Assembly: GCA_964017185.1 (NCBI GenBank)
Contig: OZ024869.1
Coordinates: forward strand, 73,348,008-73,412,007
Direction of reading: 5' to 3'
Source of the DNA: Rugalucina vietnamica
Lineage: Eukaryota; Mollusca; Bivalvia; Lucinida; Lucinidae
DNA length: 64,000 nucleotides
The translations under genes and the position numbers were made by a program. Shown here piece by piece: positions 1 to 64,000 of the stretch. Position 1 is the first letter of the stretch, and each line of letters opens with the position of its first letter. The notes under the pieces are model-generated. The model saw nothing but the letters and a program-made list of their open reading frames with translations. It ran no database searches and was not told where the DNA came from.

Positions 1-112
1 ATCTATGTTTTGAGCAAAAATATTAAAACATATCAACAATTTTCAGCTGAAAGTTTTCCACTTTTACAGCATTAAAAGTCGCTGTATATTGCATGGGCAT
101 GTTTTCGTAATG
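1..112. mobile_element. M2 MITE, right half (cut by window edge)
   Basis: This matches the right half of the other M2 copies: AATCTATGTTTTGAGC at the start, the AAAATCGCTGTATATTGC-like subterminal region, and the end CATGTTTTCGTAATG. Confidence 0.8.
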
Positions 113-422
113 TGAACGAGGATTTGCAGTCAGCACGTCCGTAACAGTAAAATACGGAAAGTCACTCCCATATCCGAGCATCTGTTGCGCAGTACCCTTA
201 GAAAACGAGTAATAAGCACTAACAGTCCGACCACTTGTACTGAAATTCCTCATTTTTTTTTGTTTATTTTTGTACAACATTTAATGTAAATTGCCATCTA
301 CTTTCCCGACAAAATCGGCGTTAATGCTAAATGTGGCTAAGTGTAATACAGAGACACAAATATTATAATAAAAACGCTCTAAATTACACTTTGACACTCT
401 AGCACATTTACATTGCTTTCAG
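113..422. other. Intronic or upstream sequence, nothing recognised
   Basis: Contains no exon-like reading frame with splice sites and no repeat family seen elsewhere in the window. Confidence 0.5.
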
Positions 423-570
423 GTTTATGATACAAGCCTAACATACGGAACGTTCTGTGGTACAAACGTGACTCACACTATTACTTCAAATTCAAACATG
501 TTACTCGTTGACGTTTACAAGGACGGCGATGCGACCCGACTAGACGTATCAGGTTACTACTCCACTAGAG
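423..570 (+). CDS. Exon: C-terminal half of the upstream CUB domain
   Basis: Acceptor AG at 421-422, donor GTGAGT at 571. It reads VYDTSLTYGTFCG and onward without a stop and ends in phase 1, matching the next exon. No exon was recognised between 1 and 422. Confidence 0.8.
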
Positions 571-3500
571 GTGAGTCGCTTCTGCGGGGTTGGGAGTGAA
601 AGTCTCGAAACTCATATCCCTTCATGCAAAACTACATTAAACGCTGGAAAGTCAGTGAAGCATTCCCAATGCCAAAGGGCATCATATTGGTTTCGAAGTT
701 GCTTAACGTCCCAACAGGTAGAGCATTCTTCGGCTTATCTGCCTGCTTGTACTCAACTGCAATTATCTAGTTTGCTAAGACACTGGGCTACATGGTTAAC
801 AAATGTACGGTGCACTTGATTGTTGTTATTCAATTTTCTGAAGTATGACAAACTTTAAGGTAAAGACTTTCTTTCTAACGGGTACCACATCATTCTCTTC
901 TCACCAACTGGTTCGATTTGCATTACGAAAACTTGCCCATGCATTTTTTTCAGCTTTAAAAATAAAAAATTTCATTAGACAAATTTTGATATTGTTAATA
1001 TTTTTGTTCAAAACATTGATTGTGGTTACACGTTAGAACCGAGCGTTAGAACCGAGGCGGTTTTAACGAGTACCCACAATCTATGTTTTTGAGCAAAACT
1101 AAGAAAAAAATGGTATATACCTGCAGACCCCAGTTTTGTTATATAAAAATGGGGTATAAGGCGGTATACATTGCACGGACATGTTTTCCTGGTGTAAGCC
1201 CCTACAAGTTTTGCTTTTAAAGGCGGTACTTATGTTCGTTTCTATTTGTTTTATGTTTGGTGTCGAGTTTTACGCACTAAGTTAAGTTCAGTTAACTGAG
1301 CGGCCACCTTTACGGAAACAGCTGCACAGTCTATGATATATTACTATGGTGTAAGTACCTGATTGTCAGTTTACTTTTGTCCCCACCTTCGTGCATTCAA
1401 TTGTAACAATCTGATTGTGTGTGTGTTTTCAGACCCAGATCACCTGTGCGGTGGTATGCTGTCGTCACCAACAGGTACAGTTCGCTCTGTAGACCGGGAC
1501 CAGGATGGGGAATATGATCCAGATCTGTTCTGTGTGTGGGGTATAGTAGCGCCACAAGGGATGATAATCAAACTAGAATTCATAGAATTTGGAACCGAAG
1601 TGTCGGCTGGTTGTTATTATGACTATCTGAAGGTTTAGATTAGTTTTACTTGATTAACCCATATTTGACGAATGGATTTTCCCATCAATATCATTTGGAT
1701 GAGTCCACTTTCATTTTTAGGGGCGTCAGGAGTAATTTTGAAATTTTATTCGATTTTTCGATGAAAATTTTCTAAGCAAACAGAATAGCCCCAGATGGGA
1801 CGCCGCGTTCTGCGGCGTCACATCTGGGGCTATTCTGTTTGCCTATGTCCCATAAAAGGGACGTCAGGCTTAAATGTTAATATGGCCTTATATACGTTAA
1901 GGTATTTTGCTTTGTTTAATGTGACATTAACACATATTTATGTACAATGTCTATTGCTTAACCGTTCCTAAATGGTTACATGATTGAAAGAAAATGGATA
2001 CTGAGATAAGTCCGCTTAATGTCTTCCATTCATGGATAGTGTACACTCATACATTTCATTATGTATGCTCTGCTAAATGAGCCGCCTCATGGGAAAACCA
2101 ACAATCTGCAAAGGCGAAAACAAAGACGCAGATCAGCTTCGCGGTACCCGCGAAGCTGATCAGCGCCTTTGTTTTCGCTACTCGGATAGTACAATTCCTC
2201 TTCTACTTAAATCCGAAATTTCAAGCTTCTAGCTCTTTTCTGTGCTTGCACAGGCCGGTTTGTGTCGGACCTGTTTGGAAACCACATTGTTGGTTTTCCC
2301 ACGAGGCGGCTCAAATATTTCCTTCTGTCAGGTTATTTATGGGGTTTACAAGTCTGCGTCTTCTACGGAAGATATATTCTGCGGCAAACATCATCTACAA
2401 CCTGTGATGTCGAAATCTAATATCATGTTCTTGGTAATGGAAACGGATGTATCTACACACGATAAGGGATTTCTAGCAAACTACATATTTATTGATGGTA
2501 GGTATACGTCTTATTGGCAAATGCCCAGGAACTGGAATAATCAGCAGCAAACACCCGCATGGTTATAACTGGCAAGACTGGTTTTATGACCAGATAATTA
2601 TGTCTACCCCCGAAGGGGTCGGAGACATATTGTTTTGCCCTGGTCGTCTGTCCGTCTGTCTGTCAAAAATCGTGTCCGCTCTGTAACTCGAAAACCGTTT
2701 AAGATATCACGATGAAACTTCACAGGAATATTAACCAACATGGGACGACGTGCAGAACACAAGAACCGTAACTCTGGATTGCATATTTTTCGAGTTATGG
2801 CCCTTTGAAATGGAAAAAAGCAGAATTTGCACTCTAGTCGTGTCCGCTCTGTAACTCGAAAATCGTTTAAGATATCATGATGAAACTTCATAGGATTATT
2901 AACCAACATCAGACGACGTGCAGAACACACGAACCGTAACTCTGGATTGTATATTTTTCGAGTAATTGGCCTTTGATGGAAAATAGCAGAATTTGCGTTC
3001 TAGTCGTGTCCGCTCTGTAACTCAAAATCCGTTTAATATATCTTGATGAAACCTCATAGGATTGTTAACCAACATGAGACGACATGCAGAACACAAGAAC
3101 CGTAACTCTGGATTGTATATTTTTGAGTTATTGCCCTTTGATGGAAAATAGCAGAATTTACATTCAAGTCGTATCCGCTCTGTAACTCGAAAGCCGTTTA
3201 AGATATCATGATGAAACTTCATAGGATTACTAACCAACATTAGACGACGTGCAGAACACAAGAACCGTAACTCTGGATTGCATATTTTTGAGTTATGGCC
3301 CTTTGATGAAGTTTTCTATATGATATGAAATTATCTATGTTTTCTAGATGCAGATCCAACATGGCCCTGATTTTTTTTTTTGCATCTTATAACCATTCTG
3401 CTGCAGTTTGGCTTCCTGCTGAATCTATTTTATAAACAGACAAATCACAATATAATGACATATCAGCACATATCAAACATAGATTTGAACATAAATGAAT

Positions 3501-5326
3501 TCATTAAAAAGCTGTTTATAAAAGCATTTTATGTAAATTGTATATTTAGTACAGAGAATATTGGTTTGTATAGATAATTGAGCCATGACATGAGAACTTC
3601 AGTCTTTGGGGTTTCCAACCAGATTGACACAACTAGACTGTACAGCCACTGCTATGGCTAGAGTAGAGGCATTAAATTTCGGAATTAGAAAGCTGAGTGG
3701 CTGTTTTATCTAGATAGCAAAAACAAAGGCGCTGATTATCTGTCTTTGTTTTTTGCATTGGCAAAGCACAGGTTTTCTCATGCTGCTGCTCATTTAATCT
3801 GTTTTGTATATTTAGACATGTTCTCTTCTGTGCCACTCTTCTATTACACTTCTCAGTTGTTATGAATCTTTGTAACCAATCTAAGCAACCATCTGTGGTA
3901 ATATTATTGAAGACTAAGCTTGGTTACATGCGCTTAGAAAGGGGGGAGACATCAGTTTTCACATAGAAAACAAATTCTAGTATTGACAATTCATGCGGAC
4001 AGCGAGAATACGGATTACAAGTTTTAAAAAATCAAAATAGGTTTACACAGTACGATATTGCTTTCTAATGCAAGACCTCTCTATGCTTGCATGGCTGTTA
4101 GTTATCTATATAGTAAAACAAAAGCATCAGCAGCACAGTTTTCAGCCTGAAAGCTAATCTGAATCATAATAACACCACAGTTCAGTGAACTTACCGTGAC
4201 TGCCTTTAGCTAGTAACATGGTCATGACGAAAGGTCACCAGTGGTATTATCCCTGCAGAAAACAGGATTGTAATAATCTAGAACCTGTGAATCATCCTGT
4301 ATTACGAAAACTACTGACCTTTCCTAAGTTGTAAAAATTGAAAATTTTCGATAGATTTATTTGGATATTTTTCTTATTTTTGCTCAAAACATAGATTGTG
4401 GGTACACGTTAGAACCGCCTCGGCGAGGCGGTTCTAACGAGTACCCACAATCTATGTTTTGGAGCAAAAATAAGAAAAATAGGTATACCCCTGCATACCC
4501 CAGTTTTGCTATATAAAAGTGGGGTATAAGGGGGTAAATATTGCACGGACATGTTTTCCTGATGTATTTTCTAATTCTTACAGCGCCTGACATACACACC
4601 ACAGTGGAGACAACTGTCACTACCATCACATACAAATGGATAGACAATACACAAACAGCAACACCCGGAAGCCTTACAAATGAAGGAGGTACAGCTGAAG
4701 TACGAACTGCACTTACAACAGACATGGGTGGGAAAACAACATACACAGGTGCTGCCACCATGCCAGGCGTTGAAACCGATGTTTCTACATCGTCAGATGA
4801 TGTCAGCACACCAGTTGATGATGTAACTACACTGTCTGATGTCACTGATGGCCTGACAGACCACATCACCACATCTAATGCTGACGTCGCTACATTGTCA
4901 GTTGATGTCACTACAGCTCCCGATGATGTAACCAAAGGCCTAAATGACGACAGTACACCATCGGAAGACAAAACTACACACACCGATCATGTCACTACAA
5001 TTTTTGGTGACATCACTACACAGTCAGATGACAGTACTGTGCTGTCAGGGCATGCCACTAAATCTTCGAATGGTGCAAGTTCAAAAGAAAGGTCACCAGT
5101 GAAGTTTACAACAGTCTTGATGACGTCAGTTTTCAATTCAACCATGTCAGAAAATGTTACTGGGTCAAACCTTACTGCAGTGTCAGACATTGGTCCAACC
5201 ACGTCAGAAAATGTGACAGGGGCAAACTTTACTGCAGTCAGTGCGATGTCTGACATGGATAAATCCATAATCTTACTTACCTTGCTCATGTCCTGTGTTC
5301 GTCTAATTCTATACGTCGTCCTTTAA
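423..5326 (+). CDS. CUB-domain protein with mucin-like stalk and probable GPI signal (5' end outside window)
   Basis: Four exons splice in consistent phase: 423-570, 1433-1632, 2332-2497 and 4584-5326. The first encodes the second half of a CUB domain (FCG, then a LLVDVYKDGD-type strand). Exons two and three encode a full CUB domain with the four expected cysteines (HLCGG, FCVW, GCYYDYLK, IFCG). The last exon encodes about 245 residues rich in Thr, Ser, Asp and Val, with loose repeats such as DDVTT and TTSDD and two ENVTG-type N-glycosylation sites. It ends in a ~20-residue hydrophobic tail after MSDMDKS and then a stop. A mucin-like stalk plus a terminal hydrophobic tail suggests a GPI-anchored surface protein; a short transmembrane tail is the alternative. 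CUB domains usually bind protein or carbohydrate; the ligand is unknown. The 5' exons are not visible, so the total length and number of CUB domains are open. Confidence 0.85.
921..1194. mobile_element. M2 palindromic MITE
   Basis: Left end CATTACGAAAACTTGC, right end ACATGTTTTCCTGGTG (an imperfect inverted pair). The centre has the TAGAACCG / CGGTTCTAAC motif flanked by TTGATTGTGG and CACAATCTATG. It lies in a CUB-gene intron. The flanks 571-920 and 1195-1432 show nothing else. Confidence 0.85.
1433..1632 (+). CDS. Exon: first half of the second CUB domain
   Basis: Acceptor AG at 1431-1432, donor GTTTAG at 1633 (a weak but GT donor). It enters in phase 1 (D-P-D-H-L-C-G-G) and leaves in phase 0 after DYLK, the usual CUB DYLEVYDG position. 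A TTAA-bounded MITE starts 21 bp beyond the donor. Confidence 0.85.
1654..1873. mobile_element. TTAA-bounded MITE with long central hairpin
   Basis: It is bounded by TTAA at 1654-1657 and 1870-1873. A central hairpin has arms starting GCAAACAGAATAGCCCC. A second copy in the opposite orientation (62041-62261) is also bounded by TTAA, which fixes the ends. The TTAA duplication fits piggyBac- or Kolobok-mobilised MITEs. The ends are not clear inverted repeats of each other. Confidence 0.75.
2079..2312. mobile_element. M1 palindromic MITE (234 bp)
   Basis: Ends are GAGCCGCCTCATGGG and its inverse CACGAGGCGGCTC; AAAT target duplications lie at 2075-2078 and 2313-2316. The centre is a near-perfect palindrome around GCGAAAACAAAG / CTTTGTTTTCGC. 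It is one of about 20 copies in this window. Confidence 0.92.
2332..2497 (+). CDS. Exon: second half of the second CUB domain
   Basis: Acceptor AG at 2330-2331, donor GTAGGT at 2498. It reads VIYGVYKSAS then IFCG and a final NYIFID strand. An M1 MITE ends at 2312, only 19 bp upstream of the exon. Confidence 0.85.
2597..3317 (+). mobile_element. HINE-like tandem-repeat element, family J (3' end not seen)
   Basis: It begins with an ATTATGTCTACCCCCG hairpin (arms GTCTACCCC / GGGGTCGGAGAC), then a GTCCGTCTGTCTGTC simple repeat. About four ~165-bp units follow, built around CGTGTCCGCTCTGTAACTC and ACCGTAACTCTGGATTG. The expected inverted GACATAAT plus 3' hairpin is absent, so the 3' end is probably lost. 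Reverse-strand frames through the units are repeat artefacts. Confidence 0.7.
3580..3791. mobile_element. M1 MITE, diverged copy
   Basis: Starts GAGCCATGACATGAG and ends GCTGCTGCTC, flanked by AATT and ATTT. The central AAAACAAAGGCGCTGAT motif is retained but one palindrome arm is shortened. The rest of the intron (3318-3579 and 3796-4300) shows no recognised feature. Confidence 0.75.
4301..4564. mobile_element. M2 MITE next to the terminal CUB-gene exon
   Basis: Left end ATTACGAAAACTACTG, right end ACATGTTTTCCTGATG. The centre TTAGAACCGCCTCGG / CGAGGCGGTTCTAA is a perfect palindrome. It ends 19 bp before the exon at 4584. Confidence 0.85.
4584..5326 (+). CDS. Terminal exon: Thr/Ser-rich stalk and hydrophobic C-terminus
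   Basis: Acceptor AG at 4582-4583. The split codon G|CG joins the preceding exon to give ID-APDIHTT. It stays open to a TAA at 5324-5326. An M2 MITE ends at about 4564, so the polypyrimidine tract lies in only ~19 bp of non-MITE sequence. The minus strand is also open over much of this exon, because of biased codon composition. Confidence 0.85.
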
Positions 5327-5600
5327 ACTAACGTAGATGCCCAACTGTTAGATTGATCACTGAACAGTTGCAATGGTGATCGTTTTTAATTTAGAAAACA
5401 GATTCATGATTGCTCATGTTTGCTAGTTTGCTCATGAAAGATTGGAATGCAAGTTCATATCATTTGTCACAACAGTGACCATTTAAGAATTTTAGAGAGG
5501 TTGAGAAAAATGAATGTGTAATATGTGAATTTCAGTAGACTGTATTTATCTTTCCAGTTGTTGCCTTCCACATTTATAAATGACACAAATGTGTGAATGG

Positions 5601-5606
5601 AATAAA
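5601..5606 (+). promoter_or_regulatory. Poly(A) signal AATAAA of the CUB/mucin gene
   Basis: This is the canonical hexamer 275 bp after the stop codon, followed by a GT-rich stretch (GTGTGG, AGTATGTGTT). It gives a 3' UTR of about 300 bases. Confidence 0.6.
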
Positions 5607-5684
5607 AGTGTGGTCTTGGGCAGTATGTGTTCCTAATTTCTGCACCCAAGTCACGATAAGGACAGGTTTTACCAATCCACTTCA

Positions 5685-5780
5685 ATGGCGGAACTTTTAA
5701 AAATACCAATATGCAACAAAATCATTCTAAATAGAACTAATATAAAAGTTGAAAATTGTACAACAGATACTGATAAAGTG
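5685..5780 (+). CDS. Possible orphan first exon (MAELLKIPIC...), function unknown
   Basis: An ATG opens 32 codons (MAELLKIPICNK, then IKVENCTT) that run into a strong donor GTATGTGAG at 5781 in phase 0. It lies just downstream of the CUB-gene poly(A) region, a plausible place for a new transcript. No downstream exon could be joined to it and the peptide is not recognised. It may be chance. Confidence 0.2.
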
Positions 5781-5904
5781 GTATGTGAGACTGCTCATCA
5801 AAGAGCTGTTGACTGGGTTGTGTCACCAAAAAGCTTGCCTATTGCATATGTAAAAGAAAAGCTGCAAATCTGCTGCGCAGTTACAGCTGATCAGCACCTT
5901 AGTT

Positions 5905-7442
5905 TTTTAGCTCACCTGAGCCGTCAGGCTCACAAGGTGAGCTTATAGTATACCCATGCTCCGTCGTCCGTCCGTCCGTCCGTCGTCCGTCCGTCCGTCG
6001 TCCGTCGTCCACCATTTTCAAAGATCTTCTTCTCTGAAACAGCTTGGCCAATCAAAGCCAAATTTTACATGAAGCATCTATGGGAAGGGGGAACCAATGT
6101 GTATATAAATAATCCAGGTCACATGACCAAGATGGCCGCCATGCCCATATATGGTAAAAACCCTTCAAAAATCTTCTTCTCTGGAACCACTGGACCGATT
6201 TCAACCAAACTTGGCATGAAGCATCAATGACTCAAGTACTACAATGTGTATATAAATCATGACCTTGCGGTGACCTTGACCTATTTTACGGCAAGGTCAA
6301 CATAGGTCGCCTTTGCATTTGAATGGGAAAAATTGTTAAATTGTCATTTAAAGGAAAAATCTTGCAGAAAATGAGCAGTAGGACTGAATATTAATGATTC
6401 TGAAAAAAATTGGGCACCAGGGGCTCATCCGCCCCCATCCCAGGGCAATATACATGTATATTATCATAATATTCAAACGTCTTCTCCTCTGAAACCGCTT
6501 GGCCAATCAAAGCCAAATTTTACATGAAGCATCTATGGGAAGGGGGAACCAATGTGTATATAAATAATCCAGGTCACATGACCAAGATGGCCGCCATGCC
6601 CATATATGGTAAAAACCCTTCAAAAATCTTCTTCTCCGGAACCGGTGGACCGATTTCAACAAAACTTGGTATGAAGCATCGATGGCTCAAGCACTTCAAT
6701 GTGTATGTAATTCATGACCTTTTGATGACCTTGACCTGTTTTACGGCAAGGTCAACATAGGTCGCCAATGCATTTGAATGGGGAAAACTTTTAAAATGTA
6801 ATGTAAAGTGAAAGTCTTGCAGGAAATGGGAAGTAGGACTGAATATTAATGATGCTGAAAAAAATTGGACCCCAGGGGCTCATGTGCCCCCACCCCGGGG
6901 CAATATACATGTATATTTCCATAATATTTAAACCTCTTCTCCTCTGAAATCGCTTGGCCAATCAAAGCCAAATTTTATGTGAAGCATCTATAGAATTGGG
7001 GAATCAATGTATATATAAATAATCTAGGTCACATGACAAAGATGTCCGCCATGCCCATATATGGTAAAAACCCATCAAAAATCTTCTTCTCTGAAACCAA
7101 TAGACTGATTTCAAGGAAACTTGGCGTGAAGCATCGATGGCTAAAGTTCTCCAATGTATATATAAATCATGACCCTGTGATGACCTTGACCAAGATTATG
7201 GCAAGGTCAACATGGGTCGCCTATGCATTTGAATTGGGAAAACTGTTAAAATGTCATTTGAAGGGAAAAGCCAGCAGGAAATTGGCAAATGGACAGAATA
7301 TTGAAGATTCTGAAAAAAGAAAATGGCCCAAGGGCTTCATCTGCCCCTGCACTGGAGTTAAATACCATAATATTCAAACATGTTTATTGGTATATGCAGC
7401 AGATCTCAGGTGAGCGTTTACAGGACCATTGGTCCTCTGGTT
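5905..7442 (+). mobile_element. HINE-like element, family H1, copy A
   Basis: 5' end TTTTAGCTCACCTGAG, forming a hairpin with AGGCTCACAAGGTGAGC. A (GTCC)n-type GTCCGTCCGTCC tract follows, then three ~480-bp units containing AAAATCTTCTTCTC and TGACCTTGACC. The 3' end has the inverted arm CTCAGGTGAGC followed by the hairpin AGGACCATTGGTCCT. A terminal arm at the 5' end, a subterminal inverted copy at the 3' end and a final hairpin together are the Helentron/HINE layout. Confidence 0.75.
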
Positions 7443-7518
7443 TGAAAATTGATTGAGCATCCCCACTTTTTTATCCAAAAATTCAAATCTCGTCTGTGAA
7501 CATGGTGTTTTCTATCAG

Positions 7519-7769
7519 ACCTGGCCCCGAGGTTATAAAACGTTTTTCATGGTCAACTCAGAAGAGACTAAAATTTATCCTGCTCATAAATGTTAAAATG
7601 CTAACAATTGTTGGCATTTTAACATTTATTAGCAGGATAAATTGCTGACTTTTGTGACTTAAACCTTAAATTTCAATTTATTTGGGCTATTTCAGCATTT
7701 ATAATCAGTTATAATTTCATGCTCAGCTGAGTTGAGCTTGAAAAATGTTTTATAACCTCGGGACCTGGT
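7519..7769. mobile_element. M3 MITE (ACCTGGCCCCGAGGTTATAAAAC ends)
   Basis: Inverted ends CCCGAGGTTATAAAAC and GTTTTATAACCTCGGG extend out to ACCTGG / CCTGGT. Internal TTTATCCTGCTCATAAATG is repeated inverted. Related copies lie at 11537-11779 and 14434-14661. Confidence 0.8.
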
Positions 7770-7871
7770 TGGAAACCCAAAGACAGGTTTCGTTATGGTG
7801 TGGCTCTGGTAAAACCGAGGACACTGATCAGAAACTGCTGTAAGAGATGATCTGCTTACATGCTAATAATG

Positions 7872-8025
7872 CTATGAGCTGCATTATGAGAAACTGGACT
7901 TTTGCCTGTGCGAAAACAAAGGCGCAGATCAGAGCTTCGCTGATCACACCTTTGTTTTCACTACACGGATAGTACAATTCTTCTACTTTTTAAATCCGGA
8001 ATTTCCAGCCTCTAGCCATCTTACA
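7872..8025. mobile_element. M1 MITE fragment
   Basis: Retains TGCGAAAACAAAGGCGC, a shortened central palindrome, and the arm through GATAGTACAATTC and TTTCCAGCCTCTAGCC. Both termini are eroded. The following 8026-8562 holds nothing recognised beyond a short direct repeat of TAAAAACATTTATTCTTGG at about 8025-8085. Confidence 0.6.
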
Positions 8026-8562
8026 TAAAAACATTTATTCTTGGATAATTTTGGTAAAATAAAAACATTTATTCTTGGATAATATCCTATTGAATTATAC
8101 GCGCATAACATGACATAGCTGGTAAAAGCAACCCTGATCGTGTCTCAGTCGTATGGTTATCCTCGTTTCTTCCAAGAATGAAGAAAATCCGATGAAAATT
8201 GAAGGCGCTAGAGTGGAAACAATACAAAATATTGATCTGTATGTGCTTGTGCAGCTTGGTTTGTGTCACGGCTCCTATTATTATATTGCTATAAACCCCA
8301 CTTAAATGTTATAAAAAGACAGAAACGCATAGGGAAACGTAGACAAGTGTGATTTATTGGTAATGAATCTCATATAAAATATGATATCCATGAATTAAAA
8401 ACCAGTATCTTGAAAAGCCAGACATTTTCAAAATGCAACAAACTGAGAAAAAAATGGTTTACAGTAAGTACCTGCTTACACTACCAGCTCTGGTAATAAC
8501 ACTAAGAGTCTTAGTGTAGTCTTAGTCTAAGACTACTGTAGCTTATAGTGCTGTACATGAAG

Positions 8563-8765
8563 AGTACTTTGTTTGTTTGTACTGAGGTTTAACATCCAAG
8601 TCAACAATTTTTCAGTCATGTCGGGAAGGGGCCACTGCTTCTTGGATATTAACAAGTATTGTGAGGAGTTAATGGGACTCGCTCAAGGACACAACACTGC
8701 ACCTCCGGTGAAGATCAAACCTAGGGCCTTTGGATTCAGAGTCCGGTGCATTACCACTATGCCAA
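8563..8765 (-). mobile_element. S1 SINE (tRNA-headed), reverse orientation
   Basis: Read on the minus strand it starts with a tRNA-like A-box region (GGCATAGTGGTAATGC) and passes a degenerate B-box. It ends CATGACTGAAAAATTG, GGATGTTAAACCTC and (CAAA)n. This matches S1 copies at 18424 and 61797. Confidence 0.75.
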
Positions 8766-8781
8766 AATGCTACCCGCTAAG

Positions 8782-9059
8782 CATCAAGATAACATGTCCA
8801 TGCAATAAATACCCCATTAAACCCCACTTTAATATAGTGAAAATAGGGTTTGCAGGGGTATAAATATTATTCTTATTTTTGATCCAAAACATAGATTGTG
8901 GGTACTCGTTAGAACCGCCTCGGTGAGGCGGTTCTAACGTGTACCCACAATCAATGTTTTGAGCAAAAATATTAAAAATATCAAGTATTTTTCGATTAAA
9001 TTTAGAATTTTTAATGCTGAAAAAATCTCTGTATATTACATGGGCAAGTTTTCTTAATG
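8782..9059. mobile_element. M2 MITE
   Basis: Ends CATCAAGATAACATGTCC and GGGCAAGTTTTCTTAATG; the centre TTAGAACCGCCTCGG / GAGGCGGTTCTAAC is a palindrome. It lies immediately beside the S1 SINE. Confidence 0.85.
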
Positions 9060-9219
9060 AGATAGATTTTATACTGTTTTGCAGCAAAAACCAAGGACAC
9101 TGATCAGACTGAGATGTTGTGCAGACTGATCAGTTCCAGTTTAGTAGCAGACTTATCAGTTTTGTGTCTCAGCTGACTTTTAATTTTGTCACAATCTCAT
9201 CCCATTACAATGTGTGCGA

Positions 9220-9450
9220 CAACACAAGAAAAGCGGTCTTGGGGGTTCCAAACTGCTCCGATACAAACCAGCCGGTACAGTCACAGAAAAAGGCTAGTAG
9301 CTTGAAATTTCAGATTTATGAAAAAGAGGAATTTTACTTACTATCCCTGAAATGAAAACAAAGGTGCTGATCACCTGAGCAGTTTTTGTACACCTGAGCG
9401 GCGCCTTTGTTTTTGCATCAGCAAAAATCCTGTTTCCTCATTACAAGATT
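9220..9450. mobile_element. M1-related MITE, diverged
   Basis: Carries the M1 segments CGGTCTTGGGGGTTCC, CAGTCACAGAAAAAGG, GAAAACAAAGGTGCTGATC and GCGCCTTTGTTTTTGC. The central arms read CACCTGAGCAG / GTACACCTGAG, a loop unlike other copies. Confidence 0.65.
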
Positions 9451-9566
9451 TTCTCATTGTAAAACTAAATCAAATAACATCTGCTTTGCCAGTGTATAAA
9501 AATGATATTATTGTCTCAGGAAAGTAAAAAAAAATCTCATTAAGTCAGATTCTAATTAATACAAAT

Positions 9567-9800
9567 GAGCCACCTCGTCGGAAAACCAACAATGTGGTTT
9601 CCGAACAGGTCCGACACAAACCGGCCTGTACAAGCACAGAAAAGAGCTAGAAGCTTGAAATTTCATATTTAAGTAGAAGGGGAATTGTACTATTCCAGTA
9701 GTGAAAACAAAGGCGCTGATCAGCTTCGCGTTTACTGTGAAGCTGATCTGCGTCTTTGTTTTCGCCTATGCAGATTGTTGGTTTTCCCATGAGGCGGCTC
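9567..9800. mobile_element. M1 MITE (234 bp, intact)
   Basis: GAGCCACCTCGTCGG to CATGAGGCGGCTC with AAAT target duplications at 9563-9566 and 9801-9804. Same length as the copies at 2079 and 25662. Confidence 0.92.
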
Positions 9801-9918
9801 AAATGTATAAACAACAAGAGCCATGTAATGAGAAACCTGATTTTTGCATTATATTTTTGCAAATTATCAGCACAATACATGTATGATATGAGCATGATAT
9901 TTCAAAGCTTGATTAAAC

Positions 9919-11059
9919 TAGAAAAAGTGCCTTAAGAGGCACGTATACCCCCGGCTGGTAGCTACCCACCCCCACCCCTAAGCCCATCCCCCCCCCCCGA
10001 CATGCTTACTGACACTGACACATTGAACCTCAATTCCTCAATTAAAGAGAGCACCCTCAACAAATACATCTTAAAATTTGTATTTGAAAAAAAGCACTAA
10101 AACCATTGTGAGGGGGGTGTAGTAGAATGACAGACCAATTATAGAGCAGTATACAGAGCTGACTTGTATACTCAATCTAGGACTTGATCGCGGACATTGA
10201 GGGTCAGGACCTCGGTCCTAGATGGAAAATAGAATGTCATTCTTATAATATAAAAAAAAAAAAAAAATTAAGATGTCCTAGATTTTGACCTCTAGCCCCA
10301 CCCCGAGCATGTACCCTAGAGTCTAATGTCATTAGAAACAAGGCAAACCTTATAGAGTACCTAGTATGTGGCAAGTATAAATGATTTCTTAACATTGATA
10401 GTAAAAAAAAAAAAAGTACAGAAAATACAATTATTAAAGAAGTTCTAGATTTTGACCTCTAGCCCCACCCCCCGCACATAGACCCTAGAGTCTGAACCTT
10501 ACATGGTGCCTATGGTCTAAGTATGAATGCATTCTGGCAAGACTTAGTGGATGTCAAGAAAACAGACTTACAGAAAGTTTATCATGGTATATATCATATT
10601 ATAAATGTGTCCTAGATTTTGACCTCTAGCCCCACCCCTGGGGACAGTAACCAGGTTTGGTGACATTGAATATGAAAGCAAACCCTAAAGGGTATCTATG
10701 AACTATATAAGAATACATTCCTATGATTGTTTGTTAAGATATGAACTTAAGAGAAGAAACATTAAAATTGTAAACAGCACATTTTAAAGGTGACCTAGAT
10801 TTTGACCTCCAGCCCCACCCCCGGGCATGGACCCTGGGGTCTGAACTCATGGAAACAAAGCAAACCCCATAGGGTACCTATGGTCCAAATATGAATAGTT
10901 TCTGACTATTGGTTCATGAGATATTCACCTCTAGAGAAACTTTAACCAAAACTTTGACATAAATTCTACGAACATTCCGGAATTACGAACGAAGAAACGA
11001 ACTAACGAACGGAAAAGCGAAAACTATATACCCGTCGGCATAAATGCCGGGGGTATAAT
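9919..11059 (-). mobile_element. HINE-like element, family I
   Basis: On the minus strand it starts TATACCCCCGGCATTTATG, a hairpin closing with CCGACGGGTATA, followed by a TTCGTTCG simple repeat. Four to five ~180-bp units follow, each with CTAGATTTTGACCTC in plus orientation. The 3' end carries the inverted arm GCCGGGGGTATAC and then the hairpin GTGCCTCTTAAGGCAC. The design matches H1 but the sequence is unrelated. Confidence 0.75.
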
Positions 11060-11082
11060 AATAATATTTTAAAAACTACAGA

Positions 11083-11333
11083 GATCTTTTTTCAGAAGCA
11101 AAAATTGAAAATTTCATTGGAAAAATTTCTATTTTTAAATATTTTCCCTCAAAACATATTTTGTGAGTACACTTTATACCCCCCCCCCTCACCAAGGCAG
11201 TTCTAACAAGTACTCACAATGTATGTTTTGGATCAAAATTAAGAAAAATAGGTATACCCCTGCAAACCTCAGTTTTTCTATATAAAAGTGGGGTTTAAAG
11301 TGGTATACATTACACGGACATGTTTTTCTGACG
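11083..11333. mobile_element. M2 MITE, diverged
   Basis: Retains AAAATTTCATTGGAAA, GTTCTAACAAGTACTC, CAATGTATGTTTTGG, the AAACCTCAGTTTTTCTATAT region and the right end ACACGGACATGTTTTTCTG. The left terminus is eroded. Confidence 0.7.
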
Positions 11334-11536
11334 AGATCTGTTTTTCTAGTGTATTAAATTTACATTATTGTTTTATGAAAGTAAAGAAAATCTCATTTAG
11401 ACAGAATCTACATAAGTCATGTCAAGGGAAAGCTAGCTTTTTGCGCAAATTAAAACAAAAACATAGATATACTGCATGGAAACTGCTTGGCAGATAAGTT
11501 TCAATAAATACTCAAGACTATCTCTTGGCTACTGAA

Positions 11537-11779
11537 ACCTGGGCTTGAGGTTATAAAACTTTTTTCATGCTCAACTCAGCTGAGCATAAAATTTAAACTT
11601 CTCATAAATGACAAAACAGCCCAAATAAATTGAAATTTCAGGGTTTGTCATCATCACCAAAACCTGTAATTAATCCTGCTTAAAATGTGAAAATGCCAAC
11701 TTAACATTTTTGAGCTAGATAAATTTAAGTTTTAGCTGAGCTGAGGATGAAAAAAGTTTTATAACCTCAAAGCCTGGTC
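11537..11779. mobile_element. M3 MITE, second copy
   Basis: Inverted ends ACCTGGGCTTGAGGTTATA and TATAACCTCAAAGCCTGGT, with internal CTCAACTCAGCTGAGC. Confidence 0.75.
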
Positions 11780-12131
11780 ACCATCTTCTGTGGATGCACA
11801 GTCTGATTTGCATCAGACCTGTCATCCAATAACACATTTTCTCATGACATTGTCCATATACATGTAGGAATAAAATAATTCTACTGCGCCATTTAATGAT
11901 AAACGGGAAGATTTTCTGCCTTGGCCCCAAAAATGCTTTAAAAAATAAACTGGTTTTAATAGACCAAGTTTTGAATCAAGGACTTCCAAACCATTTTACT
12001 TGCATAAGGTAAAGTCTAAGCTTAATATGATAGAGTAAGCAACAACACAAAGGACTATAATCAATAACATTATTTTCTGATAAAAAATACTATTTCTGCA
12101 CATGTTTCAATTTGTAAACATTCTTCAGTCT

Positions 12132-12350
12132 CATACATGTGATACCTCCCTCATCATCAGGGAGACTCCAGGAAAGGAGTGATAAAATGATCTAAAATTT
12201 GTCTAAAATACCCCCCCTTTTCAAGAAAATTTCAAAACCTCCCTGAAATGAACCAAGAATTTTCCTATATAATCTATACATTTTTCTAAAACCTCCCTGA
12301 AATGAAAGAAAAATCTCCCTGATGCCACATTCAAACTCATCACATGTATG
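12132..12350. mobile_element. K-family MITE (CATACATGTGAT ends, CTCCCT repeats)
   Basis: Starts CATACATGTGATACCTCCCT and ends ATCACATGTATG. The interior has repeated AAAACCTCCCTGAAATGAA. The same ends bracket 42521-48058. Between 11780 and 12131 nothing is recognised. Confidence 0.65.
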
Positions 12351-12384
12351 CAGTCTTGTATAAGACCCGAGAATTAAAATCACA

Positions 12385-12656
12385 TTGTAAGTGAAAAATT
12401 ATACGAAAAAGATCCTTCTTTAAAATATCATATTCATTCTTATTGAAATTTTCTGTAGAAAAAATTTGATATTTGATTGATTGTGGGTACTTGATAGAAC
12501 CACCTCGGTGAGGTTGTTCAAAGAAGTACCCAAAATCTATGTTTAGGATCAAAAATAGGAAAAATTGTATACCCCTCTTATGTAACACCACAGATTTACT
12601 GTTTAAAATTGGGGGTTCAAGGGGCATAGTTTTCACAGATATGTTTTCCTTATGGG
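12385..12656. mobile_element. M2 MITE, diverged
   Basis: Central GATTGTGGGTACTTG and AGAACCACCTCGGTGAGG are followed by AAAATCTATGTTTAGGATC. The right end is ACAGATATGTTTTCCTTATG. Confidence 0.7.
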
Positions 12657-12986
12657 AAAGTAATCCAGTAATGTCTCCTGGGGACAGGTCTGCCCATAAA
12701 AAGAGATTCTGATTCATCTGATCAGTTACTAGTAATACAATTGTGTTCTTTATCATTGAAACAATAGCATTATGTCTGTCAAATTTAAAGGGTCTCAATG
12801 AGGTTTACTGATTAGCAATTCTCAGCCATTTTTTTACTGATTAGCAATTTTGGGCCATAATTTTACTGATTAGCGATTTCAGAGGTACCCCATTGAGACC
12901 CTCATTTAACATTATTATTTGTCTTGCCTTTTTGATAAAACTGCCCCAACTATCCTTCATGAAGACATGACTGCAAGTCAGAACAA

Positions 12987-13223
12987 AGCAGCCCCAGTGG
13001 ACGAGCTGTTAAGAGCGCTGTTTCTTAATCACTCAATTATCTCACCGCTGTGTCTGCTGTGGGTTCGAGCCCCGCACTGGCCACATATGAGACAAGCCAA
13101 GTTCTGCTTGCGGGTGTGCCAGGTGTTTTTTCTCGGGGTTTTACCTTTTTCAACCTACTGACTGGCCCGTCTCATATGAGCTGAAATAATCTTGAAAAGA
13201 ACGTAAAACTGAATTAAACAAAA
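12987..13223 (+). mobile_element. S2 SINE with tRNA head and 12-bp target duplication
   Basis: Flanked by AAGTCAGAACAA at 12975-12986 and 13224-13235. The head has TTAAGAGCGCTG and a B-box GGTTCGAGCCC. The body contains CAAGTTCTGCTTGCGGGTG, GTCTCATATGAGCTG and AATAATCTTGAAAAG, and the tail is A-rich. Reverse copies lie at 17774 and 51018. Confidence 0.88.
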
Positions 13224-13320
13224 AAGTCAGAACAACACAATCTCATTATATTGTAGAAGCAAAATGAGTATATAATGCAGCAATAAAAAGCATTGTAACA
13301 ACATAAAAAATGTCAAAAAT

Positions 13321-13548
13321 GAGATGCGAAAACCGGTCTTCTAGGATTCCGGCATGGTCCAACACAAACCAACCTGTACAGTCTCAGAAAAAGGCTAGAA
13401 GCTTGAAATTTGGGATATGACAAGAAGAGGGATTATTGTATGTGTGTAGCAAAAACAAAGGCACTGATCAGCTGTGCAGTTTCTGCACTGCTGATCTGCG
13501 CCTTTGTTTTCGCCTCAGCAAAACCCTCATTTTCTCATGATGTGGCTC
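13321..13548. mobile_element. M1 MITE, CTGTGCAG-loop variant
   Basis: GAGATGCGAAAACCGG to CATGATGTGGCTC, flanked by AAAT/ATAT. The central arms are CAGCTGTGCAG / CTGCACTGCTG instead of CTTCGCGG / CCGCGAAG. Confidence 0.85.
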
Positions 13549-13689
13549 ATATAAACTACTACATCAAATTTCTAAAAGACTGAATACAAAGAAGCTGTTC
13601 TGAACACTTAAATTATAGAATCCCACTTTGACTACATAAATGTTGCATTTTTATTTTAGCAATCTATTGTACTGTAGATTTAGATTTAA

Positions 13690-14068
13690 CATGGCATGAG
13701 CCAAGTCACAAGAAAACCAGCTTATGCATAATTTGTGGGGAAAAAAGGCACAGGTCAACAGGGCTGTTACTGCTCAGCTGATCAGTCTTTGACTGTACCA
13801 TTCCCACACTGTATTAGCCGCAATGTGGAATGTGGGATTTTATACAAAACTGTGTTCCAGACTGCCAAAAAGGCATTTTAGATTGCCAAAAAGCATGTGT
13901 TGGCAAATGAAAATGTTCAGTTTACGTTATATATCATCATTTTGGCAATCCGAAACATCTTTTTATAGCAATCTAGAACTCTTTTTGTATCAAACTGGCT
14001 GTTCGCGATTGCCACTAATAGGATGTGATTCCTCTTCTTAAATCTGAAATTTTAAGCTTCTTGCCTTT
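13690..14068. mobile_element. M1 fragments
   Basis: One piece (about 13695-13800) has GCATGAGCCAAGTCACAAG and CTCAGCTGATCAGTC. Another (about 14025-14068) has GATTCCTCTTCTTAAATC and AAGCTTCTTGCC and is cut by the M2 copy at 14069. Between them lies unrecognised AT-rich DNA. Confidence 0.5.
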
Positions 14069-14322
14069 CATCAGGAAAACATGTCCGTGCCATGAATACC
14101 CCCTTAAACCCCACTTTCATATAGTAAAACTGGGGTATGCAGGGGGTATACCTATTTTTGCTCCAAAACATAGATTGTGGGTACTCATTAGAACCACCTC
14201 ACCAGTTCCCACAATCTATGTTTTGGGCAAAAATAAGAAAAATATCAGCATTTTTGTCATGAAATTTTCAATTTTTACTGATGAAAAAAATCTCTATGCT
14301 ACATGGGCAAGTTTTCGTAATG
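14069..14322. mobile_element. M2 MITE inserted into an M1 fragment
   Basis: Ends CATCAGGAAAACATGTCC and GGGCAAGTTTTCGTAATG. The central palindrome is shortened to AGAACCACCTCACC. Confidence 0.85.
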
Positions 14323-14433
14323 TCCTTTGAGCGACAGAAGGCTTAGTGTCTGATCTGATTGGATACACTAAAGACTGTTTTTCTTATGACGCAGCTCTAT
14401 ATTTTTTTTTTTTCTGTAAGCAACACAGGAAAC

Positions 14434-14661
14434 AGTCCCTGAGGTTATTAAACTTTTTTTTTTTATGCTCAGCTGAGCTTAAAATTCAAACTGCTCACAA
14501 ATGACAAAATAGCCCAAAAATTGACATTTCAGATTTATACCACTAAATCCTGTAATTTATCCTGCTCATAAATATTAAAATGCCAACATTTATGAGCAGG
14601 ATAAATTTTAGTCTCAGCTGAGCTGAGAATGAAAAAAAGTTTTATAACCTGGGGGCCAGGT
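14434..14661. mobile_element. M3 MITE, third copy
   Basis: CAGTCCCTGAGGTTATTAAAC to GTTTTATAACCTGGGGG, with CTCAGCTGAGC near both ends and TTTATCCTGCTCATAAATA inside. Confidence 0.75.
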
Positions 14662-15331
14662 GCACATCCATCAATCAATGACCATGTAAATGTTGATACA
14701 AATACTGAATGAATTCTTGTTTAATTAAGATGAATCACATTACTTTGACTTGTTATGGGGCTGCCCAGCACCTGCAAATATATATCAAACAAAACAAATA
14801 AAATGTGATCACAGGTAGAAAACAAAATAACTACCACTAGCTAAGGAGGTCGACTTTTTTAGTGAAACACTGAACAGTTTTGCTCTTTATGAACATTTTC
14901 AAGATACAATTTAAAGCCAATTTATAATCACGAAACTCGCATATTAAAAACTGATTAATAATTAATATAATTCTAATAAAGATCAATGTCATTTAAGGTT
15001 TCTCCTCATTTGCATAAATACAAACACATGGATGTGAACAGACATATTAACTATGCAGCAGATTAGTGCTTTTCTTTTTTTCTGTGGTCATATGTTTGAT
15101 ATCTCCCTATTTCATCTCCCTATTTTTGTGAACTTTAATCACCTTTTTTGGGGAGTCCACAAATTTCCTTATGAATACAAAAGTCCTAACACATTAGATT
15201 TTAAACAGACTGCTTTATAAGTGTAGCACAAGTATGTGTTAAAACCCTTGAATCCAAAGTCTTTGCAACAGCCACCTAAACATCCCTTTAACAATATTTC
15301 TTACTCATTTATATACTTACAAATTATGTCT
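14662..15331. other. Downstream region of the ATOX1-like gene
   Basis: No gene or full repeat is seen. It holds a K-type fragment (about 15089-15140, GATATCTCCCTATTTC) and otherwise AT-rich sequence. The 3' UTR of the minus-strand copper chaperone must lie in its right-hand part. Confidence 0.5.
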
Positions 15332-15468
15332 CTATGATGACTTCACGCCTATAAAACTGACTTCCTTCCCAGTTTTCTGTAGAGCTTCCAACAATTCATC
15401 TTGTGATAAAGTTGAGGTCACAGTGACTTTCTTACTGGCTACATCTGTCTCTATATTGGACACAGCAT
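15332..15468 (-). CDS. ATOX1: ATOX1-like terminal exon
   Basis: The minus-strand acceptor TTGTAG lies just beyond 15468; the stop TAG is at 15334-15332. It encodes DAVSNIETDVASKKV through FIGVKSS. Confidence 0.9.
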
Positions 15469-16958
15469 CTACAAGGTACATTTATGACTATGATTAAAAT
15501 CATTTCTTTAAGTACATAATTATGTATAAAAGAAATTATGAATGCAGACTTGTACAACAATTAATTAACATATGAGCCACCTCTTGGGAAAACCAACAAT
15601 GTGGTTTCCGAACAGGTCTGACACAAATCAGGCTGTACAGTCACAGAAGCAGGCTAGAAGCTTGAAATTTTGGATTTAAGAAGAAGAGGAAGTGTACTAT
15701 CCGTATAGCAAAAACAAAGGCGCTGATGAGCTTCGCGGTTACCGCGAAGCTGATCTGCATCTTTGTTTTCGCCTATGCAGATTGCTGGTTTTCCCATGAG
15801 GCGCCTCATATGTCTAGAATAACAGTATTACATTGTCAAAGTTTGAGGTGATATACAGTATACTATTTATATTTTGCTGAGTAACTTAAAGGTATTGAGC
15901 CTCCAGACCTTTAAACATACTTGTACATGTTTAGCTTGAGAGTCTAACTTTTGAATTCTGCTGCTTTTAAGCATAGCAGGCTTAAAAGTAGACATTTACT
16001 ATGCCCATCTTGAAAGTTTGTGATATTGCATTTTTGTTGTACTTCTCTAAAAGTAACAGTTGTGTACATGTATTATGTTTTGGTGTCAAATGATTGTGAT
16101 GTGTGTGCCTTTTATCTGCATATTCATATACTGACTATGTGGTCACCTACATGTAACTCACCTTCAGGGAAATAGCTGCTCACTTTATTACATTCTCTGT
16201 TTACCAGTACCAGTGATTGCCAATATGGCTTTTTTCCACCTCAGTTTTTACTTTGGTTCTGACTGAACCAGTTTCTCCCTATTGAATACTTATCAGGAAA
16301 ATATGTCCCTGAAATGTACACCCCCTAAACCTCACTTTCTTAGTAAAACTGGGGTGAATAGGTGTAAACCCATATTCATGTTTTTTTTTTTTTTATATCC
16401 AAAACATAGATTCTGGGTACTTGTTAGAACCGCATCAGCCTCTAGTCTAATGTGTGACACACAATTATCAATGTTTTGAGGAAAAATATGGAATATGCAG
16501 TATATTCCAGTTCTAAGTATGAAAAATTTCAGTTGAAAAAATTTAGTATAATATTAAAACTTTTCAACAGAAAATTTTCGATTTTACAACTGAAAAATCA
16601 CTGTTCATTGCATTGGCGTGTTTTTGTAATGATATTTCAGCCACTGACTGCATCAGAAAACCAACAATCTGCATATGCGAAACCAAAGGCACAGATCAGC
16701 TGTGCAGTTAGCTGATCAACGCCTTTGGTTTCGCTACTCAGATAGTACAATTCCTTCTCTACCTTTTATAATACCCAAAATTTCAAGCATATAGTGTTCT
16801 TCTATGACTCTACAGCCTGTTTTGTGCCGCACCTGGTCGGATACCAAAATTGTTGGTTTTGTCACGCGAAGGCTCAAAATACCTCCTTTCTTTCCCAGCA
16901 CTCTCTTGGCTGCATTAGCACATCCTTCACAGGTCATCTCCATATGGAACTCATATAT
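15332..16958 (-). CDS. ATOX1: ATOX1-like copper chaperone (first exon not found)
   Basis: Two exons on the minus strand, 16958-16883 and 15468-15332, join in phase 1 and read YEFHMEMTCEGCANAA, RVLGKKGD, then SKKVTVTSTLSQDELLEAL and QKTGKEVSFIGVKSS, then stop. This is the whole ferredoxin-like HMA fold of ATOX1. The Cu(I)-binding MTCxGC loop is here MTCEGC, and the KTGK segment holds the conserved C-terminal lysine. In the known family the protein carries cytosolic Cu(I) to the P-type ATPases of the trans-Golgi. About 70 residues are visible, close to the family length of ~68-73. Only the start codon and a few residues are missing; the exon must end in phase 0. The internal ATG (MEMTC) would lose strand beta-1. 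Both introns are packed with MITEs. Confidence 0.9.
15574..15807. mobile_element. M1 MITE (234 bp)
   Basis: GAGCCACCTCTTGGG to CATGAGGCGCCTC with ATAT target duplications on both sides. It is intronic, ~105 bp from the last ATOX1-like exon. 15808-16290 shows nothing else. Confidence 0.92.
16291..16631. mobile_element. M2 MITE, longer diverged copy
   Basis: TATCAGGAAAATATGTCC to GCGTGTTTTTGTAATG. The middle includes TTGTTAGAACCGCATC and an extra stretch up to ~90 bp longer than other copies. Confidence 0.75.
16638..16875. mobile_element. M1 MITE beside the ATOX1-like exon
   Basis: Contains CAACAATCTGCATATGCG, AAACCAAAGGCACAGATC, a CAGCTGTGCAGTTAGCTG core and the end GCGAAGGCTC. It abuts the M2 copy on the left. 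Confidence 0.8.
16883..16958 (-). CDS. ATOX1: ATOX1-like exon with the MTCEGC copper site
   Basis: The acceptor TTTGTTGTAG precedes 16958 on the minus strand and the donor GTATTT follows 16883. M1 MITEs flank it closely: one starts 32 bp upstream (16991) and another starts 7 bp past the donor (16875). Confidence 0.88.
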
Positions 16959-16990
16959 CTACAACAAATAAATCACCGTGGTGCATAAAT

Positions 16991-17168
16991 GAGCCGCGAC
17001 ACAAGAAAACTGACCAGGTCTAGCACAAACCAGTCTGTACAGTCACAGTAGAAGGCTAGAAGCTTGGAATTTCGGATTTAAGAAGAAGAGGGATTGTACT
17101 ATCCACACAGCTGATCTGCGCCTTTGTTTTCGCATAGTCAAAGATTCGGTTTTCTCATGATGCGGCTC
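16991..17168. mobile_element. M1 MITE, internally deleted
   Basis: GAGCCGCGACACAAG to CATGATGCGGCTC with AAAT target duplications. It is only 178 bp; one palindrome arm is missing (CCACACAGCTGATCTGC). Confidence 0.88.
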
Positions 17169-17773
17169 AAATGTGATGAATTTGAAAGTATCATCAGGGA
17201 GGCTTTTCCTTCTGTTCAGGGAGGTTCTTGTCACCGTAATCTTGTGAACATGTATAGAATCTCTAGAGGACTTCTTGACTCATTTCATAAGACTTAATTT
17301 TCTGGTCTTCGAGTCTCTCTGATGGTCAGGAAGGTATCACATATGATGATGATAACCCAAACAAAATGTAATAGACAGTTCTAAAACACACTTTTTATAT
17401 GAACTACGTAAAAAGAACCAATACAGTTATGAATTTTCGAGTAGTTTGATTTCATTAGATCTAATCATTTTATAAAAGTGATGTTTTTTTTTTCTTTCTT
17501 TTTTTGCACTGTGGTTCAATGTCCCAATCATGGGGACGACAGCGTTCAACAACTTTAAAGTCATGTTGAGTCTGAAGATATAATGAAGATTTCATCTCAA
17601 GAAGTCTTTTACTTTATTATGATAACTGAACAATCATAATAAGGTTATAAGAATTTAACATTATTAAGGGAAAATATTTACAAGCCTTCCATGAGATTTT
17701 GTATAGAAAATTCTTATAATTGAAAAATGTTTTTGAAGAGAACTTTTGTATTTGATGATGATGATGATGAAGA
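17169..17773. other. Intergenic/intronic AT-rich DNA with K-type scraps
   Basis: It holds CATCAGGGAGGC, GTTCAGGGAGG and GGTATCACATATG motifs of the K family (about 17190-17345), a (GAT)n tract at about 17755, and no gene. The missing first ATOX1 exon could lie here or further right. Confidence 0.4.
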
Positions 17774-18037
17774 TTTTTTTTTTTTTTGATTCAGTTTAAC
17801 GTCCCTTTCAAGATTATTTCAGCTCATATGAATTGTACGGGCCAATCAGTAGGTGGAGCGAAAATGGGAGAACCCCGAGAAAAAACACCAGACACACCCG
17901 CAAGCAGAACTTGGCTTGTCTCACATGTGGACAGAGCGGGGCTCGAACCCAAACCAGACACAGCGGGGAGATGATCGAATGGTTAAGTGCGGGAATGAAA
18001 TATCAGCGCTCTTAACCACTGGGCCTTGGGGGCCGCC
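17774..18037 (-). mobile_element. S2 SINE inserted in a GAT microsatellite
   Basis: On the minus strand: GGCCCAGTGGTTAAGAGCG head, B-box GGTTCGAGCCCC, body CAAGTTCTGCTTGCGGGTG and a poly(A) tail (plus-strand T run 17774-17787). GATGATGATGA lies on both sides, but in a repeat context. 18038-18423 holds more (GAT)n and nothing else. Confidence 0.85.
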
Positions 18038-18423
18038 GATGATGATGATATTGATGATGATGATAATGATGGTTTAAATGCAATGCTAGGCTCAGAGTTC
18101 AATAACTGCTTGTAGTGCTTGCATGTTTTAAAGCTCATTGAGGCCTTAAGAAATTGATGGGCTGCTTGTGCCTTCAGTCAAAGCTTAAACACTACTGACT
18201 GACCATCTGATTACTGGTAAACTCCTCTGGTCTGAGCCTGCTCAGGAAAAGTGGTTCAAGTCAAACCATCCATATGTATACTATAAGCTGTTTGTGGCTT
18301 AGCTGGATGGTTATATTTAAAGCACTTGTTGGATGTCATGACGTCCTCATTTTGGGTAAAAGTCCTATAAAATGGAGGCAATGTCCCGACATGACAAAAG
18401 CTGCTAACAGGGATGCTAAACAC

Positions 18424-18632
18424 AACAGGGAGTGCAGTGGCATAGTGGTAGAGCGTCGGACTATGAATCGAGAGGTCCTGGGTTTGATCGCCACAGCTGT
18501 CATTGTGTTGTGTCCTTGAGCAAGAAACATTAACTCCCAACAGTACTGGTTAAACCCAGGAAGTGTTAGCTGTCCTGACATGACTGAAAAATTGTTGACA
18601 GGGACGTTAAGCCTCAACACAAATAAATAAAT
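18424..18632 (+). mobile_element. S1 SINE
   Basis: tRNA-like head GGCATAGTGGTAGAGCG, B-box-like GGGTTTGATCGCC, and body GTCCTTGAGCAAGAAACATT followed by CAGTACTGGTTAAACCC. Tail CATGACTGAAAAATTGTTG, GGGACGTTAAGCC and A-rich AAATAAATAAAT. Confidence 0.85.
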
Positions 18633-19374
18633 TACAACTCAAAAAAGCTAATACTTGTGTAAACGTGACTTACAGAGCTTCATAAGCGTCTTGTAACCTG
18701 GATGAAAATATCCATATTTTCGACAAATAAATCGATTTGTATATCATTTGAGTTGTAAAAAATTAAATAAGCTAACCAAAGAAGAAAAATTGTCGTTAAT
18801 GAACCATAAATATTTTCAAAACGGCATACCTGAGAGGCCATTCTTAATATTTTAATTTTATTCAAAAACGTCAGCTTCCTACTTTCACTTTTGACGTCAA
18901 GCTTCAATTGAGCATGAGCAAATATAAAGAAGATATTTTGAACGAAAAATAATCCACCAATTTCTGTTACTTATATAATGACATTCATATCAATATATCA
19001 ACAATTGTAACTAGACCTATGATACATCTTTTGTATTCTTCTCTCTTTCTAACCAATTTATTTTTATTGCACAGCTCTAATAAACAAAATGTATTAGATT
19101 CTAGGTTCATAAGATTTCGTTTGAAAAATATTCTGCAAAATAGATGATGTCAACTTTCAGTTCACATGACAGTTTGTCAAAAACAGAAAACAAATAAAGT
19201 TACAGTTATCTGTACAGCAAACAAACAGTATCATGTATTTTGACACTGTTTAAACAGACTTTGTGTCATTAAGTGCTCTCTGACAGAAATTCAAACCAGT
19301 TTTTTCACAGACACCAAAATTTAAAAAAAAAACTTCCTCAAATTCACTTGACTGAATTGACAAAGAATTTCAAC
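18633..19374. other. Upstream region between divergent ATOX1-like and acid ceramidase genes
   Basis: No repeat family is recognised. It likely holds the acid ceramidase promoter and 5' UTR; an in-frame upstream ATG at 19273 would add 34 non-signal residues. A minus-strand donor (GTAAGTCAC next to CTCT, about 18671) exists, but the ATG before it is in the wrong phase for the ATOX1-like gene. Confidence 0.4.
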
Positions 19375-19449
19375 ATGCTGATAATTTTAGCCTTCTCATT
19401 CTTTATGGCAGCATTTCAGACAGTTACGGGACAAGAACCCCCTTCACCG
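19375..19449 (+). CDS. ASAH1: Acid ceramidase exon 1 (signal peptide)
   Basis: Start at 19375 was chosen because it begins the hydrophobic leader. Donor GTAAGT at 19450, phase 0. Confidence 0.88.
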
Positions 19450-22400
19450 GTAAGTGACAAGTCACTGGCAATTTGCAAACTTATGATGACAAAATAAGTA
19501 ATCAACTTTTTCTCAGAGCTTTGGTGTGGTATTGTCAATTTGACGTTTCACCAGTAAACTGTTCTGAATTCTGCTTCTGTACAGTACAGGCCTAGACTCA
19601 GACCTTCAGCTGTTGTTTACAATCTCCATGCATGTTTACACTTGTAAAAGCATTCCGAATGTCACACAGCCTCAGTGCCAAGCGTGTACTAACTTGGAAA
19701 AAAATGTTTTACTTTACACGAAATTCACTGTGAAAAACTTACTCCTGCTTACCCTCACTTCGCATTATTACTGTTCATAGAGATATTAAATTTTGTCTCC
19801 AGATGATGTTCCATAAGAAAAGTATCTGATTTCCTGCTTAAATCCATAATTTCTGTGAGATTTACACATTCAGCTAGCTCATTTGCTCCCACTTTTGGTC
19901 CGCAACGCTAAGCCATTCAGAAAGAAGCTCTCTATGCTCACCCGACAAAGCGCACGCCGTGACACCAAGGCACCCCCATGACATCAACAAGGTCGAGTTC
20001 TGATACAGTCATCACGTATCAACCATGTGTAATCCTGTTTTATTCAATCGGAAATTGTTTTGATCAAATAGAACCATCAAGGTCCGCAACGGAATGTAGT
20101 GGAGTGAGGTTTCATTACATTCAAAGCATAGGCCTAGCTAGCTTTGCTTTGAATGTAATGCATCAGGTTTGGATTTTATTTTAACAAGATTGGCTTGGTT
20201 GATTGTACCTGTTTTGTCAAATTACGTCATTTTTATCAGGTTCATATTGTCACGCAGATTAACTCCAACCTTGTCCATCTTCTGTATCATTTATATTGTA
20301 TGGTAATAATAAATAGGACTTTGATAAATAAAACTTTATTTAAAGAGGGGACATAGACAATACACATGTAGTAATAAATCTCTCTAATTTTATAATAATT
20401 TCAGTTCAATGGTAGCTGTGTTACAGGAAAATACCCACCAGATAAAAGGTAATCATCATGAAAACGTGTCCGTGTAATGTATACCCCCTTGAACCCCACT
20501 TTTATATAGCCAAACTGGGGTATGCAGGGGTTTACCTATTTTTCTTATTTTTGCTCCAAAACATAGATTGTGGGTACTCGTAAGAACCGCCTCGACGAGG
20601 CCGAGGCGGTTCTAACTTGTACCCACAATCTATGTTTTGAGCAAAAATAAGAAAAATATCAAAATTTTTCAGCTGAAAATTTTCAATTTTTAAAGTGCAA
20701 AAAATCTCTGTATATTGCATAGGCATGTTTTCGTAATGGGAGAAACCAAGCAAACTTGTCTTCATGATGGCTTCCAAAAATGTCTGCATGGCTGCAGTAT
20801 CTAGTACACTTAGAGATTGCTAGAAAAATTGAAGAAAGTAACAAGAGAATTGAGCCGCCTCATGGGAAAACCAACCATGTGGTTTCCGAACAAGTCCGAC
20901 ACAAACTGGCCTGTACAAGCACAGAAAAGAGCTAGAAGCTTGAAATTTTGGAGTTAAGTAGAGGAGGAATTGTACTATCCGAATAGCAAAAACAAAGGCG
21001 CTGAACAGCTTCACGGTTACCGCGAAGCTGGTCTGCGTTTTTGTTTTCGCATATGCAGATTGTTGGTTTTCCCACGAGACGGCTCATTTATAAACATGAG
21101 CAAAACAAAAGTGCTTAAATATCAGCAATGTTGAAGGCATATCTGAGCTGTCAGTATAATGATCAGTACATTGAACTTGCACAGGCAAGTTTTTGTAAGT
21201 AATGCAGTTTGATATATCATAACCTCGCTGATTTAGCATGAATACTATATTTATTAAACTTCCATCAAACAAAATACAGGGTCAGATGCAAGATTTTTTT
21301 TTAATTTCAAGTTTATTTGTAAACAGTGATGCTGTGCCAGAGTATGTTCTCAACCTTGACCTTGACCCAGTCGACAGGTGGACACAGATAGCCACAGAGA
21401 AAAGAAATGAGGTTATTATTTTACAATTTATCAAATTATTTTCTCATATGAATTCTTTTTCAATTTATGAGAAATAATTTTTATAGAAATAAGAATTTCA
21501 ATATAATTCTCGGCTAATTTTGAAAGAGAGCAACAGAACAACTTACTAGATGATGAAGAATTTAATTATCATTTCTTCTCTAATGATGCAAAATGATTTT
21601 CCATCAATCCTTCTTTAGCTTTGCAAGGTCTGGGGTTCAAACCCCATGTGTGCAGTGTTGTGTCATTGAGCAAGACATATGAGCTGCCTCATGGGAAAAC
21701 CAACAATTTGCATATGCGAAAACAAAGGCGCAGATCAGCTTCGCGGTAACTACTTCCTACATACGAAATTTCATGCTTCTAGCTGTCTTCTGTGCTTGTA
21801 CAGCCCCGTTTGTGTCGGACCTGTTCGGAAACCACATCGTTGGTTTTCCCACGAGGCGGCTCATATTAATTTACCATAGTACTGGTTGTTATACTTAGGT
21901 AGTCGTCTCTCTATCTTGCGATGACTGAAAAACTGTTGACATTATACCACACACAAAAAAGCATTTGCCCCATGGGAAAACCAACAATCTGCATAGGCGA
22001 AAACAAAGGCGCAGATCAGCTTCACAGTAACTGCGAAGCTGATCAGCGCCTTTGTATTCGCTACTCGGATAATACAATTCCTCCTCTACTTAACGCCAAA
22101 ATTTCAAGCATTAGCCTGCTTCTGTGACTGTACAGGCCGGTTTGTGTTGGACCTGTTCGGAAACCACATTGTTGATTTTCCCACGAGATGGCTCAGTTAT
22201 TAACACTTTTCCAGACAAGAGCCATTCTCAATCAGTTCATCAGCTTCATAGATAAGTTTGGGAAGTGGGCTGAAGAGCTGGTTTATATTCTGAAGCTCAC
22301 AGGGGTAAGTCAGCATCATGTTATACATCATGTAAACATGTTCATGTATTGAATACCTCCTTAAACCCCACTTTTACAATGTATATAGATAAACTGTGTG

Positions 22401-25400
22401 AAAGGGTGTACAAGTTTTCTCATTTTTGCTCCAAAACAGAGATTGTGGGTACTCATTAGAACTGCCTCATCAAGGGAGAGAGCCTCCTCAAGGTGGTTCT
22501 AACGTTTACCCGCTGTCAATGTTTTGAACACAAAATAAGAAAATATCTTTTTTTTTTCAATGAAAAAATATCATTTTTTACAGATGAAAAAAGTATGTTT
22601 CTTGCATGCCGCATGGTCATGTTTTCGTAATGGTAATTTTAAGCAACCTCATATCCTGAAGAAGTGGCAAGCAGGTACTTTACCATCACCCATTCAGTGG
22701 TAGAGCTAACTTTTTTAGAGGGCAGGGTGCTACAGGCTTGTCAGGGCATTTGTGACGAGTGATTTCTCTTCAAGAGGGCAGACACTTTTAATATGTTCAT
22801 GTCTAATAACCATCTTTGTATCTGTTAGCAAGAAGCAGCAGGGTTTGTTTTTGTGATACATAAGAGATTATAAGCTTGTGAGGCTGTATTCAAGCATTAA
22901 ATTATATTTTTAGCTCACCTGAGCCGAAGGCTCATAGGTCAGCTTATAGTATACCCATGCTCCGGCGTCCGTCCGTCGTCCGTCCGTCGTCCGTCGTCCG
23001 TCCGTCGTCCGTCCGTCGTCCACAATTTCAAAGATCTTCTTCTCTGAAACCGCTGGGCCGATTGTTCTCATATTACACATACACCATCTACAGGTAGGGG
23101 GAAAGAATAATTGTGTTTTTTGTTTTGATCGGATAAGGACTCTGGTTGCTATGGCAACTTATGCTTCCCATAGACTTATAATGGAAAAAAGTGAAAATTG
23201 ACAGTTTTTGCTGTCTTGTTGGAGATATTTGAATTTTGTTTTTGCAGAAATGTTTATTGAGTAGTCCTCTACGTTTCATATGACTTTTGTCCTAATCCTT
23301 TATTTTGATTGGTTGCAGGGGCCCCATATAGGGCAAAATTTCGAAAAACATTCAAAAATCTTCTTCTCAGAAACTGTCAAGGGGATGAAGCCTATACTTT
23401 GTATACATGTTTCTGACAGTGGCCTCTACATAATTTGTGTTTTTTATTCCAGGCGGATAAGAACTCTGGTTGCTATGGCAACTTAAAGTTTCCATAGACT
23501 TGTAATGGGAAAAGTGGAAATCGGCTATTTTTCCGCTAAAATTGCAGACATTTGAATTTTGTTTTTGCAGAAATGTTTATTGAGTAGTGTTTGATGTTTC
23601 TTGCGAATTTTGTCCTAATCCTTTATTTTGATTGGTTGCTGGGGCCCCATAAAGGGCAAAATTTTGAGAAAAACATTCAAAAATCTTCTCCTCAGAAACT
23701 GTCAAGTGGATGAATCCTGTACTTTGTATACCTGTTCCTGACAGTAGCCTCTACATAATTTGTGTTTTTTATTCCAGTCGGATAAGAACTTTAAGTTTCC
23801 ATAGACTTATAATGGGAAAAGTGGAAATTAGCTATTTTTTGAAAACTATTGCAGCCTGAGATCTGAAAAGTGGTAGATGCAAACAACTAATGGATTACAT
23901 GAAGGTATATGATTAATTTAGGTCAAGGTCATCTCTTGACCTTGGCCGGTCTGTCGTCCATACACACTTTTCAAAGATTTTTTTCTCTGAAACCACTTTG
24001 CCAATCAAAGTCAAATTTTATATGAAGCATTTATAGGAAGTGGGAACCAATGTATATATAAATAATCCAGGTCACATGACCAAGATGGCCACCATGCCCA
24101 TATATGGTAAAAACCCTTAAAATATCTTCTCCAGAACCGGTGACTCGATTTCAACGAAACTTTGCATGAAGAATGTATGACTCAAGTACTACAGTGTATA
24201 TATAAACATAACCCTGTGGTGACCTTGACCTATTTTATGGAAAGGTCAACATAGGTCGTCAATGCATTAGAATGGGGAAAACTTTTAAAATGTCATTTTA
24301 AGTGAAAGTCTTGCAGGAAAAGGGCAGTAGGACTGAAATTTAATGATTCTGAAAAAAAAAAACGGACCCCGCTTTTAAAATGTTATTTGAAGGGGAAAAT
24401 CAGCAGGAAATTGGCAAATGGACAGAATATTGATTATTCTGAAAAAAGAAAATGGACAAAGGGCTTGATGCCCCTGCACTGGGGTTAAATACCATAATAT
24501 TCAAATATGTTTATTGGTATATGAAGCAGATCTCAGGTGAGCGTTTACAGGACCTATGGTCCTCCGGTTGAATCATATTCTTGTAGGTAGCAACATGAGA
24601 ATAAAAAAAACCCCCTATATTTTGTATTTTTATTCAAAACAAATCATAGTCAATGACACAGAAATAAAACATATATTACATCAACAGTAACAATACTCAG
24701 AATATGAATGCTTGCAGTACTTTTAAATCCTACTGAAATAAACAAAAATATAAGATTGATAGAGCTTTTTGTGAACTAGAATATATGCCATTGCAAATAT
24801 CAATAACCATTAAACAATCATTGTAGGATTTCAAATCTAAAAATTTACTGAAAAATAACTGGTAAAAAATTAACAATCTTCTCTCTTAGAAGTCAACATA
24901 AACATACAAGAAGAAGAAAAATTAACTCTTCATAAACAAATACCCGGTACTTTTTTTTTTATAAAATAAAGTCATTTCTTTATTACTAGGATAACAATAC
25001 AGTAAAATGATTATCAATATTGCTATACGGCTGAACTAAAGAGTTTCTGTTTGTCTTCAAAAAATAATGTTTAAAATGATATGGCCTGATACTGTTTAGA
25101 GATAAGCAGGCAATAGCATGAGTCAATCAATGGTTAGGTGCAACACAACATTGGCAGTATAACCACAGAACAGTGGAAGCATAGGGTTGTAAGTTATCGG
25201 TGGGGCCAAATGGGGCTGATCTGTCTTTTGGTCCCTAAAAAATTCTCACAACACATGTATGTGAGAAAGAAAGGCACTGATCACTGCATGTAGATACTGT
25301 ACGAAATTTCCAATTTTTTACCGGCAATCACATGATTTATTACATTTTAATTCTTTTTTTTTAGCCTATTTTAGATGGCATGTTACCTCAGCCCTATGCA

Positions 25401-28400
25401 GATGAAATAAAAGGAATAGCAAAAGCAACAGAGTTAGAAGTTGGTATGTACCTTAATTCTTATTGATGTAGCATTTAATTTGGACAAGTTTTGGTTCAAA
25501 CTGAATATATACATTCAATCTTGTATTTAAACAAAGGATTGCTGAATATGGTTCTTAATTGTCAATTTTCTTTTGTTGCCTAGCAACCGTGTGTGCCGAA
25601 AGCTACAAGCCAACATTATTGCAATAGCTAGAGTTGTGGACCAGTTAGGTATTCATTAAATGAGCCATCTCGTGGGAAAACCAACAATGTGGTTTCCGAA
25701 CAGGTCCGACACAAACCGGCCTGTACAAGCACAGAAAAGAGCTAGAAGCTTGAAATTTCGGATTTAAGTAGAAGAGGAATTGTACCATCCGAGTAGCGAA
25801 AACAAAGGCGCTGATCAGCTTCGCGGTTACCGCGAAGCTGATCTGCGTCTTTGTTTTCGCCTATGCAGATTGTTGGTTTTCCCATGAGGCGGCTCAAATA
25901 TCACACAGCACTAATATGACTTATCTTTCTGTCTACAGGTGAGGTGGTTTTCTACAATATTTTCTATGAAGTGTTCACAGTGTGTACATCAGTGGTGGCT
26001 CAAAATTCATCAGGTTTGTATGACTTTGTTCTCAAGATAACCTGTTTATGCCATTTTAGATCAGTTTAAGTACAAAGAAATAAGTGCTTAAAATGTGTCG
26101 AGATTGACAACTTTGAATTGTCTTTGATAGTGTTTTATCAAGAAAGTGCATCATCAGGAAAACATGTCTGTGAAATATATACCCCACTTTTTTATTGAAA
26201 AACTGGGGTTTGCAGGGGTATACCTAATTTTCTTATTTTTGATCCAAAACATTTTTAATTTAAATCTTAAGCTCAGCTGAGTAGAACATGAAAATAGATT
26301 TTTCGACTTCATGCCTTATGTGTGCTTGAATATTGGAAGAAGCTCTGCTGTATTTTGATTTCAGGTCATTTGTTTCATGCAAGAAATCTTGACTTTGGAC
26401 TCTTTATGGGGTATGTTGACATTTTAATTTGTTATTATTGTTGTTTTCTGAATATTCTAACTTAATAAGGGAATATTATAAATCAATTTTATCGGATGAA
26501 ACATTGTAGAATTTTCTGCTATATGTTAGTGGAGCAAATTACATATGGTTCAGTTGATAATGTGAGCTGTGGCATGAGAACACCGGTCTTCAGGGTTTTC
26601 GACCAAGTCAGGCACAAACCAGCCTGTACAGTCACAGAAAAAGGCTAGAAGCTTGAAAGTTTTGACTTAAGTAGACTAGGAACTGTACTATAAGTTTGGT
26701 GAAAATAAAGAGGCTAGTATGCAGTTACTGCACAGCTGATCTGCGTCTTTGTTTTCTGTTAGGCAAAATCCTTTTTCTTATTGTAATGGTTTAGTTTTAA
26801 TTCTAATGACCTGTTCCTTATTTTAAGTATGCATAAGTCTGGTTTTCTTCTTACAAGCATACAACATCTTTAAATGGTCCATCAACATGTTTATGTTTTG
26901 ATAATTATGCTTTCAGTTGGGACCCTCAGAACAGAACATGGGAGATTACCAAAGTTCTTCGACCGGCCATTATCAATGTGGACTGGCAGAGAAGGGGCAA
27001 AACTGTGTTCAAGTCCGTACATTTTGCTGGCTACATTGGTATTCTCACAGGCATTTCACCAGTAAGTGTTTTTGATAGGATAGAAGTCAATCAAATCTCC
27101 TTGTTTAGCACAAACTAAGTTTATAATATAGGATGGATTTGGTGTCCATACATCAGGTCCATTTTCGGTCATAAACTTCTTTGAAATCTTTGGCCTGGTT
27201 TAGATGCAGTTAAATTTTTCCTGATTAGTAGTGAAGTTTTTAGCTCACCCGAGCCGAAGGCTCATAGGTGAGCTTATAGAACATGTATACCCATGCTCCG
27301 GCGTCAGTCCGTCCGTCGTCCGTCATCCACAATTTCAAAGATCTTCTTCTCTGAAACTGCTAGGCCGATTGTTCTCATATTACACATACATCATCTACAG
27401 GTAGGGGGAAAGAATAATTGTGTTTTTTGTTTTGATCGGATAAGGACTCTGGTTGCTATGGCAACTTATGCTTCCCATAGACTTATAATGGAAAAAAGTG
27501 AAAATTGCCAGTTTTTGCTGTCTTGTTGTAGATATTTGAATTTGTTTTTGCAGAAATGTTTAATGAGAAGTCCTCTACGTTTCATGTGACTTTTGTCCTA
27601 ATCCTTCATTTTGATTGGTTGCAGGGGCCCCATATAGGGCAAAATTTCGAAAAACATTCAAAAATCTTCTTCTCAGAAACTGTCAAGGGGATGAAGCCTA
27701 TACTTTGTATACATGTTCCTGACAGTGGCCTCTACATAATTTGTGTTTTTTATTCCAGGCGGATAAGAACTCTGGTTGCTACATGTATGGCAACTTAAAG
27801 TTTCCATAGACTTATAATGGGAAAAGTGGAAATCGGCTATTTTTCCGCTAAAATTGCAGACATTTTAATTTTGTTTTTCCGAAATGTTTATTGAGTAGTG
27901 TTTGACGTTTCTTGCAAGTTTTTTTCTTAATCCTTTATTTTGATTGGTTGGTGGGGCCCCATAAAGGGAAAAATTTTGAAAAAACATTCAAAAATCTTCT
28001 CAGAAATTGTCAAGTGGATGAATCCTGTACTTTGTATACATGTTCCTGACAGTAGCCTCTACATAATTTTTGTTTTTTATTCCAGTCGGACAGGAACTCT
28101 GGTTGCTATGGTAACCTTAAGTTTCCATAGACTTATAATGGGAAAAGTGGAAATTAGCTATTTTTTGAAAACTATTGCAGCCTGAGATCTGAAAAGTGGT
28201 AGATGCAAACAACTATTGGATTAGATGAAGGTATATGATTAATTTAGGTCAAGGTCATCTCTTGACCTTGGCCGGTCTGTTGTCCATACACACTTTTCAA
28301 AGATTTTTTTCTCTGAAACCACTTGGCCAATCAAAGCCAAATTTTATATGAAGCATCTAGGAAGTGGGAACCAATGTGTATATAAATAATCAAGGTCACA

Positions 28401-31400
28401 TGACCAAGATGGCCACCATGCCCATATATGGTAAAAACCCTTAAATCTTCTCCAGAACCGGTGAAACGATTTCAACGAAACTTTGCATGAAGTATGGATG
28501 ACTCAAGTACTAGAATGTATATATAAAACATGACCCTGTGGTGACCTTGACCTATTTTATGGCATGGTCAACATAGGTCGTCAATGCATTTGAATGGGGA
28601 AAACTTTTAAAATGTCATTTTAAGTGAAAGTCTTGCAGGAAATGGGCAGTAGGACTGAAATTTAATGATTCTGAAAAAAAAAATGGACCCCAGGGACTCA
28701 TCTGCTTTTAAAATGTTATTTGAAGGGGAAAATCAGCAGGAAATTGGCAAATGGACAGAATATTGATTATTCTGAAAAAAGAAAATGGCCCAAGTGCTTC
28801 ATCTGCCCCTGCACTGGGGTTAAATACCATAATATTCAAATATGTTTATTGGTATATGAAGCAGATCTCAGGTGAGCGTTTACAGGACCATTGGTCCTCT
28901 GGTTGTTTTGTGAATTAAAATACATGTATTCATTAAGTTGTGGCTCAGATCAATGACCATTCCTGGTTGTGATATAATGTGTACAAAAGCCCAAATGTGT
29001 GGAAATGTTATTATTGTAACCTTAAGTAAAGTACAGTGCAGTTTCTATTTCAAAGTTAGGGTGACAAAACTTTGCTCTAATAACACACTTTGAATGAAAA
29101 CAACGCAAAAACTGCCAAAATTTCAAAATGTCAATGGTGATGTCATTTATGCTCTAGTTATCACATTATGATGTTTGAACATGTAAGGATAACTTTCAAT
29201 TCGGTTAATACGGTATTAATGTGTAAAATTTGTATAAAAATATCAATATGCTTGCCGAGCAGTGTGCGCTTATGCACATGTTTTTCGGAAAAGACCAGTG
29301 TGTGCCCTTATTGAAGCATGTGCGCTTATTAGAAAAATTGGGTAAAAGTTGTAGTTTTAATTTTTTCACAGGGGAAGTTCACATTGACAATGGATGAAAG
29401 ATTCAAATTAGATGGTGGATATATAGGTAATTGTAAATATTTTTATTTTGCTTTAATACTTCAAGACAAGCTATATTCATAATATCAAGCACACAGAACA
29501 AAAGTCTGCACTGACTTGATTGTGTGTGTTTTTTTTTGTTTTGTTTTTTTCTGTACATTACGAAAACACACCCATGTAATATATGAGGCTGGACGCGAGA
29601 AAACCGGTCTTCGGGGTTTCCGACCAGGTCCGACATAAATCGGCCTGTACAGATACAGAAGCAGGCTAGAAGCTTGAAATTTCGGATTTAAGAAGAAGAG
29701 AAATTGTACTATCCGTGTAGCGAAAACAAAGGCGCTGATCAGCTTCGCGGTTACCGCGAAGCTGATCTGCGCCTTTGTTTTCGCCTAGGCAAAAATCCGG
29801 TTTTCTCACGATGCGGCTCATATAGTTTTTTCTTAGGTTGTAAAAATTGAAAATTTTCAGCAAAAATTATTGGTATATGTTAGAACCGCCTCACCGATGG
29901 GGTTCTAATGAGTACCCACAATCTATGTTTAGGAACTAAAATAAGAAAAATAGCTTACCCCAATTTTACTTTATAAAAGTGGGGTTTAAGGGGGTATTCA
30001 TTACTCGGACTTGTTATCCTGATGTTACATCTGTGTAGGTCATTATGACTAACAGTATAGGCCAGGGGTCACTTGTTTATATCTAGGATAAGTATATAAA
30101 TCAGAACCTGCATTAATTCTGTCAGCATCGCTTTGAAACCTAGCTATATGTAAGAGCATTTAATGTTCTTGGCGTATGTGTTAAAGTGACTGTCAAATGT
30201 CCAGAGTCCACATCATGAGAAAATCATATTTTTGCCTACGCTAAAACCATGGCACAGATTAGCTGTGCGTAAACTGCACAGCTGATTGAGGCCTTTGTTT
30301 TAGCTATACAGATACTGATTCTTCTAAATCCAAAGTTTCAAGCTTCTAGCCTTCTATAAGATTGTGCAGGCCTGTTTTTGTTGGACCTGGTTGGAAACTC
30401 TTAAGTCTGGTATTCTCACATCACATTTCATTTGTCTTTACAGGTATAGCAGAATGGTTGGCAGAGGGCCAGAAAGCTGGTTCCTGGATGGGTTTCTTGA
30501 CCCGGGCGACCATGGAACATGCTCAGAGCTATACTGAGGCTGAGAATATGTTGGCAAAGACGAAGTTACTCGCACCAGCCTATTTCATTCTGGGTGGAAA
30601 TAAATCGGATCAGGTTTGTGTTCTGTCTTTATTTCCATCATTGTACTAGTAAGTATGCTATGGGAAAATACTGTCTTAGTTCTAATTAGTGCACAGTGTG
30701 CTTAACTTTCAGAATAACTCAAAGTTAAGGTAGCAAAATGTTGTTCTAATTAGATTACACTACGAACGAAAACAACACGTAAACTACTTTTATAACCATG
30801 CCAAAAGCATCAATTGTTATGTAATTTAAGTAGTACAATTGTCATAAAATAGGGTTTGGTCATTTAATGCGGTTATTATAGTATTAATGTGTAAACTTGG
30901 TGTACAATACCAATATGCTACACCAGCATTGTGCGCTAGTATGCACACATTTTTTCTGAAACAAAAAGAGTGTGTGCTTATTGGAGCATGTGTGCTAATT
31001 AGAATGAATACGGTATATGTATTTGTCTACTACAAGGAAACTGCACAGTTGACAGCTTTGATTTCGCAACATTGATATTTCTTGTACAATAAATGAAAAT
31101 AGTAGTGTGGAAATTAAGATGTTAAAGATAAATGGAGTATGCTGCCTTAGCAGCACATTACGAAAACTTGCCCATGCAATACAGAGCGAATTTTTTCAAC
31201 AATAAAAATGGATAATTTCATTTGAAAAAAATGGATATTTTCAATATTGTTGCTCAAAAATTTGATTGTGGGTACAGGTTAAAACCGCCTCACCGCGGCA
31301 GTTCTAACAGGTACCCACAATCTATGTTTTGGATCAAAAATATGAAAAATAGTTATACCCTTGCAAACCCCAGTTTTACTGTGTAGGGAACTCAGCTGGT

Positions 31401-33748
31401 GTGGAGTTATATTCTCAAGCAAGACACATTTACTCCCAATATGTACTCTAACAAGACACATTTACTCCTAATATGTTCTCAAGCAAGACACATTTACTCC
31501 CAATATGTTCTCAAGCAAGACACATTTACTCCCAAGATGTTTTCAAGCAAGACACATTTACTCCCACTTTGTTCTCAAGCAAGACACATTTACTGGTACT
31601 CTCAATAAGTTCTCTAGCAAGACACATTTACTCCTAATATGTTTTCAAGCAAGACACATTTACTCCCACTTTGTTCTCAAGCAAGACACATTTACTCCCA
31701 ATATGTTCTCTAGCAAGACACATTTACTCCTAATATGTTCTCAAGCAAGACACATTTACTCCCAATATGTTCTCTAGCAAGACACATTTACTCCCAATAA
31801 GTTCTCTAGCAAGACACATTTACTCCCAATATGTTCTCTAACAAGACACATTTACTCCCAATATGTTCTCAAGCAACGCACATTTACCCCCAATATGTTC
31901 TCAAGCAACACACATTTACTCCAAATATGTTCTCAAGCAAGAAACATTTACTTCCAATACGTTCTCAAGCAAGACACATTTACTCCCAATATGTTCTCAA
32001 GCAAGACACATTTACTCCAAATATGTTCTCCAGCAAGACTTATTTACGGTACTCCCAATATGTTCTCAAGCAAAACACATTTACTCCCAATATGTTCTCT
32101 TGCAAGACACATTTACTCCCTATGGTACTGGTTCATACTCTGGAATTCGTAGCTTTGTCCCAACATGACTGAAACAAATCATTTTCTCAAATAGAGACAT
32201 CTCACTTCAGGCATGTGTGATAACACGAGACAGGAACCCTAACACAACAGATATATGGCCTATGAAATCAGCGGGTGGCTGGTTTATCATAGAAACTAAC
32301 TACGATCACTGGGAGAAACCATTGTTTCTGGACGACAGGAGAACACCAGCCATCAAGTGTATGAACAATATGACACAACAGGTACAATACATGTAATATG
32401 TTTTACTATGTTTTTGCGTAAAACTTTATGAGAATGAACAATACGTATAAGGTGTAAAATAAAAATAGCTGTGTTTCCACTAACATGATGAAGACGGGAT
32501 AGGGTCGGAAGGTCGGAAAATCTTTTTATTTTTCGTGTATTTTTTCTTTGTTGAAATGTGTATTAAAGGTGAAAACAGACATTCAATGAAGTTTAAAACA
32601 ATTAGGAAGCTAAAGAAAGTGAGTTTAATTATGATTGGTGCAGTTCTAGTGGTTTTTAAATCATTGTCATCTTTGTTCTTTAAATATTGAGGGTCGGTCA
32701 GCATGAAAATATTTTTATTTTATTTTTAATGGCAATAAGTGGAAACACAGCTATATTTTATTTACAGCACAGGTGATCAGAGCCTTTATTTTCACTACAT
32801 GGATAGTACAATCCCTCTTCTTCTTAAATTTCAAGCTTCCAGTCTGCTTCTGTGACTGTACAGGCCGGTTTGTGTCGGACCTGGTTGGAAAACCAAATTG
32901 ATGGGTTACTGATGTGAAGGCTCATATAATATTGCAACTGTAAGGTTTTCATTGATGTGACTTTTCCTTTTGAGGAGATGAAATTCAGTCCTATTTGAGT
33001 AACTCAGTATTTTTTTTTTCAGTATATATATGAGCAGCCTCTTGAGAAAACCAACAATGTGGTTTCCGAACAGGTCCAGCACAAACTGGGCTGTAACGCT
33101 ACAGAAGGCAGCTAGAAGCTTGAAATTTTGGATTGAAGAAGAAGACGGATTGTACTTTCAGAGTGGCGAAAACAAGGGCCCTGAACAGCTTCATGGTTAC
33201 CGCGAAGCTGATCTGCATCAGTCTTTGTTTTGGCATACGCAAATTGTTGGTTATCTCATGAGGCATATCATGTCCTTTATGAAAAAATGTGCCATATTTT
33301 GCAGAATGCTGGCATTCCTGGCCTGTTTAATGTGCTTTCTTCTAAACCAGTTTTAAATAAGGTAATGTAACAATTATGTCAGTCTTTAAAGAGTTTAATT
33401 TTTTCTCAGTGATGTTTTGTACTTTGTGTCAACTGTAGAATGGAAGATCTCTTGTTTAAGCAGCTTTTAACCTATCAAGATCGTTATGAGGTAAAATTGG
33501 TTAAATGCCTACTATATTACTGGATATACCATTAATCTTTGTTGGAAAAAATATTCAAGTGTTTATGAAAACTCACATATCAGTTCAGTTGGAATCTCTT
33601 GCCCCTTTATAACAGCTGTCTTGTTTTGTAATCATGTTGATTTGCCTCTTTTTTTCAGTTGACCACATACTCAGCTCTGATGCAAGTAAACTCAGGGCAC
33701 ATAGAAACCTGGTTGCAATATTGTGATGACCCTTGTATTCCTTGGTAG
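19375..33748 (+). CDS. ASAH1: Acid ceramidase, 13 exons, complete
   Basis: Exons: 19375-19449, 20405-20448, 21327-21411, 22215-22304, 25365-25443, 25939-26013, 26365-26410, 26917-27061, 29372-29426, 30444-30613, 32211-32381, 33305-33361, 33659-33748. All junctions are GT-AG and in phase; the product is 393 aa (human 395). A signal peptide (MLIILAFSFFMAAF...TG) is followed by an alpha region with C30. The catalytic C140 lies in FTVCTSVVAQ, where family members self-cleave so that this Cys heads the beta subunit. Supporting residues match human R159, D162, E225, N320 and R333: R156 and D159 (ARNLDFG), E222 (DERF), N318 (ETNYD), R331 (DDRRTP). The paired cysteines C30/C338 and C386/C390 (YCDDPCIPW) are kept, as are N-glycosylation sites (NGS, NSS, NRT, NMT). 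Known role: lysosomal hydrolysis of ceramide to sphingosine and fatty acid. The paralogue NAAA is less likely given the overall match. Confidence 0.96.
20113..20160. repeat. Intron 1 hairpin, 15-bp arms
   Basis: CATTACATTCAAAGC at 20113-20127 is exactly complementary to GCTTTGAATGTAATG at 20146-20160, with an 18-nt loop. The rest of intron 1 (19450-20404) shows nothing recognised. Confidence 0.5.
20405..20448 (+). CDS. ASAH1: Acid ceramidase exon 2
   Basis: Encodes FNGSCVTGKYPPDK plus a split Ser/Arg codon; matches the family region before VPWYTINLDL. Donor GTAATC, phase 2. An M2 MITE starts 5-6 bp beyond the exon. Confidence 0.85.
20454..20738. mobile_element. M2 MITE overlapping the exon 2 donor context
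   Basis: CATCATGAAAACGTGTCC to GGCATGTTTTCGTAATG. The centre is an extended palindrome (AGAACCGCCTCG, ACGAGGCCGAGGCGG). It supplies donor position +6. Confidence 0.88.
20852..21085. mobile_element. M1 MITE (234 bp)
   Basis: GAGCCGCCTCATGGG to CACGAGACGGCTC, flanked by AATT/ATTT. Core CAGCTTCACGG / CCGCGAAGCTG. Confidence 0.9.
21327..21411 (+). CDS. ASAH1: Acid ceramidase exon 3
   Basis: Encodes DAVPEYVLNLDLDPVDRW, which aligns to the family VPWYTINLDLPPYKRW. Donor GTTATT (weak), phase 0. Confidence 0.92.
21605..21676 (+). mobile_element. S1 SINE fragment, split by an M1 MITE
   Basis: B-box GGGTTCAAACCCC, then GTTGTGTCATTGAGCAAGACA. The tail piece CGATGACTGAAAAACTGTTG reappears at about 21918, beyond the M1 copy. 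Confidence 0.6.
21681..21862. mobile_element. M1 MITE, internally deleted
   Basis: GAGCTGCCTCATGGG to CACGAGGCGGCTC with ATAT duplications at 21677-21680 and 21863-21866. The second palindrome arm is deleted (CTTCGCGGTAACTAC). Confidence 0.88.
21966..22194. mobile_element. M1 MITE 20 bp before exon 4
   Basis: Begins at CCCCATGGGAAAACCAAC (left tip lost) and ends CCCACGAGATGGCTC. Core CTTCACAGTAACTGCGAAG. Confidence 0.85.
22215..22304 (+). CDS. ASAH1: Acid ceramidase exon 4
   Basis: Encodes TRAILNQFISFIDKFGKW and onward to KLTG. Phase 0 at both ends; donor GTAAGT. Confidence 0.9.
22327..22632. mobile_element. M2 MITE, diverged, just after exon 4
   Basis: CATCATGTAAACATGTTC to GTCATGTTTTCGTAATG. 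The central TTAGAACTGCCTCATC and GGTGGTTCTAACG arms are separated by extra sequence. 22633-22906 holds nothing else. Confidence 0.78.
22907..24569 (+). mobile_element. HINE-like element, family H1, copy B
   Basis: TTTTTAGCTCACCTGAGCCG hairpin, (GTCCGTC)n, internal units with GTTGCTATGGCAACTT and TGACCTTGACC. The 3' inverted arm CTCAGGTGAGCG is followed by AGGACCTATGGTCCT. Confidence 0.8.
24570..25364. other. Intron 4 remainder, AT-rich
   Basis: No recognised repeat or exon. A run of T (about 24952) and short A-rich tracts occur. Confidence 0.5.
25365..25443 (+). CDS. ASAH1: Acid ceramidase exon 5
   Basis: Encodes PILDGMLPQPYADEIKG and AKATELEV; matches PFEEEMKGIAAVTDIPLG of the family. Ends in phase 1. 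Confidence 0.93.
25662..25895. mobile_element. M1 MITE (234 bp) 43 bp before exon 6
   Basis: GAGCCATCTCGTGGG to CATGAGGCGGCTC with AAAT duplications at 25658-25661 and 25896-25899. Core CTTCGCGGTTACCGCGAAG. Confidence 0.93.
25939..26013 (+). CDS. ASAH1: Acid ceramidase exon 6 (catalytic cysteine)
   Basis: Encodes EVVFYNIFYEVFTVCTSVV; the Cys is the N-terminal nucleophile C140. Phase 1 in and out. Confidence 0.96.
26152..26310. mobile_element. M2 left-half fragment fused to an M3 end
   Basis: CATCAGGAAAACATGTCTG to GATCCAAAACAT is the M2 left half. It is followed directly by AAGCTCAGCTGAGTAGAAC, an M3-type end. Confidence 0.65.
26365..26410 (+). CDS. ASAH1: Acid ceramidase exon 7
   Basis: Encodes HLFHARNLDFGLFM; carries R156 and D159. 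Phase 2 out. Confidence 0.95.
26564..26785. mobile_element. M1 MITE, diverged
   Basis: GAGCTGTGGCATGAG, CGGTCTTCAGGGTTTTCG, and core GCAGTTACTGCACAGCTG; the right end is eroded. Confidence 0.75.
26917..27061 (+). CDS. ASAH1: Acid ceramidase exon 8
   Basis: Encodes WDPQNRTWEITKVLRPAI and VHFAGYIGILTGISP, a close match to the family FAGYVGMLTGFKP. Donor GTAAGT. Confidence 0.96.
27236..28904 (+). mobile_element. HINE-like element, family H1, copy C
   Basis: Nearly the same as copy B: TTTTTAGCTCACCCGAGCCG, GTCCGTCCGTCG, GTTGCTATGGCAACTT units, and 3' CTCAGGTGAGCG plus AGGACCATTGGTCCT. 28905-29371 is unrecognised. Confidence 0.82.
29372..29426 (+). CDS. ASAH1: Acid ceramidase exon 9
   Basis: Encodes GKFTLTMDERFKLDGGYI; carries E222. 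Confidence 0.95.
29585..29819. mobile_element. M1 MITE (235 bp)
   Basis: GAGGCTGGACGCGAG to CACGATGCGGCTC with ATAT on both sides. Core CTTCGCGGTTACCGCGAAG. Confidence 0.92.
29835..30023. mobile_element. M2 MITE, left end lost
   Basis: TGTTAGAACCGCCTCACC, CACAATCTATGTTTAGG, right end CGGACTTGTTATCCTGATG. Confidence 0.75.
30204..30424. mobile_element. M1 MITE, diverged, 19 bp before exon 10
   Basis: CCACATCATGAGAAAATC, core AGCTGTGCGTAAACTGCACAG, CAGGCCTGTTTTTGTTGG and end GGTATTCTCACATCAC. Confidence 0.75.
30444..30613 (+). CDS. ASAH1: Acid ceramidase exon 10
   Basis: Encodes AEWLAEGQKAGSWMGFLTRA and KTKLLAPAYFILGGNKSDQ; the family reads KTKILAPAYFILGGNQSG. Confidence 0.96.
31155..31385. 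mobile_element. M2 MITE, right end lost at the minisatellite
   Basis: CATTACGAAAACTTGCCC, TTAAAACCGCCTCACC / GGCAGTTCTAAC. It stops at CCCAGTTTTACTGTGTAG, just before the repeat array. 30614-31154 is otherwise unrecognised. Confidence 0.78.
31408..32130. repeat. 32-bp minisatellite, about 22 units, derived from an S1 SINE
   Basis: The unit is CAAGCAAGACACATTTACTC plus CCAATATGTTCT. It lies in acid ceramidase intron 10. The last unit runs straight into S1 SINE sequence. 32 is not a multiple of 3, so overlapping frames are all open by composition; none is a gene. Confidence 0.93.
32124..32176 (+). mobile_element. S1 SINE tail remnant adjoining the minisatellite
   Basis: TACTGGTTCATACTCTGG ... 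TTTGTCCCAACATGACTG aligns with the S1 tail TACTGGTTAAACCCAGG ... CTGTCCCGACATGACTG. Confidence 0.75.
32211..32381 (+). CDS. ASAH1: Acid ceramidase exon 11
   Basis: Encodes ACVITRDRNPNTTDIWP, FIIETNYDHWEKPLFLDDRR and TPAIKCMNNMTQQ; carries N318, R331 and C338. Confidence 0.96.
32465..32754. mobile_element. MITE with ATAGCTGTGTTTCCACT ends
   Basis: ATAGCTGTGTTTCCACTAA at the left is inverted at the right as AAGTGGAAACACAGCTAT; 290 bp. A TA at each tip is compatible with a TA duplication. The interior has GGTCGGAAGGTCGG and GAGGGTCGGTCAG. Confidence 0.7.
32768..32923. mobile_element. M1 MITE, right-half fragment
   Basis: GGTGATCAGAGCCTTTATT, GATAGTACAATCCCTC, GTACAGGCCGGTTTGTG and end GATGTGAAGGCTC. 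Confidence 0.75.
33032..33264. mobile_element. M1 MITE 40 bp before exon 12
   Basis: GAGCAGCCTCTTGAG to CTCATGAGGC with ATAT on both sides. Core CTTCATGGTTACCGCGAAG. Confidence 0.87.
33305..33361 (+). CDS. ASAH1: Acid ceramidase exon 12
   Basis: Encodes NAGIPGLFNVLSSKPVLNK; the family reads YDVLSTKPVLNK. Confidence 0.95.
33659..33748 (+). CDS. ASAH1: Acid ceramidase exon 13 and stop
   Basis: Encodes LTTYSALMQVNSGHIETWL and QYCDDPCIPW, then TAG at 33746-33748; the family ends CPDPCIGW. No clear AATAAA was found soon after the stop. Confidence 0.95.
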   Translation: MTTYSALMQVNSGHIETWLQYCDDPCIPW

Positions 33749-33814
33749 TCTTCATAAATGGGTGACAATACTTTGGTGATCTATGTATGCCATGTAATTA
33801 ACTAAGGACACCTA

Positions 33815-34069
33815 GAAACCGGGGGCCAGTTGTTCAAAACTTTATTCAAAACTGCTGTTGTTAAGGTCTTAATTTGTTAACTATAAATCAACTTCAAAAG
33901 CAAATACACTGTTATTTTTTGTTGATAAAATGTGAGAATCCTTTGCATTGCAAAGGATTCTCACATTTTTTCAACAAAAATAACAGTGTATTTGTAATAT
34001 TGCCAGTTGAAATTTTAACAAATCATTAACTAATGACATCATTAATTTTGAACAACTGGCCCCTGGTTT
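33815..34069. mobile_element. Long-hairpin MITE in the acid ceramidase 3' flank
   Basis: Ends GAAACCGGGGGCCAGTTG and CAACTGGCCCCTGGTTTC. The inner 33901-33994 folds as a near-perfect hairpin centred on CCTTTGCATTGCAAAGG. It starts within 75 bp of the stop codon. Confidence 0.8.
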
Positions 34070-34710
34070 CAATATTGTGATGATCCATTTATGCCTAAGT
34101 AGTTGAAATTTACTTACATTTATTGTGCCTATATTGAATTATTCTTATTGCAGTCTTTGGGCAGCTAACAAGCTGGGCACAGGGCTTCAACATTTTTATG
34201 CGTTCATGATGTTGTACTTGTAGGCCTATGCAAATTTTTGGACCCCTAAAACTTGGTTGAATAATGGTAAATGTTGATGTAATGATCCATTTATATCTTT
34301 GTTGTGTTATGTAAATATTGCCTGACTACAACATACCTGTTATTATCATGTGACACTAGTATTTACATAATGATATTTGAAATATTACATAAGTGCACCT
34401 ACACTTAGTAACCAAGTTACAATACTCAGACTGTATGCTTTGGTAGACTTAATGTATTTTGTCGGGAAATCTTGCCATTCACTAACATATAGTTTAAAAC
34501 TTTGTCTCTGATGATGTTTTTGTGGAAAATATTTTTGTGGAGGAAGATAGGAAAGTCAGTATTTTCATGTCAGAATTTTGACCTTAGTTTGTCCTAATAT
34601 GACCTACAAAATTTTGAAAATCGGTCAACAGACAAAAAACTTGTATGGCCAAAAGGAATTTTTGAACAGGGACTTTGCATTGGTAAGGGAGGTCATCCAT
34701 GATCAAAAAT
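34070..34710. other. 3' flank of acid ceramidase
   Basis: Contains a degenerate second copy of the exon 13 end (CAATATTGTGATGATCC at about 34070) and perhaps a third (about 34230-34300). No gene. Confidence 0.45.
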
Positions 34711-34785
34711 ATTTGAGCCGCCTCGTGAGAAAACCAACAATCTGCATATGCGAAAACAAATAGAGCCTGCACAAAACCCCCGCAG

Positions 34786-37700
34786 AAATCCCAGGGCATG
34801 CATTTGTTTCAGTGAAACATTGAAACATTGAAACATAAAGAATATATAGGGCAATAAATCTGTAAAAAATTGTCTAAGTTCTCACTTGGACATGTTTCGA
34901 AACAGATTGAAACATTGAGATTATATAGTGGATCAACTGAAACAAATTGAAACAGAGCCAAAAATGACTAAGTCCGAATTTGAAACGTTTCGCAACAAAT
35001 TGAAACAAAGATAGAGAAAAGGTGAAAATTCCAGGCCATATATTTTTTGTTGCGAAACATTGAAACTTATAGATTATATAGTAAATCAACTGAAACAAAT
35101 TGAAACATACCCAAAAGTCCGAACTTTGAAACGTTTCGAAACATTTCGCAACAAATTGAAACAAAGATAGAGAAAAGGTGAAAATTTCAGGCCATATATT
35201 TTTTGTTGCGAAACATTGAAACATATAGATTATATAGTAAATCAACTGAAACAAATTGAAACAGACCCAAAAAATGACTAAGTCCGAAATTTGAAACGTT
35301 TCGAAACATTTCGCAACAAATTGAAACAAGGTTAGAGAAAAGGTGAAAATTCCAGGCCATATATTTTTTGTTGCGAAACATTGAAACATATAGATTATAT
35401 AGTAAATCAACTGAAACAAATTGAAACAGACCCAAAAAATGACTAAGTCCGAAATTTGAAAAGTTTCGAAACATTTTGCAACAAATTGAAACAAGGTTAG
35501 AGAAAAGGTGAAAATTCCAGGCCATATGTTTTTTGTTGCGAAACATTGAAACATATAGATTATATAGTAAATCAACTGAAACAAATTGAAACATACCCAA
35601 AAATGACTAAGTCCGAAATTTGAAACGTTTCGAAACATTTTGCAACAAATTGAAACAAGGTTAGAGAAAAGGTGAAAATTCCAGGCCATATGTTTTTTGT
35701 TGCGAAACATTGAAACATATAGATTATATAGTAAATCAACTGAAACAAATTGAAACATACCCAAAAATGACTAAGTCGGAACTTTGAAACGTTTCGAAAC
35801 GTTTCGCAACAAATTGAAACAATTAAGGTTAGAGAAAAGGTGAAAATTCCAGGCCATATATTTCTTGTTGCGAAACATTGAAACATATAGATTATATAGT
35901 AAATCAACTCAAACAAATTGAAACAGACCCAAAAAATGACTAAGTCCGAAATTTGAAACGTTTCAAAACGTTTCGCAACAAATTGAAACAAGGTTAGAGA
36001 AAAGGTGAAAATTCCAGGCCATATGTTTTTGTTGCGAAACATTGAAACATATAGATTATATAGTAAATCAACTGAAACAAATTGAAACATACCCAAAAAA
36101 TGACTAAGTCCGAACTTTGGAACGTTTCGAAACGTTTCGCAACAAATTGAAACAAAGATAGAGAAAAGGTGAAAATTCCAGGCCATATATTTTTTGTTGC
36201 GAAACATTGAAACATATAGATTATATAGTAAATCAACTGAAACAAATTGAAACAGACCCAAAAAATGACTAAGTCCGAAATTTGAAACGTTTCGAAACGT
36301 TTCGCAACAAATTGAAACAAGGTTAGAGAAAAGGTGAAAATTCCAGGCCATATATTTTTTGTTGCGAAACATTGAAACATATAGATTATATAGTAAATCA
36401 ACTGAAACAAATTGAAACAGACACAAAAAATGACTAAGTCCGAAATTTGAAACGTTTCGAAACGTTTCGCAACAAATTGAAACAAGGTTAGAGAAAAGGT
36501 GAAAATTCCAGGCCATATGTTTTTTGTTGCGAAACATTGAAACATATAGATTATATAGTAAATCAACTGAAACAAATTGAAACATACCCAAAAATGACTA
36601 AGTCCCAACTTTGAAACGTTTCGAAACGTTTCGCAACAAATTGAAACAATTAAGGTTAGAGAAAAGGTGAAAATTCCAGGCCATATATTTCTTGTTGCGA
36701 AACATTGAAACATATAGATTATATAGTAAATCAACTGAAACAAATTGAAACAGACCCAAAAAATGACTAAGTCCGAAATTTGAAACGTTTCGAAACATTT
36801 CGCAACAAATTGAAACAAGGTTAGAGAAAAGGTGAAAATTCCAGGCCATATGTTTTTTGTTGTGAAACATTGAAACATATAGATTATATAGTAAATCAAC
36901 TGAAACAAATTGAAACAGACCCAAAAAATGACTAAGTCCGAAATTTGAAACGTTTCGAAACGTTTCGCAACAAATTGAAACAAGGTTAGAGAAAAGGTGA
37001 AAATTCCAGGCCATATGTTTTTTGTTGCGAAACATTGAAACATATAGATTATATAGTAAATCAACTGAAACAAATTGAAACATACCCAAAAAATGACTAA
37101 GTCTGAACTTTGGAACGTTTCGAAACGTTTCGCAACAAATTGAAACAAAGATAGAGAAAAGGTGAAAATTCCAGGCCATATATTTTTTGTTGCGAAACAT
37201 TGAAACATATAGATTATATAGTAAATCAACTGAAACAAATTGAAACAGACCCAAAAAATGACTAAGTACGAAATTTGAAACGTTTCAAAACGTTTCGCAA
37301 CAAATTGAAACAAGGTTAGAGAAAAGGTGAAAATTCCAGGCCATATGTTTTTTGTTGCGAAACATTGAAACATAGATTATATAGTAAATCAACTGAAACA
37401 AATTGAAACAGACCCAAAAATGACTAAGTCCGAACTTTGAAACGTTTCGAAACGTTTCGCAACAAATTGAAACAATTAAGGTTAGAGAAAAGGTGAAAAT
37501 TCCAGGCCATATATTTCTTGTTGCGAAACATTGAAACATATAGATTATATAGTAAATCAACTGAAACAAATTGAAACAGACCCAAAAAATGACTAAGTCC
37601 AAAATTTGAAACGTTTCGAAACGTTTCGCAACAAATTGAAACAAGGTTAGAGAAAAGGTGAAAATTCCAGGCCATATGTTTTTTGTTGCGAAACATTGAA

Positions 37701-38060
37701 ACATAGATTATATAGTAAATCAACTGAAACAAATTGAAACAGACCCAAAAATGACTAAGTCCGAACTTTGAAACGTTTCGAAACGTTTCGCAACAAATTG
37801 AAACAATTAAGGTTAGAGAAAAGGTGAAAATTCCAGGCCATATATTTCTTGTTGCGAAACATTGAAACATATAGATTATATAGTAAATCAACTGAAACAA
37901 ATTGAAACAGACCCAAAAAATGACTTAGTCCAAAATTTGAAACGTTTCGAAACGTTTGGCAACAAATTGAAACAATTAAGGTTAGAGAAAAGGTGAAAAT
38001 TCCAGGCCATATGTTTTTTGTTGCGAAACATTGAAACATATAGATTATATAGTAAATTAA
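34786..38060. repeat. Left-arm tandem array, ~165-bp unit, about 20 copies
   Basis: Each unit contains AACAAATTGAAACA, GAAACGTTTCGAAACG, AAAGGTGAAAATTCCAGG, CCATAT and ATTATATAGTAAATCAAC. Unit length is 164-165, with some units 4 bp longer (AATTAAGG instead of AAGG). Long frames through it, up to 459 codons on the minus strand, exist because 165 is a multiple of 3. Confidence 0.95.
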
Positions 38061-40819
38061 AACAATGTTTTCTGAGGAAAACTATGTCCCCCCAACCGTT
38101 TAGTAATTGAAGTGTAGTTACCTTGTGATATGAAGTTTTTCTAGGGAAGACACCATGTAAGGTGTGATAGTTTAAACTTGTTTTGGACCCTGTCTAAAAT
38201 TGGGTCACAATCACCAAATTCTTATAAACTCTGAACCTCCTCACAACAATGCTTCTGAGCAAGTTTGGTCAAAATCCATCAATTAGTTTACAAGATATCG
38301 TATCGGAAAAACTAATTTCAACAGTTTTTATGGACCCGTGACCTTGGAAATTAGGTCAAGGTCATCAAAATCTAATCAACTTTGAGCCTCCTCCAAACAA
38401 TGCTTCTGTGCAAGTTTGGTCAAAATCCATCAACTGGTTTACAAGATATTGCAGTGAAAAGACTAATTTCAACATTTTTTTATGGACTCGTGACCTTGAA
38501 AATTAGGTCAAGGTCACCGAAATCTAATCAACTCTGAGCCTTCTCGCAACAATGCTTCTGTGCAAGTTTGGTCAAAATCCATCAATTGGTTTACAAGTTA
38601 TCGAGTTGGAAAGATTAATTTCAACATTTTTTATGGACTCGTGACCTTAAAAATTAGGTCAAGATCACCAAAATCTAATCAACTCTGAGCCTCCTCCCAA
38701 CAATGCTTCTGTGCAAGTTTGGTCAAAATCCGTCAATTGATTTACAAGATACTGCGTTGGAAAGACTAATTTCAACATTTTTTATGGACTTGTGACCTTG
38801 AAAATTAGGTCAAGGTCACCAAAATCTAGCCGACTCTGCGCCTTCTCGCAACAATGCTTCTGTACAAGTTTGGTCAAAATCCATCCATTCGTTTACAAGT
38901 TATCGCGTTGGAAAGACTAATTTTAACATTTTTTATGGACTTGTGACCTTGATTATTAGGTCAAGGTCACCAAAATATAATCAACTCTGAGCCTCCTCCC
39001 AACAATGCTTCTGTGCAAGTTTGGTCAAAATCCATTGATTGGTTTACAAGATACTGCATTGGAAAGACTAATTACAGTAGCTTAATTAGTCAGCGTATTT
39101 GCGTAATTACGCAATTCAAATAGTAAAAAACCCAATACAAGACGACCCGATTGCGTACAAAAACGCAAAAGAAATCGGCGATACGCAATCCCGGGAAAAT
39201 TCAATGCGTACCGGTTTTTATCAGTACCGGCGTTTATAACGTTTCCGGTTTGCCAGTGCGTAAGCGACCTGGTGGTGAGAATGGTTTCCAGCGCCCGCCA
39301 AAGTATTTCATTACAATATCCGATAATGACGAGATACAGTATTGGGGGAAAATCTCAAAAATGACAAATATGGCGTCAATCTTCCACAAAGCAATTAAAT
39401 TACGATAAAATAACAGGTAGTCTATGGCGATTTGATATCTACACTCATCCTTTCATCACTGGAATTGTAAACGAACGTTTTGACATGTGTCTGGTAGGGA
39501 ATATATGCTTGAAATCACTTTCGATGGAGGGTAAACATGACGTAATGAAAAACGAAAGTAGCGAGTTGGAACTTTGGCTTTTCAAAGTACCTTGGCTGCT
39601 ATCAAATCATTAAGAAAGTTGGCAAATCAGTAATGATCCAGGTTTGTACCTTGTAGCACATGCAAATCAGCTAAATACCATTGACAATGAGTGGTGCCCT
39701 TTCTTACTTGTCCCTTCAGTTCAATACAACAGTGATGCAGGCAATTCTTAAAAATAAACTTAATTAAATAAATGATAAAAAAAATAATTAAACACTAAAT
39801 ACCCAAATAATCTGTTTTCGTGACCATTTACCCAATTGATTTTCCATTTTACCCAATTGATTGAAAACAGAGGGGGTAAAAAATATGAACATACCCAATT
39901 AAAATTTCAGATACCCAATTGAATAAAAAAGGGGTGGGTAATTACCCAATGGTCTAAAAAATTAATTAAGGTACTGTAATTTCAACATTTTTTATGGGCT
40001 CGTGACCTTGAAAATTAGATCAAGGTCACCAAAATCTAATCAACTCTGAGCCTTCTTGCAACAATGCTTCTGTGCAAGTTTGGTCAAAATCCATCTATTG
40101 GTTTACAAGTTATCGCGTTGGAAAGACTAATTTCAACATTTTTTATGGACTTGTGACCTTGAAAATTCGGTCAAGGTCACCAAAATCTAATCAACTCTGA
40201 GCCTCCTCCCAACAATGCTTCTGTGCAAGTTTGGTCAAAATCCATCAATAGGTTTACAAGATATTGCATTGGAAAGACTAATTTCAACAGTTTTTATGGA
40301 CACGTGACCTTGAAAATTAGGTCAAGGTCACCGAAATCTAATCAACTCTGAGCCTCCTCCCAACAATGCCCTTGTGCAAGTTTAGTCAAAATCCATTCAT
40401 TTGTTCAGAAGATATCGCGTCGGAAAACCTAATTTGATCAGTTTTCATAGGCTGGTGACCTTGAAAATTAGGTCAAGGTCACCAAAATCTAATCAACTCT
40501 GAGCCTCCTCCCAACAATGCTCTTGTGCAAGTTTGCTCAAAATCCATTCATTTGTTCAGAAGATATCGCGTCAGAAAACCTAATTTGATCAGTTTTCATG
40601 GGCTGGTGACCTTGAAAATGAGGTCAAGGTCACCAAAATCTAATCAACTCTTTCCCCCCTCCCAACCATGTATCTATGCAAGTTTGGTCAAAATCCATCC
40701 ACTGGTTCAAAAGATATCGCGTAAGAAAGAAGCTACGCGGACGCGGACGCGGACGCCGACGCCGACGGGAACCGCACCAAAAACAATATGTCCCCCACCT
40801 TCGGTTGGGGGGACATAAT
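38061..40819 (-). mobile_element. HINE-like element, family H (GTCCCCCC), inserted in the left arm
   Basis: On the minus strand it starts ATTATGTCCCCCCAACCG, a hairpin closing GGTGGGGGACATA, then GTCGGCGTCGGCGTCC-type repeats. Around ten ~150-bp units follow, each with GGTGACCTTG and TTGTTGGGAGGAGG. The 3' end has the inverted arm CGGTTGGGGGGACATAG followed by the hairpin GTTTTCCTCAGAAAAC. Satellite units resume on both sides. Confidence 0.8.
39074..39977. mobile_element. 904-bp element with ACAGTA ends and AATT duplication
   Basis: TIR ACAGTAGCTTAATTA / TAATTAAGGTACTGT; AATT at 39070-39073 and 39978-39981 restores the host unit GACTAATTTCAAC. An 85-codon frame (39151-39408) is not recognised. 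Superfamily uncertain. Confidence 0.75.
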
Positions 40820-42390
40820 CAACTGAAACAAATTGAAACATACCCAAAAAATGACTAAGTCTGAACTTTGGAACGTTTCGAAACGTTTCGCAACAAATTG
40901 AAACAAAGATAGAGAAAAGGTGAAAATTCCAGGCCATATATTTTTTGTTGCGAAACATTGAAACATATAGATTATATAGTAAATCAACTGAAACAAATTG
41001 AAACAGACCCAAAAAATGACTAAGTACGAAATTTGAAACGTTTCAAAACGTTTCGCAACAAATTGAAACAAGGTTAGAGAAAAGGTGAAAATTCCAGGCC
41101 ATATGTTTTTTGTTGCGAAACATTGAAACATAGATTATATAGTAAATCAACTGAAACAAATTGAAACAGACCCAAAAATGACTAAGTCCGAACTTTGAAA
41201 CGTTTCGAAACGTTTCGCAACAAATTGAAACAATTAAGGTTAGAGAAAAAGTGAAAATTCCAGGCCATATATTTCTTGTTGCGAAACATTGAAACATATA
41301 GATTATATAGTAAATCAACTGAAACAAATTGAAACAGACCCAAAAAATGACTAAGTCCAAAATTTGAAACGTTTCGAAACGTTTCGCAACAAATTGAAAC
41401 AAGGTTAGAGAAAAGGTGAAAATTCCAGGCCATATGTTTTTTGTTGCAAAACACTGAAACATTTAGATTATATAGTAAATCAACTGAAACAAATTGAAAC
41501 AGACCCAAAAAATGACTTAGTCCAAAATTTGAAACGTTTCGAAACGTTTGGCAACAAATTGAAACAATTAAGGTTAGAGAAAAGGTGAAAATTCCAGGCC
41601 ATATATTTCTTGTTGCGAAACATTGAAATACATGTATATAGATTATATAGTACCGTAAATCAACTGAAACAAATTGAAACAGACCCAAAAATGACTAAGT
41701 CCAAAATTTGAAACGTTTCGAAACGTTTCGCAACAAATTGAAACAATTAAGGTTAGAGAAAAGGTGAAAATTCCAGGCCATATATTTCTTGTTGCAAAAC
41801 ATTGAAATACATGTATATAGATTATATATACTGAGAGGAACTAGAAACTTAAGTTTCAAACTTTCCATAGTTTGGTGGTTGGGCTCCGTAAAATCGATTT
41901 TAGAACTGGTAATTTCTTTCCTGGAATAAAAAGATGAGTCACAGCAGAATCGCCTTCAGAAGGTCAGTAAAAGAATAACTGGAGGGTTCAAATCGATTCT
42001 TACGGGGTTCCAACCCAAAGTATAAAAATTAAAAAACTTAAGTTTCTAGTTCCTCTCAGTATAGTATTAAATCAACTGAAACAAATTGAAACAGACCCAA
42101 AAATGACTAAGTCTGAAATTTGAAACGTTTCGCAACAAATTGAAACAAAGTTAGAGAAAAGGTGAAAATTCCAGGCCATATATTTCTTGTTGCGAAACAT
42201 TGAAACATATAGATTATACAGTAAACCAACTGAAACAAATTGAAACAGACCCAAAAATGACTAAGTCCGACTTTGAAATGTTTCGAAACGTTTCACAACA
42301 AATTGAAACAAGGCTAGAGAAGAGGTGAAAATTCCAGGCCATATATTTCATGTTGCGAAACATTGAAACATGTAGATTATATAGATTTGT
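40817..42390. repeat. Left-arm tandem array, continued
   Basis: About nine further ~165-bp units in the same orientation, interrupted by a mariner-like MITE at 41831-42060. Two units carry an extra TACATGTATA stretch. Confidence 0.93.
41831..42060. mobile_element. Mariner-like MITE with TA duplication
   Basis: CTGAGAGGAACTAGAAAC and its exact inverse GTTTCTAGTTCCTCTCAG, with TA on each side inside ATTATATAG of the host unit. TIRs are about 28 bp. Boundaries are good to about 2 bp. Confidence 0.82.
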
Positions 42391-42984
42391 CCAGTCTTAT
42401 ATGTTAATTTGTTTCCAAGCAAGAAATTTACCCATATTCTTATTTTTTCTTTCAATGTGATTTGGACAGGCCACAACACATAAAACATACAAACTGCTAT
42501 GAAATTTTTGCCAGTTTGGGCATACATGTGATATCTCCCTATTTCAGAGGGATCTCCCTATTTTTGAGTAAATCTCCCTATTTGGAATTTCAAAATTTCC
42601 CTATATAACTTAGGCCAAAAAAAAAGTCATTAGATTCTCAGGCCATTCTATTTTTCAAAAAAGTGATGAGGCAGGCAGATTTACATGAGGCAGGTACATG
42701 CATTTTATTTATTAATTTATTTTTCTTTTTTTGATTTTTCAGAAATAAGCAAAATTCTGGTAATCATTAATCATGGCTTTGCCTAGCAAAGACAAAGTCT
42801 TTAAGACAAGATTCAGTAGTATAGATAGTAAATTCATATAAAAACAAAGTAATGTGAAACTAAAGTCAATTTTGATTGTACCCTGTTAAACCCCTTCATA
42901 GAGATCTTTAATTGTAAGTCACTGGTATACCCCCCTGCAATATTCCAGGGAAGATGAACAGTTGCGCCACAAATTTTTTGGTAA

Positions 42985-43189
42985 AAGTCTATATCTCTTG
43001 AATATGTAGATGGATCAAGTTGATATTTTGCATGTTGGTAGATACATGTATTGGTCTGAAGTTTTTTGCTGTACCATCACTGCCCCCCTGAGAGGCCTTG
43101 AGGTCAAGGTCATGGGTCATAGATTTTAAAAAATTTAGTGACAAAGCACAAGTCAGGCGAGCTACGCTGTCCTGGGACAGCTCTTATTG
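42985..43189 (+). mobile_element. HINE-like family F, 3' fragment
   Basis: AGTCTATATCTCTTGAA and TTGAGGTCAAGGTCA core, then CAAGTCAGGCGAGCTACGC and the hairpin CTGTCCTGGGACAG, CTCTTATT. It matches the 3' end of the full copy at 55146-56259. Confidence 0.7.
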
Positions 43190-43799
43190 AATTAAATTTT
43201 CAACGAATTACCTAACCGGTTAGGTAACGAGTCATCTCGATCCAACTCGCATTGTAACATTTCACTATCACACATGCGGTTTCAACGTTTGCTTATTTGT
43301 TTGTAATGCACCAGTCATTGGTAACCATTGCGGCCTGACATGCTTGGATCCAGAGGGGGTGGGGCGGGACCCCCTCGATTTCCTAGATTTTTGCAATGGA
43401 CTCCCTGTCAAAAAAAAAGGTTCTGGATCCGTGTATGCCATTCTCCCCGACGAGCCCCCCTGATGAGCCTTAATTGTCATTTTGGCGCACCACCAGTGAA
43501 CTATTCAGGTACAGGACAATTACTTTTTCATTGCCCCGTAGTTCAGAGGAAACTTTTATTAGGAAGGGCGGGACAGACCTCCAGTCGATCCCCTAAGGAA
43601 TTGGGGTATAATAGTGCCCCAAAAAGTGAAAAAAAAGTCAGTATCCTCGTAATTGGCAGGGCTGTAGTAGCAAATGACTGATGCATACAGCCATGTCAGA
43701 AAATACCCATTTCCATAGATTTTCTTTGCACAAAAATCGAGATGACTTGGGAACTGCTAGCTTAAATGGGCCAAGTAGACCCACTTCCGAAATGGTCCA
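43190..43799. other. Unassigned spacer DNA with a 20-bp palindrome
   Basis: TTACCTAACCGGTTAGGTAA at 43208-43227 is a perfect palindrome. Frames of 60-117 codons here have no recognised product. Confidence 0.4.
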
Positions 43800-44794
43800 A
43801 TCAAATTTACGATTTACTAGTCCGGCAGGAATATGGGATATTTTCACTGGACCTGGTAATCAGGTATAAAGTTTTTTTCTTGATGGATTCCTGTACTATA
43901 GGCATTGTCTTTCAAGAATCTGACTGATGACGCTTTGTCATCATTGGGGATTTTGAGAAATTCAAGATGGCGTCCAATATGTCTGCCAAATACAGGGTTT
44001 TCAACTATAATTTTAGTTATAATGATTTTAAAGTATTTCTGTGCTTATTTTGTCATCAAATCATGACTGATGATTAAAGTTGAAGCTTCACTCTTTGTAA
44101 GAAAGCTGTTCACATCAATCTTTTTAAGATGGCGTCCAAAATGGCCACCAGAAATATATTTTCAACCAAATCATTAACAAGAATGACCTAAAAGTATTGT
44201 TGTGTTTATTTTAATGACATTAATAATGGGGGACAATTAGAGGTGAAGCTAATTCTTTTTAAGAAAGCTGTAAACATAAGATGTTTCAAGGTGGCATCCA
44301 AAATGGCTGCCAGAAATATGCGATTTTTCTTTAGTTTTCATGTCGGTGCAAAATTTGCAAAAAAAGGCCTGGGTATGATGATGCCATGTATCTTTTAAGT
44401 CCATTAAGAAGTGCTTTGCCTATATTTTAATGCATAAAAGCTTTGCTGCATCTCAATATCTAATGAAAAGTACAGATTTAACACAATAGAAGACTATATG
44501 TTCACAGTTCTAATATTGTATTACTGAACATGAAATGACGAGTCGGGGAATATGATCCACGAATAAATGGTTTCAATGTAATTGTATATTTAACACAAAG
44601 CAGTTATCGTTAGGCAATAAGTTCAACAGTAGCATAAACATAAACAGTGTAGCATGATAGGTTGACACAAAGATTTGTTAGCTTGTATGTGTCTGTCCAA
44701 TTTGATCAGAGTCTTTGCTTCATACGTGGAAATCATAGAGACAATCTACTAAGCACACAGTGGGTACTTATATGGTTTATAATGTCCAGGTTTC

Positions 44795-44846
44795 CATATT
44801 AAGAAAAAAACAGTCTTCGGGGTTTCTGACGAGGTCTGACACAGAA
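44795..44846. mobile_element. M1 fragment at the LINE break
   Basis: AGTCTTCGGGGTTTCTGACG and AGGTCTGACAC match an M1 arm, directly at the point where LINE homology ends. Confidence 0.5.
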
Positions 44847-46930
44847 ACAGCTTTAGCTTGTAAATTTGCTTTTGAATTAATTTCAAGTTGAGGTAAAGAG
44901 GACTTTACTATAATAGAACTTCCACCAGAAGCTCTGGCACAATCACAGTCGATGTAATTGTAAACATTAAAGCCTTTGAAAGTAAAGTTGTCGTCAGTTT
45001 TCAGAAAAGTTTCTTGAAGACAGAAAACAGACGGTCCTAGCAGAGTTAAGAGTTACATCAATTCATCATAACGTGGTTTAATTCCCTGACAATTCCACTG
45101 TATACATGTAATTCTTTGTTTATTCTTTCCATTAAATAATTTTCAGAGAACTAAGAACTTGGCCTTTCTTTATTATAAAGGACAGGAACCTAATTTCAAT
45201 ATTGGTAAATCTTGGAAGATGCACTTTGCGAGGACTAGGAGGAGTGATATCCTCTTCCATGCTCTCACCAAGACAGTCACAGTAGATCTCAGATCATAAG
45301 GGGTCATCAGCCCCTTTAGGTATTTTCTCGGACAGAAGCTTCTGTTTGTCCTTTGTTGAGTGAGGTTTTGATGGTGCAAGAGGCTTTCCTCCAGCAGCTG
45401 AAGGTTTACCCCCTGAAGTTAGAGGCTTACCTTCTGCAGTTTTGCTCTACGGAGTGCTTTGCACAGGGGGGAGGATTGCCTCCTGCTAATGCAGGGGATA
45501 CTTTACCTTCTGCAGTCTGGTTGGTACCAGAAGGGGCTTCGCCTCTTGGATTTTTATGTTTTTTAATCTGAACGTCGTATGTTTCATCAGTTTGCGTCAT
45601 GGCATCAACTAGTTTGACTTGTGTGCCAGCACTTTTTATGATGCTGGCGTAGTTCTTGTTTGTTGTGGACGATTGCTGTTCTACAATTGTTCGCGCTTAT
45701 AAGAAGGGCATATTTCTTGTATATTTTATCTTAAGGAGCTCTTTTTCTTTGTGCCAAGTCGGACAGTCATGTGACAAAAGTTGGGTGTGGGCCACTGCAG
45801 TTGACGCACTTTATTGCTTTCTCAAAGTTGCGATCATCACTGCAGTGTTTGTCTTCTCCACAGTTTGATAAGCCTTCGTGGTGTAGTGGTTATGCCACTC
45901 GCCTTGTAAACCAGGGGTCGCAGGTTCTCCAGTCCGTCGGATGGGACTATAAACCGAGGTTCCGTCTCCATATGACCTTAGCTGTTGGTGAGACGTCAAA
46001 CCCCAATCAACCAACCTCTCCACAGTTTGCACATACTTTTTCCTGGTACATCTACTTTCATGATGTCCGAAAACTGGCAACTGTAACATCGTAGAGGATT
46101 TGGTACGTATACCTCTACGTTCACAGATATATATGCTGCTCTTATTTTCTTTAGCAATATGGCTGTATTGAAAGTCAAAACGTAAGTCTTTGTTCGTGTT
46201 TCGAATCTCTTTGACATCTTGAGTTTTCACCTTGAGACTGCACGACTAAGACGCGTAATACGTTCGAATCTGATTGTGACGTTGATTGTGTAATGGGCTG
46301 TTGAGTTGATGGTTCAGAATCTGAAGATTCATCCGACTCTTCAGCGAATTTCTTACGCTTCGATGTAGTTTGTGACGATTGTTTATTCAAACCTCTAATA
46401 ATTAAATGGATGGATGATTCATCTCAAATGCTCTCCGCCCTCAATTTAGCCCTACAAGGGCACACATAAAATGAGTGGCTTTCCAACTCAAAAGTGTTAG
46501 AAATACACAGAGATACGTATACTCGTACAATCTTGATGCTTACACGATTGACCCTTTGAGACGCCACCTTCTAGGAATGATAAAGATAGAAAAACGTTTA
46601 TGGGCATATGGTAGGTATCAGGGACGATACTGAAAGACAGGAAGAGAAAGCAAAAGGTATTCATAGGGCTTGGGGCGACAAAGCCGATTGACCATACCCG
46701 AGTCTGCATGGCCTCCCATCTAGCCGAAATCAGGGCCAAAGTGATGTGTTGCATGCCGACTATTAACGTCAGCACAACAGACACACTCAATCACCAGGAG
46801 CCCTTAATCCAAACGACACGGGTCGCCGCTCATGGTAAACGAGCCGCTCCTCTTTTCGACCAGGTTTAATGGTTCCGCAAGAAGGGGGCGACCGGCCAAT
46901 TCTAACTCTGGTCTGGCACGGGACGGAGGT
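44847..46930 (-). pseudogene. Broken non-LTR retrotransposon (gag-like ORF1 and start of APE endonuclease)
   Basis: On the minus strand, ORF1 pieces in shifting frames read KTYVLTFNTAILLKKIRAAY and NPLRCYSCQ, then FGHHESRCTRKK and VCANCGE: a CCHC zinc knuckle of the jockey-type gag. Downstream comes a lysine/proline-rich tail (SEKIPKGADDPL). ORF2 starts ITCIQWNCQGIKPRYDELM, stop, then VFCLQETFLKTDD and ASGGSSIIVKSSLP, the first motifs of an apurinic-type endonuclease. It stops near 44847, so the rest of the endonuclease and all of the reverse transcriptase are missing. Frameshifts, a stop and a SINE break it; it cannot be active. Confidence 0.8.
45868..46016 (+). mobile_element. S3 SINE with tRNA-Thr-like head, 13-bp target duplication
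   Basis: TCTCCACAGTTTG occurs at 45855-45867 and 46017-46029. The head GCCTTCGTGGTGTAGTGG and CTTGTAAACCAGGGGTCG resembles a tRNA with a TGT anticodon. The tail is GTGAGACGTCAAACCCC then AATCAACCAACC. It sits inside the zinc-knuckle codons of the LINE gag. Confidence 0.85.
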
Positions 46931-47763
46931 TAAGCATGTTTTGTTTTTAATCATGCACCTTCTTGGACACATTTTTCTATGTAATGGCTTAGAAGTACTA
47001 TATCTGATGAGTCCATAATCTCCTTATTGTCAAAACTATTAAACATCACAGACTTTCCACATTATGGCAGCCATCTTGGACATCATCTATGCTTAACAAA
47101 TGTTAATGCCAAGACTGCTGAGTTAAAAGCACTACGAGTGAATTCATAACACTGACAATCAATATTCTGGCAGCCATATTTGAAAACTATTGGCAATCAA
47201 ATAAGAACCATTTTGTGGCAGCCATCTTAAACATCGTGATTCAACGACAAATCTATGAAATTATGACTCAATCAGATATGTGAATGTGGACAGTTTTTAT
47301 ACAAAACAATGTATGTTGATATGCTAAATGCATTGTCAAAACTGTTAAAATTACCGAAAATCGATATTCTGGCAGCCTTCTTGGACACCATCTTTGATAC
47401 ACCAGTATATTCAGAATGACTACCGTCAGATAAGTTGCTGTGTGCAATATGTGAAGGAAAAATGCATTTTTGATTCATTAACGGGGCGAAAAGTACCATT
47501 ATATCAAAGCTTTGAATTTCTGGAAGACCTTTTGGACGCCATCTTGATTTTCTCAAATTCCCCAATGATGACAAGGTGTCATCATTTGGATTCTTTGAAG
47601 ACAATGCCTAACCAACACGAATCAGTAAAGAAAAAAACTTTATACCTCATTACCAGGTCAAATTGATTTCCTGCTGGACTATACCGATATTATTCAAATT
47701 ACAGATTTAATTTTAAACAAAATTATTTTTTACTTTCACTTTCGATAGATGCAGGGCGCGGAT

Positions 47764-47862
47764 TCTTTTTTTTTTTTTTTTTTTGCGCGGATTCTTTTTT
47801 TTTTTTTTTTTCTTTCTTTCTTTCTTTCTTTTTTTTTTTTTTTTTTTTTTTTGAACAGAAAA
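47764..47862. repeat. Low-complexity T/C-rich tract
   Basis: Runs of T with a (CTTT)n stretch, and GCGCGGATTC before each long run. The lysine-rich frame on the other strand is an artefact. Confidence 0.9.
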
Positions 47863-48229
47863 AAAGACACATGCGCAGCGTTTTTATCCAAAGCGGTGGA
47901 GCCTGAGGATCTAACTTTTTTTTAGCCTTATACATCTCCCTATTTCAAATTTCATATCTCCCTATTTGAAATCAAGAATCTCCTTCTTTGTTTAATCATT
48001 CTCCCTATTTTGAAGAGTAAATCTCCCAAGTTGGCTTCTCAGATGTATCACATGTATGAATTTGGGTCCTACAACTGTCTGCAGTTACTTTTATTCTTTT
48101 TATTAAAGCCAGAATTAAAGAAAATCAAAAGCAGATATCCTAAAAAAAATCACCTTCACTGTGCACTACATGTTTGATTAGATTATTAGACCTATACAGG
48201 GACGTTGAAGACCAGTACTGGGATGCTCA

Positions 48230-48427
48230 CAGGCCTATTAAACCTGCTCAAATATACAGGGAGTGTATGTGACTTACTGATAAGAACATTTAATCAGCTC
48301 CAATAAACACACATTGCAATAAAGTTCTCCAATACACAGTAGCACTATTTCCAATACACCTGTGAATTATTGATAATGGAATATATCCCCTCCCAATATA
48401 CATGGATGCTTTATTGCCTCAAATACA
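48230..48427. repeat. R2 tandem repeat, left block
   Basis: Motifs CAGTAGCACTATTTCC, CTGTGAATTATTGATAATG, ATATATCCCCTCC and GATGCTTTATTGCCTC. The same repeat continues at 52509-52577, 57764-57894 and 58080-58390, separated by insertions. Confidence 0.8.
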
Positions 48428-49205
48428 TAGTACACACTGTTCATCCAGATACAACAAACGCGGAAAGGTCTTCCAAACGCGGATATAAACAACTGTATCG
48501 CGGGAATACACAAGGTAAGAAAACATATACAAACAGCGTTTAAATTGTTCTTATATAAAATGTGTTTATGCACAGCTGATGCAAAATGGTTTATCTTGAG
48601 AATGGTACAGTATCATAACAAAAGATTTGTGTAAACTATAGATACAAGCGAATTTAATACGTAAATCATGGTTTTCTCGCCTACTTCCCGATTCTTTTCA
48701 TATTTGTAGAATTTATTTGTTTGGTTTCGTGCAAATATCTCTTCAAAACTAATTTTCGACATCTATGGAATATATTAATACCATGCATCAAACTGGAAAA
48801 GTTTTTTTTGGTGTCGATATCCATGTTTAAAAATCAGCCTTGTTTACTTCAAGGTACAACTTACCACGGACATTGATACTACACAACGCGGATGATCCAC
48901 ATAATTTGGGTAAAACAAACACGGATTCGAAAATCTGGTTTTAACGTGCAAAACACTGACAGAACGTTTTCTAATTAAAATACAACAAAGAATTCTAGAT
49001 TTTTATAAAGTAAATGTGCAATAAATGCATTTTGTTGGGTTTTAAGTCGGTTATTCACTTGATATATGGTCGAATTCGGGGGCGGCATATAACACCGCAT
49101 ATTATAACATATCTGCTAACAGCTTTTTTTCTATGGATACTTATTTCGTAGAATCAGAGAAATGATATATACACATGTAAAGGTATTTTTTGTATGTTTG
49201 TGTAG

Positions 49206-49384
49206 TGAATAAACATCCCAGTTAACGACTCTTCAGCCGTGCCAGGAAGGAACCGCCGCTTCCTGGGTACTAACCAGTTCTACGGAAATTAAAATGTCTG
49301 CTCAAAGACAAAACACTGGTGCCAGCATGCCCCCACCCCCGACCTCGCCGGATCAGGAGTCAAACTATGCCACGTTGCTATAAG
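49206..49384 (-). mobile_element. S1 SINE, old copy, reverse orientation
   Basis: GTGAATAAACATCCCAG, CTCTTCAGCCGTGCCAGG, and GGAGTCAAACTATGCCACG follow the S1 layout in reverse with much divergence. Confidence 0.5.
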
Positions 49385-50950
49385 TTTAAGCTCACCTGAG
49401 CCTAAGGTGAGCTTATAGGATGGCCATGCTCCGTCGTCCGTCCATCGTCGTCCACCATTTCAAAGATCTTCTCCTCTGAAACCGCTTGGCCAATCAAGGA
49501 GCATCCTTAGGAAGGGGGAAAGAAAGTATAAATGGTCCAGGTCACATGACAAAGATGACCGTCATGGCTGTAAATAGTAAAAACCTTTAAAAATCTTCTC
49601 CAGAACCAGAAGTCCTATGATTTTAAAACTTGACATGGAACATCAGAGAGAGGAGCTCTACAAAAGTTATATAAATCATGACCTTTGGATGACCCTGGCA
49701 TATTTTACGGCAAGGTCAACATAGGTGGCCCATGCATTTGAATGGGGAAAATTGTCAAAATGACATTTTAAGGGAAAAACTAATAGAAAATGGGTAAATG
49801 GACTGAAGATTTATGATTCTGAAAAATTTTGTACACTAGGGGCTGGTCTGCCACCACCCGGGGGGAATATACATGTATATTACCAAAATCAAAGGCCTTC
49901 TTCTCTGAAATCGCTTGGCCAATCAAAGCCAAACGTCAGGTAGAGCATCCATATAGTTTATATAAATGGTCCAGGTCATATAACCAAGATGGCTGCCATG
50001 GCTATAACTAGCAAAAACCTTTAAAAATCTTCTTCTCCAGAACCAGAAGGCCTATGATTTTGAAACTTGAAAGGAAGCATCAGGGAGAGGAACTCTACAA
50101 TTTTCATATAAATGGCCCTGTGATGACCTTGACCTATTTTACGGCAAGGTCAACATAGGTGGCCTATGCATTTGAATGGGGAAAATTGTCAAAAACTTGA
50201 AGAAAATGGGCAATGGACTGAAGAGTTATGATTCTGAAAAAAATGGACCACAGGGGCTGGTCTGACCCTTTGCCGGGGGTAATATACACGTATATCACCA
50301 TAATATTTAAAGATCTTCTTCTCTGAAACCGCATGGCCAATCAAAGCCAAACTTTATATGAAGCAGCTATAGGAAGGGGGGAACCGGTGCATTACGAAAA
50401 CACGCCGATGCAAACATTTTCACATAAAAAATGAAAATATCAGTGGAAAAGTTATGATATTTTCCCTATTTTTGCTCAAAGCATAGGTTGTGGGTACACG
50501 TTAGAACCGCCTTACCGAGGCTAGATCAGCCTCACCGAGGCGGTTCTAACGAGTACCCGCAATCTATGTTTTGGACCAAAAATAAGAAAAATTCGTATAC
50601 CCCTGCATACCCCAGTTTTACTATATAACAATAGGGTTGAAGGGGGTATTCAGTATTACTTAAATAATCCGGGTCACATGACCAAGATGGCCGCCATGTC
50701 CATATATGGTAAAAACCCTTCAAAAATCTTCTCCGGAAACGGTGGATCAATGTCAACAAACTTGGCACATAGAATTGTGGACTAGAGTACTACAATGTAT
50801 ATATAAATTATGACAGTGTGATGACCTTGACCTATTTGACGGCAAGTTCAAAATAGGTCGCCCATGACCATAATAGTCAAACAAGTTTATTGGTATACAT
50901 GTATATCCCAATTCTCAGGTGAGCGTTTACAGGACCATTGTCCTCTAGTT
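49385..50950 (+). mobile_element. HINE-like element, family H1, copy D
   Basis: AAGCTCACCTGAGCCTAAGG hairpin, GTCCGTCCATCGTCG, units with GACCTTGACCTATTTTACGG, and 3' CTCAGGTGAGCG then AGGACCATTGTCCTC. It is interrupted by an M2 copy. Confidence 0.8.
50392..50658. mobile_element. M2 MITE inside H1 copy D
   Basis: CATTACGAAAACACGCCG at the left. The palindromic centre AGAACCGCCTTACCG / CGAGGCGGTTCTAACG encloses an extra GCTAGATCAGCC. The right end is near GGGGGTATTCAG. Confidence 0.8.
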
Positions 50951-51017
50951 GTTCTTTCATTACGTACAGGATCAACGTTTGCATGGAGAAGAACTCTATA
51001 AGCTATGCTTTCGTTCT

Positions 51018-51195
51018 AATCATGTTTTTTTTTTCTTTTTATTCAGTTTTACGTCCCTTTCAAGCTTTTTCACTCATATCGAGACGAATCAATCGGTAGG
51101 TGGGGCGAAAACCGGAGTACCCGGGGAAAAACCACCCGACACACCCGCAAGCAGAACATGGCTTGTCTCACATATGAATTCGTGCCCCGTGCGAG
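51018..51195 (-). mobile_element. S2 SINE, reverse, 5' truncated
   Basis: Plus-strand T run then CAGTTTTACGTCCCTTTC, CACACCCGCAAGCAGAAC and GGCTTGTCTCACATATG. The tRNA head is mostly gone. Confidence 0.7.
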
Positions 51196-52711
51196 GCGCG
51201 AACCTACATCATGTTCGTCATGTACCTTTAGCCAATGTATGTAGATATGTTATTTGTGAACCTGAATAAAAATGTTTAAACTAAAACTACAGGATCAACA
51301 GCCCAGGTCATATAGAGACGGACAGTCATTATCATTTTCACACCAAAAGCCTCCCAGAGGCATGGCAACGAGTTTGTTGTGCACATTTCTTTCACCACTA
51401 ATAAATGCTCTTCTTGAATCTACATTACAAGTCTATGTACGTTATTCATAATTTGTTTTGCATGTTGTCATAGAGGACCTTTTACAAAGGATTTCACTTC
51501 GCCACACTTGAGAGTGAGAGAGACAATCATGATAAATATATTCTTGACCATATATTCATGAAAGAAATGCATCCATACATTACACCATATGTTTTACATG
51601 TAATAATCTACAAACATGCGTAATTTACTTGGTGTTTGAATATGAAAGGCGAAAGGCATTTGGAGCTCTGCCTATATCTGACACTATCAAACTTCATAAA
51701 GCTAGCTAAGGTTTTTAATTGTCGAATTTAAAGAACGGAAACAAAGGCACGGAGAGTTTCTCCGTTAACATGCACCTGATATGGACCTTTCGCTCTATAA
51801 AACATATTAACAAGGTTTCCTAATGTCGTGGCCAAAGCGTAGTGAAAGTGCTCATGAACCAACGTTCCTTGTGGTTTTATCACGCCATATTTAGCCATAA
51901 ATGGTCTTCAGCCAACCATCTATGGACTCTAAACCATACAAAATTGGCTTTAACAATAACTGCATCCAGTTTTCCTTAAAATAAGGCGAGAATTGGTTTT
52001 TATTATCCGTGTTTGTTGCACCGAATGGTCCGAGTTTGTTTCACCTGCTTGATAATTTGAACCGTGGTATGTTGCACCATATCAAATGAGAGTACCCAAT
52101 TTGAAATAGTTATTATTCTCTTTTTTATAATTTTGTGTGGGTTCTTGTAATGGTAACATTTGAAGCGATCCCCGATCCTCCGAAAAACATCAATTTGGTC
52201 ATATTATCGTGCTTTAATAATGATTTACAGACATTCTTACCAAGATTTTTCTCTTTTCGTGCATCCAAGTCAGATTTAGAAGCCTATATTTCTAGAACTA
52301 ATGGAATTTATGAGACAGGATTTTAGGTAAACATTTGCAAAGTTATGTACTTTTTCATTGTATCTCAAACAAAAATCAACTCAGTCGATATTCATTATAA
52401 TCAAAGATAATAAATACCCACTCTTTTTCCCCGCGGTTCAAAATACTATTGTTTATATCCGCGTTTAGAAGACCATTTCGCGTTTGTTGTATCTGGATGA
52501 ATGGTGTGTAGTAGCACTGTTTCCAATACACAGTAGCACCTGTGAACTATTGATAATGAGATATATCCCCTCCAATATACACTGAAAAAAAAGTTATAAG
52601 AGGCCACTTTTCAAACTTATTTTGTGTTTCTAAGCAATGTTCAAAATTGCACGATTTTTTGCCTAAACACGTGTCTTTCAAGTCAGTAAAGTTCCAAAGT
52701 GTTCAGAAAAT

Positions 52712-53750
52712 ATACTCATCAAAAGAAGTTTAGCACCAGTTAATATTTTTCTCATTTTAAAATAATGTTTAGTATACATTTTTTTCAAATAAACTTTTAA
52801 AAATTGATACTATCCTAAAGGGCTAGTTTTTGTGAACAACAAAGCAATAATTTGTCTTGAAAAGATTAAGTAAAAATGTGCAAAAATGCATGTTTTTGAA
52901 AACACCAGAATTTGGGATGCAGCAAAAAGCCCACACCTCTATTTCTGGGCATCTAAACCTGAATTCATTTCACATCCTCATTCGAGACAATGAAAGCAGT
53001 CATTTAAAGCAAAAAAAAAATAAAAATTGAATTTTTGGGACAAACATGCCATTTTTGACCAAAAATAACGATTTTTGAGACTTTGTTTCAATCCTCAGAT
53101 AAAGCTAAAGTCACTCATCTCTCCAACAAAATGGGTTGATATAGCATCAAACACGGCATGCAGCACCCCTGACTGCTAAACTGAAGGTACTGCTTTTCAA
53201 CCCGTCCAAATTCAGACTTTTTAAAAAGCTGCATTTCAAAAAGTGCTGATGCCCTATCTTTGACATGAGATCAACTTTAAGAGAAAGAAAAGATGTGGTA
53301 TGTTTTGGTTTCAAAACATTCCATATTGATCCAAAATTGATAGGGATATTGGTTTTACTCATTTTCTCCAATATTTATGATTTTTTGTCAAAAAATGTAA
53401 TTTTCTCAAAAAATGCATTTTTACCTAAATTTTGAGATTCTTTCAATTGTTTTTGGCTCAACCATTTGCTTTGGGGCTCTTGTTTGTGAATTTGGAAACA
53501 AAAATGTGTTCTGAACACTGTGACGTTTGAGGTAGAATTTTTTCGATGTTCAAATTTTCAGTATTGACAGAAAAAGGGCATTTTCAAATTTTCTTAAAAT
53601 CGTTTCCGCATTAGTTTTTGTCTTATCGCACACTTTATCAAACTCTCTAAGACTGCGCAAATTCAAAAAGGTAGGTTTAAAATAAGTCAAAATGTCACTT
53701 AAAAATATGAAAAAAAATCTAAATGGTGCTAAACTTCTTTTGAGGAGTAT
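52712..53750. mobile_element. 1.04-kb mariner-like element
   Basis: TACTCATCAAAAGAAGTTT AGCACC at the left and GGTGCTAAACTTC TTTTGAGGAGTA at the right: a ~25-bp TIR with a TA at each tip. The interior is AT-rich without a transposase. Confidence 0.8.
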
Positions 53751-54610
53751 AATTTTCTTTCACTAAACACGTTTTTGGAGTAAAAATGCAAAAATCAATG
53801 TTTTTGAATAAAAAAATGGATAAAGCACAACATTTATTGAAATTAGGAACGGTGTCTTCAAAGGGGCCCTTCTGGCTTAGAAAAACATCAAACATTCGAA
53901 TTTTCTCTACTGGTAGACTTTTTACGCATCTTTAAAAATCGCTATTTTTGAGATTTTTTGGAAAATTCATCAATGTGCCTCTTAAACATCTTAATCCCTG
54001 TTAAATTTGCTTGATGATGCCTGGAAATGAGACATATAACTCGAATGGGCTATTTTAGACTATTTTCGAGGACAAACAGGTCACAGTTGCCACACACTTC
54101 CGTCTTCAATGCCAATTTTTTCATGAACAAAATAACGAAATTAGTGGACGATTTTTTAAATTTTCAAAGCTTATCAGAGTCTAGTATTAGACCTCAATAA
54201 TCGCTGAAAATTTCAATTATAATGCAACCGGAGATGAACAAAGTTTGTATTCAAATTGCATGCAAAAAGCTGAATTCCTGTTATTCATGTTGCTGTCTTC
54301 TTGCATGTACAAAACAGAAACGAAGAGTCTTATTGCAGCAATACATCTGATTTAATTTTATCTTGCATCATGGCAGTCAGTAGCACTTTCGAATAAATTA
54401 AAATGTAAAACGCACCGTCATAATATGACATTTAATTTGATGTTAATTAAGTGTGACTTTTTGAAAAGAAGATACATTTACTCATGCTTGGTCTGTGTGA
54501 GATATATTACACATTTTGGAATGCAGAAACTCACAGAGCCTCTGTTAGACATTGGTTTATTCATTTGATCATGAATTTTAATTGATCATATTTTACTTTC
54601 TGAACTAGAA
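53751..54610. other. Unassigned AT-rich DNA inside the 5.2-kb element
   Basis: No recognised repeat, exon or transposase motif. Confidence 0.5.
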
Positions 54611-57600
54611 GAAACCAAGTAGCCCAAGGGCAACGATCGCTCACCTGAGAGTCAACAAGTACAGTCACTGGACAAAGTAATTGGGGTTTTTACCACATAT
54701 GGGTATGGTGGCCATCTTGGTCATGTGACCTTGAAACCCTACTTACATCAGCAGAAGAGCTCTTGTCTGGATTGTGTATCCTCTTTTCTGCCATTTTGGT
54801 TCACTTGAAAAAATCATCTAACAAAGTCAGGGTCCTATAATGACCCCCGGGGTGGGGCCATATTTGACCCCAGGGGCAAGATTGGCAGGATTTATGTAGA
54901 GCTCCACATGACAATGTTGTATATCAAATATACAAGCTTTGTGTCATGCTGTTGCAGAGAAGATTTTTTTTCATATATTTCCATTATAAGTCTATGGTAG
55001 ATAATGACATGCCTGGGGCGTGGCCTGTATGGACCCCAGGGGCACCATTGGCAGCATTTATAAAGGAGAGTATTATACATTGGTCCACACAACATATGGA
55101 AACTCTGGGCCATATGGTTTCGGAGAAGAAGATTTTTTTTTTTTGTTTTTAGCTCGCCTGCACGAAGTGCATAGAGCTATTGTAGTCACCTCGGTTGTCC
55201 CCGTTTACGTTTACGTGTACGTCCGCGTCACACTTTCGTTTAAAGTTTTTTATAAGTCTATATCTCTTGACCATGTTGATGGATCAAGTTGATACTTTGC
55301 ATGTTGCTAGATATTGGTCTGAAGTTTTACGCAGTACCATCATGACTCACCCTGGGTGACCTTGAGGTCAAGGTCACGGACTTAGAAATTTTGTGTTTAA
55401 GTTTTTGGTTAAAGTTTTTGTAAGTCTATATCTCTTGACCATATATATGGATTGAGTTGATACTTTGCATGTTGCTAGATATTGGTCTGAAGTTTTACGC
55501 AGTACCAATATGACCCACCCTGGATGACCTTGAGGTCAAGGTCACGGACTTAGAAATTTTGGGTTTAAGTTTTTGGTTAAAGTTTTTGTAAGTCTATATC
55601 TCTTGACCATATTGATGGATTGAGTTGATACTTTGCATGTTGCTAGATATTGGTCTGAAGTTTTATGCAGTACCATCATGACCCACTCTCGTTGACCTTG
55701 AGGTCCAGGTCACAGACTTAGAAATTTTGTGTTTAAGTTTTTGATTTAAGTTTTTGTAAGTCTATATCTCTTGACTATGTTGATTGATCGAGTTGATACT
55801 TTGCATGTTGGTAGATATTGGTCTGAAGTTTTATGTAGTACCATCATGACCTACCCTGGGTGACCTTGAGGTCAAGGTCACAGACCTTTTGTGTTAAATT
55901 TTTTGGTTAAAGTCTAAATCTCTTGAACATGTTGATGGATAAAGTTGATACTTGCATGTTGATAGATATTGGTCTCAGGTTTTATGCTGTACATCACAAC
56001 TCACCTGGATGACCTTGAGGTCAGGGTCACGGACTTGGAAGTTTTGTGTTTAAGTTTGGGTTAATGTTTTTATAAGTCTATATCTCTTGAACATGTAGAT
56101 TGATCAAGTTGATACTTTGTATTGGTCTGAAAATTTATGTTGTACCATCATGACCCACCTGAGTGACGTTGAGGTCAAGGTCAGGGGTCATAGATTGTAA
56201 CAGATGTAGTGGCAAAGCACAAGTCAGGCGAGCTACACTGTCCTGCGACAGCTCTTATTCCCATGATGCCCCCAGGGTGGTGCCCGTATGGACCCCAGGG
56301 GCACGGTTGGCAGAATTTATAGCAGGATTTATAAAGAGGACCACTATACATTGCTACACACAAAATATGAAAGCTTTGGGTCTTGTGGTTTCGGAGAAGA
56401 TTTTTTAAAGTTTTTCCCATGACGCCCCTGGGGCGGGGCCCGTATGGACCCCAGGGGCATGGTTGGCAGGATTTATAAAGAGGACCACTATACATTGCTA
56501 CACACAAAATATGAAAGCTCTGGGCTGGGCCTTGTGGTTTCGGAGAAGATTTTTTTTATGTTTATCCCATTGTAAGTCTATGGGAGCTAATGACCCCCGG
56601 GGCGGTGCCATTTTTGACCCCAGTGGCATGATTGGCAGGATTTATAAAGAGGACCACTATACATTGCTACAAGCAAAATATGAAAGCTTTGGGCTTTGTG
56701 GTTTCGGAGAAGATTTTTTTTATGTTTTACCCATGACCCCCCCCCCCCTCAGGCGGGGCCCATATGGACCCCAGGGGCAAGTTTGGCAGGATTTATAAAG
56801 AGGACCACTATACATTGCTACACACAAAATATGAAAGCTTTGGGTCTTGTGGTTTTGGAGAAGAAGATTTTTTAAAGTTTTTCCCACGACGCCCCCGGGG
56901 CGGGGCTCGTATGGACCCCAGGGGCACGGTTGGCAGGATTTATAAAGAGGACCACTATACATTGCTACACACAAAATATGAAAGCTTTGGGTCTTGTGGT
57001 TTCGGAGAAGAAGATTTTTTAAAGTTTTTCCCATGACGCCCCCGGGGCGGGGCCCGTATGGACCCCCAGGGGCACGGTTTTCAGGATTTATAAAGAGGAC
57101 CACTATACATTGCTACTGACAAAATATGAAAGCTCTGGGCCTTGTGGTTTCGGAGAAGAAGATTTTTTTATGTTTCTCCCATTGTAAGTCTATGGGAGCT
57201 AATGACCCCTGGGGCGGGGGCATTTTTGACCTCAGGGGCCTGGTTGGCAGGATTTATAAAGAGGACCACTACCCATTGCTAAATACAAAATATGAAAGCT
57301 CTGGGCCTTGTAGTTCTGGAGAAGAAGATTTTCTTGTATGTTTTTCCCATGACGCCCCTGGGGTGGGGCCTGTATGGATCCCAGGGGCATGGTTGGCAGG
57401 ATTTATAAAGAGGAGTACTATACAATGCTACACACAAAATATGAAAGCTCTGGGGCTTGTGGTTTTGGAGAAGAAGATTTTTTTATGTTTTTCCCATTGT
57501 AAGTCTATGGGAGCTATCTGTTGCCATGGAAACCAGAGTTCTGATCTGACCTGGCCCAAAGCCTAATGCAACCATTCCCCCTCCTCAATGATGCTTTAGA

Positions 57601-57728
57601 TAAAATTTGATCATGATTGGCCTTGTTGTCTTAGTGATATTCACGTTTGAAAATGTGAACGGACGGACGGACGCTCAACTACTATACTATAAGCTCACCT
57701 GTGAGCCTTCGGCTCAGGTGAGCTAAAA
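54611..57728 (-). mobile_element. HINE-like element, family E
   Basis: On the minus strand it starts TTTTTAGCTCACCTGAGCCG (5' hairpin with CTCACAGGTGAGC), then GTCCGTCCGTCCG. Around ten units follow with GGGGTCCATACGGGC and the complement of AAGAGGACCACTATACATTG. The 3' end has the arm CTCAGGTGAGCGATCG and the hairpin TTGCCCTTGGGC. It shares terminal arms with H1 but has a different core and 3' hairpin. Confidence 0.78.
55146..56259 (+). mobile_element. HINE-like element, family F, nested in E
   Basis: AGCTCGCCTGCACGAAG hairpin, a TTTACGTTTACGTGTACG simple repeat, and about six ~165-bp units with TTGAGGTCAAGGTCACGG. 3' arm CAAGTCAGGCGAGCTACAC, then hairpin CTGTCCTGCGACAG. It interrupts an E tandem unit between T residues (TTTTT ... 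TTCCCATGA). Confidence 0.8.
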
Positions 57729-57763
57729 ATAAAAGGCGGCCTCTTATAACTTTTTTCATTGTA

Positions 57764-58390
57764 CATAGATGACAATAAATCTCTCCAATACAATACACAG
57801 TAGCATGTTTCCAATACGCAGAAGCACCTGTGAACTATTGATAATGAAATATATTCCCTCCAATATACGAGGGAATATATTTCATTATCAATAGAAAGGT
57901 TAGAGGTTAACCTTTGACTTAGTCATTTTTGTGTCTGTTTCAATTTGTCCCAAAGCTTTCATATTTTGTGTGGTTTCATATTTTGTGTGTAGCAATGTAT
58001 AAGCAAATACGTTTCGAAATGTTTCAAATTCGGACTTAGCCATTTTTGGGTCTGTTTCAATTTGTTTCTTCTTTGGGTCTCGTACATGGCTGCTTTATTA
58101 CCTCAAATACACAGTAGCAGGTTTCCAATACACAGTAGCACCTGTCCTGTGAACTATTGAAAAAGAAATATTTCCTCTAATATACATGGATGCTTTATTG
58201 CCTCAAATACTCACAGCAGCATGTTTCCAATACACAGAAGCACCTGTGAACTATTGATAAGGAAATATATCCCCTCCAATATACAAAGATGGCAATAAAT
58301 TTCTCCAATACACAGTAAGCACTGTTTCAAATACACAATAGCTCCTGTGAACTATTGATAATGAAGCAGCTTCAATATACACTGATTGAA
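57764..58390. repeat. R2 tandem repeat, right blocks, with a chimeric patch
   Basis: R2 motifs at 57764-57894 and 58080-58390. Between them (57895-58079) are scraps of the 165-bp satellite (GACTTAGTCATTTTTG, GTTTCAATTTGT) and of family E (CATATTTTGTGTG, TAGCAATGTATA). Confidence 0.75.
57835..57894. repeat. Perfect hairpin, 26-bp arms, 8-nt loop
   Basis: Arm 57835-57860 (CTATTGATAATGAAATATAT then TCCCTC) is exactly inverted at 57869-57894; the loop is CAATATAC. It is a head-to-head junction of two R2 units. Confidence 0.92.
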
Positions 58391-58472
58391 TAAACAGATA
58401 AATACACAAGGAAAAACAAAAAATGTGTTAAAAAACTAAAGAATTGTTTGATGTATTGAAGGTTCGCCTCTG

Positions 58473-58516
58473 TAATAATAATAATAATGATAATAATAAT
58501 AATACTAATAATAAAA
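58473..58516. repeat. (AAT)n microsatellite
   Basis: AATAATAATAATGATAATAA and similar. 58391-58825 otherwise shows nothing recognised. Confidence 0.9.
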
Positions 58517-58825
58517 GAAGCCAGTTTCACTAACACCTGAAAAGGTTCTATCTAGGCTATCACGCCTGTTGCAATAATGTTGCTCTTCATGATATCTTGC
58601 TGACATTTTAGAAAAAATGAAATAACACAAAAGAACAAAACTTTTCTTTTATATAAACTCTAAGATATATACTGTTTTGTTTATATCATCTGACCAAGTG
58701 TGAATCTTTTAGTCTGTATACTACCTCCAAAATATCATAATAATTACATGACTTTGTACAAGCTCAATGATTAAATAAAATAACATTGGTATCCTCTTCA
58801 TGATCTCCATTGTCAATACAAAAAA

Positions 58826-60650
58826 TATATGGCCTGGAATTTTCACCTTTTCTCTAACCTTGTTTCAACTTGTTGTGAAACGTTTCGAAACGTTTCAAAT
58901 TCGGACTTAAGTCATTTTTGGGTCTGTTTCAATTTGTTTCAGTTGATTTACTATATAATCTATATGTTTCAGTGTTTCAAAACAATAAATATATGGCCTG
59001 GAATTTTCACCTTTTCTCTAACCTTTTTTCAATTTGTTGCGAAACGTTTCGAAACGTTTCAAATTTTTGACTTAGTCATTTTTTGGGTCTGTTTCAATTT
59101 GTTTCAGTTGATTTACTATATAATCTATATGTTTCAATGTTTCGCAACAAAAAACATATGGCCTGGAATTTTCACCTTTTCTCTAACCTTGTTTCAATTT
59201 GTTGCGAAATGTTTCGAAACGTTTCAAATTTCGGACTTAGTCATTTTTTGGGTCTGTTTCAATTTGTTTCAGTTGATTTACTATATAATCTATATGTTTC
59301 AATGTTTCGCAACAAGAAATATATGGCCTGGAATTTTCACCTTTTCTCTAACCTTAATTGTTTCAATTTGTTGCAAAACGTTTCGAAACGTTTCAAAGTT
59401 GGGACTTAGTCATTTTTGGGTCTGTTTCAATTTGTTTCAGTTGATTTACTATTATAATCTATATGTTTCAATGTTTCGAAACAAAAAACATATGGCCTGG
59501 AATTTTCACCTTTTCTCTAACCTTGTTTCAATTTGTTGCGAAACGTTTCGAAACGTTTCAAATTTCGGACTTAGTCATTTTTGGGTCTGTTTCAATTTGT
59601 TTCAGTTGATTCCCTATATAATGTATATGTTTCAATGTTTTGAAACAAAAAATATATGGCCTGGAATTTTCACCTTTTCTCTAACCTTGTTTCAATTTGT
59701 TGCGAAACGTTTCAAATTCAGAGTTAGTCATTTTTGGGTCTGTTTCAATTTGTTTCAGTTGATTTACTATATAATCTATATGTTTCAATGTTTCGAAACA
59801 AAAAACATATGGCTTGGAATTTTCACCTTTTCTCTAACCTTGTTTCAATTTGTTGCGCAACGTTTCGAAACGTTTCAAAGTCGTACTTAATCATTTTTGG
59901 CTCTGTTTCAAATTGTTTCAGTTGATTCACTATATAATCAATATGTTTCAATGTTTCGCAACAAAAAACATACGGCCTGGAATTTTCACCTTTTCTCTAA
60001 CCTTGTTTCAATTTGTTGCAAAATGTTTCGAAACTTTTCAAATTTCGGACTTAGTCATTTTTTGGCTCTGTTTCAATTTGTTTCAGCTGATCCACTACAT
60101 AATCTATATGTTTCAATGTTTCGCAACAAAAATTATATGGCCTGGAATTTTCACCTTTTCTCTAACCTTGTTTCAATTTGTTGCGAAATGTTGCGAAACA
60201 TTTCAAAGTCGGATTTAGTCATTTTTGGCTCTGTTTCAAATTGTTTCAGTTGATTCACTACATAATCTATATGTTTCAATGTTTCACAACAAAAAACATA
60301 TGGCCTGGAATTTTCACCTTTTCTCTAACATTGTTTCAATTTGTTGCGAAACGTTTCGAAACGTTTCAAAGTTTGGACTAAGTCATTTTTGGCTCTATTT
60401 CAAATTGTTTCAGTTGATTCACTATATAATCTAAATGTTTCAATGTTTCGAAACAAAAAATATATGGCCAGGAATTTTCACCTTTTCTAAAACCTTGTTT
60501 CAATTTGTTGCGAAATGTTTCGAAACGTTTTGAAAGGTTTCAAAGCTTGGACTTAGTCATTTTCTGGTTAAATTATCTAAGTATTTTGGCCTATATAATC
60601 TATATGTTTCAATGTTTCACTGAAACAAATGGATGGCCTGGGATTTCTGC
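58826..60650. repeat. Right-arm tandem array, ~165-bp unit, inverted
   Basis: About eleven units reading CCTGGAATTTTCACCTTT, CAATTTGTTGCGAAACG and GACTTAGTCATTTTTGGG, i.e. the left-arm unit on the other strand. It ends in CACTGAAACAAATGGATGG and the shared terminus. Confidence 0.95.
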
Positions 60651-61086
60651 GGGGTTTTTATGCAATATATGAAAACAAAGGCGCAGATAGCTTCGCGGTA
60701 ACCGCGAAGCTGATCAGCTCCTTTGTTTTCGCTACACGGATAGTACAATTCCTCTACTTTCTAAGTCCAAAATTTCCAGTCTCTAGCCATCGTCTGTGCT
60801 TGTACAGGCCGGTTTGTGTCAGACCTGTTGGTTTTCCCACGAGGCAGCTCATTTACTTGATCATGAAAATTTTGTCTCGGGTATAGAAGTCATTTGTGTC
60901 ATTTGATAATTAATGATTTTGAGATTCTTAAAGTTAGCAATAATAATTATGATTTCTTTTATAATGTGTAAAATCTTGTCTTGCATGAATGTCGGTTGCT
61001 TTTGCTCGGTCTGGTGAAAATAGACATTGGTTGTTAGCTGTTTTTTGTTAGCTGTCTGATTTTAGTGGTGAGTTGATACTTGATCT

Positions 61087-61315
61087 GGGATGCCGGAAAA
61101 CTGGTCTTCAGGGGGTTCCAACCAGGTCCGACACAAACTGGTCTGTACAGTCACAAAAGCAGGCCAGATGCTTGAAATTTCTGAATTAAGAAGAAGAGGG
61201 ATTGTACTGTCCAAGTAGCAGACTAAAGGTGCTGATCAGCTGTGTCGTTACTGCACGGCTGATCTGCGCCTTTGTTTTTGCATAGGAAAAATTTGGTGTT
61301 CTCATGACGTGGCTC
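61087..61315. mobile_element. M1 MITE, CTGTG-loop variant
   Basis: GGGATGCCGGAAAAC to CTCATGACGTGGCTC; core CAGCTGTGTCGTTACTGC / ACGGCTG. Confidence 0.82.
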
Positions 61316-61492
61316 GTTTGTAAGTAAAGAGATGCCAGTTGCCAGTGCTTTGCGATAAGCAAGGTTTACTGGTGCCAATTGCATACATCTACCAGGTTTT
61401 GTGATCTCTTGCTTCTTCAGCAGATACTTTGCCTTTTGAAGTTTGTGTATACAAAATATAGTCATGTGAAAACCATGTGTATACAAAATATA

Positions 61493-61728
61493 GTCATGTG
61501 AAAACCAGCAATGTGGTTTCCGAACAGGTCCAACACAAACCAAGCTGTACAAGCACAGAAGATGGCTATAGACTGGACAATTTTTATTTAAGAAGTAGAG
61601 GAATTGTACTACCCTTGTAGCGAAAACAAAGGCGCTGAAGCCACTGATCAGCTTCACAGTTACTGAGAAGCTGATCTGCGCCTTTGTTTTTGCATAAGGA
61701 TTATGTTGGTTTTCTCATGATGCGGCTC
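61493..61728. mobile_element. M1 MITE with its left tip tandemly duplicated
   Basis: GTCATGTGAAAACCA occurs at about 61461 and again at 61492 after TGTGTATACAAAATATA. Right end CTCATGATGCGGCTC. Confidence 0.78.
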
Positions 61729-61796
61729 ATATAGTTTTAATCTGAAATGAGTCATATTGCAAGAAAATCTGTCGTTAGGGTTTGTAACCAACTGAA

Positions 61797-62007
61797 GGTT
61801 ACAGTAAAGTGGTAGAGCTTCGGACTCCGAATCGAGAGGTCCTGGGTTCAATCCCCACATGCATCACCTTGTTGTGTCCTTGAGCAAGACACAATAACTC
61901 CCTACAGTACTGGTTAAACCCAGGAAGAGTTTGCTCTGTCCCGACATGACTGAAAAAATTGTTGACTGGGACGTTAAACCTCAATACAAACAAACAAACA
62001 AACAGTC
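61797..62007 (+). mobile_element. S1 SINE
   Basis: Head AAAGTGGTAGAGCTTCGG, B-box GGTTCAATCCCC, body TTGAGCAAGACACAATAAC and CCTACAGTACTGGTT, tail GACGTTAAACCTC and (CAAA)n. Confidence 0.87.
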
Positions 62008-62040
62008 AAGTAGCTATTCAACCTTGTCAGATTAACTCAT

Positions 62041-62261
62041 TTAAGCCTGGTGTCCCTTTTATGAGACATAGGCAAACAGAATAGCCCCAGATGTGACGCC
62101 GCAGAACGCCACGTCCCATCTGGGGCTATTCTGTTTGCTAAGAGAATTTTCATCGAAAAATTGAATAAAATTTAAAAATCACTCCTGATGCCCCTACAAA
62201 ATGAAAGTAGACTCACCCAAATGATAATGATGGGAGAATCCATTTGTCAAATATGGGTTAA
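62041..62261. mobile_element. TTAA-bounded MITE, second copy (inverted)
   Basis: TTAA at 62041-62044 and 62258-62261. Same hairpin arms (GCAAACAGAATAGCCCC) as 1654-1873 but opposite orientation. Confidence 0.75.
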
Positions 62262-62289
62262 TGCTGCCTTAGAAGAATATTGATTATAC

Positions 62290-62557
62290 TGTTACAAAAA
62301 CTTGCCCATACAATATACAGCGATTTTTTCAGCTGTAAAAAATGAAAATTTCATAAAAAAACATTTGATTCTTTCAATATTCTTGCTCAAAACATTGATT
62401 GTGGGTACAAGTTAGAACCCCCTTGCCGAGGCAGATCTTACAAGTACTCACAACGTATGTTTAGGGTCAAAATAAGAAAAATAGGTATACCCCTGTGAAC
62501 CCCAGTCTTACTATATAGATGTGGGGTATAAGGTGGTGTATAATACAATGCTACACA
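62290..62557. mobile_element. M2 MITE, diverged
   Basis: TGTTACAAAAACTTGCCC, centre GTTAGAACCCCCTTGCCG, CAACGTATGTTTAGGG and AACCCCAGTCTTACTATAT. The right tip is eroded. Confidence 0.75.
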
Positions 62558-62738
62558 TATGATAACGTGATGACAGCTGATTTAGTCAAACACCAAGGAC
62601 AACTCATCTTCATGCTTACCACTTGACTGATGTATGCCATTGTTTAAAAAGAATAAGTATGAAAAAAGAAAAAAAAAGTTTTCTAAAAAACAGCAACAGA
62701 ATTTCTCATGTATTTGCACTTGTATAAGATTACATTTT

Positions 62739-62972
62739 GAGCCGCCTCATGGGAAAACCAACAATGCAGTTTTCGAACAGGTCTGATACAAACTGGCCTG
62801 TACAGTCACTGAAGATGGCTAGAGGCTGGAAATTTTGGATTTAGAAAGTAGAGGAATTGTACTATCCATGTAACAAAAACTAAGATGATGATCAGCTTCG
62901 CGGTGATCGCGAAGCTGATCTGCGTCTTTGTTTTCGCATATGCACATTGCTGGTTTTCTCATGAGACGGCTC
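62739..62972. mobile_element. M1 MITE (234 bp)
   Basis: GAGCCGCCTCATGGG to CATGAGACGGCTC, near-matching TTTT/ATTT flanks. Core CTTCGCGGTGATCGCGAAG is perfectly palindromic with a GTGATCGC loop variant. Confidence 0.9.
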
Positions 62973-64000
62973 ATTTGTTAGAATTGTTTTGACTTCTTAT
63001 TGCAAAATGTAAAACAATTTCATTGTGTGTAGGTTACACTATTGCATCTTATAGTTATCATAAATACATTTGGGCTTTGGATGATTCTGGACTGACAGAC
63101 ATGCCTTAGTGTTCTGGATATTTACATGTATAGTCTCAATCATAATAGGGTACCTATGGTCCAAGTATGAATATATGTATGCTGTCATAACAACACTTCC
63201 ATTTATAAGATCTTTTCCAACATTTTTGAAGAATGGAAAACTATGGTTGTTCATGAAGCAAATTACTGCAGATCTGAACTATTTTACATAGTATTTCAAT
63301 CATGTACATGCAGATACGGTTGAGATAATGAATAACAAGAAAATGATGCAAGTACATGTATTTACATTTGCCATGATCTGCTCAACAGTTTTTTTAGCTT
63401 GTGAATGTCACTTAATTGTTAAAACACTTTAAATAACATTCCCATATTTATAGTGTACATGTATTTATTATATTTTTGTAATAAAATTAAATAATAAAAT
63501 GTGACTTCTTAAATTTTTGTCCCCTGCAAAGTTAGGTCTGAATCACTACATGCTTTGATGCAAAAATATTTTTGTCTGTGTTACAACCCCAGGCCACATT
63601 AAAAAGGCTTTTTACTTGTCATACATGTTGATTATCAACATACCCATCCTTTGCCTGTCAGTATATTTTGTTGCTTAAGTGACATTTTAGCTCAATCTGT
63701 TGTTAGCCTTACAAAAAGTTTGTCTTGCTCTGGTGTGCATCCAACATTTGTCACCATCTGTCTAATCAAGAAGTGGATAGAAACTCCTTGGGGTGAGGGT
63801 GGGGTAAGTAAAGTTACTGTAATAAAACAAGTTAAAAAGTATGTAAATTAAACATTCTAAGAAGTCAGTAAAGTAAGCCTTCCCCAATTGCAATGGGCTG
63901 AACAAACCAAACTTCTATGTGCACTTCAGGTGCACAAAGGCAGTAGGCTAATAAAAGCATTACTTTATCCCAAACCTTGTATAAAGGAGGAACTAAACTT
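62973..64000. other. Right edge, no gene recognised
   Basis: Contains a family I core scrap (ATAGGGTACCTATGGTCC, about 63146), AATAAA-type hexamers near 63480, and a GTGCACTTCAGGTGCAC hairpin at about 63919 that resembles a HINE 3' hairpin. No supported exon. Confidence 0.45.

What the first reader, a model, noticed from the sequence alone, without database searches (positions are those of the whole stretch)
34711..60854. A MITE split by a 25.9-kb Foldback-like insertion, with both target duplications readable
The outer pair ATTT/ATTT (34711-34714, 60851-60854) belongs to an M1 MITE. The inner pair GAAAACAAA (34752-34760, 60671-60679) belongs to the insertion. Rejoining the halves gives a normal M1 copy. 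The insertion has inverted arms of ~165-bp tandem units and inverted tips sharing CCCCGCAGAAATCCC. A 9-bp duplication with tandem-repeat arms is the Foldback/Mutator-related pattern of Drosophila FB. To my knowledge such an element of this size would be notable in a mollusc.
Basis: partly seen in the sequence, partly recalled or inferred. Interest (0 to 1): 0.85.

Follow-up and report, generated by a model that had tools for sequence, protein, structure and literature searches.

The report
Huge jumping-DNA family with mismatched ends
A 25.9-kb piece of DNA that split a smaller mobile element belongs to a family of very large jumping elements without a recognisable transposase gene, whose two ends and two repeat-filled arms differ from each other, and the jump copied 8, not 9, bases of the target.

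Summary
The insert (34761-60671, 25,911 bp) split an M1 MITE; the rejoined halves align across the junction with M1 copies elsewhere in the window. It is one of a family: the 24-base left tip has 33 sites in the 1.09-Gb genome (27 without mismatch, reversed control 0). Of 22 tip pairs read, 19 have an exact 8-bp target duplication, one is 7/8, two have none; the family's fixed ends exclude a constant 9 bp. Ten other full copies are 12.0-18.7 kb with no transposase-like ORF (by eye, ORFs of 130 aa or more). Four insertions absent from 12 other copies (10.9 kb) explain much of this copy's extra length. The outermost bases are constant but differ between ends (TAGAGCC / CATATAT), and the arms' units form two classes, with a few A-like units in B arms. 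Best reading: a giant non-autonomous foldback-type transposon with two unequal ends, moved by an unlinked transposase. The 9-bp Foldback/Rehavkus signature is not met; superfamily open. New variant of a known kind.

The parts
34711..34714 (.). ATTT, left target duplication of the M1 MITE
   Evidence: 4-bp A/T duplications read by eye in some other M1 copies
34715..34760 (+). left half of the split M1 MITE
34753..34760 (+). AAAACAAA, left 8-bp target duplication of the insert
34761..34785 (+). A-end terminal signal TAGAGCCTGCACAAAACCCCCGCAG
   Evidence: first 7 bases the same in 22 of 22 pairs, few changes after; 24-base pattern at 33 genome sites
34786..34981 (+). A tip inward of the terminal signal, homologous to the tandem unit from element position 26
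34982..38060 (+). A arm, first block of ~164-bp units
38061..40816 (.). nested insertion 1 with 151-bp tandem arrays and a hairpin end TATGTCCCCC...GGGGGACATA; Helentron-like by eye
40817..41828 (+). A arm, second block
41829..42059 (.). nested insertion 2, short element with inverted ends ACTGAGAGGAACTAG; TA target by eye
42060..42384 (+). A arm, third block
42385..58817 (.). interior without a transposase-like ORF, in part collinear with the family interior
43818..47681 (.). nested insertion 3, itself with inverted ends and weak tandem units; empty site present in copy C5a
48454..52508 (.). nested insertion 4, inverted ends containing TTCATCCAGATACAACAAACGCG
58003..58068 (-). stray part of an arm unit inside the interior, B orientation; the ten other full copies also have one
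58818..60646 (-). B arm, ~163-bp units plus the inner tip; of 10 scored units 5 are B-like, 3 A-like, 2 undecided
60647..60671 (-). B-end terminal signal CATATATTGCATAAAAACCCCGCAG; its first base pairs with the G at 60671
60672..60679 (+). AAAACAAA, right 8-bp target duplication
60672..60850 (+). right half of the split M1 MITE
60851..60854 (.). ATTT, right target duplication of M1

Best explanation
The insert is a copy of a low-copy family of giant non-autonomous cut-and-paste DNA transposons with foldback anatomy. A transposase made by another, unlinked element recognises two different ends (A: TAGAGCC-TGCAcAAAAcCCCCGCAG; B: CATATAT-TGCAtAAAAaCCCCGCAG), joins them and inserts the element through an 8-bp staggered cut, which leaves the 8-bp duplication. 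The 8 to 27 arm units on each side are diverged copies of the inner tip and probably act as extra binding or pairing sites. This copy landed in an M1 MITE and carries four nested insertions. Shown: element boundaries, 8-bp duplication, family, lack of a transposase-like ORF in the copies read, end asymmetry, two unit classes. Inferred: cut-and-paste, mobilisation in trans, arm function, unequal roles of the ends.
For: 19 of 22 paired copies have exact 8-bp duplications and one has 7 of 8; pairs were chosen by contig, orientation and distance, not by duplication. Joined flanks of 5 of 22 copies (window, C13, C16, C10, C3b) align across the join to repeats of the window; the other 17 gave no such alignment. 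Termini are constant. Ten other full copies share the plan of inverted unit arms. C15 and C10 are 99.05% identical over 6.3 kb of interior, so some copies are fairly recent. Tip and unit are homologous (outer 60 bases: 0 or 1 of 1000 shuffles as good; 140 bases: 0 of 1000). A-arm units: 202 of 206 nearest to A-arm units of other copies, 4 undecided; B-arm units: 104 of 117 nearest to B, 7 nearer A, 6 undecided. On a tree of 323 units the arm label changes 6 times against 83 or more in 200 shuffles. Short copy L052 has A-type inner sequence on both sides yet keeps TAGAGCC on one end and CATATAT on the other (by eye).
Against: No autonomous partner or transposase was found, so the superfamily is open. 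Two of 22 copies (C4, C8) have no duplication. In 13 of 22 the base after the right duplication is T, the same as the element's first base, and in 5 of 22 the base before the left one is G, so single copies can often be read as 9 bp; only the fixed ends across copies decide for 8. Copy C1a is 60 kb between tips and carries a 739-aa ORF with a YqaJ nuclease domain, also above cut-off for a viral alkaline exonuclease family, 5.6 kb inside its A tip; its middle was not read. Several A and B tips have no partner in my lists. No population data. Only 10 of 55 candidate window ORFs of 60 aa or more went to Pfam, and no ORF of the other full copies except that of C1a.
Confidence: 0.86

Rival explanations
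1. It is a Mutator-like foldback element (Muta1, Tetris or Rehavkus sort), moved by a MULE transposase whose cut is 8 bp here.
For: Anatomy: terminal motif, subterminal tandem repeats, no ORF in non-autonomous copies, as described for Tetris and Muta1. The genome holds MULE-domain genes with long open frames (59 matches). No palindromic target motif.
Against: Exactly 8 bp in all 19 exact duplications. Muta1 in yeast gave 8 bp in 21 and 9 bp in 39 of 60 events; at that rate 19 of 19 has probability 2e-9, though another MULE may differ. Rehavkus is listed with 9 bp. No MULE match within 203 kb of a listed tip. Muta1 had little or no target preference, whereas here there are weak base biases near the site, not tested for significance. 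The FB4 end AGCTCAAAGAAGC (PMC9682801) does not resemble either tip by eye.
Confidence: 0.36
2. It is a hAT element that took on foldback anatomy.
For: Constant 8-bp duplication (as recalled for hAT); the A end TAGAGCCTGCA resembles the hobo end CAGAGAACTGCA (sequence seen in PMC9682801) and fits the hAT rule YARNG (recalled). hAT-domain genes with long open frames exist (116 matches).
Against: The B end CATAT breaks YARNG at the third and fifth base. The hAT duplication preference nTnnnnAn (recalled) is not seen: T at position 2 in 6 of 19, A at position 7 in 4 of 19. The nearest hAT match is 158 kb from a listed tip (150 of 199 candidates scored). The resemblance covers one end and about 11 bases and was not tested against chance.
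Confidence: 0.32
3. It is a P-superfamily element like Galileo, the foldback-like member of that group.
For: P elements make 8-bp duplications and Galileo 7, in three copies 8, with long and in one copy tandemly repeated terminal repeats.
Against: No palindromic target motif: centred palindromicity 0.22 against 0.26 in controls, 20 sites. The duplications do not follow GTATTAC (by eye). The A end does not start with CA as the P end CATGATGAAAT does. P transposase genes were not searched for.
Confidence: 0.13
4. Not a transposon: an inverted satellite pair or an assembly join that happens to lie in M1.
For: Arms are satellite-like and could mislead an assembler; no reads were seen.
Against: Paired tips at 22 places on 14 contigs, 19 with exact duplications; reversed-pattern control 0.
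Confidence: 0.02

Closest known systems
Tetris (Drosophila virilis foldback transposon, PMC4079207; passages seen)
   Same: Non-autonomous; terminal repeats of a flank domain plus ~220-bp tandem units; units share a 37-bp stretch with the flank domain; no conserved ORF in its complete copies; autonomous partner unknown; duplications of 8-9 bp in complete copies.
   Different: Here full copies are 12-19 kb, the duplication is a constant 8 bp, the outermost bases differ between ends, and the arms keep separate unit classes. I saw no statement on these last two points for Tetris.
Muta1 and other mosquito MULEs; Muta1 is called a type 2 foldback element (PMC5225508; passages seen)
   Same: Terminal motif followed by subterminal tandem repeats.
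   Different: 3.2 kb with a transposase, 12-bp repeats, 8 or 9 bp duplications. No transposase found here.
Rehavkus (PMC6446971; passages and table rows seen)
   Same: Mini-satellite associated with a terminal repeat.
   Different: 9-bp duplication, PHD-finger transposase, mini-satellite described before the 3' repeat only, hosts given as arthropods and annelids.
Galileo (P superfamily, PMC4168063; passages seen)
   Same: Foldback-like; the longest D. willistoni copy has ~140-bp tandem repeats in both terminal repeats.
   Different: Duplications mostly 7 bp with consensus GTATTAC and a palindromic motif; not seen here.
hobo (hAT); only its end sequence was seen (PMC9682801)
   Same: A end TAGAGCCTGCA resembles CAGAGAACTGCA; 8-bp duplication (recalled for hAT).
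   Different: B end does not fit; giant, armed and without a transposase here.
Pearl / HINE elements of bivalves (PMC7492417; passages seen)
   Same: Tandem units of ~160 bp inside a mobile element.
   Different: Those are Helentrons with a central array and no long inverted arms; nested insertion 1 here looks like that kind by eye.

Membership tests
Foldback / Rehavkus (Mutator-related) | 9-bp target duplication (Rehavkus: table; Drosophila FB: recalled) | tested here: not met
   19 of 22 exactly 8, one 7 of 8, two none; a constant 9 bp is excluded by the fixed ends
Foldback / Rehavkus (Mutator-related) | long inverted arms built of tandem repeats | tested here: met
   11 of 11 full copies
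Mutator-like (MULE) in general | 8-11 bp target duplication | tested here: met
   8 bp; range from PMC6446971
Mutator-like (MULE) in general | MULE transposase in the element or in an autonomous relative with the same tips | tested here: not met
   None by eye among ORFs of 130 aa or more in 11 full copies or 90 aa or more in two interiors; nearest of 59 MULE matches 203 kb from a listed tip; tip lists (34 A, 32 B) are not exhaustive
hAT | 8-bp target duplication (recalled) | tested here: met
hAT | both termini of the form YARNG (recalled) | tested here: not met
   A end TAGAG fits, B end CATAT does not
hAT | hAT transposase in the element or in a relative with the same tips | tested here: not met
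   nearest of 116 matches 158 kb away; 150 of 199 candidates were scored and the tip lists are not exhaustive
P superfamily / Galileo | palindromic target motif around the duplication | tested here: not met
   20 sites
P superfamily / Galileo | P-type (THAP) transposase | not tested
   no search made
Non-autonomous foldback element (structural class, like Tetris) | terminal motif, inverted tandem-repeat arms, target duplication, no transposase ORF | tested here: met

The most novel reading that the evidence does not exclude
A giant (12-19 kb, perhaps up to 26-60 kb) non-autonomous foldback transposon whose two ends are chemically different and play different roles. Its arms resist homogenisation between sides, so the element is polar rather than palindromic, and it may be moved by a hAT transposase or an undescribed one instead of a Mutator transposase.
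Probability: 0.3. Interest if true: 0.7.

Novelty: new variant of a known kind. Interest (0 to 1): 0.52.

Why it matters
Foldback elements are poorly classified; Tetris seeded satellite DNA and related elements are linked to chromosome inversions (PMC4079207, passages). This family offers some 20 comparable copies with exact duplications, constant but unequal ends, and arm units that record which arm they came from, so end function, arm exchange and satellite growth become testable by counting. It also shows DNA without a recognisable transposase moving in pieces of 12-19 kb, above the ~6 kb of cargo at which transposition is said to lose efficiency, although the same passage notes cargoes of 100-200 kb moved in artificial constructs (PMC6431247, passage). 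The correction from 9 to 8 bp shows how one chance base can misplace a transposon.

Tried and rejected
Rejected: 9-bp duplication. A first count of private sequence, 13,914 bp against ten copies, fell to 11,334 bp once two further interiors (C13, C12a) were added; four blocks of it, 10,906 bp, are taken as insertions, the other two (172 and 256 bp) not. A search for diagnostic columns between A and B units (80% in each class) found none; nearest-neighbour and tree tests were used instead. Target palindrome: none; weak biases were seen at 20 sites (third and second base before the duplication purine 17 and pyrimidine 18, T just after it 13) and not tested further. Coding content: Pfam on 10 of 55 interior window ORFs of 60 aa or more outside named repeats gave nothing above cut-off (weak Exo_endo_phos, E 0.23, in 44780-45052, LINE-like by eye). 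Rfam at gathering scores: nothing. Exact patterns of the unit and tip found nothing in viral contigs, M1 nothing there, the unit nothing in prokaryote contigs; expected for eukaryotic DNA. Four B-tip loci with the window's own B tip at 99-100% (C14, C8, C2, C5) were read for 4-5 kb inward; no long arm and no A tip in opposite orientation was seen there.

Left unfinished: the whole-genome pattern search for the B tip did not complete; the middle of copy C1a and the unpaired A tips were not read; P transposases were not searched.
Full report
What was checked. M1 is a dispersed MITE. When the two halves are joined through GAAAACAAA, the joined sequence aligns across the junction with many other M1 copies of the window (for example 89% over 203 bp with 25901-25699, 88% over 198 bp with 62973-62776). 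In an alignment with 15 other copies the region reads straight on in most. I take the insertion into M1 as shown.

Family. The window is G000:C1:73348008-73412007 of a 1.09-Gb assembly in 47 contigs. Left-tip and right-tip searches gave many loci; the tool says that such counts are lower bounds. I paired A and B tips on one contig in opposite orientation within about 60 kb, 22 pairs on 14 contigs with the window included, and read their ends. A 24-base A-tip pattern with up to 3 mismatches has 33 sites, 27 without mismatch, against 0 for the reversed pattern. Several A and B tips stay unpaired and were not followed.

Duplication length. Of the 22 pairs, 19 have exact 8-bp duplications, one (C11) 7 of 8, and two (C4, C8) none. 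Single copies can mislead: in 13 of 22 the base after the right duplication is T, which is also the element's first base, and in 5 of 22 the base before the left duplication is G, which is also its last. But all 22 begin TAGAGCC and end ATATATG; 7 of the 19 exact cases exclude the T, 15 exclude the G, and 4 (C5a, C13, C7a, C1b) exclude both. The window copy is one of those where the G matched by chance. The true duplication is AAAACAAA and the element is 34761-60671, 25,911 bp. For 5 of 22 copies the joined flanks align across the junction with repeats found in the window; the other 17 gave no alignment across the join.

Anatomy. The A end begins TAGAGCCTGCACAAAACCCCCGCAG and the B end CATATATTGCATAAAAACCCCGCAG. 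From TGCA inward the two are inverted copies with few differences; the outer 7 bases are constant within each end and different between ends in the 22 pairs; two of the 33 genome-wide A sites depart in those bases. Inward lie arms of mostly 163-164-bp units: 13-27 units in A arms and 8-16 in B arms of 11 full copies. The unit is homologous to the tip from element position 26 on, so the outer 25 bases look like a terminal signal set in front of a diverged unit. Ten other full copies are 12.0-18.7 kb. With C15 as query their interiors are collinear; larger shared blocks are mostly 91-99% identical, lower in C5a and the window, where some shared blocks fall to 72-75%. ORFs of 130 aa or more, after leaving out those with arm-repeat peptides by a text filter, are few: one of 433 aa in C7a, reverse-transcriptase-like by eye, and ones of 130-170 aa in C12b, C4, C7a and the window. 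Two further interiors (C13, C12a; ORFs of 90 aa or more, same filter) gave no transposase-like ORF by eye. Smaller exons would be missed.

The window copy. Four blocks absent from 12 other copies compared, two of them by interior only, 38061-40816, 41829-42059, 43818-47681 and 48454-52508, total 10,906 bp. Copy C5a holds the uninterrupted site of the third. Without them the element is about 15.0 kb. Whether they came before or after the jump into M1 is not known.

Two ends, two arms. Units were assigned by their nearest relatives in other copies: 202 of 206 A-arm units are A-like and 4 undecided; 104 of 117 B-arm units are B-like, 7 are A-like (window 3, C5b 3, C5a 1) and 6 undecided. No single column separates the classes at 80%. 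On a tree of all 323 units the arm label changes 6 times against at least 83 in 200 shuffles, while the copy label changes 217 times against 228 or more in 100 shuffles. So the two arrays are old and separate, travelled with the element, and exchange rarely, in the seen cases from A to B. In the copy L052, about 850 bp, the inner part of the B side is A-like while the outermost bases are still CATATAT (by eye). The asymmetry of the very ends has thus survived exchange, which suggests that the ends have unequal roles. That is inference.

How it works, most likely. A transposase supplied by another element binds the terminal signals, perhaps helped by the arm units, and moves the element by an 8-bp staggered cut. 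Exact duplications and 99% identity between two interiors point to fairly recent movement. A partner was looked for: 59 MULE-domain matches (all 123 candidates scored) and 116 hAT-domain matches (150 of 199 candidates scored) exist, many with long open frames, but the nearest to one of 34 A or 32 B tips listed are 203 kb and 158 kb away. No autonomous member was found.

Compared with what is known. By anatomy it is closest to Tetris, also non-autonomous, with tandem-unit arms and no ORF (passages), and to Muta1-type MULEs (passages). The 9-bp signature given for Rehavkus (table) is not met. A constant 8 bp and the hobo-like A end favour hAT; the B end and the lack of the hAT duplication preference speak against it. 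Galileo's palindromic target is not seen. I leave the superfamily open. Paper searches for Rehavkus with mollusc, Rehavkus with tandem repeats, foldback with bivalve, foldback with 8-bp, non-autonomous foldback in invertebrates, long terminal repeats with mollusc, and hAT with foldback listed no paper that I recognised as describing this family; only listings and passages were read, and the library lacks most subscription journals.

Limits. The B-tip pattern search did not complete; some tips have no partner in my lists; the middle of the 60-kb copy C1a was not read; no reads or other individuals could be examined.

Noticed in passing
window 43818-47681: A nested element with inverted ends TAGTCCrGCAGG, 139-bp inverted repeats (85%) and weak ~160-bp tandem units; the empty site in copy C5a suggests a TAC target duplication (by eye). 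A second, smaller foldback-like element inside the first.
   Followed up: partly
window 48454-52508: A nested insertion with inverted ends containing TTCATCCAGATACAACAAACGCG and a possible 5-bp duplication TAGTA (by eye).
   Followed up: partly
window 38061-40816: A nested insertion with two 151-bp tandem arrays and a terminal hairpin TATGTCCCCC...GGGGGACATA, like bivalve Helentron (HINE) elements by eye.
   Followed up: partly
L079:3824-6040 (G000:C1:62699823-62702039): A 739-aa open frame with a YqaJ-like nuclease domain (Pfam E 3e-20; also PF01771 viral alkaline exonuclease, E 1e-6) and a SWIM-like motif by eye, inside the 60-kb copy C1a, 5.6 kb from its A tip.
   Followed up: partly
L052 (G000:C5:21654623-21655862): A nearly palindromic relative of about 850 bp whose arms are both A-like inside but whose outermost bases are still A and B type; target duplication 7 of 8 (by eye).
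   Followed up: partly
G000, 20 target sites: Weak base biases around the target: purine 17 of 20 and pyrimidine 18 of 20 at the third and second base before the duplication, T 13 of 20 just after it; not tested for significance.
   Followed up: no
window, whole: M1 MITEs are dense: 15 further copies were aligned from 64 kb, some with 4-bp A/T target duplications by eye; some are internally deleted.
   Followed up: partly
window 31408-32120: A 32-bp minisatellite of about 22 copies that stays open in several frames.
   Followed up: no
L075 near G000:C2:67422451: A B tip with the window's own B-tip sequence lies in the tail of what looks like another M1 copy (by eye), without a long arm; a deletion derivative or a related small family.
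   Followed up: partly
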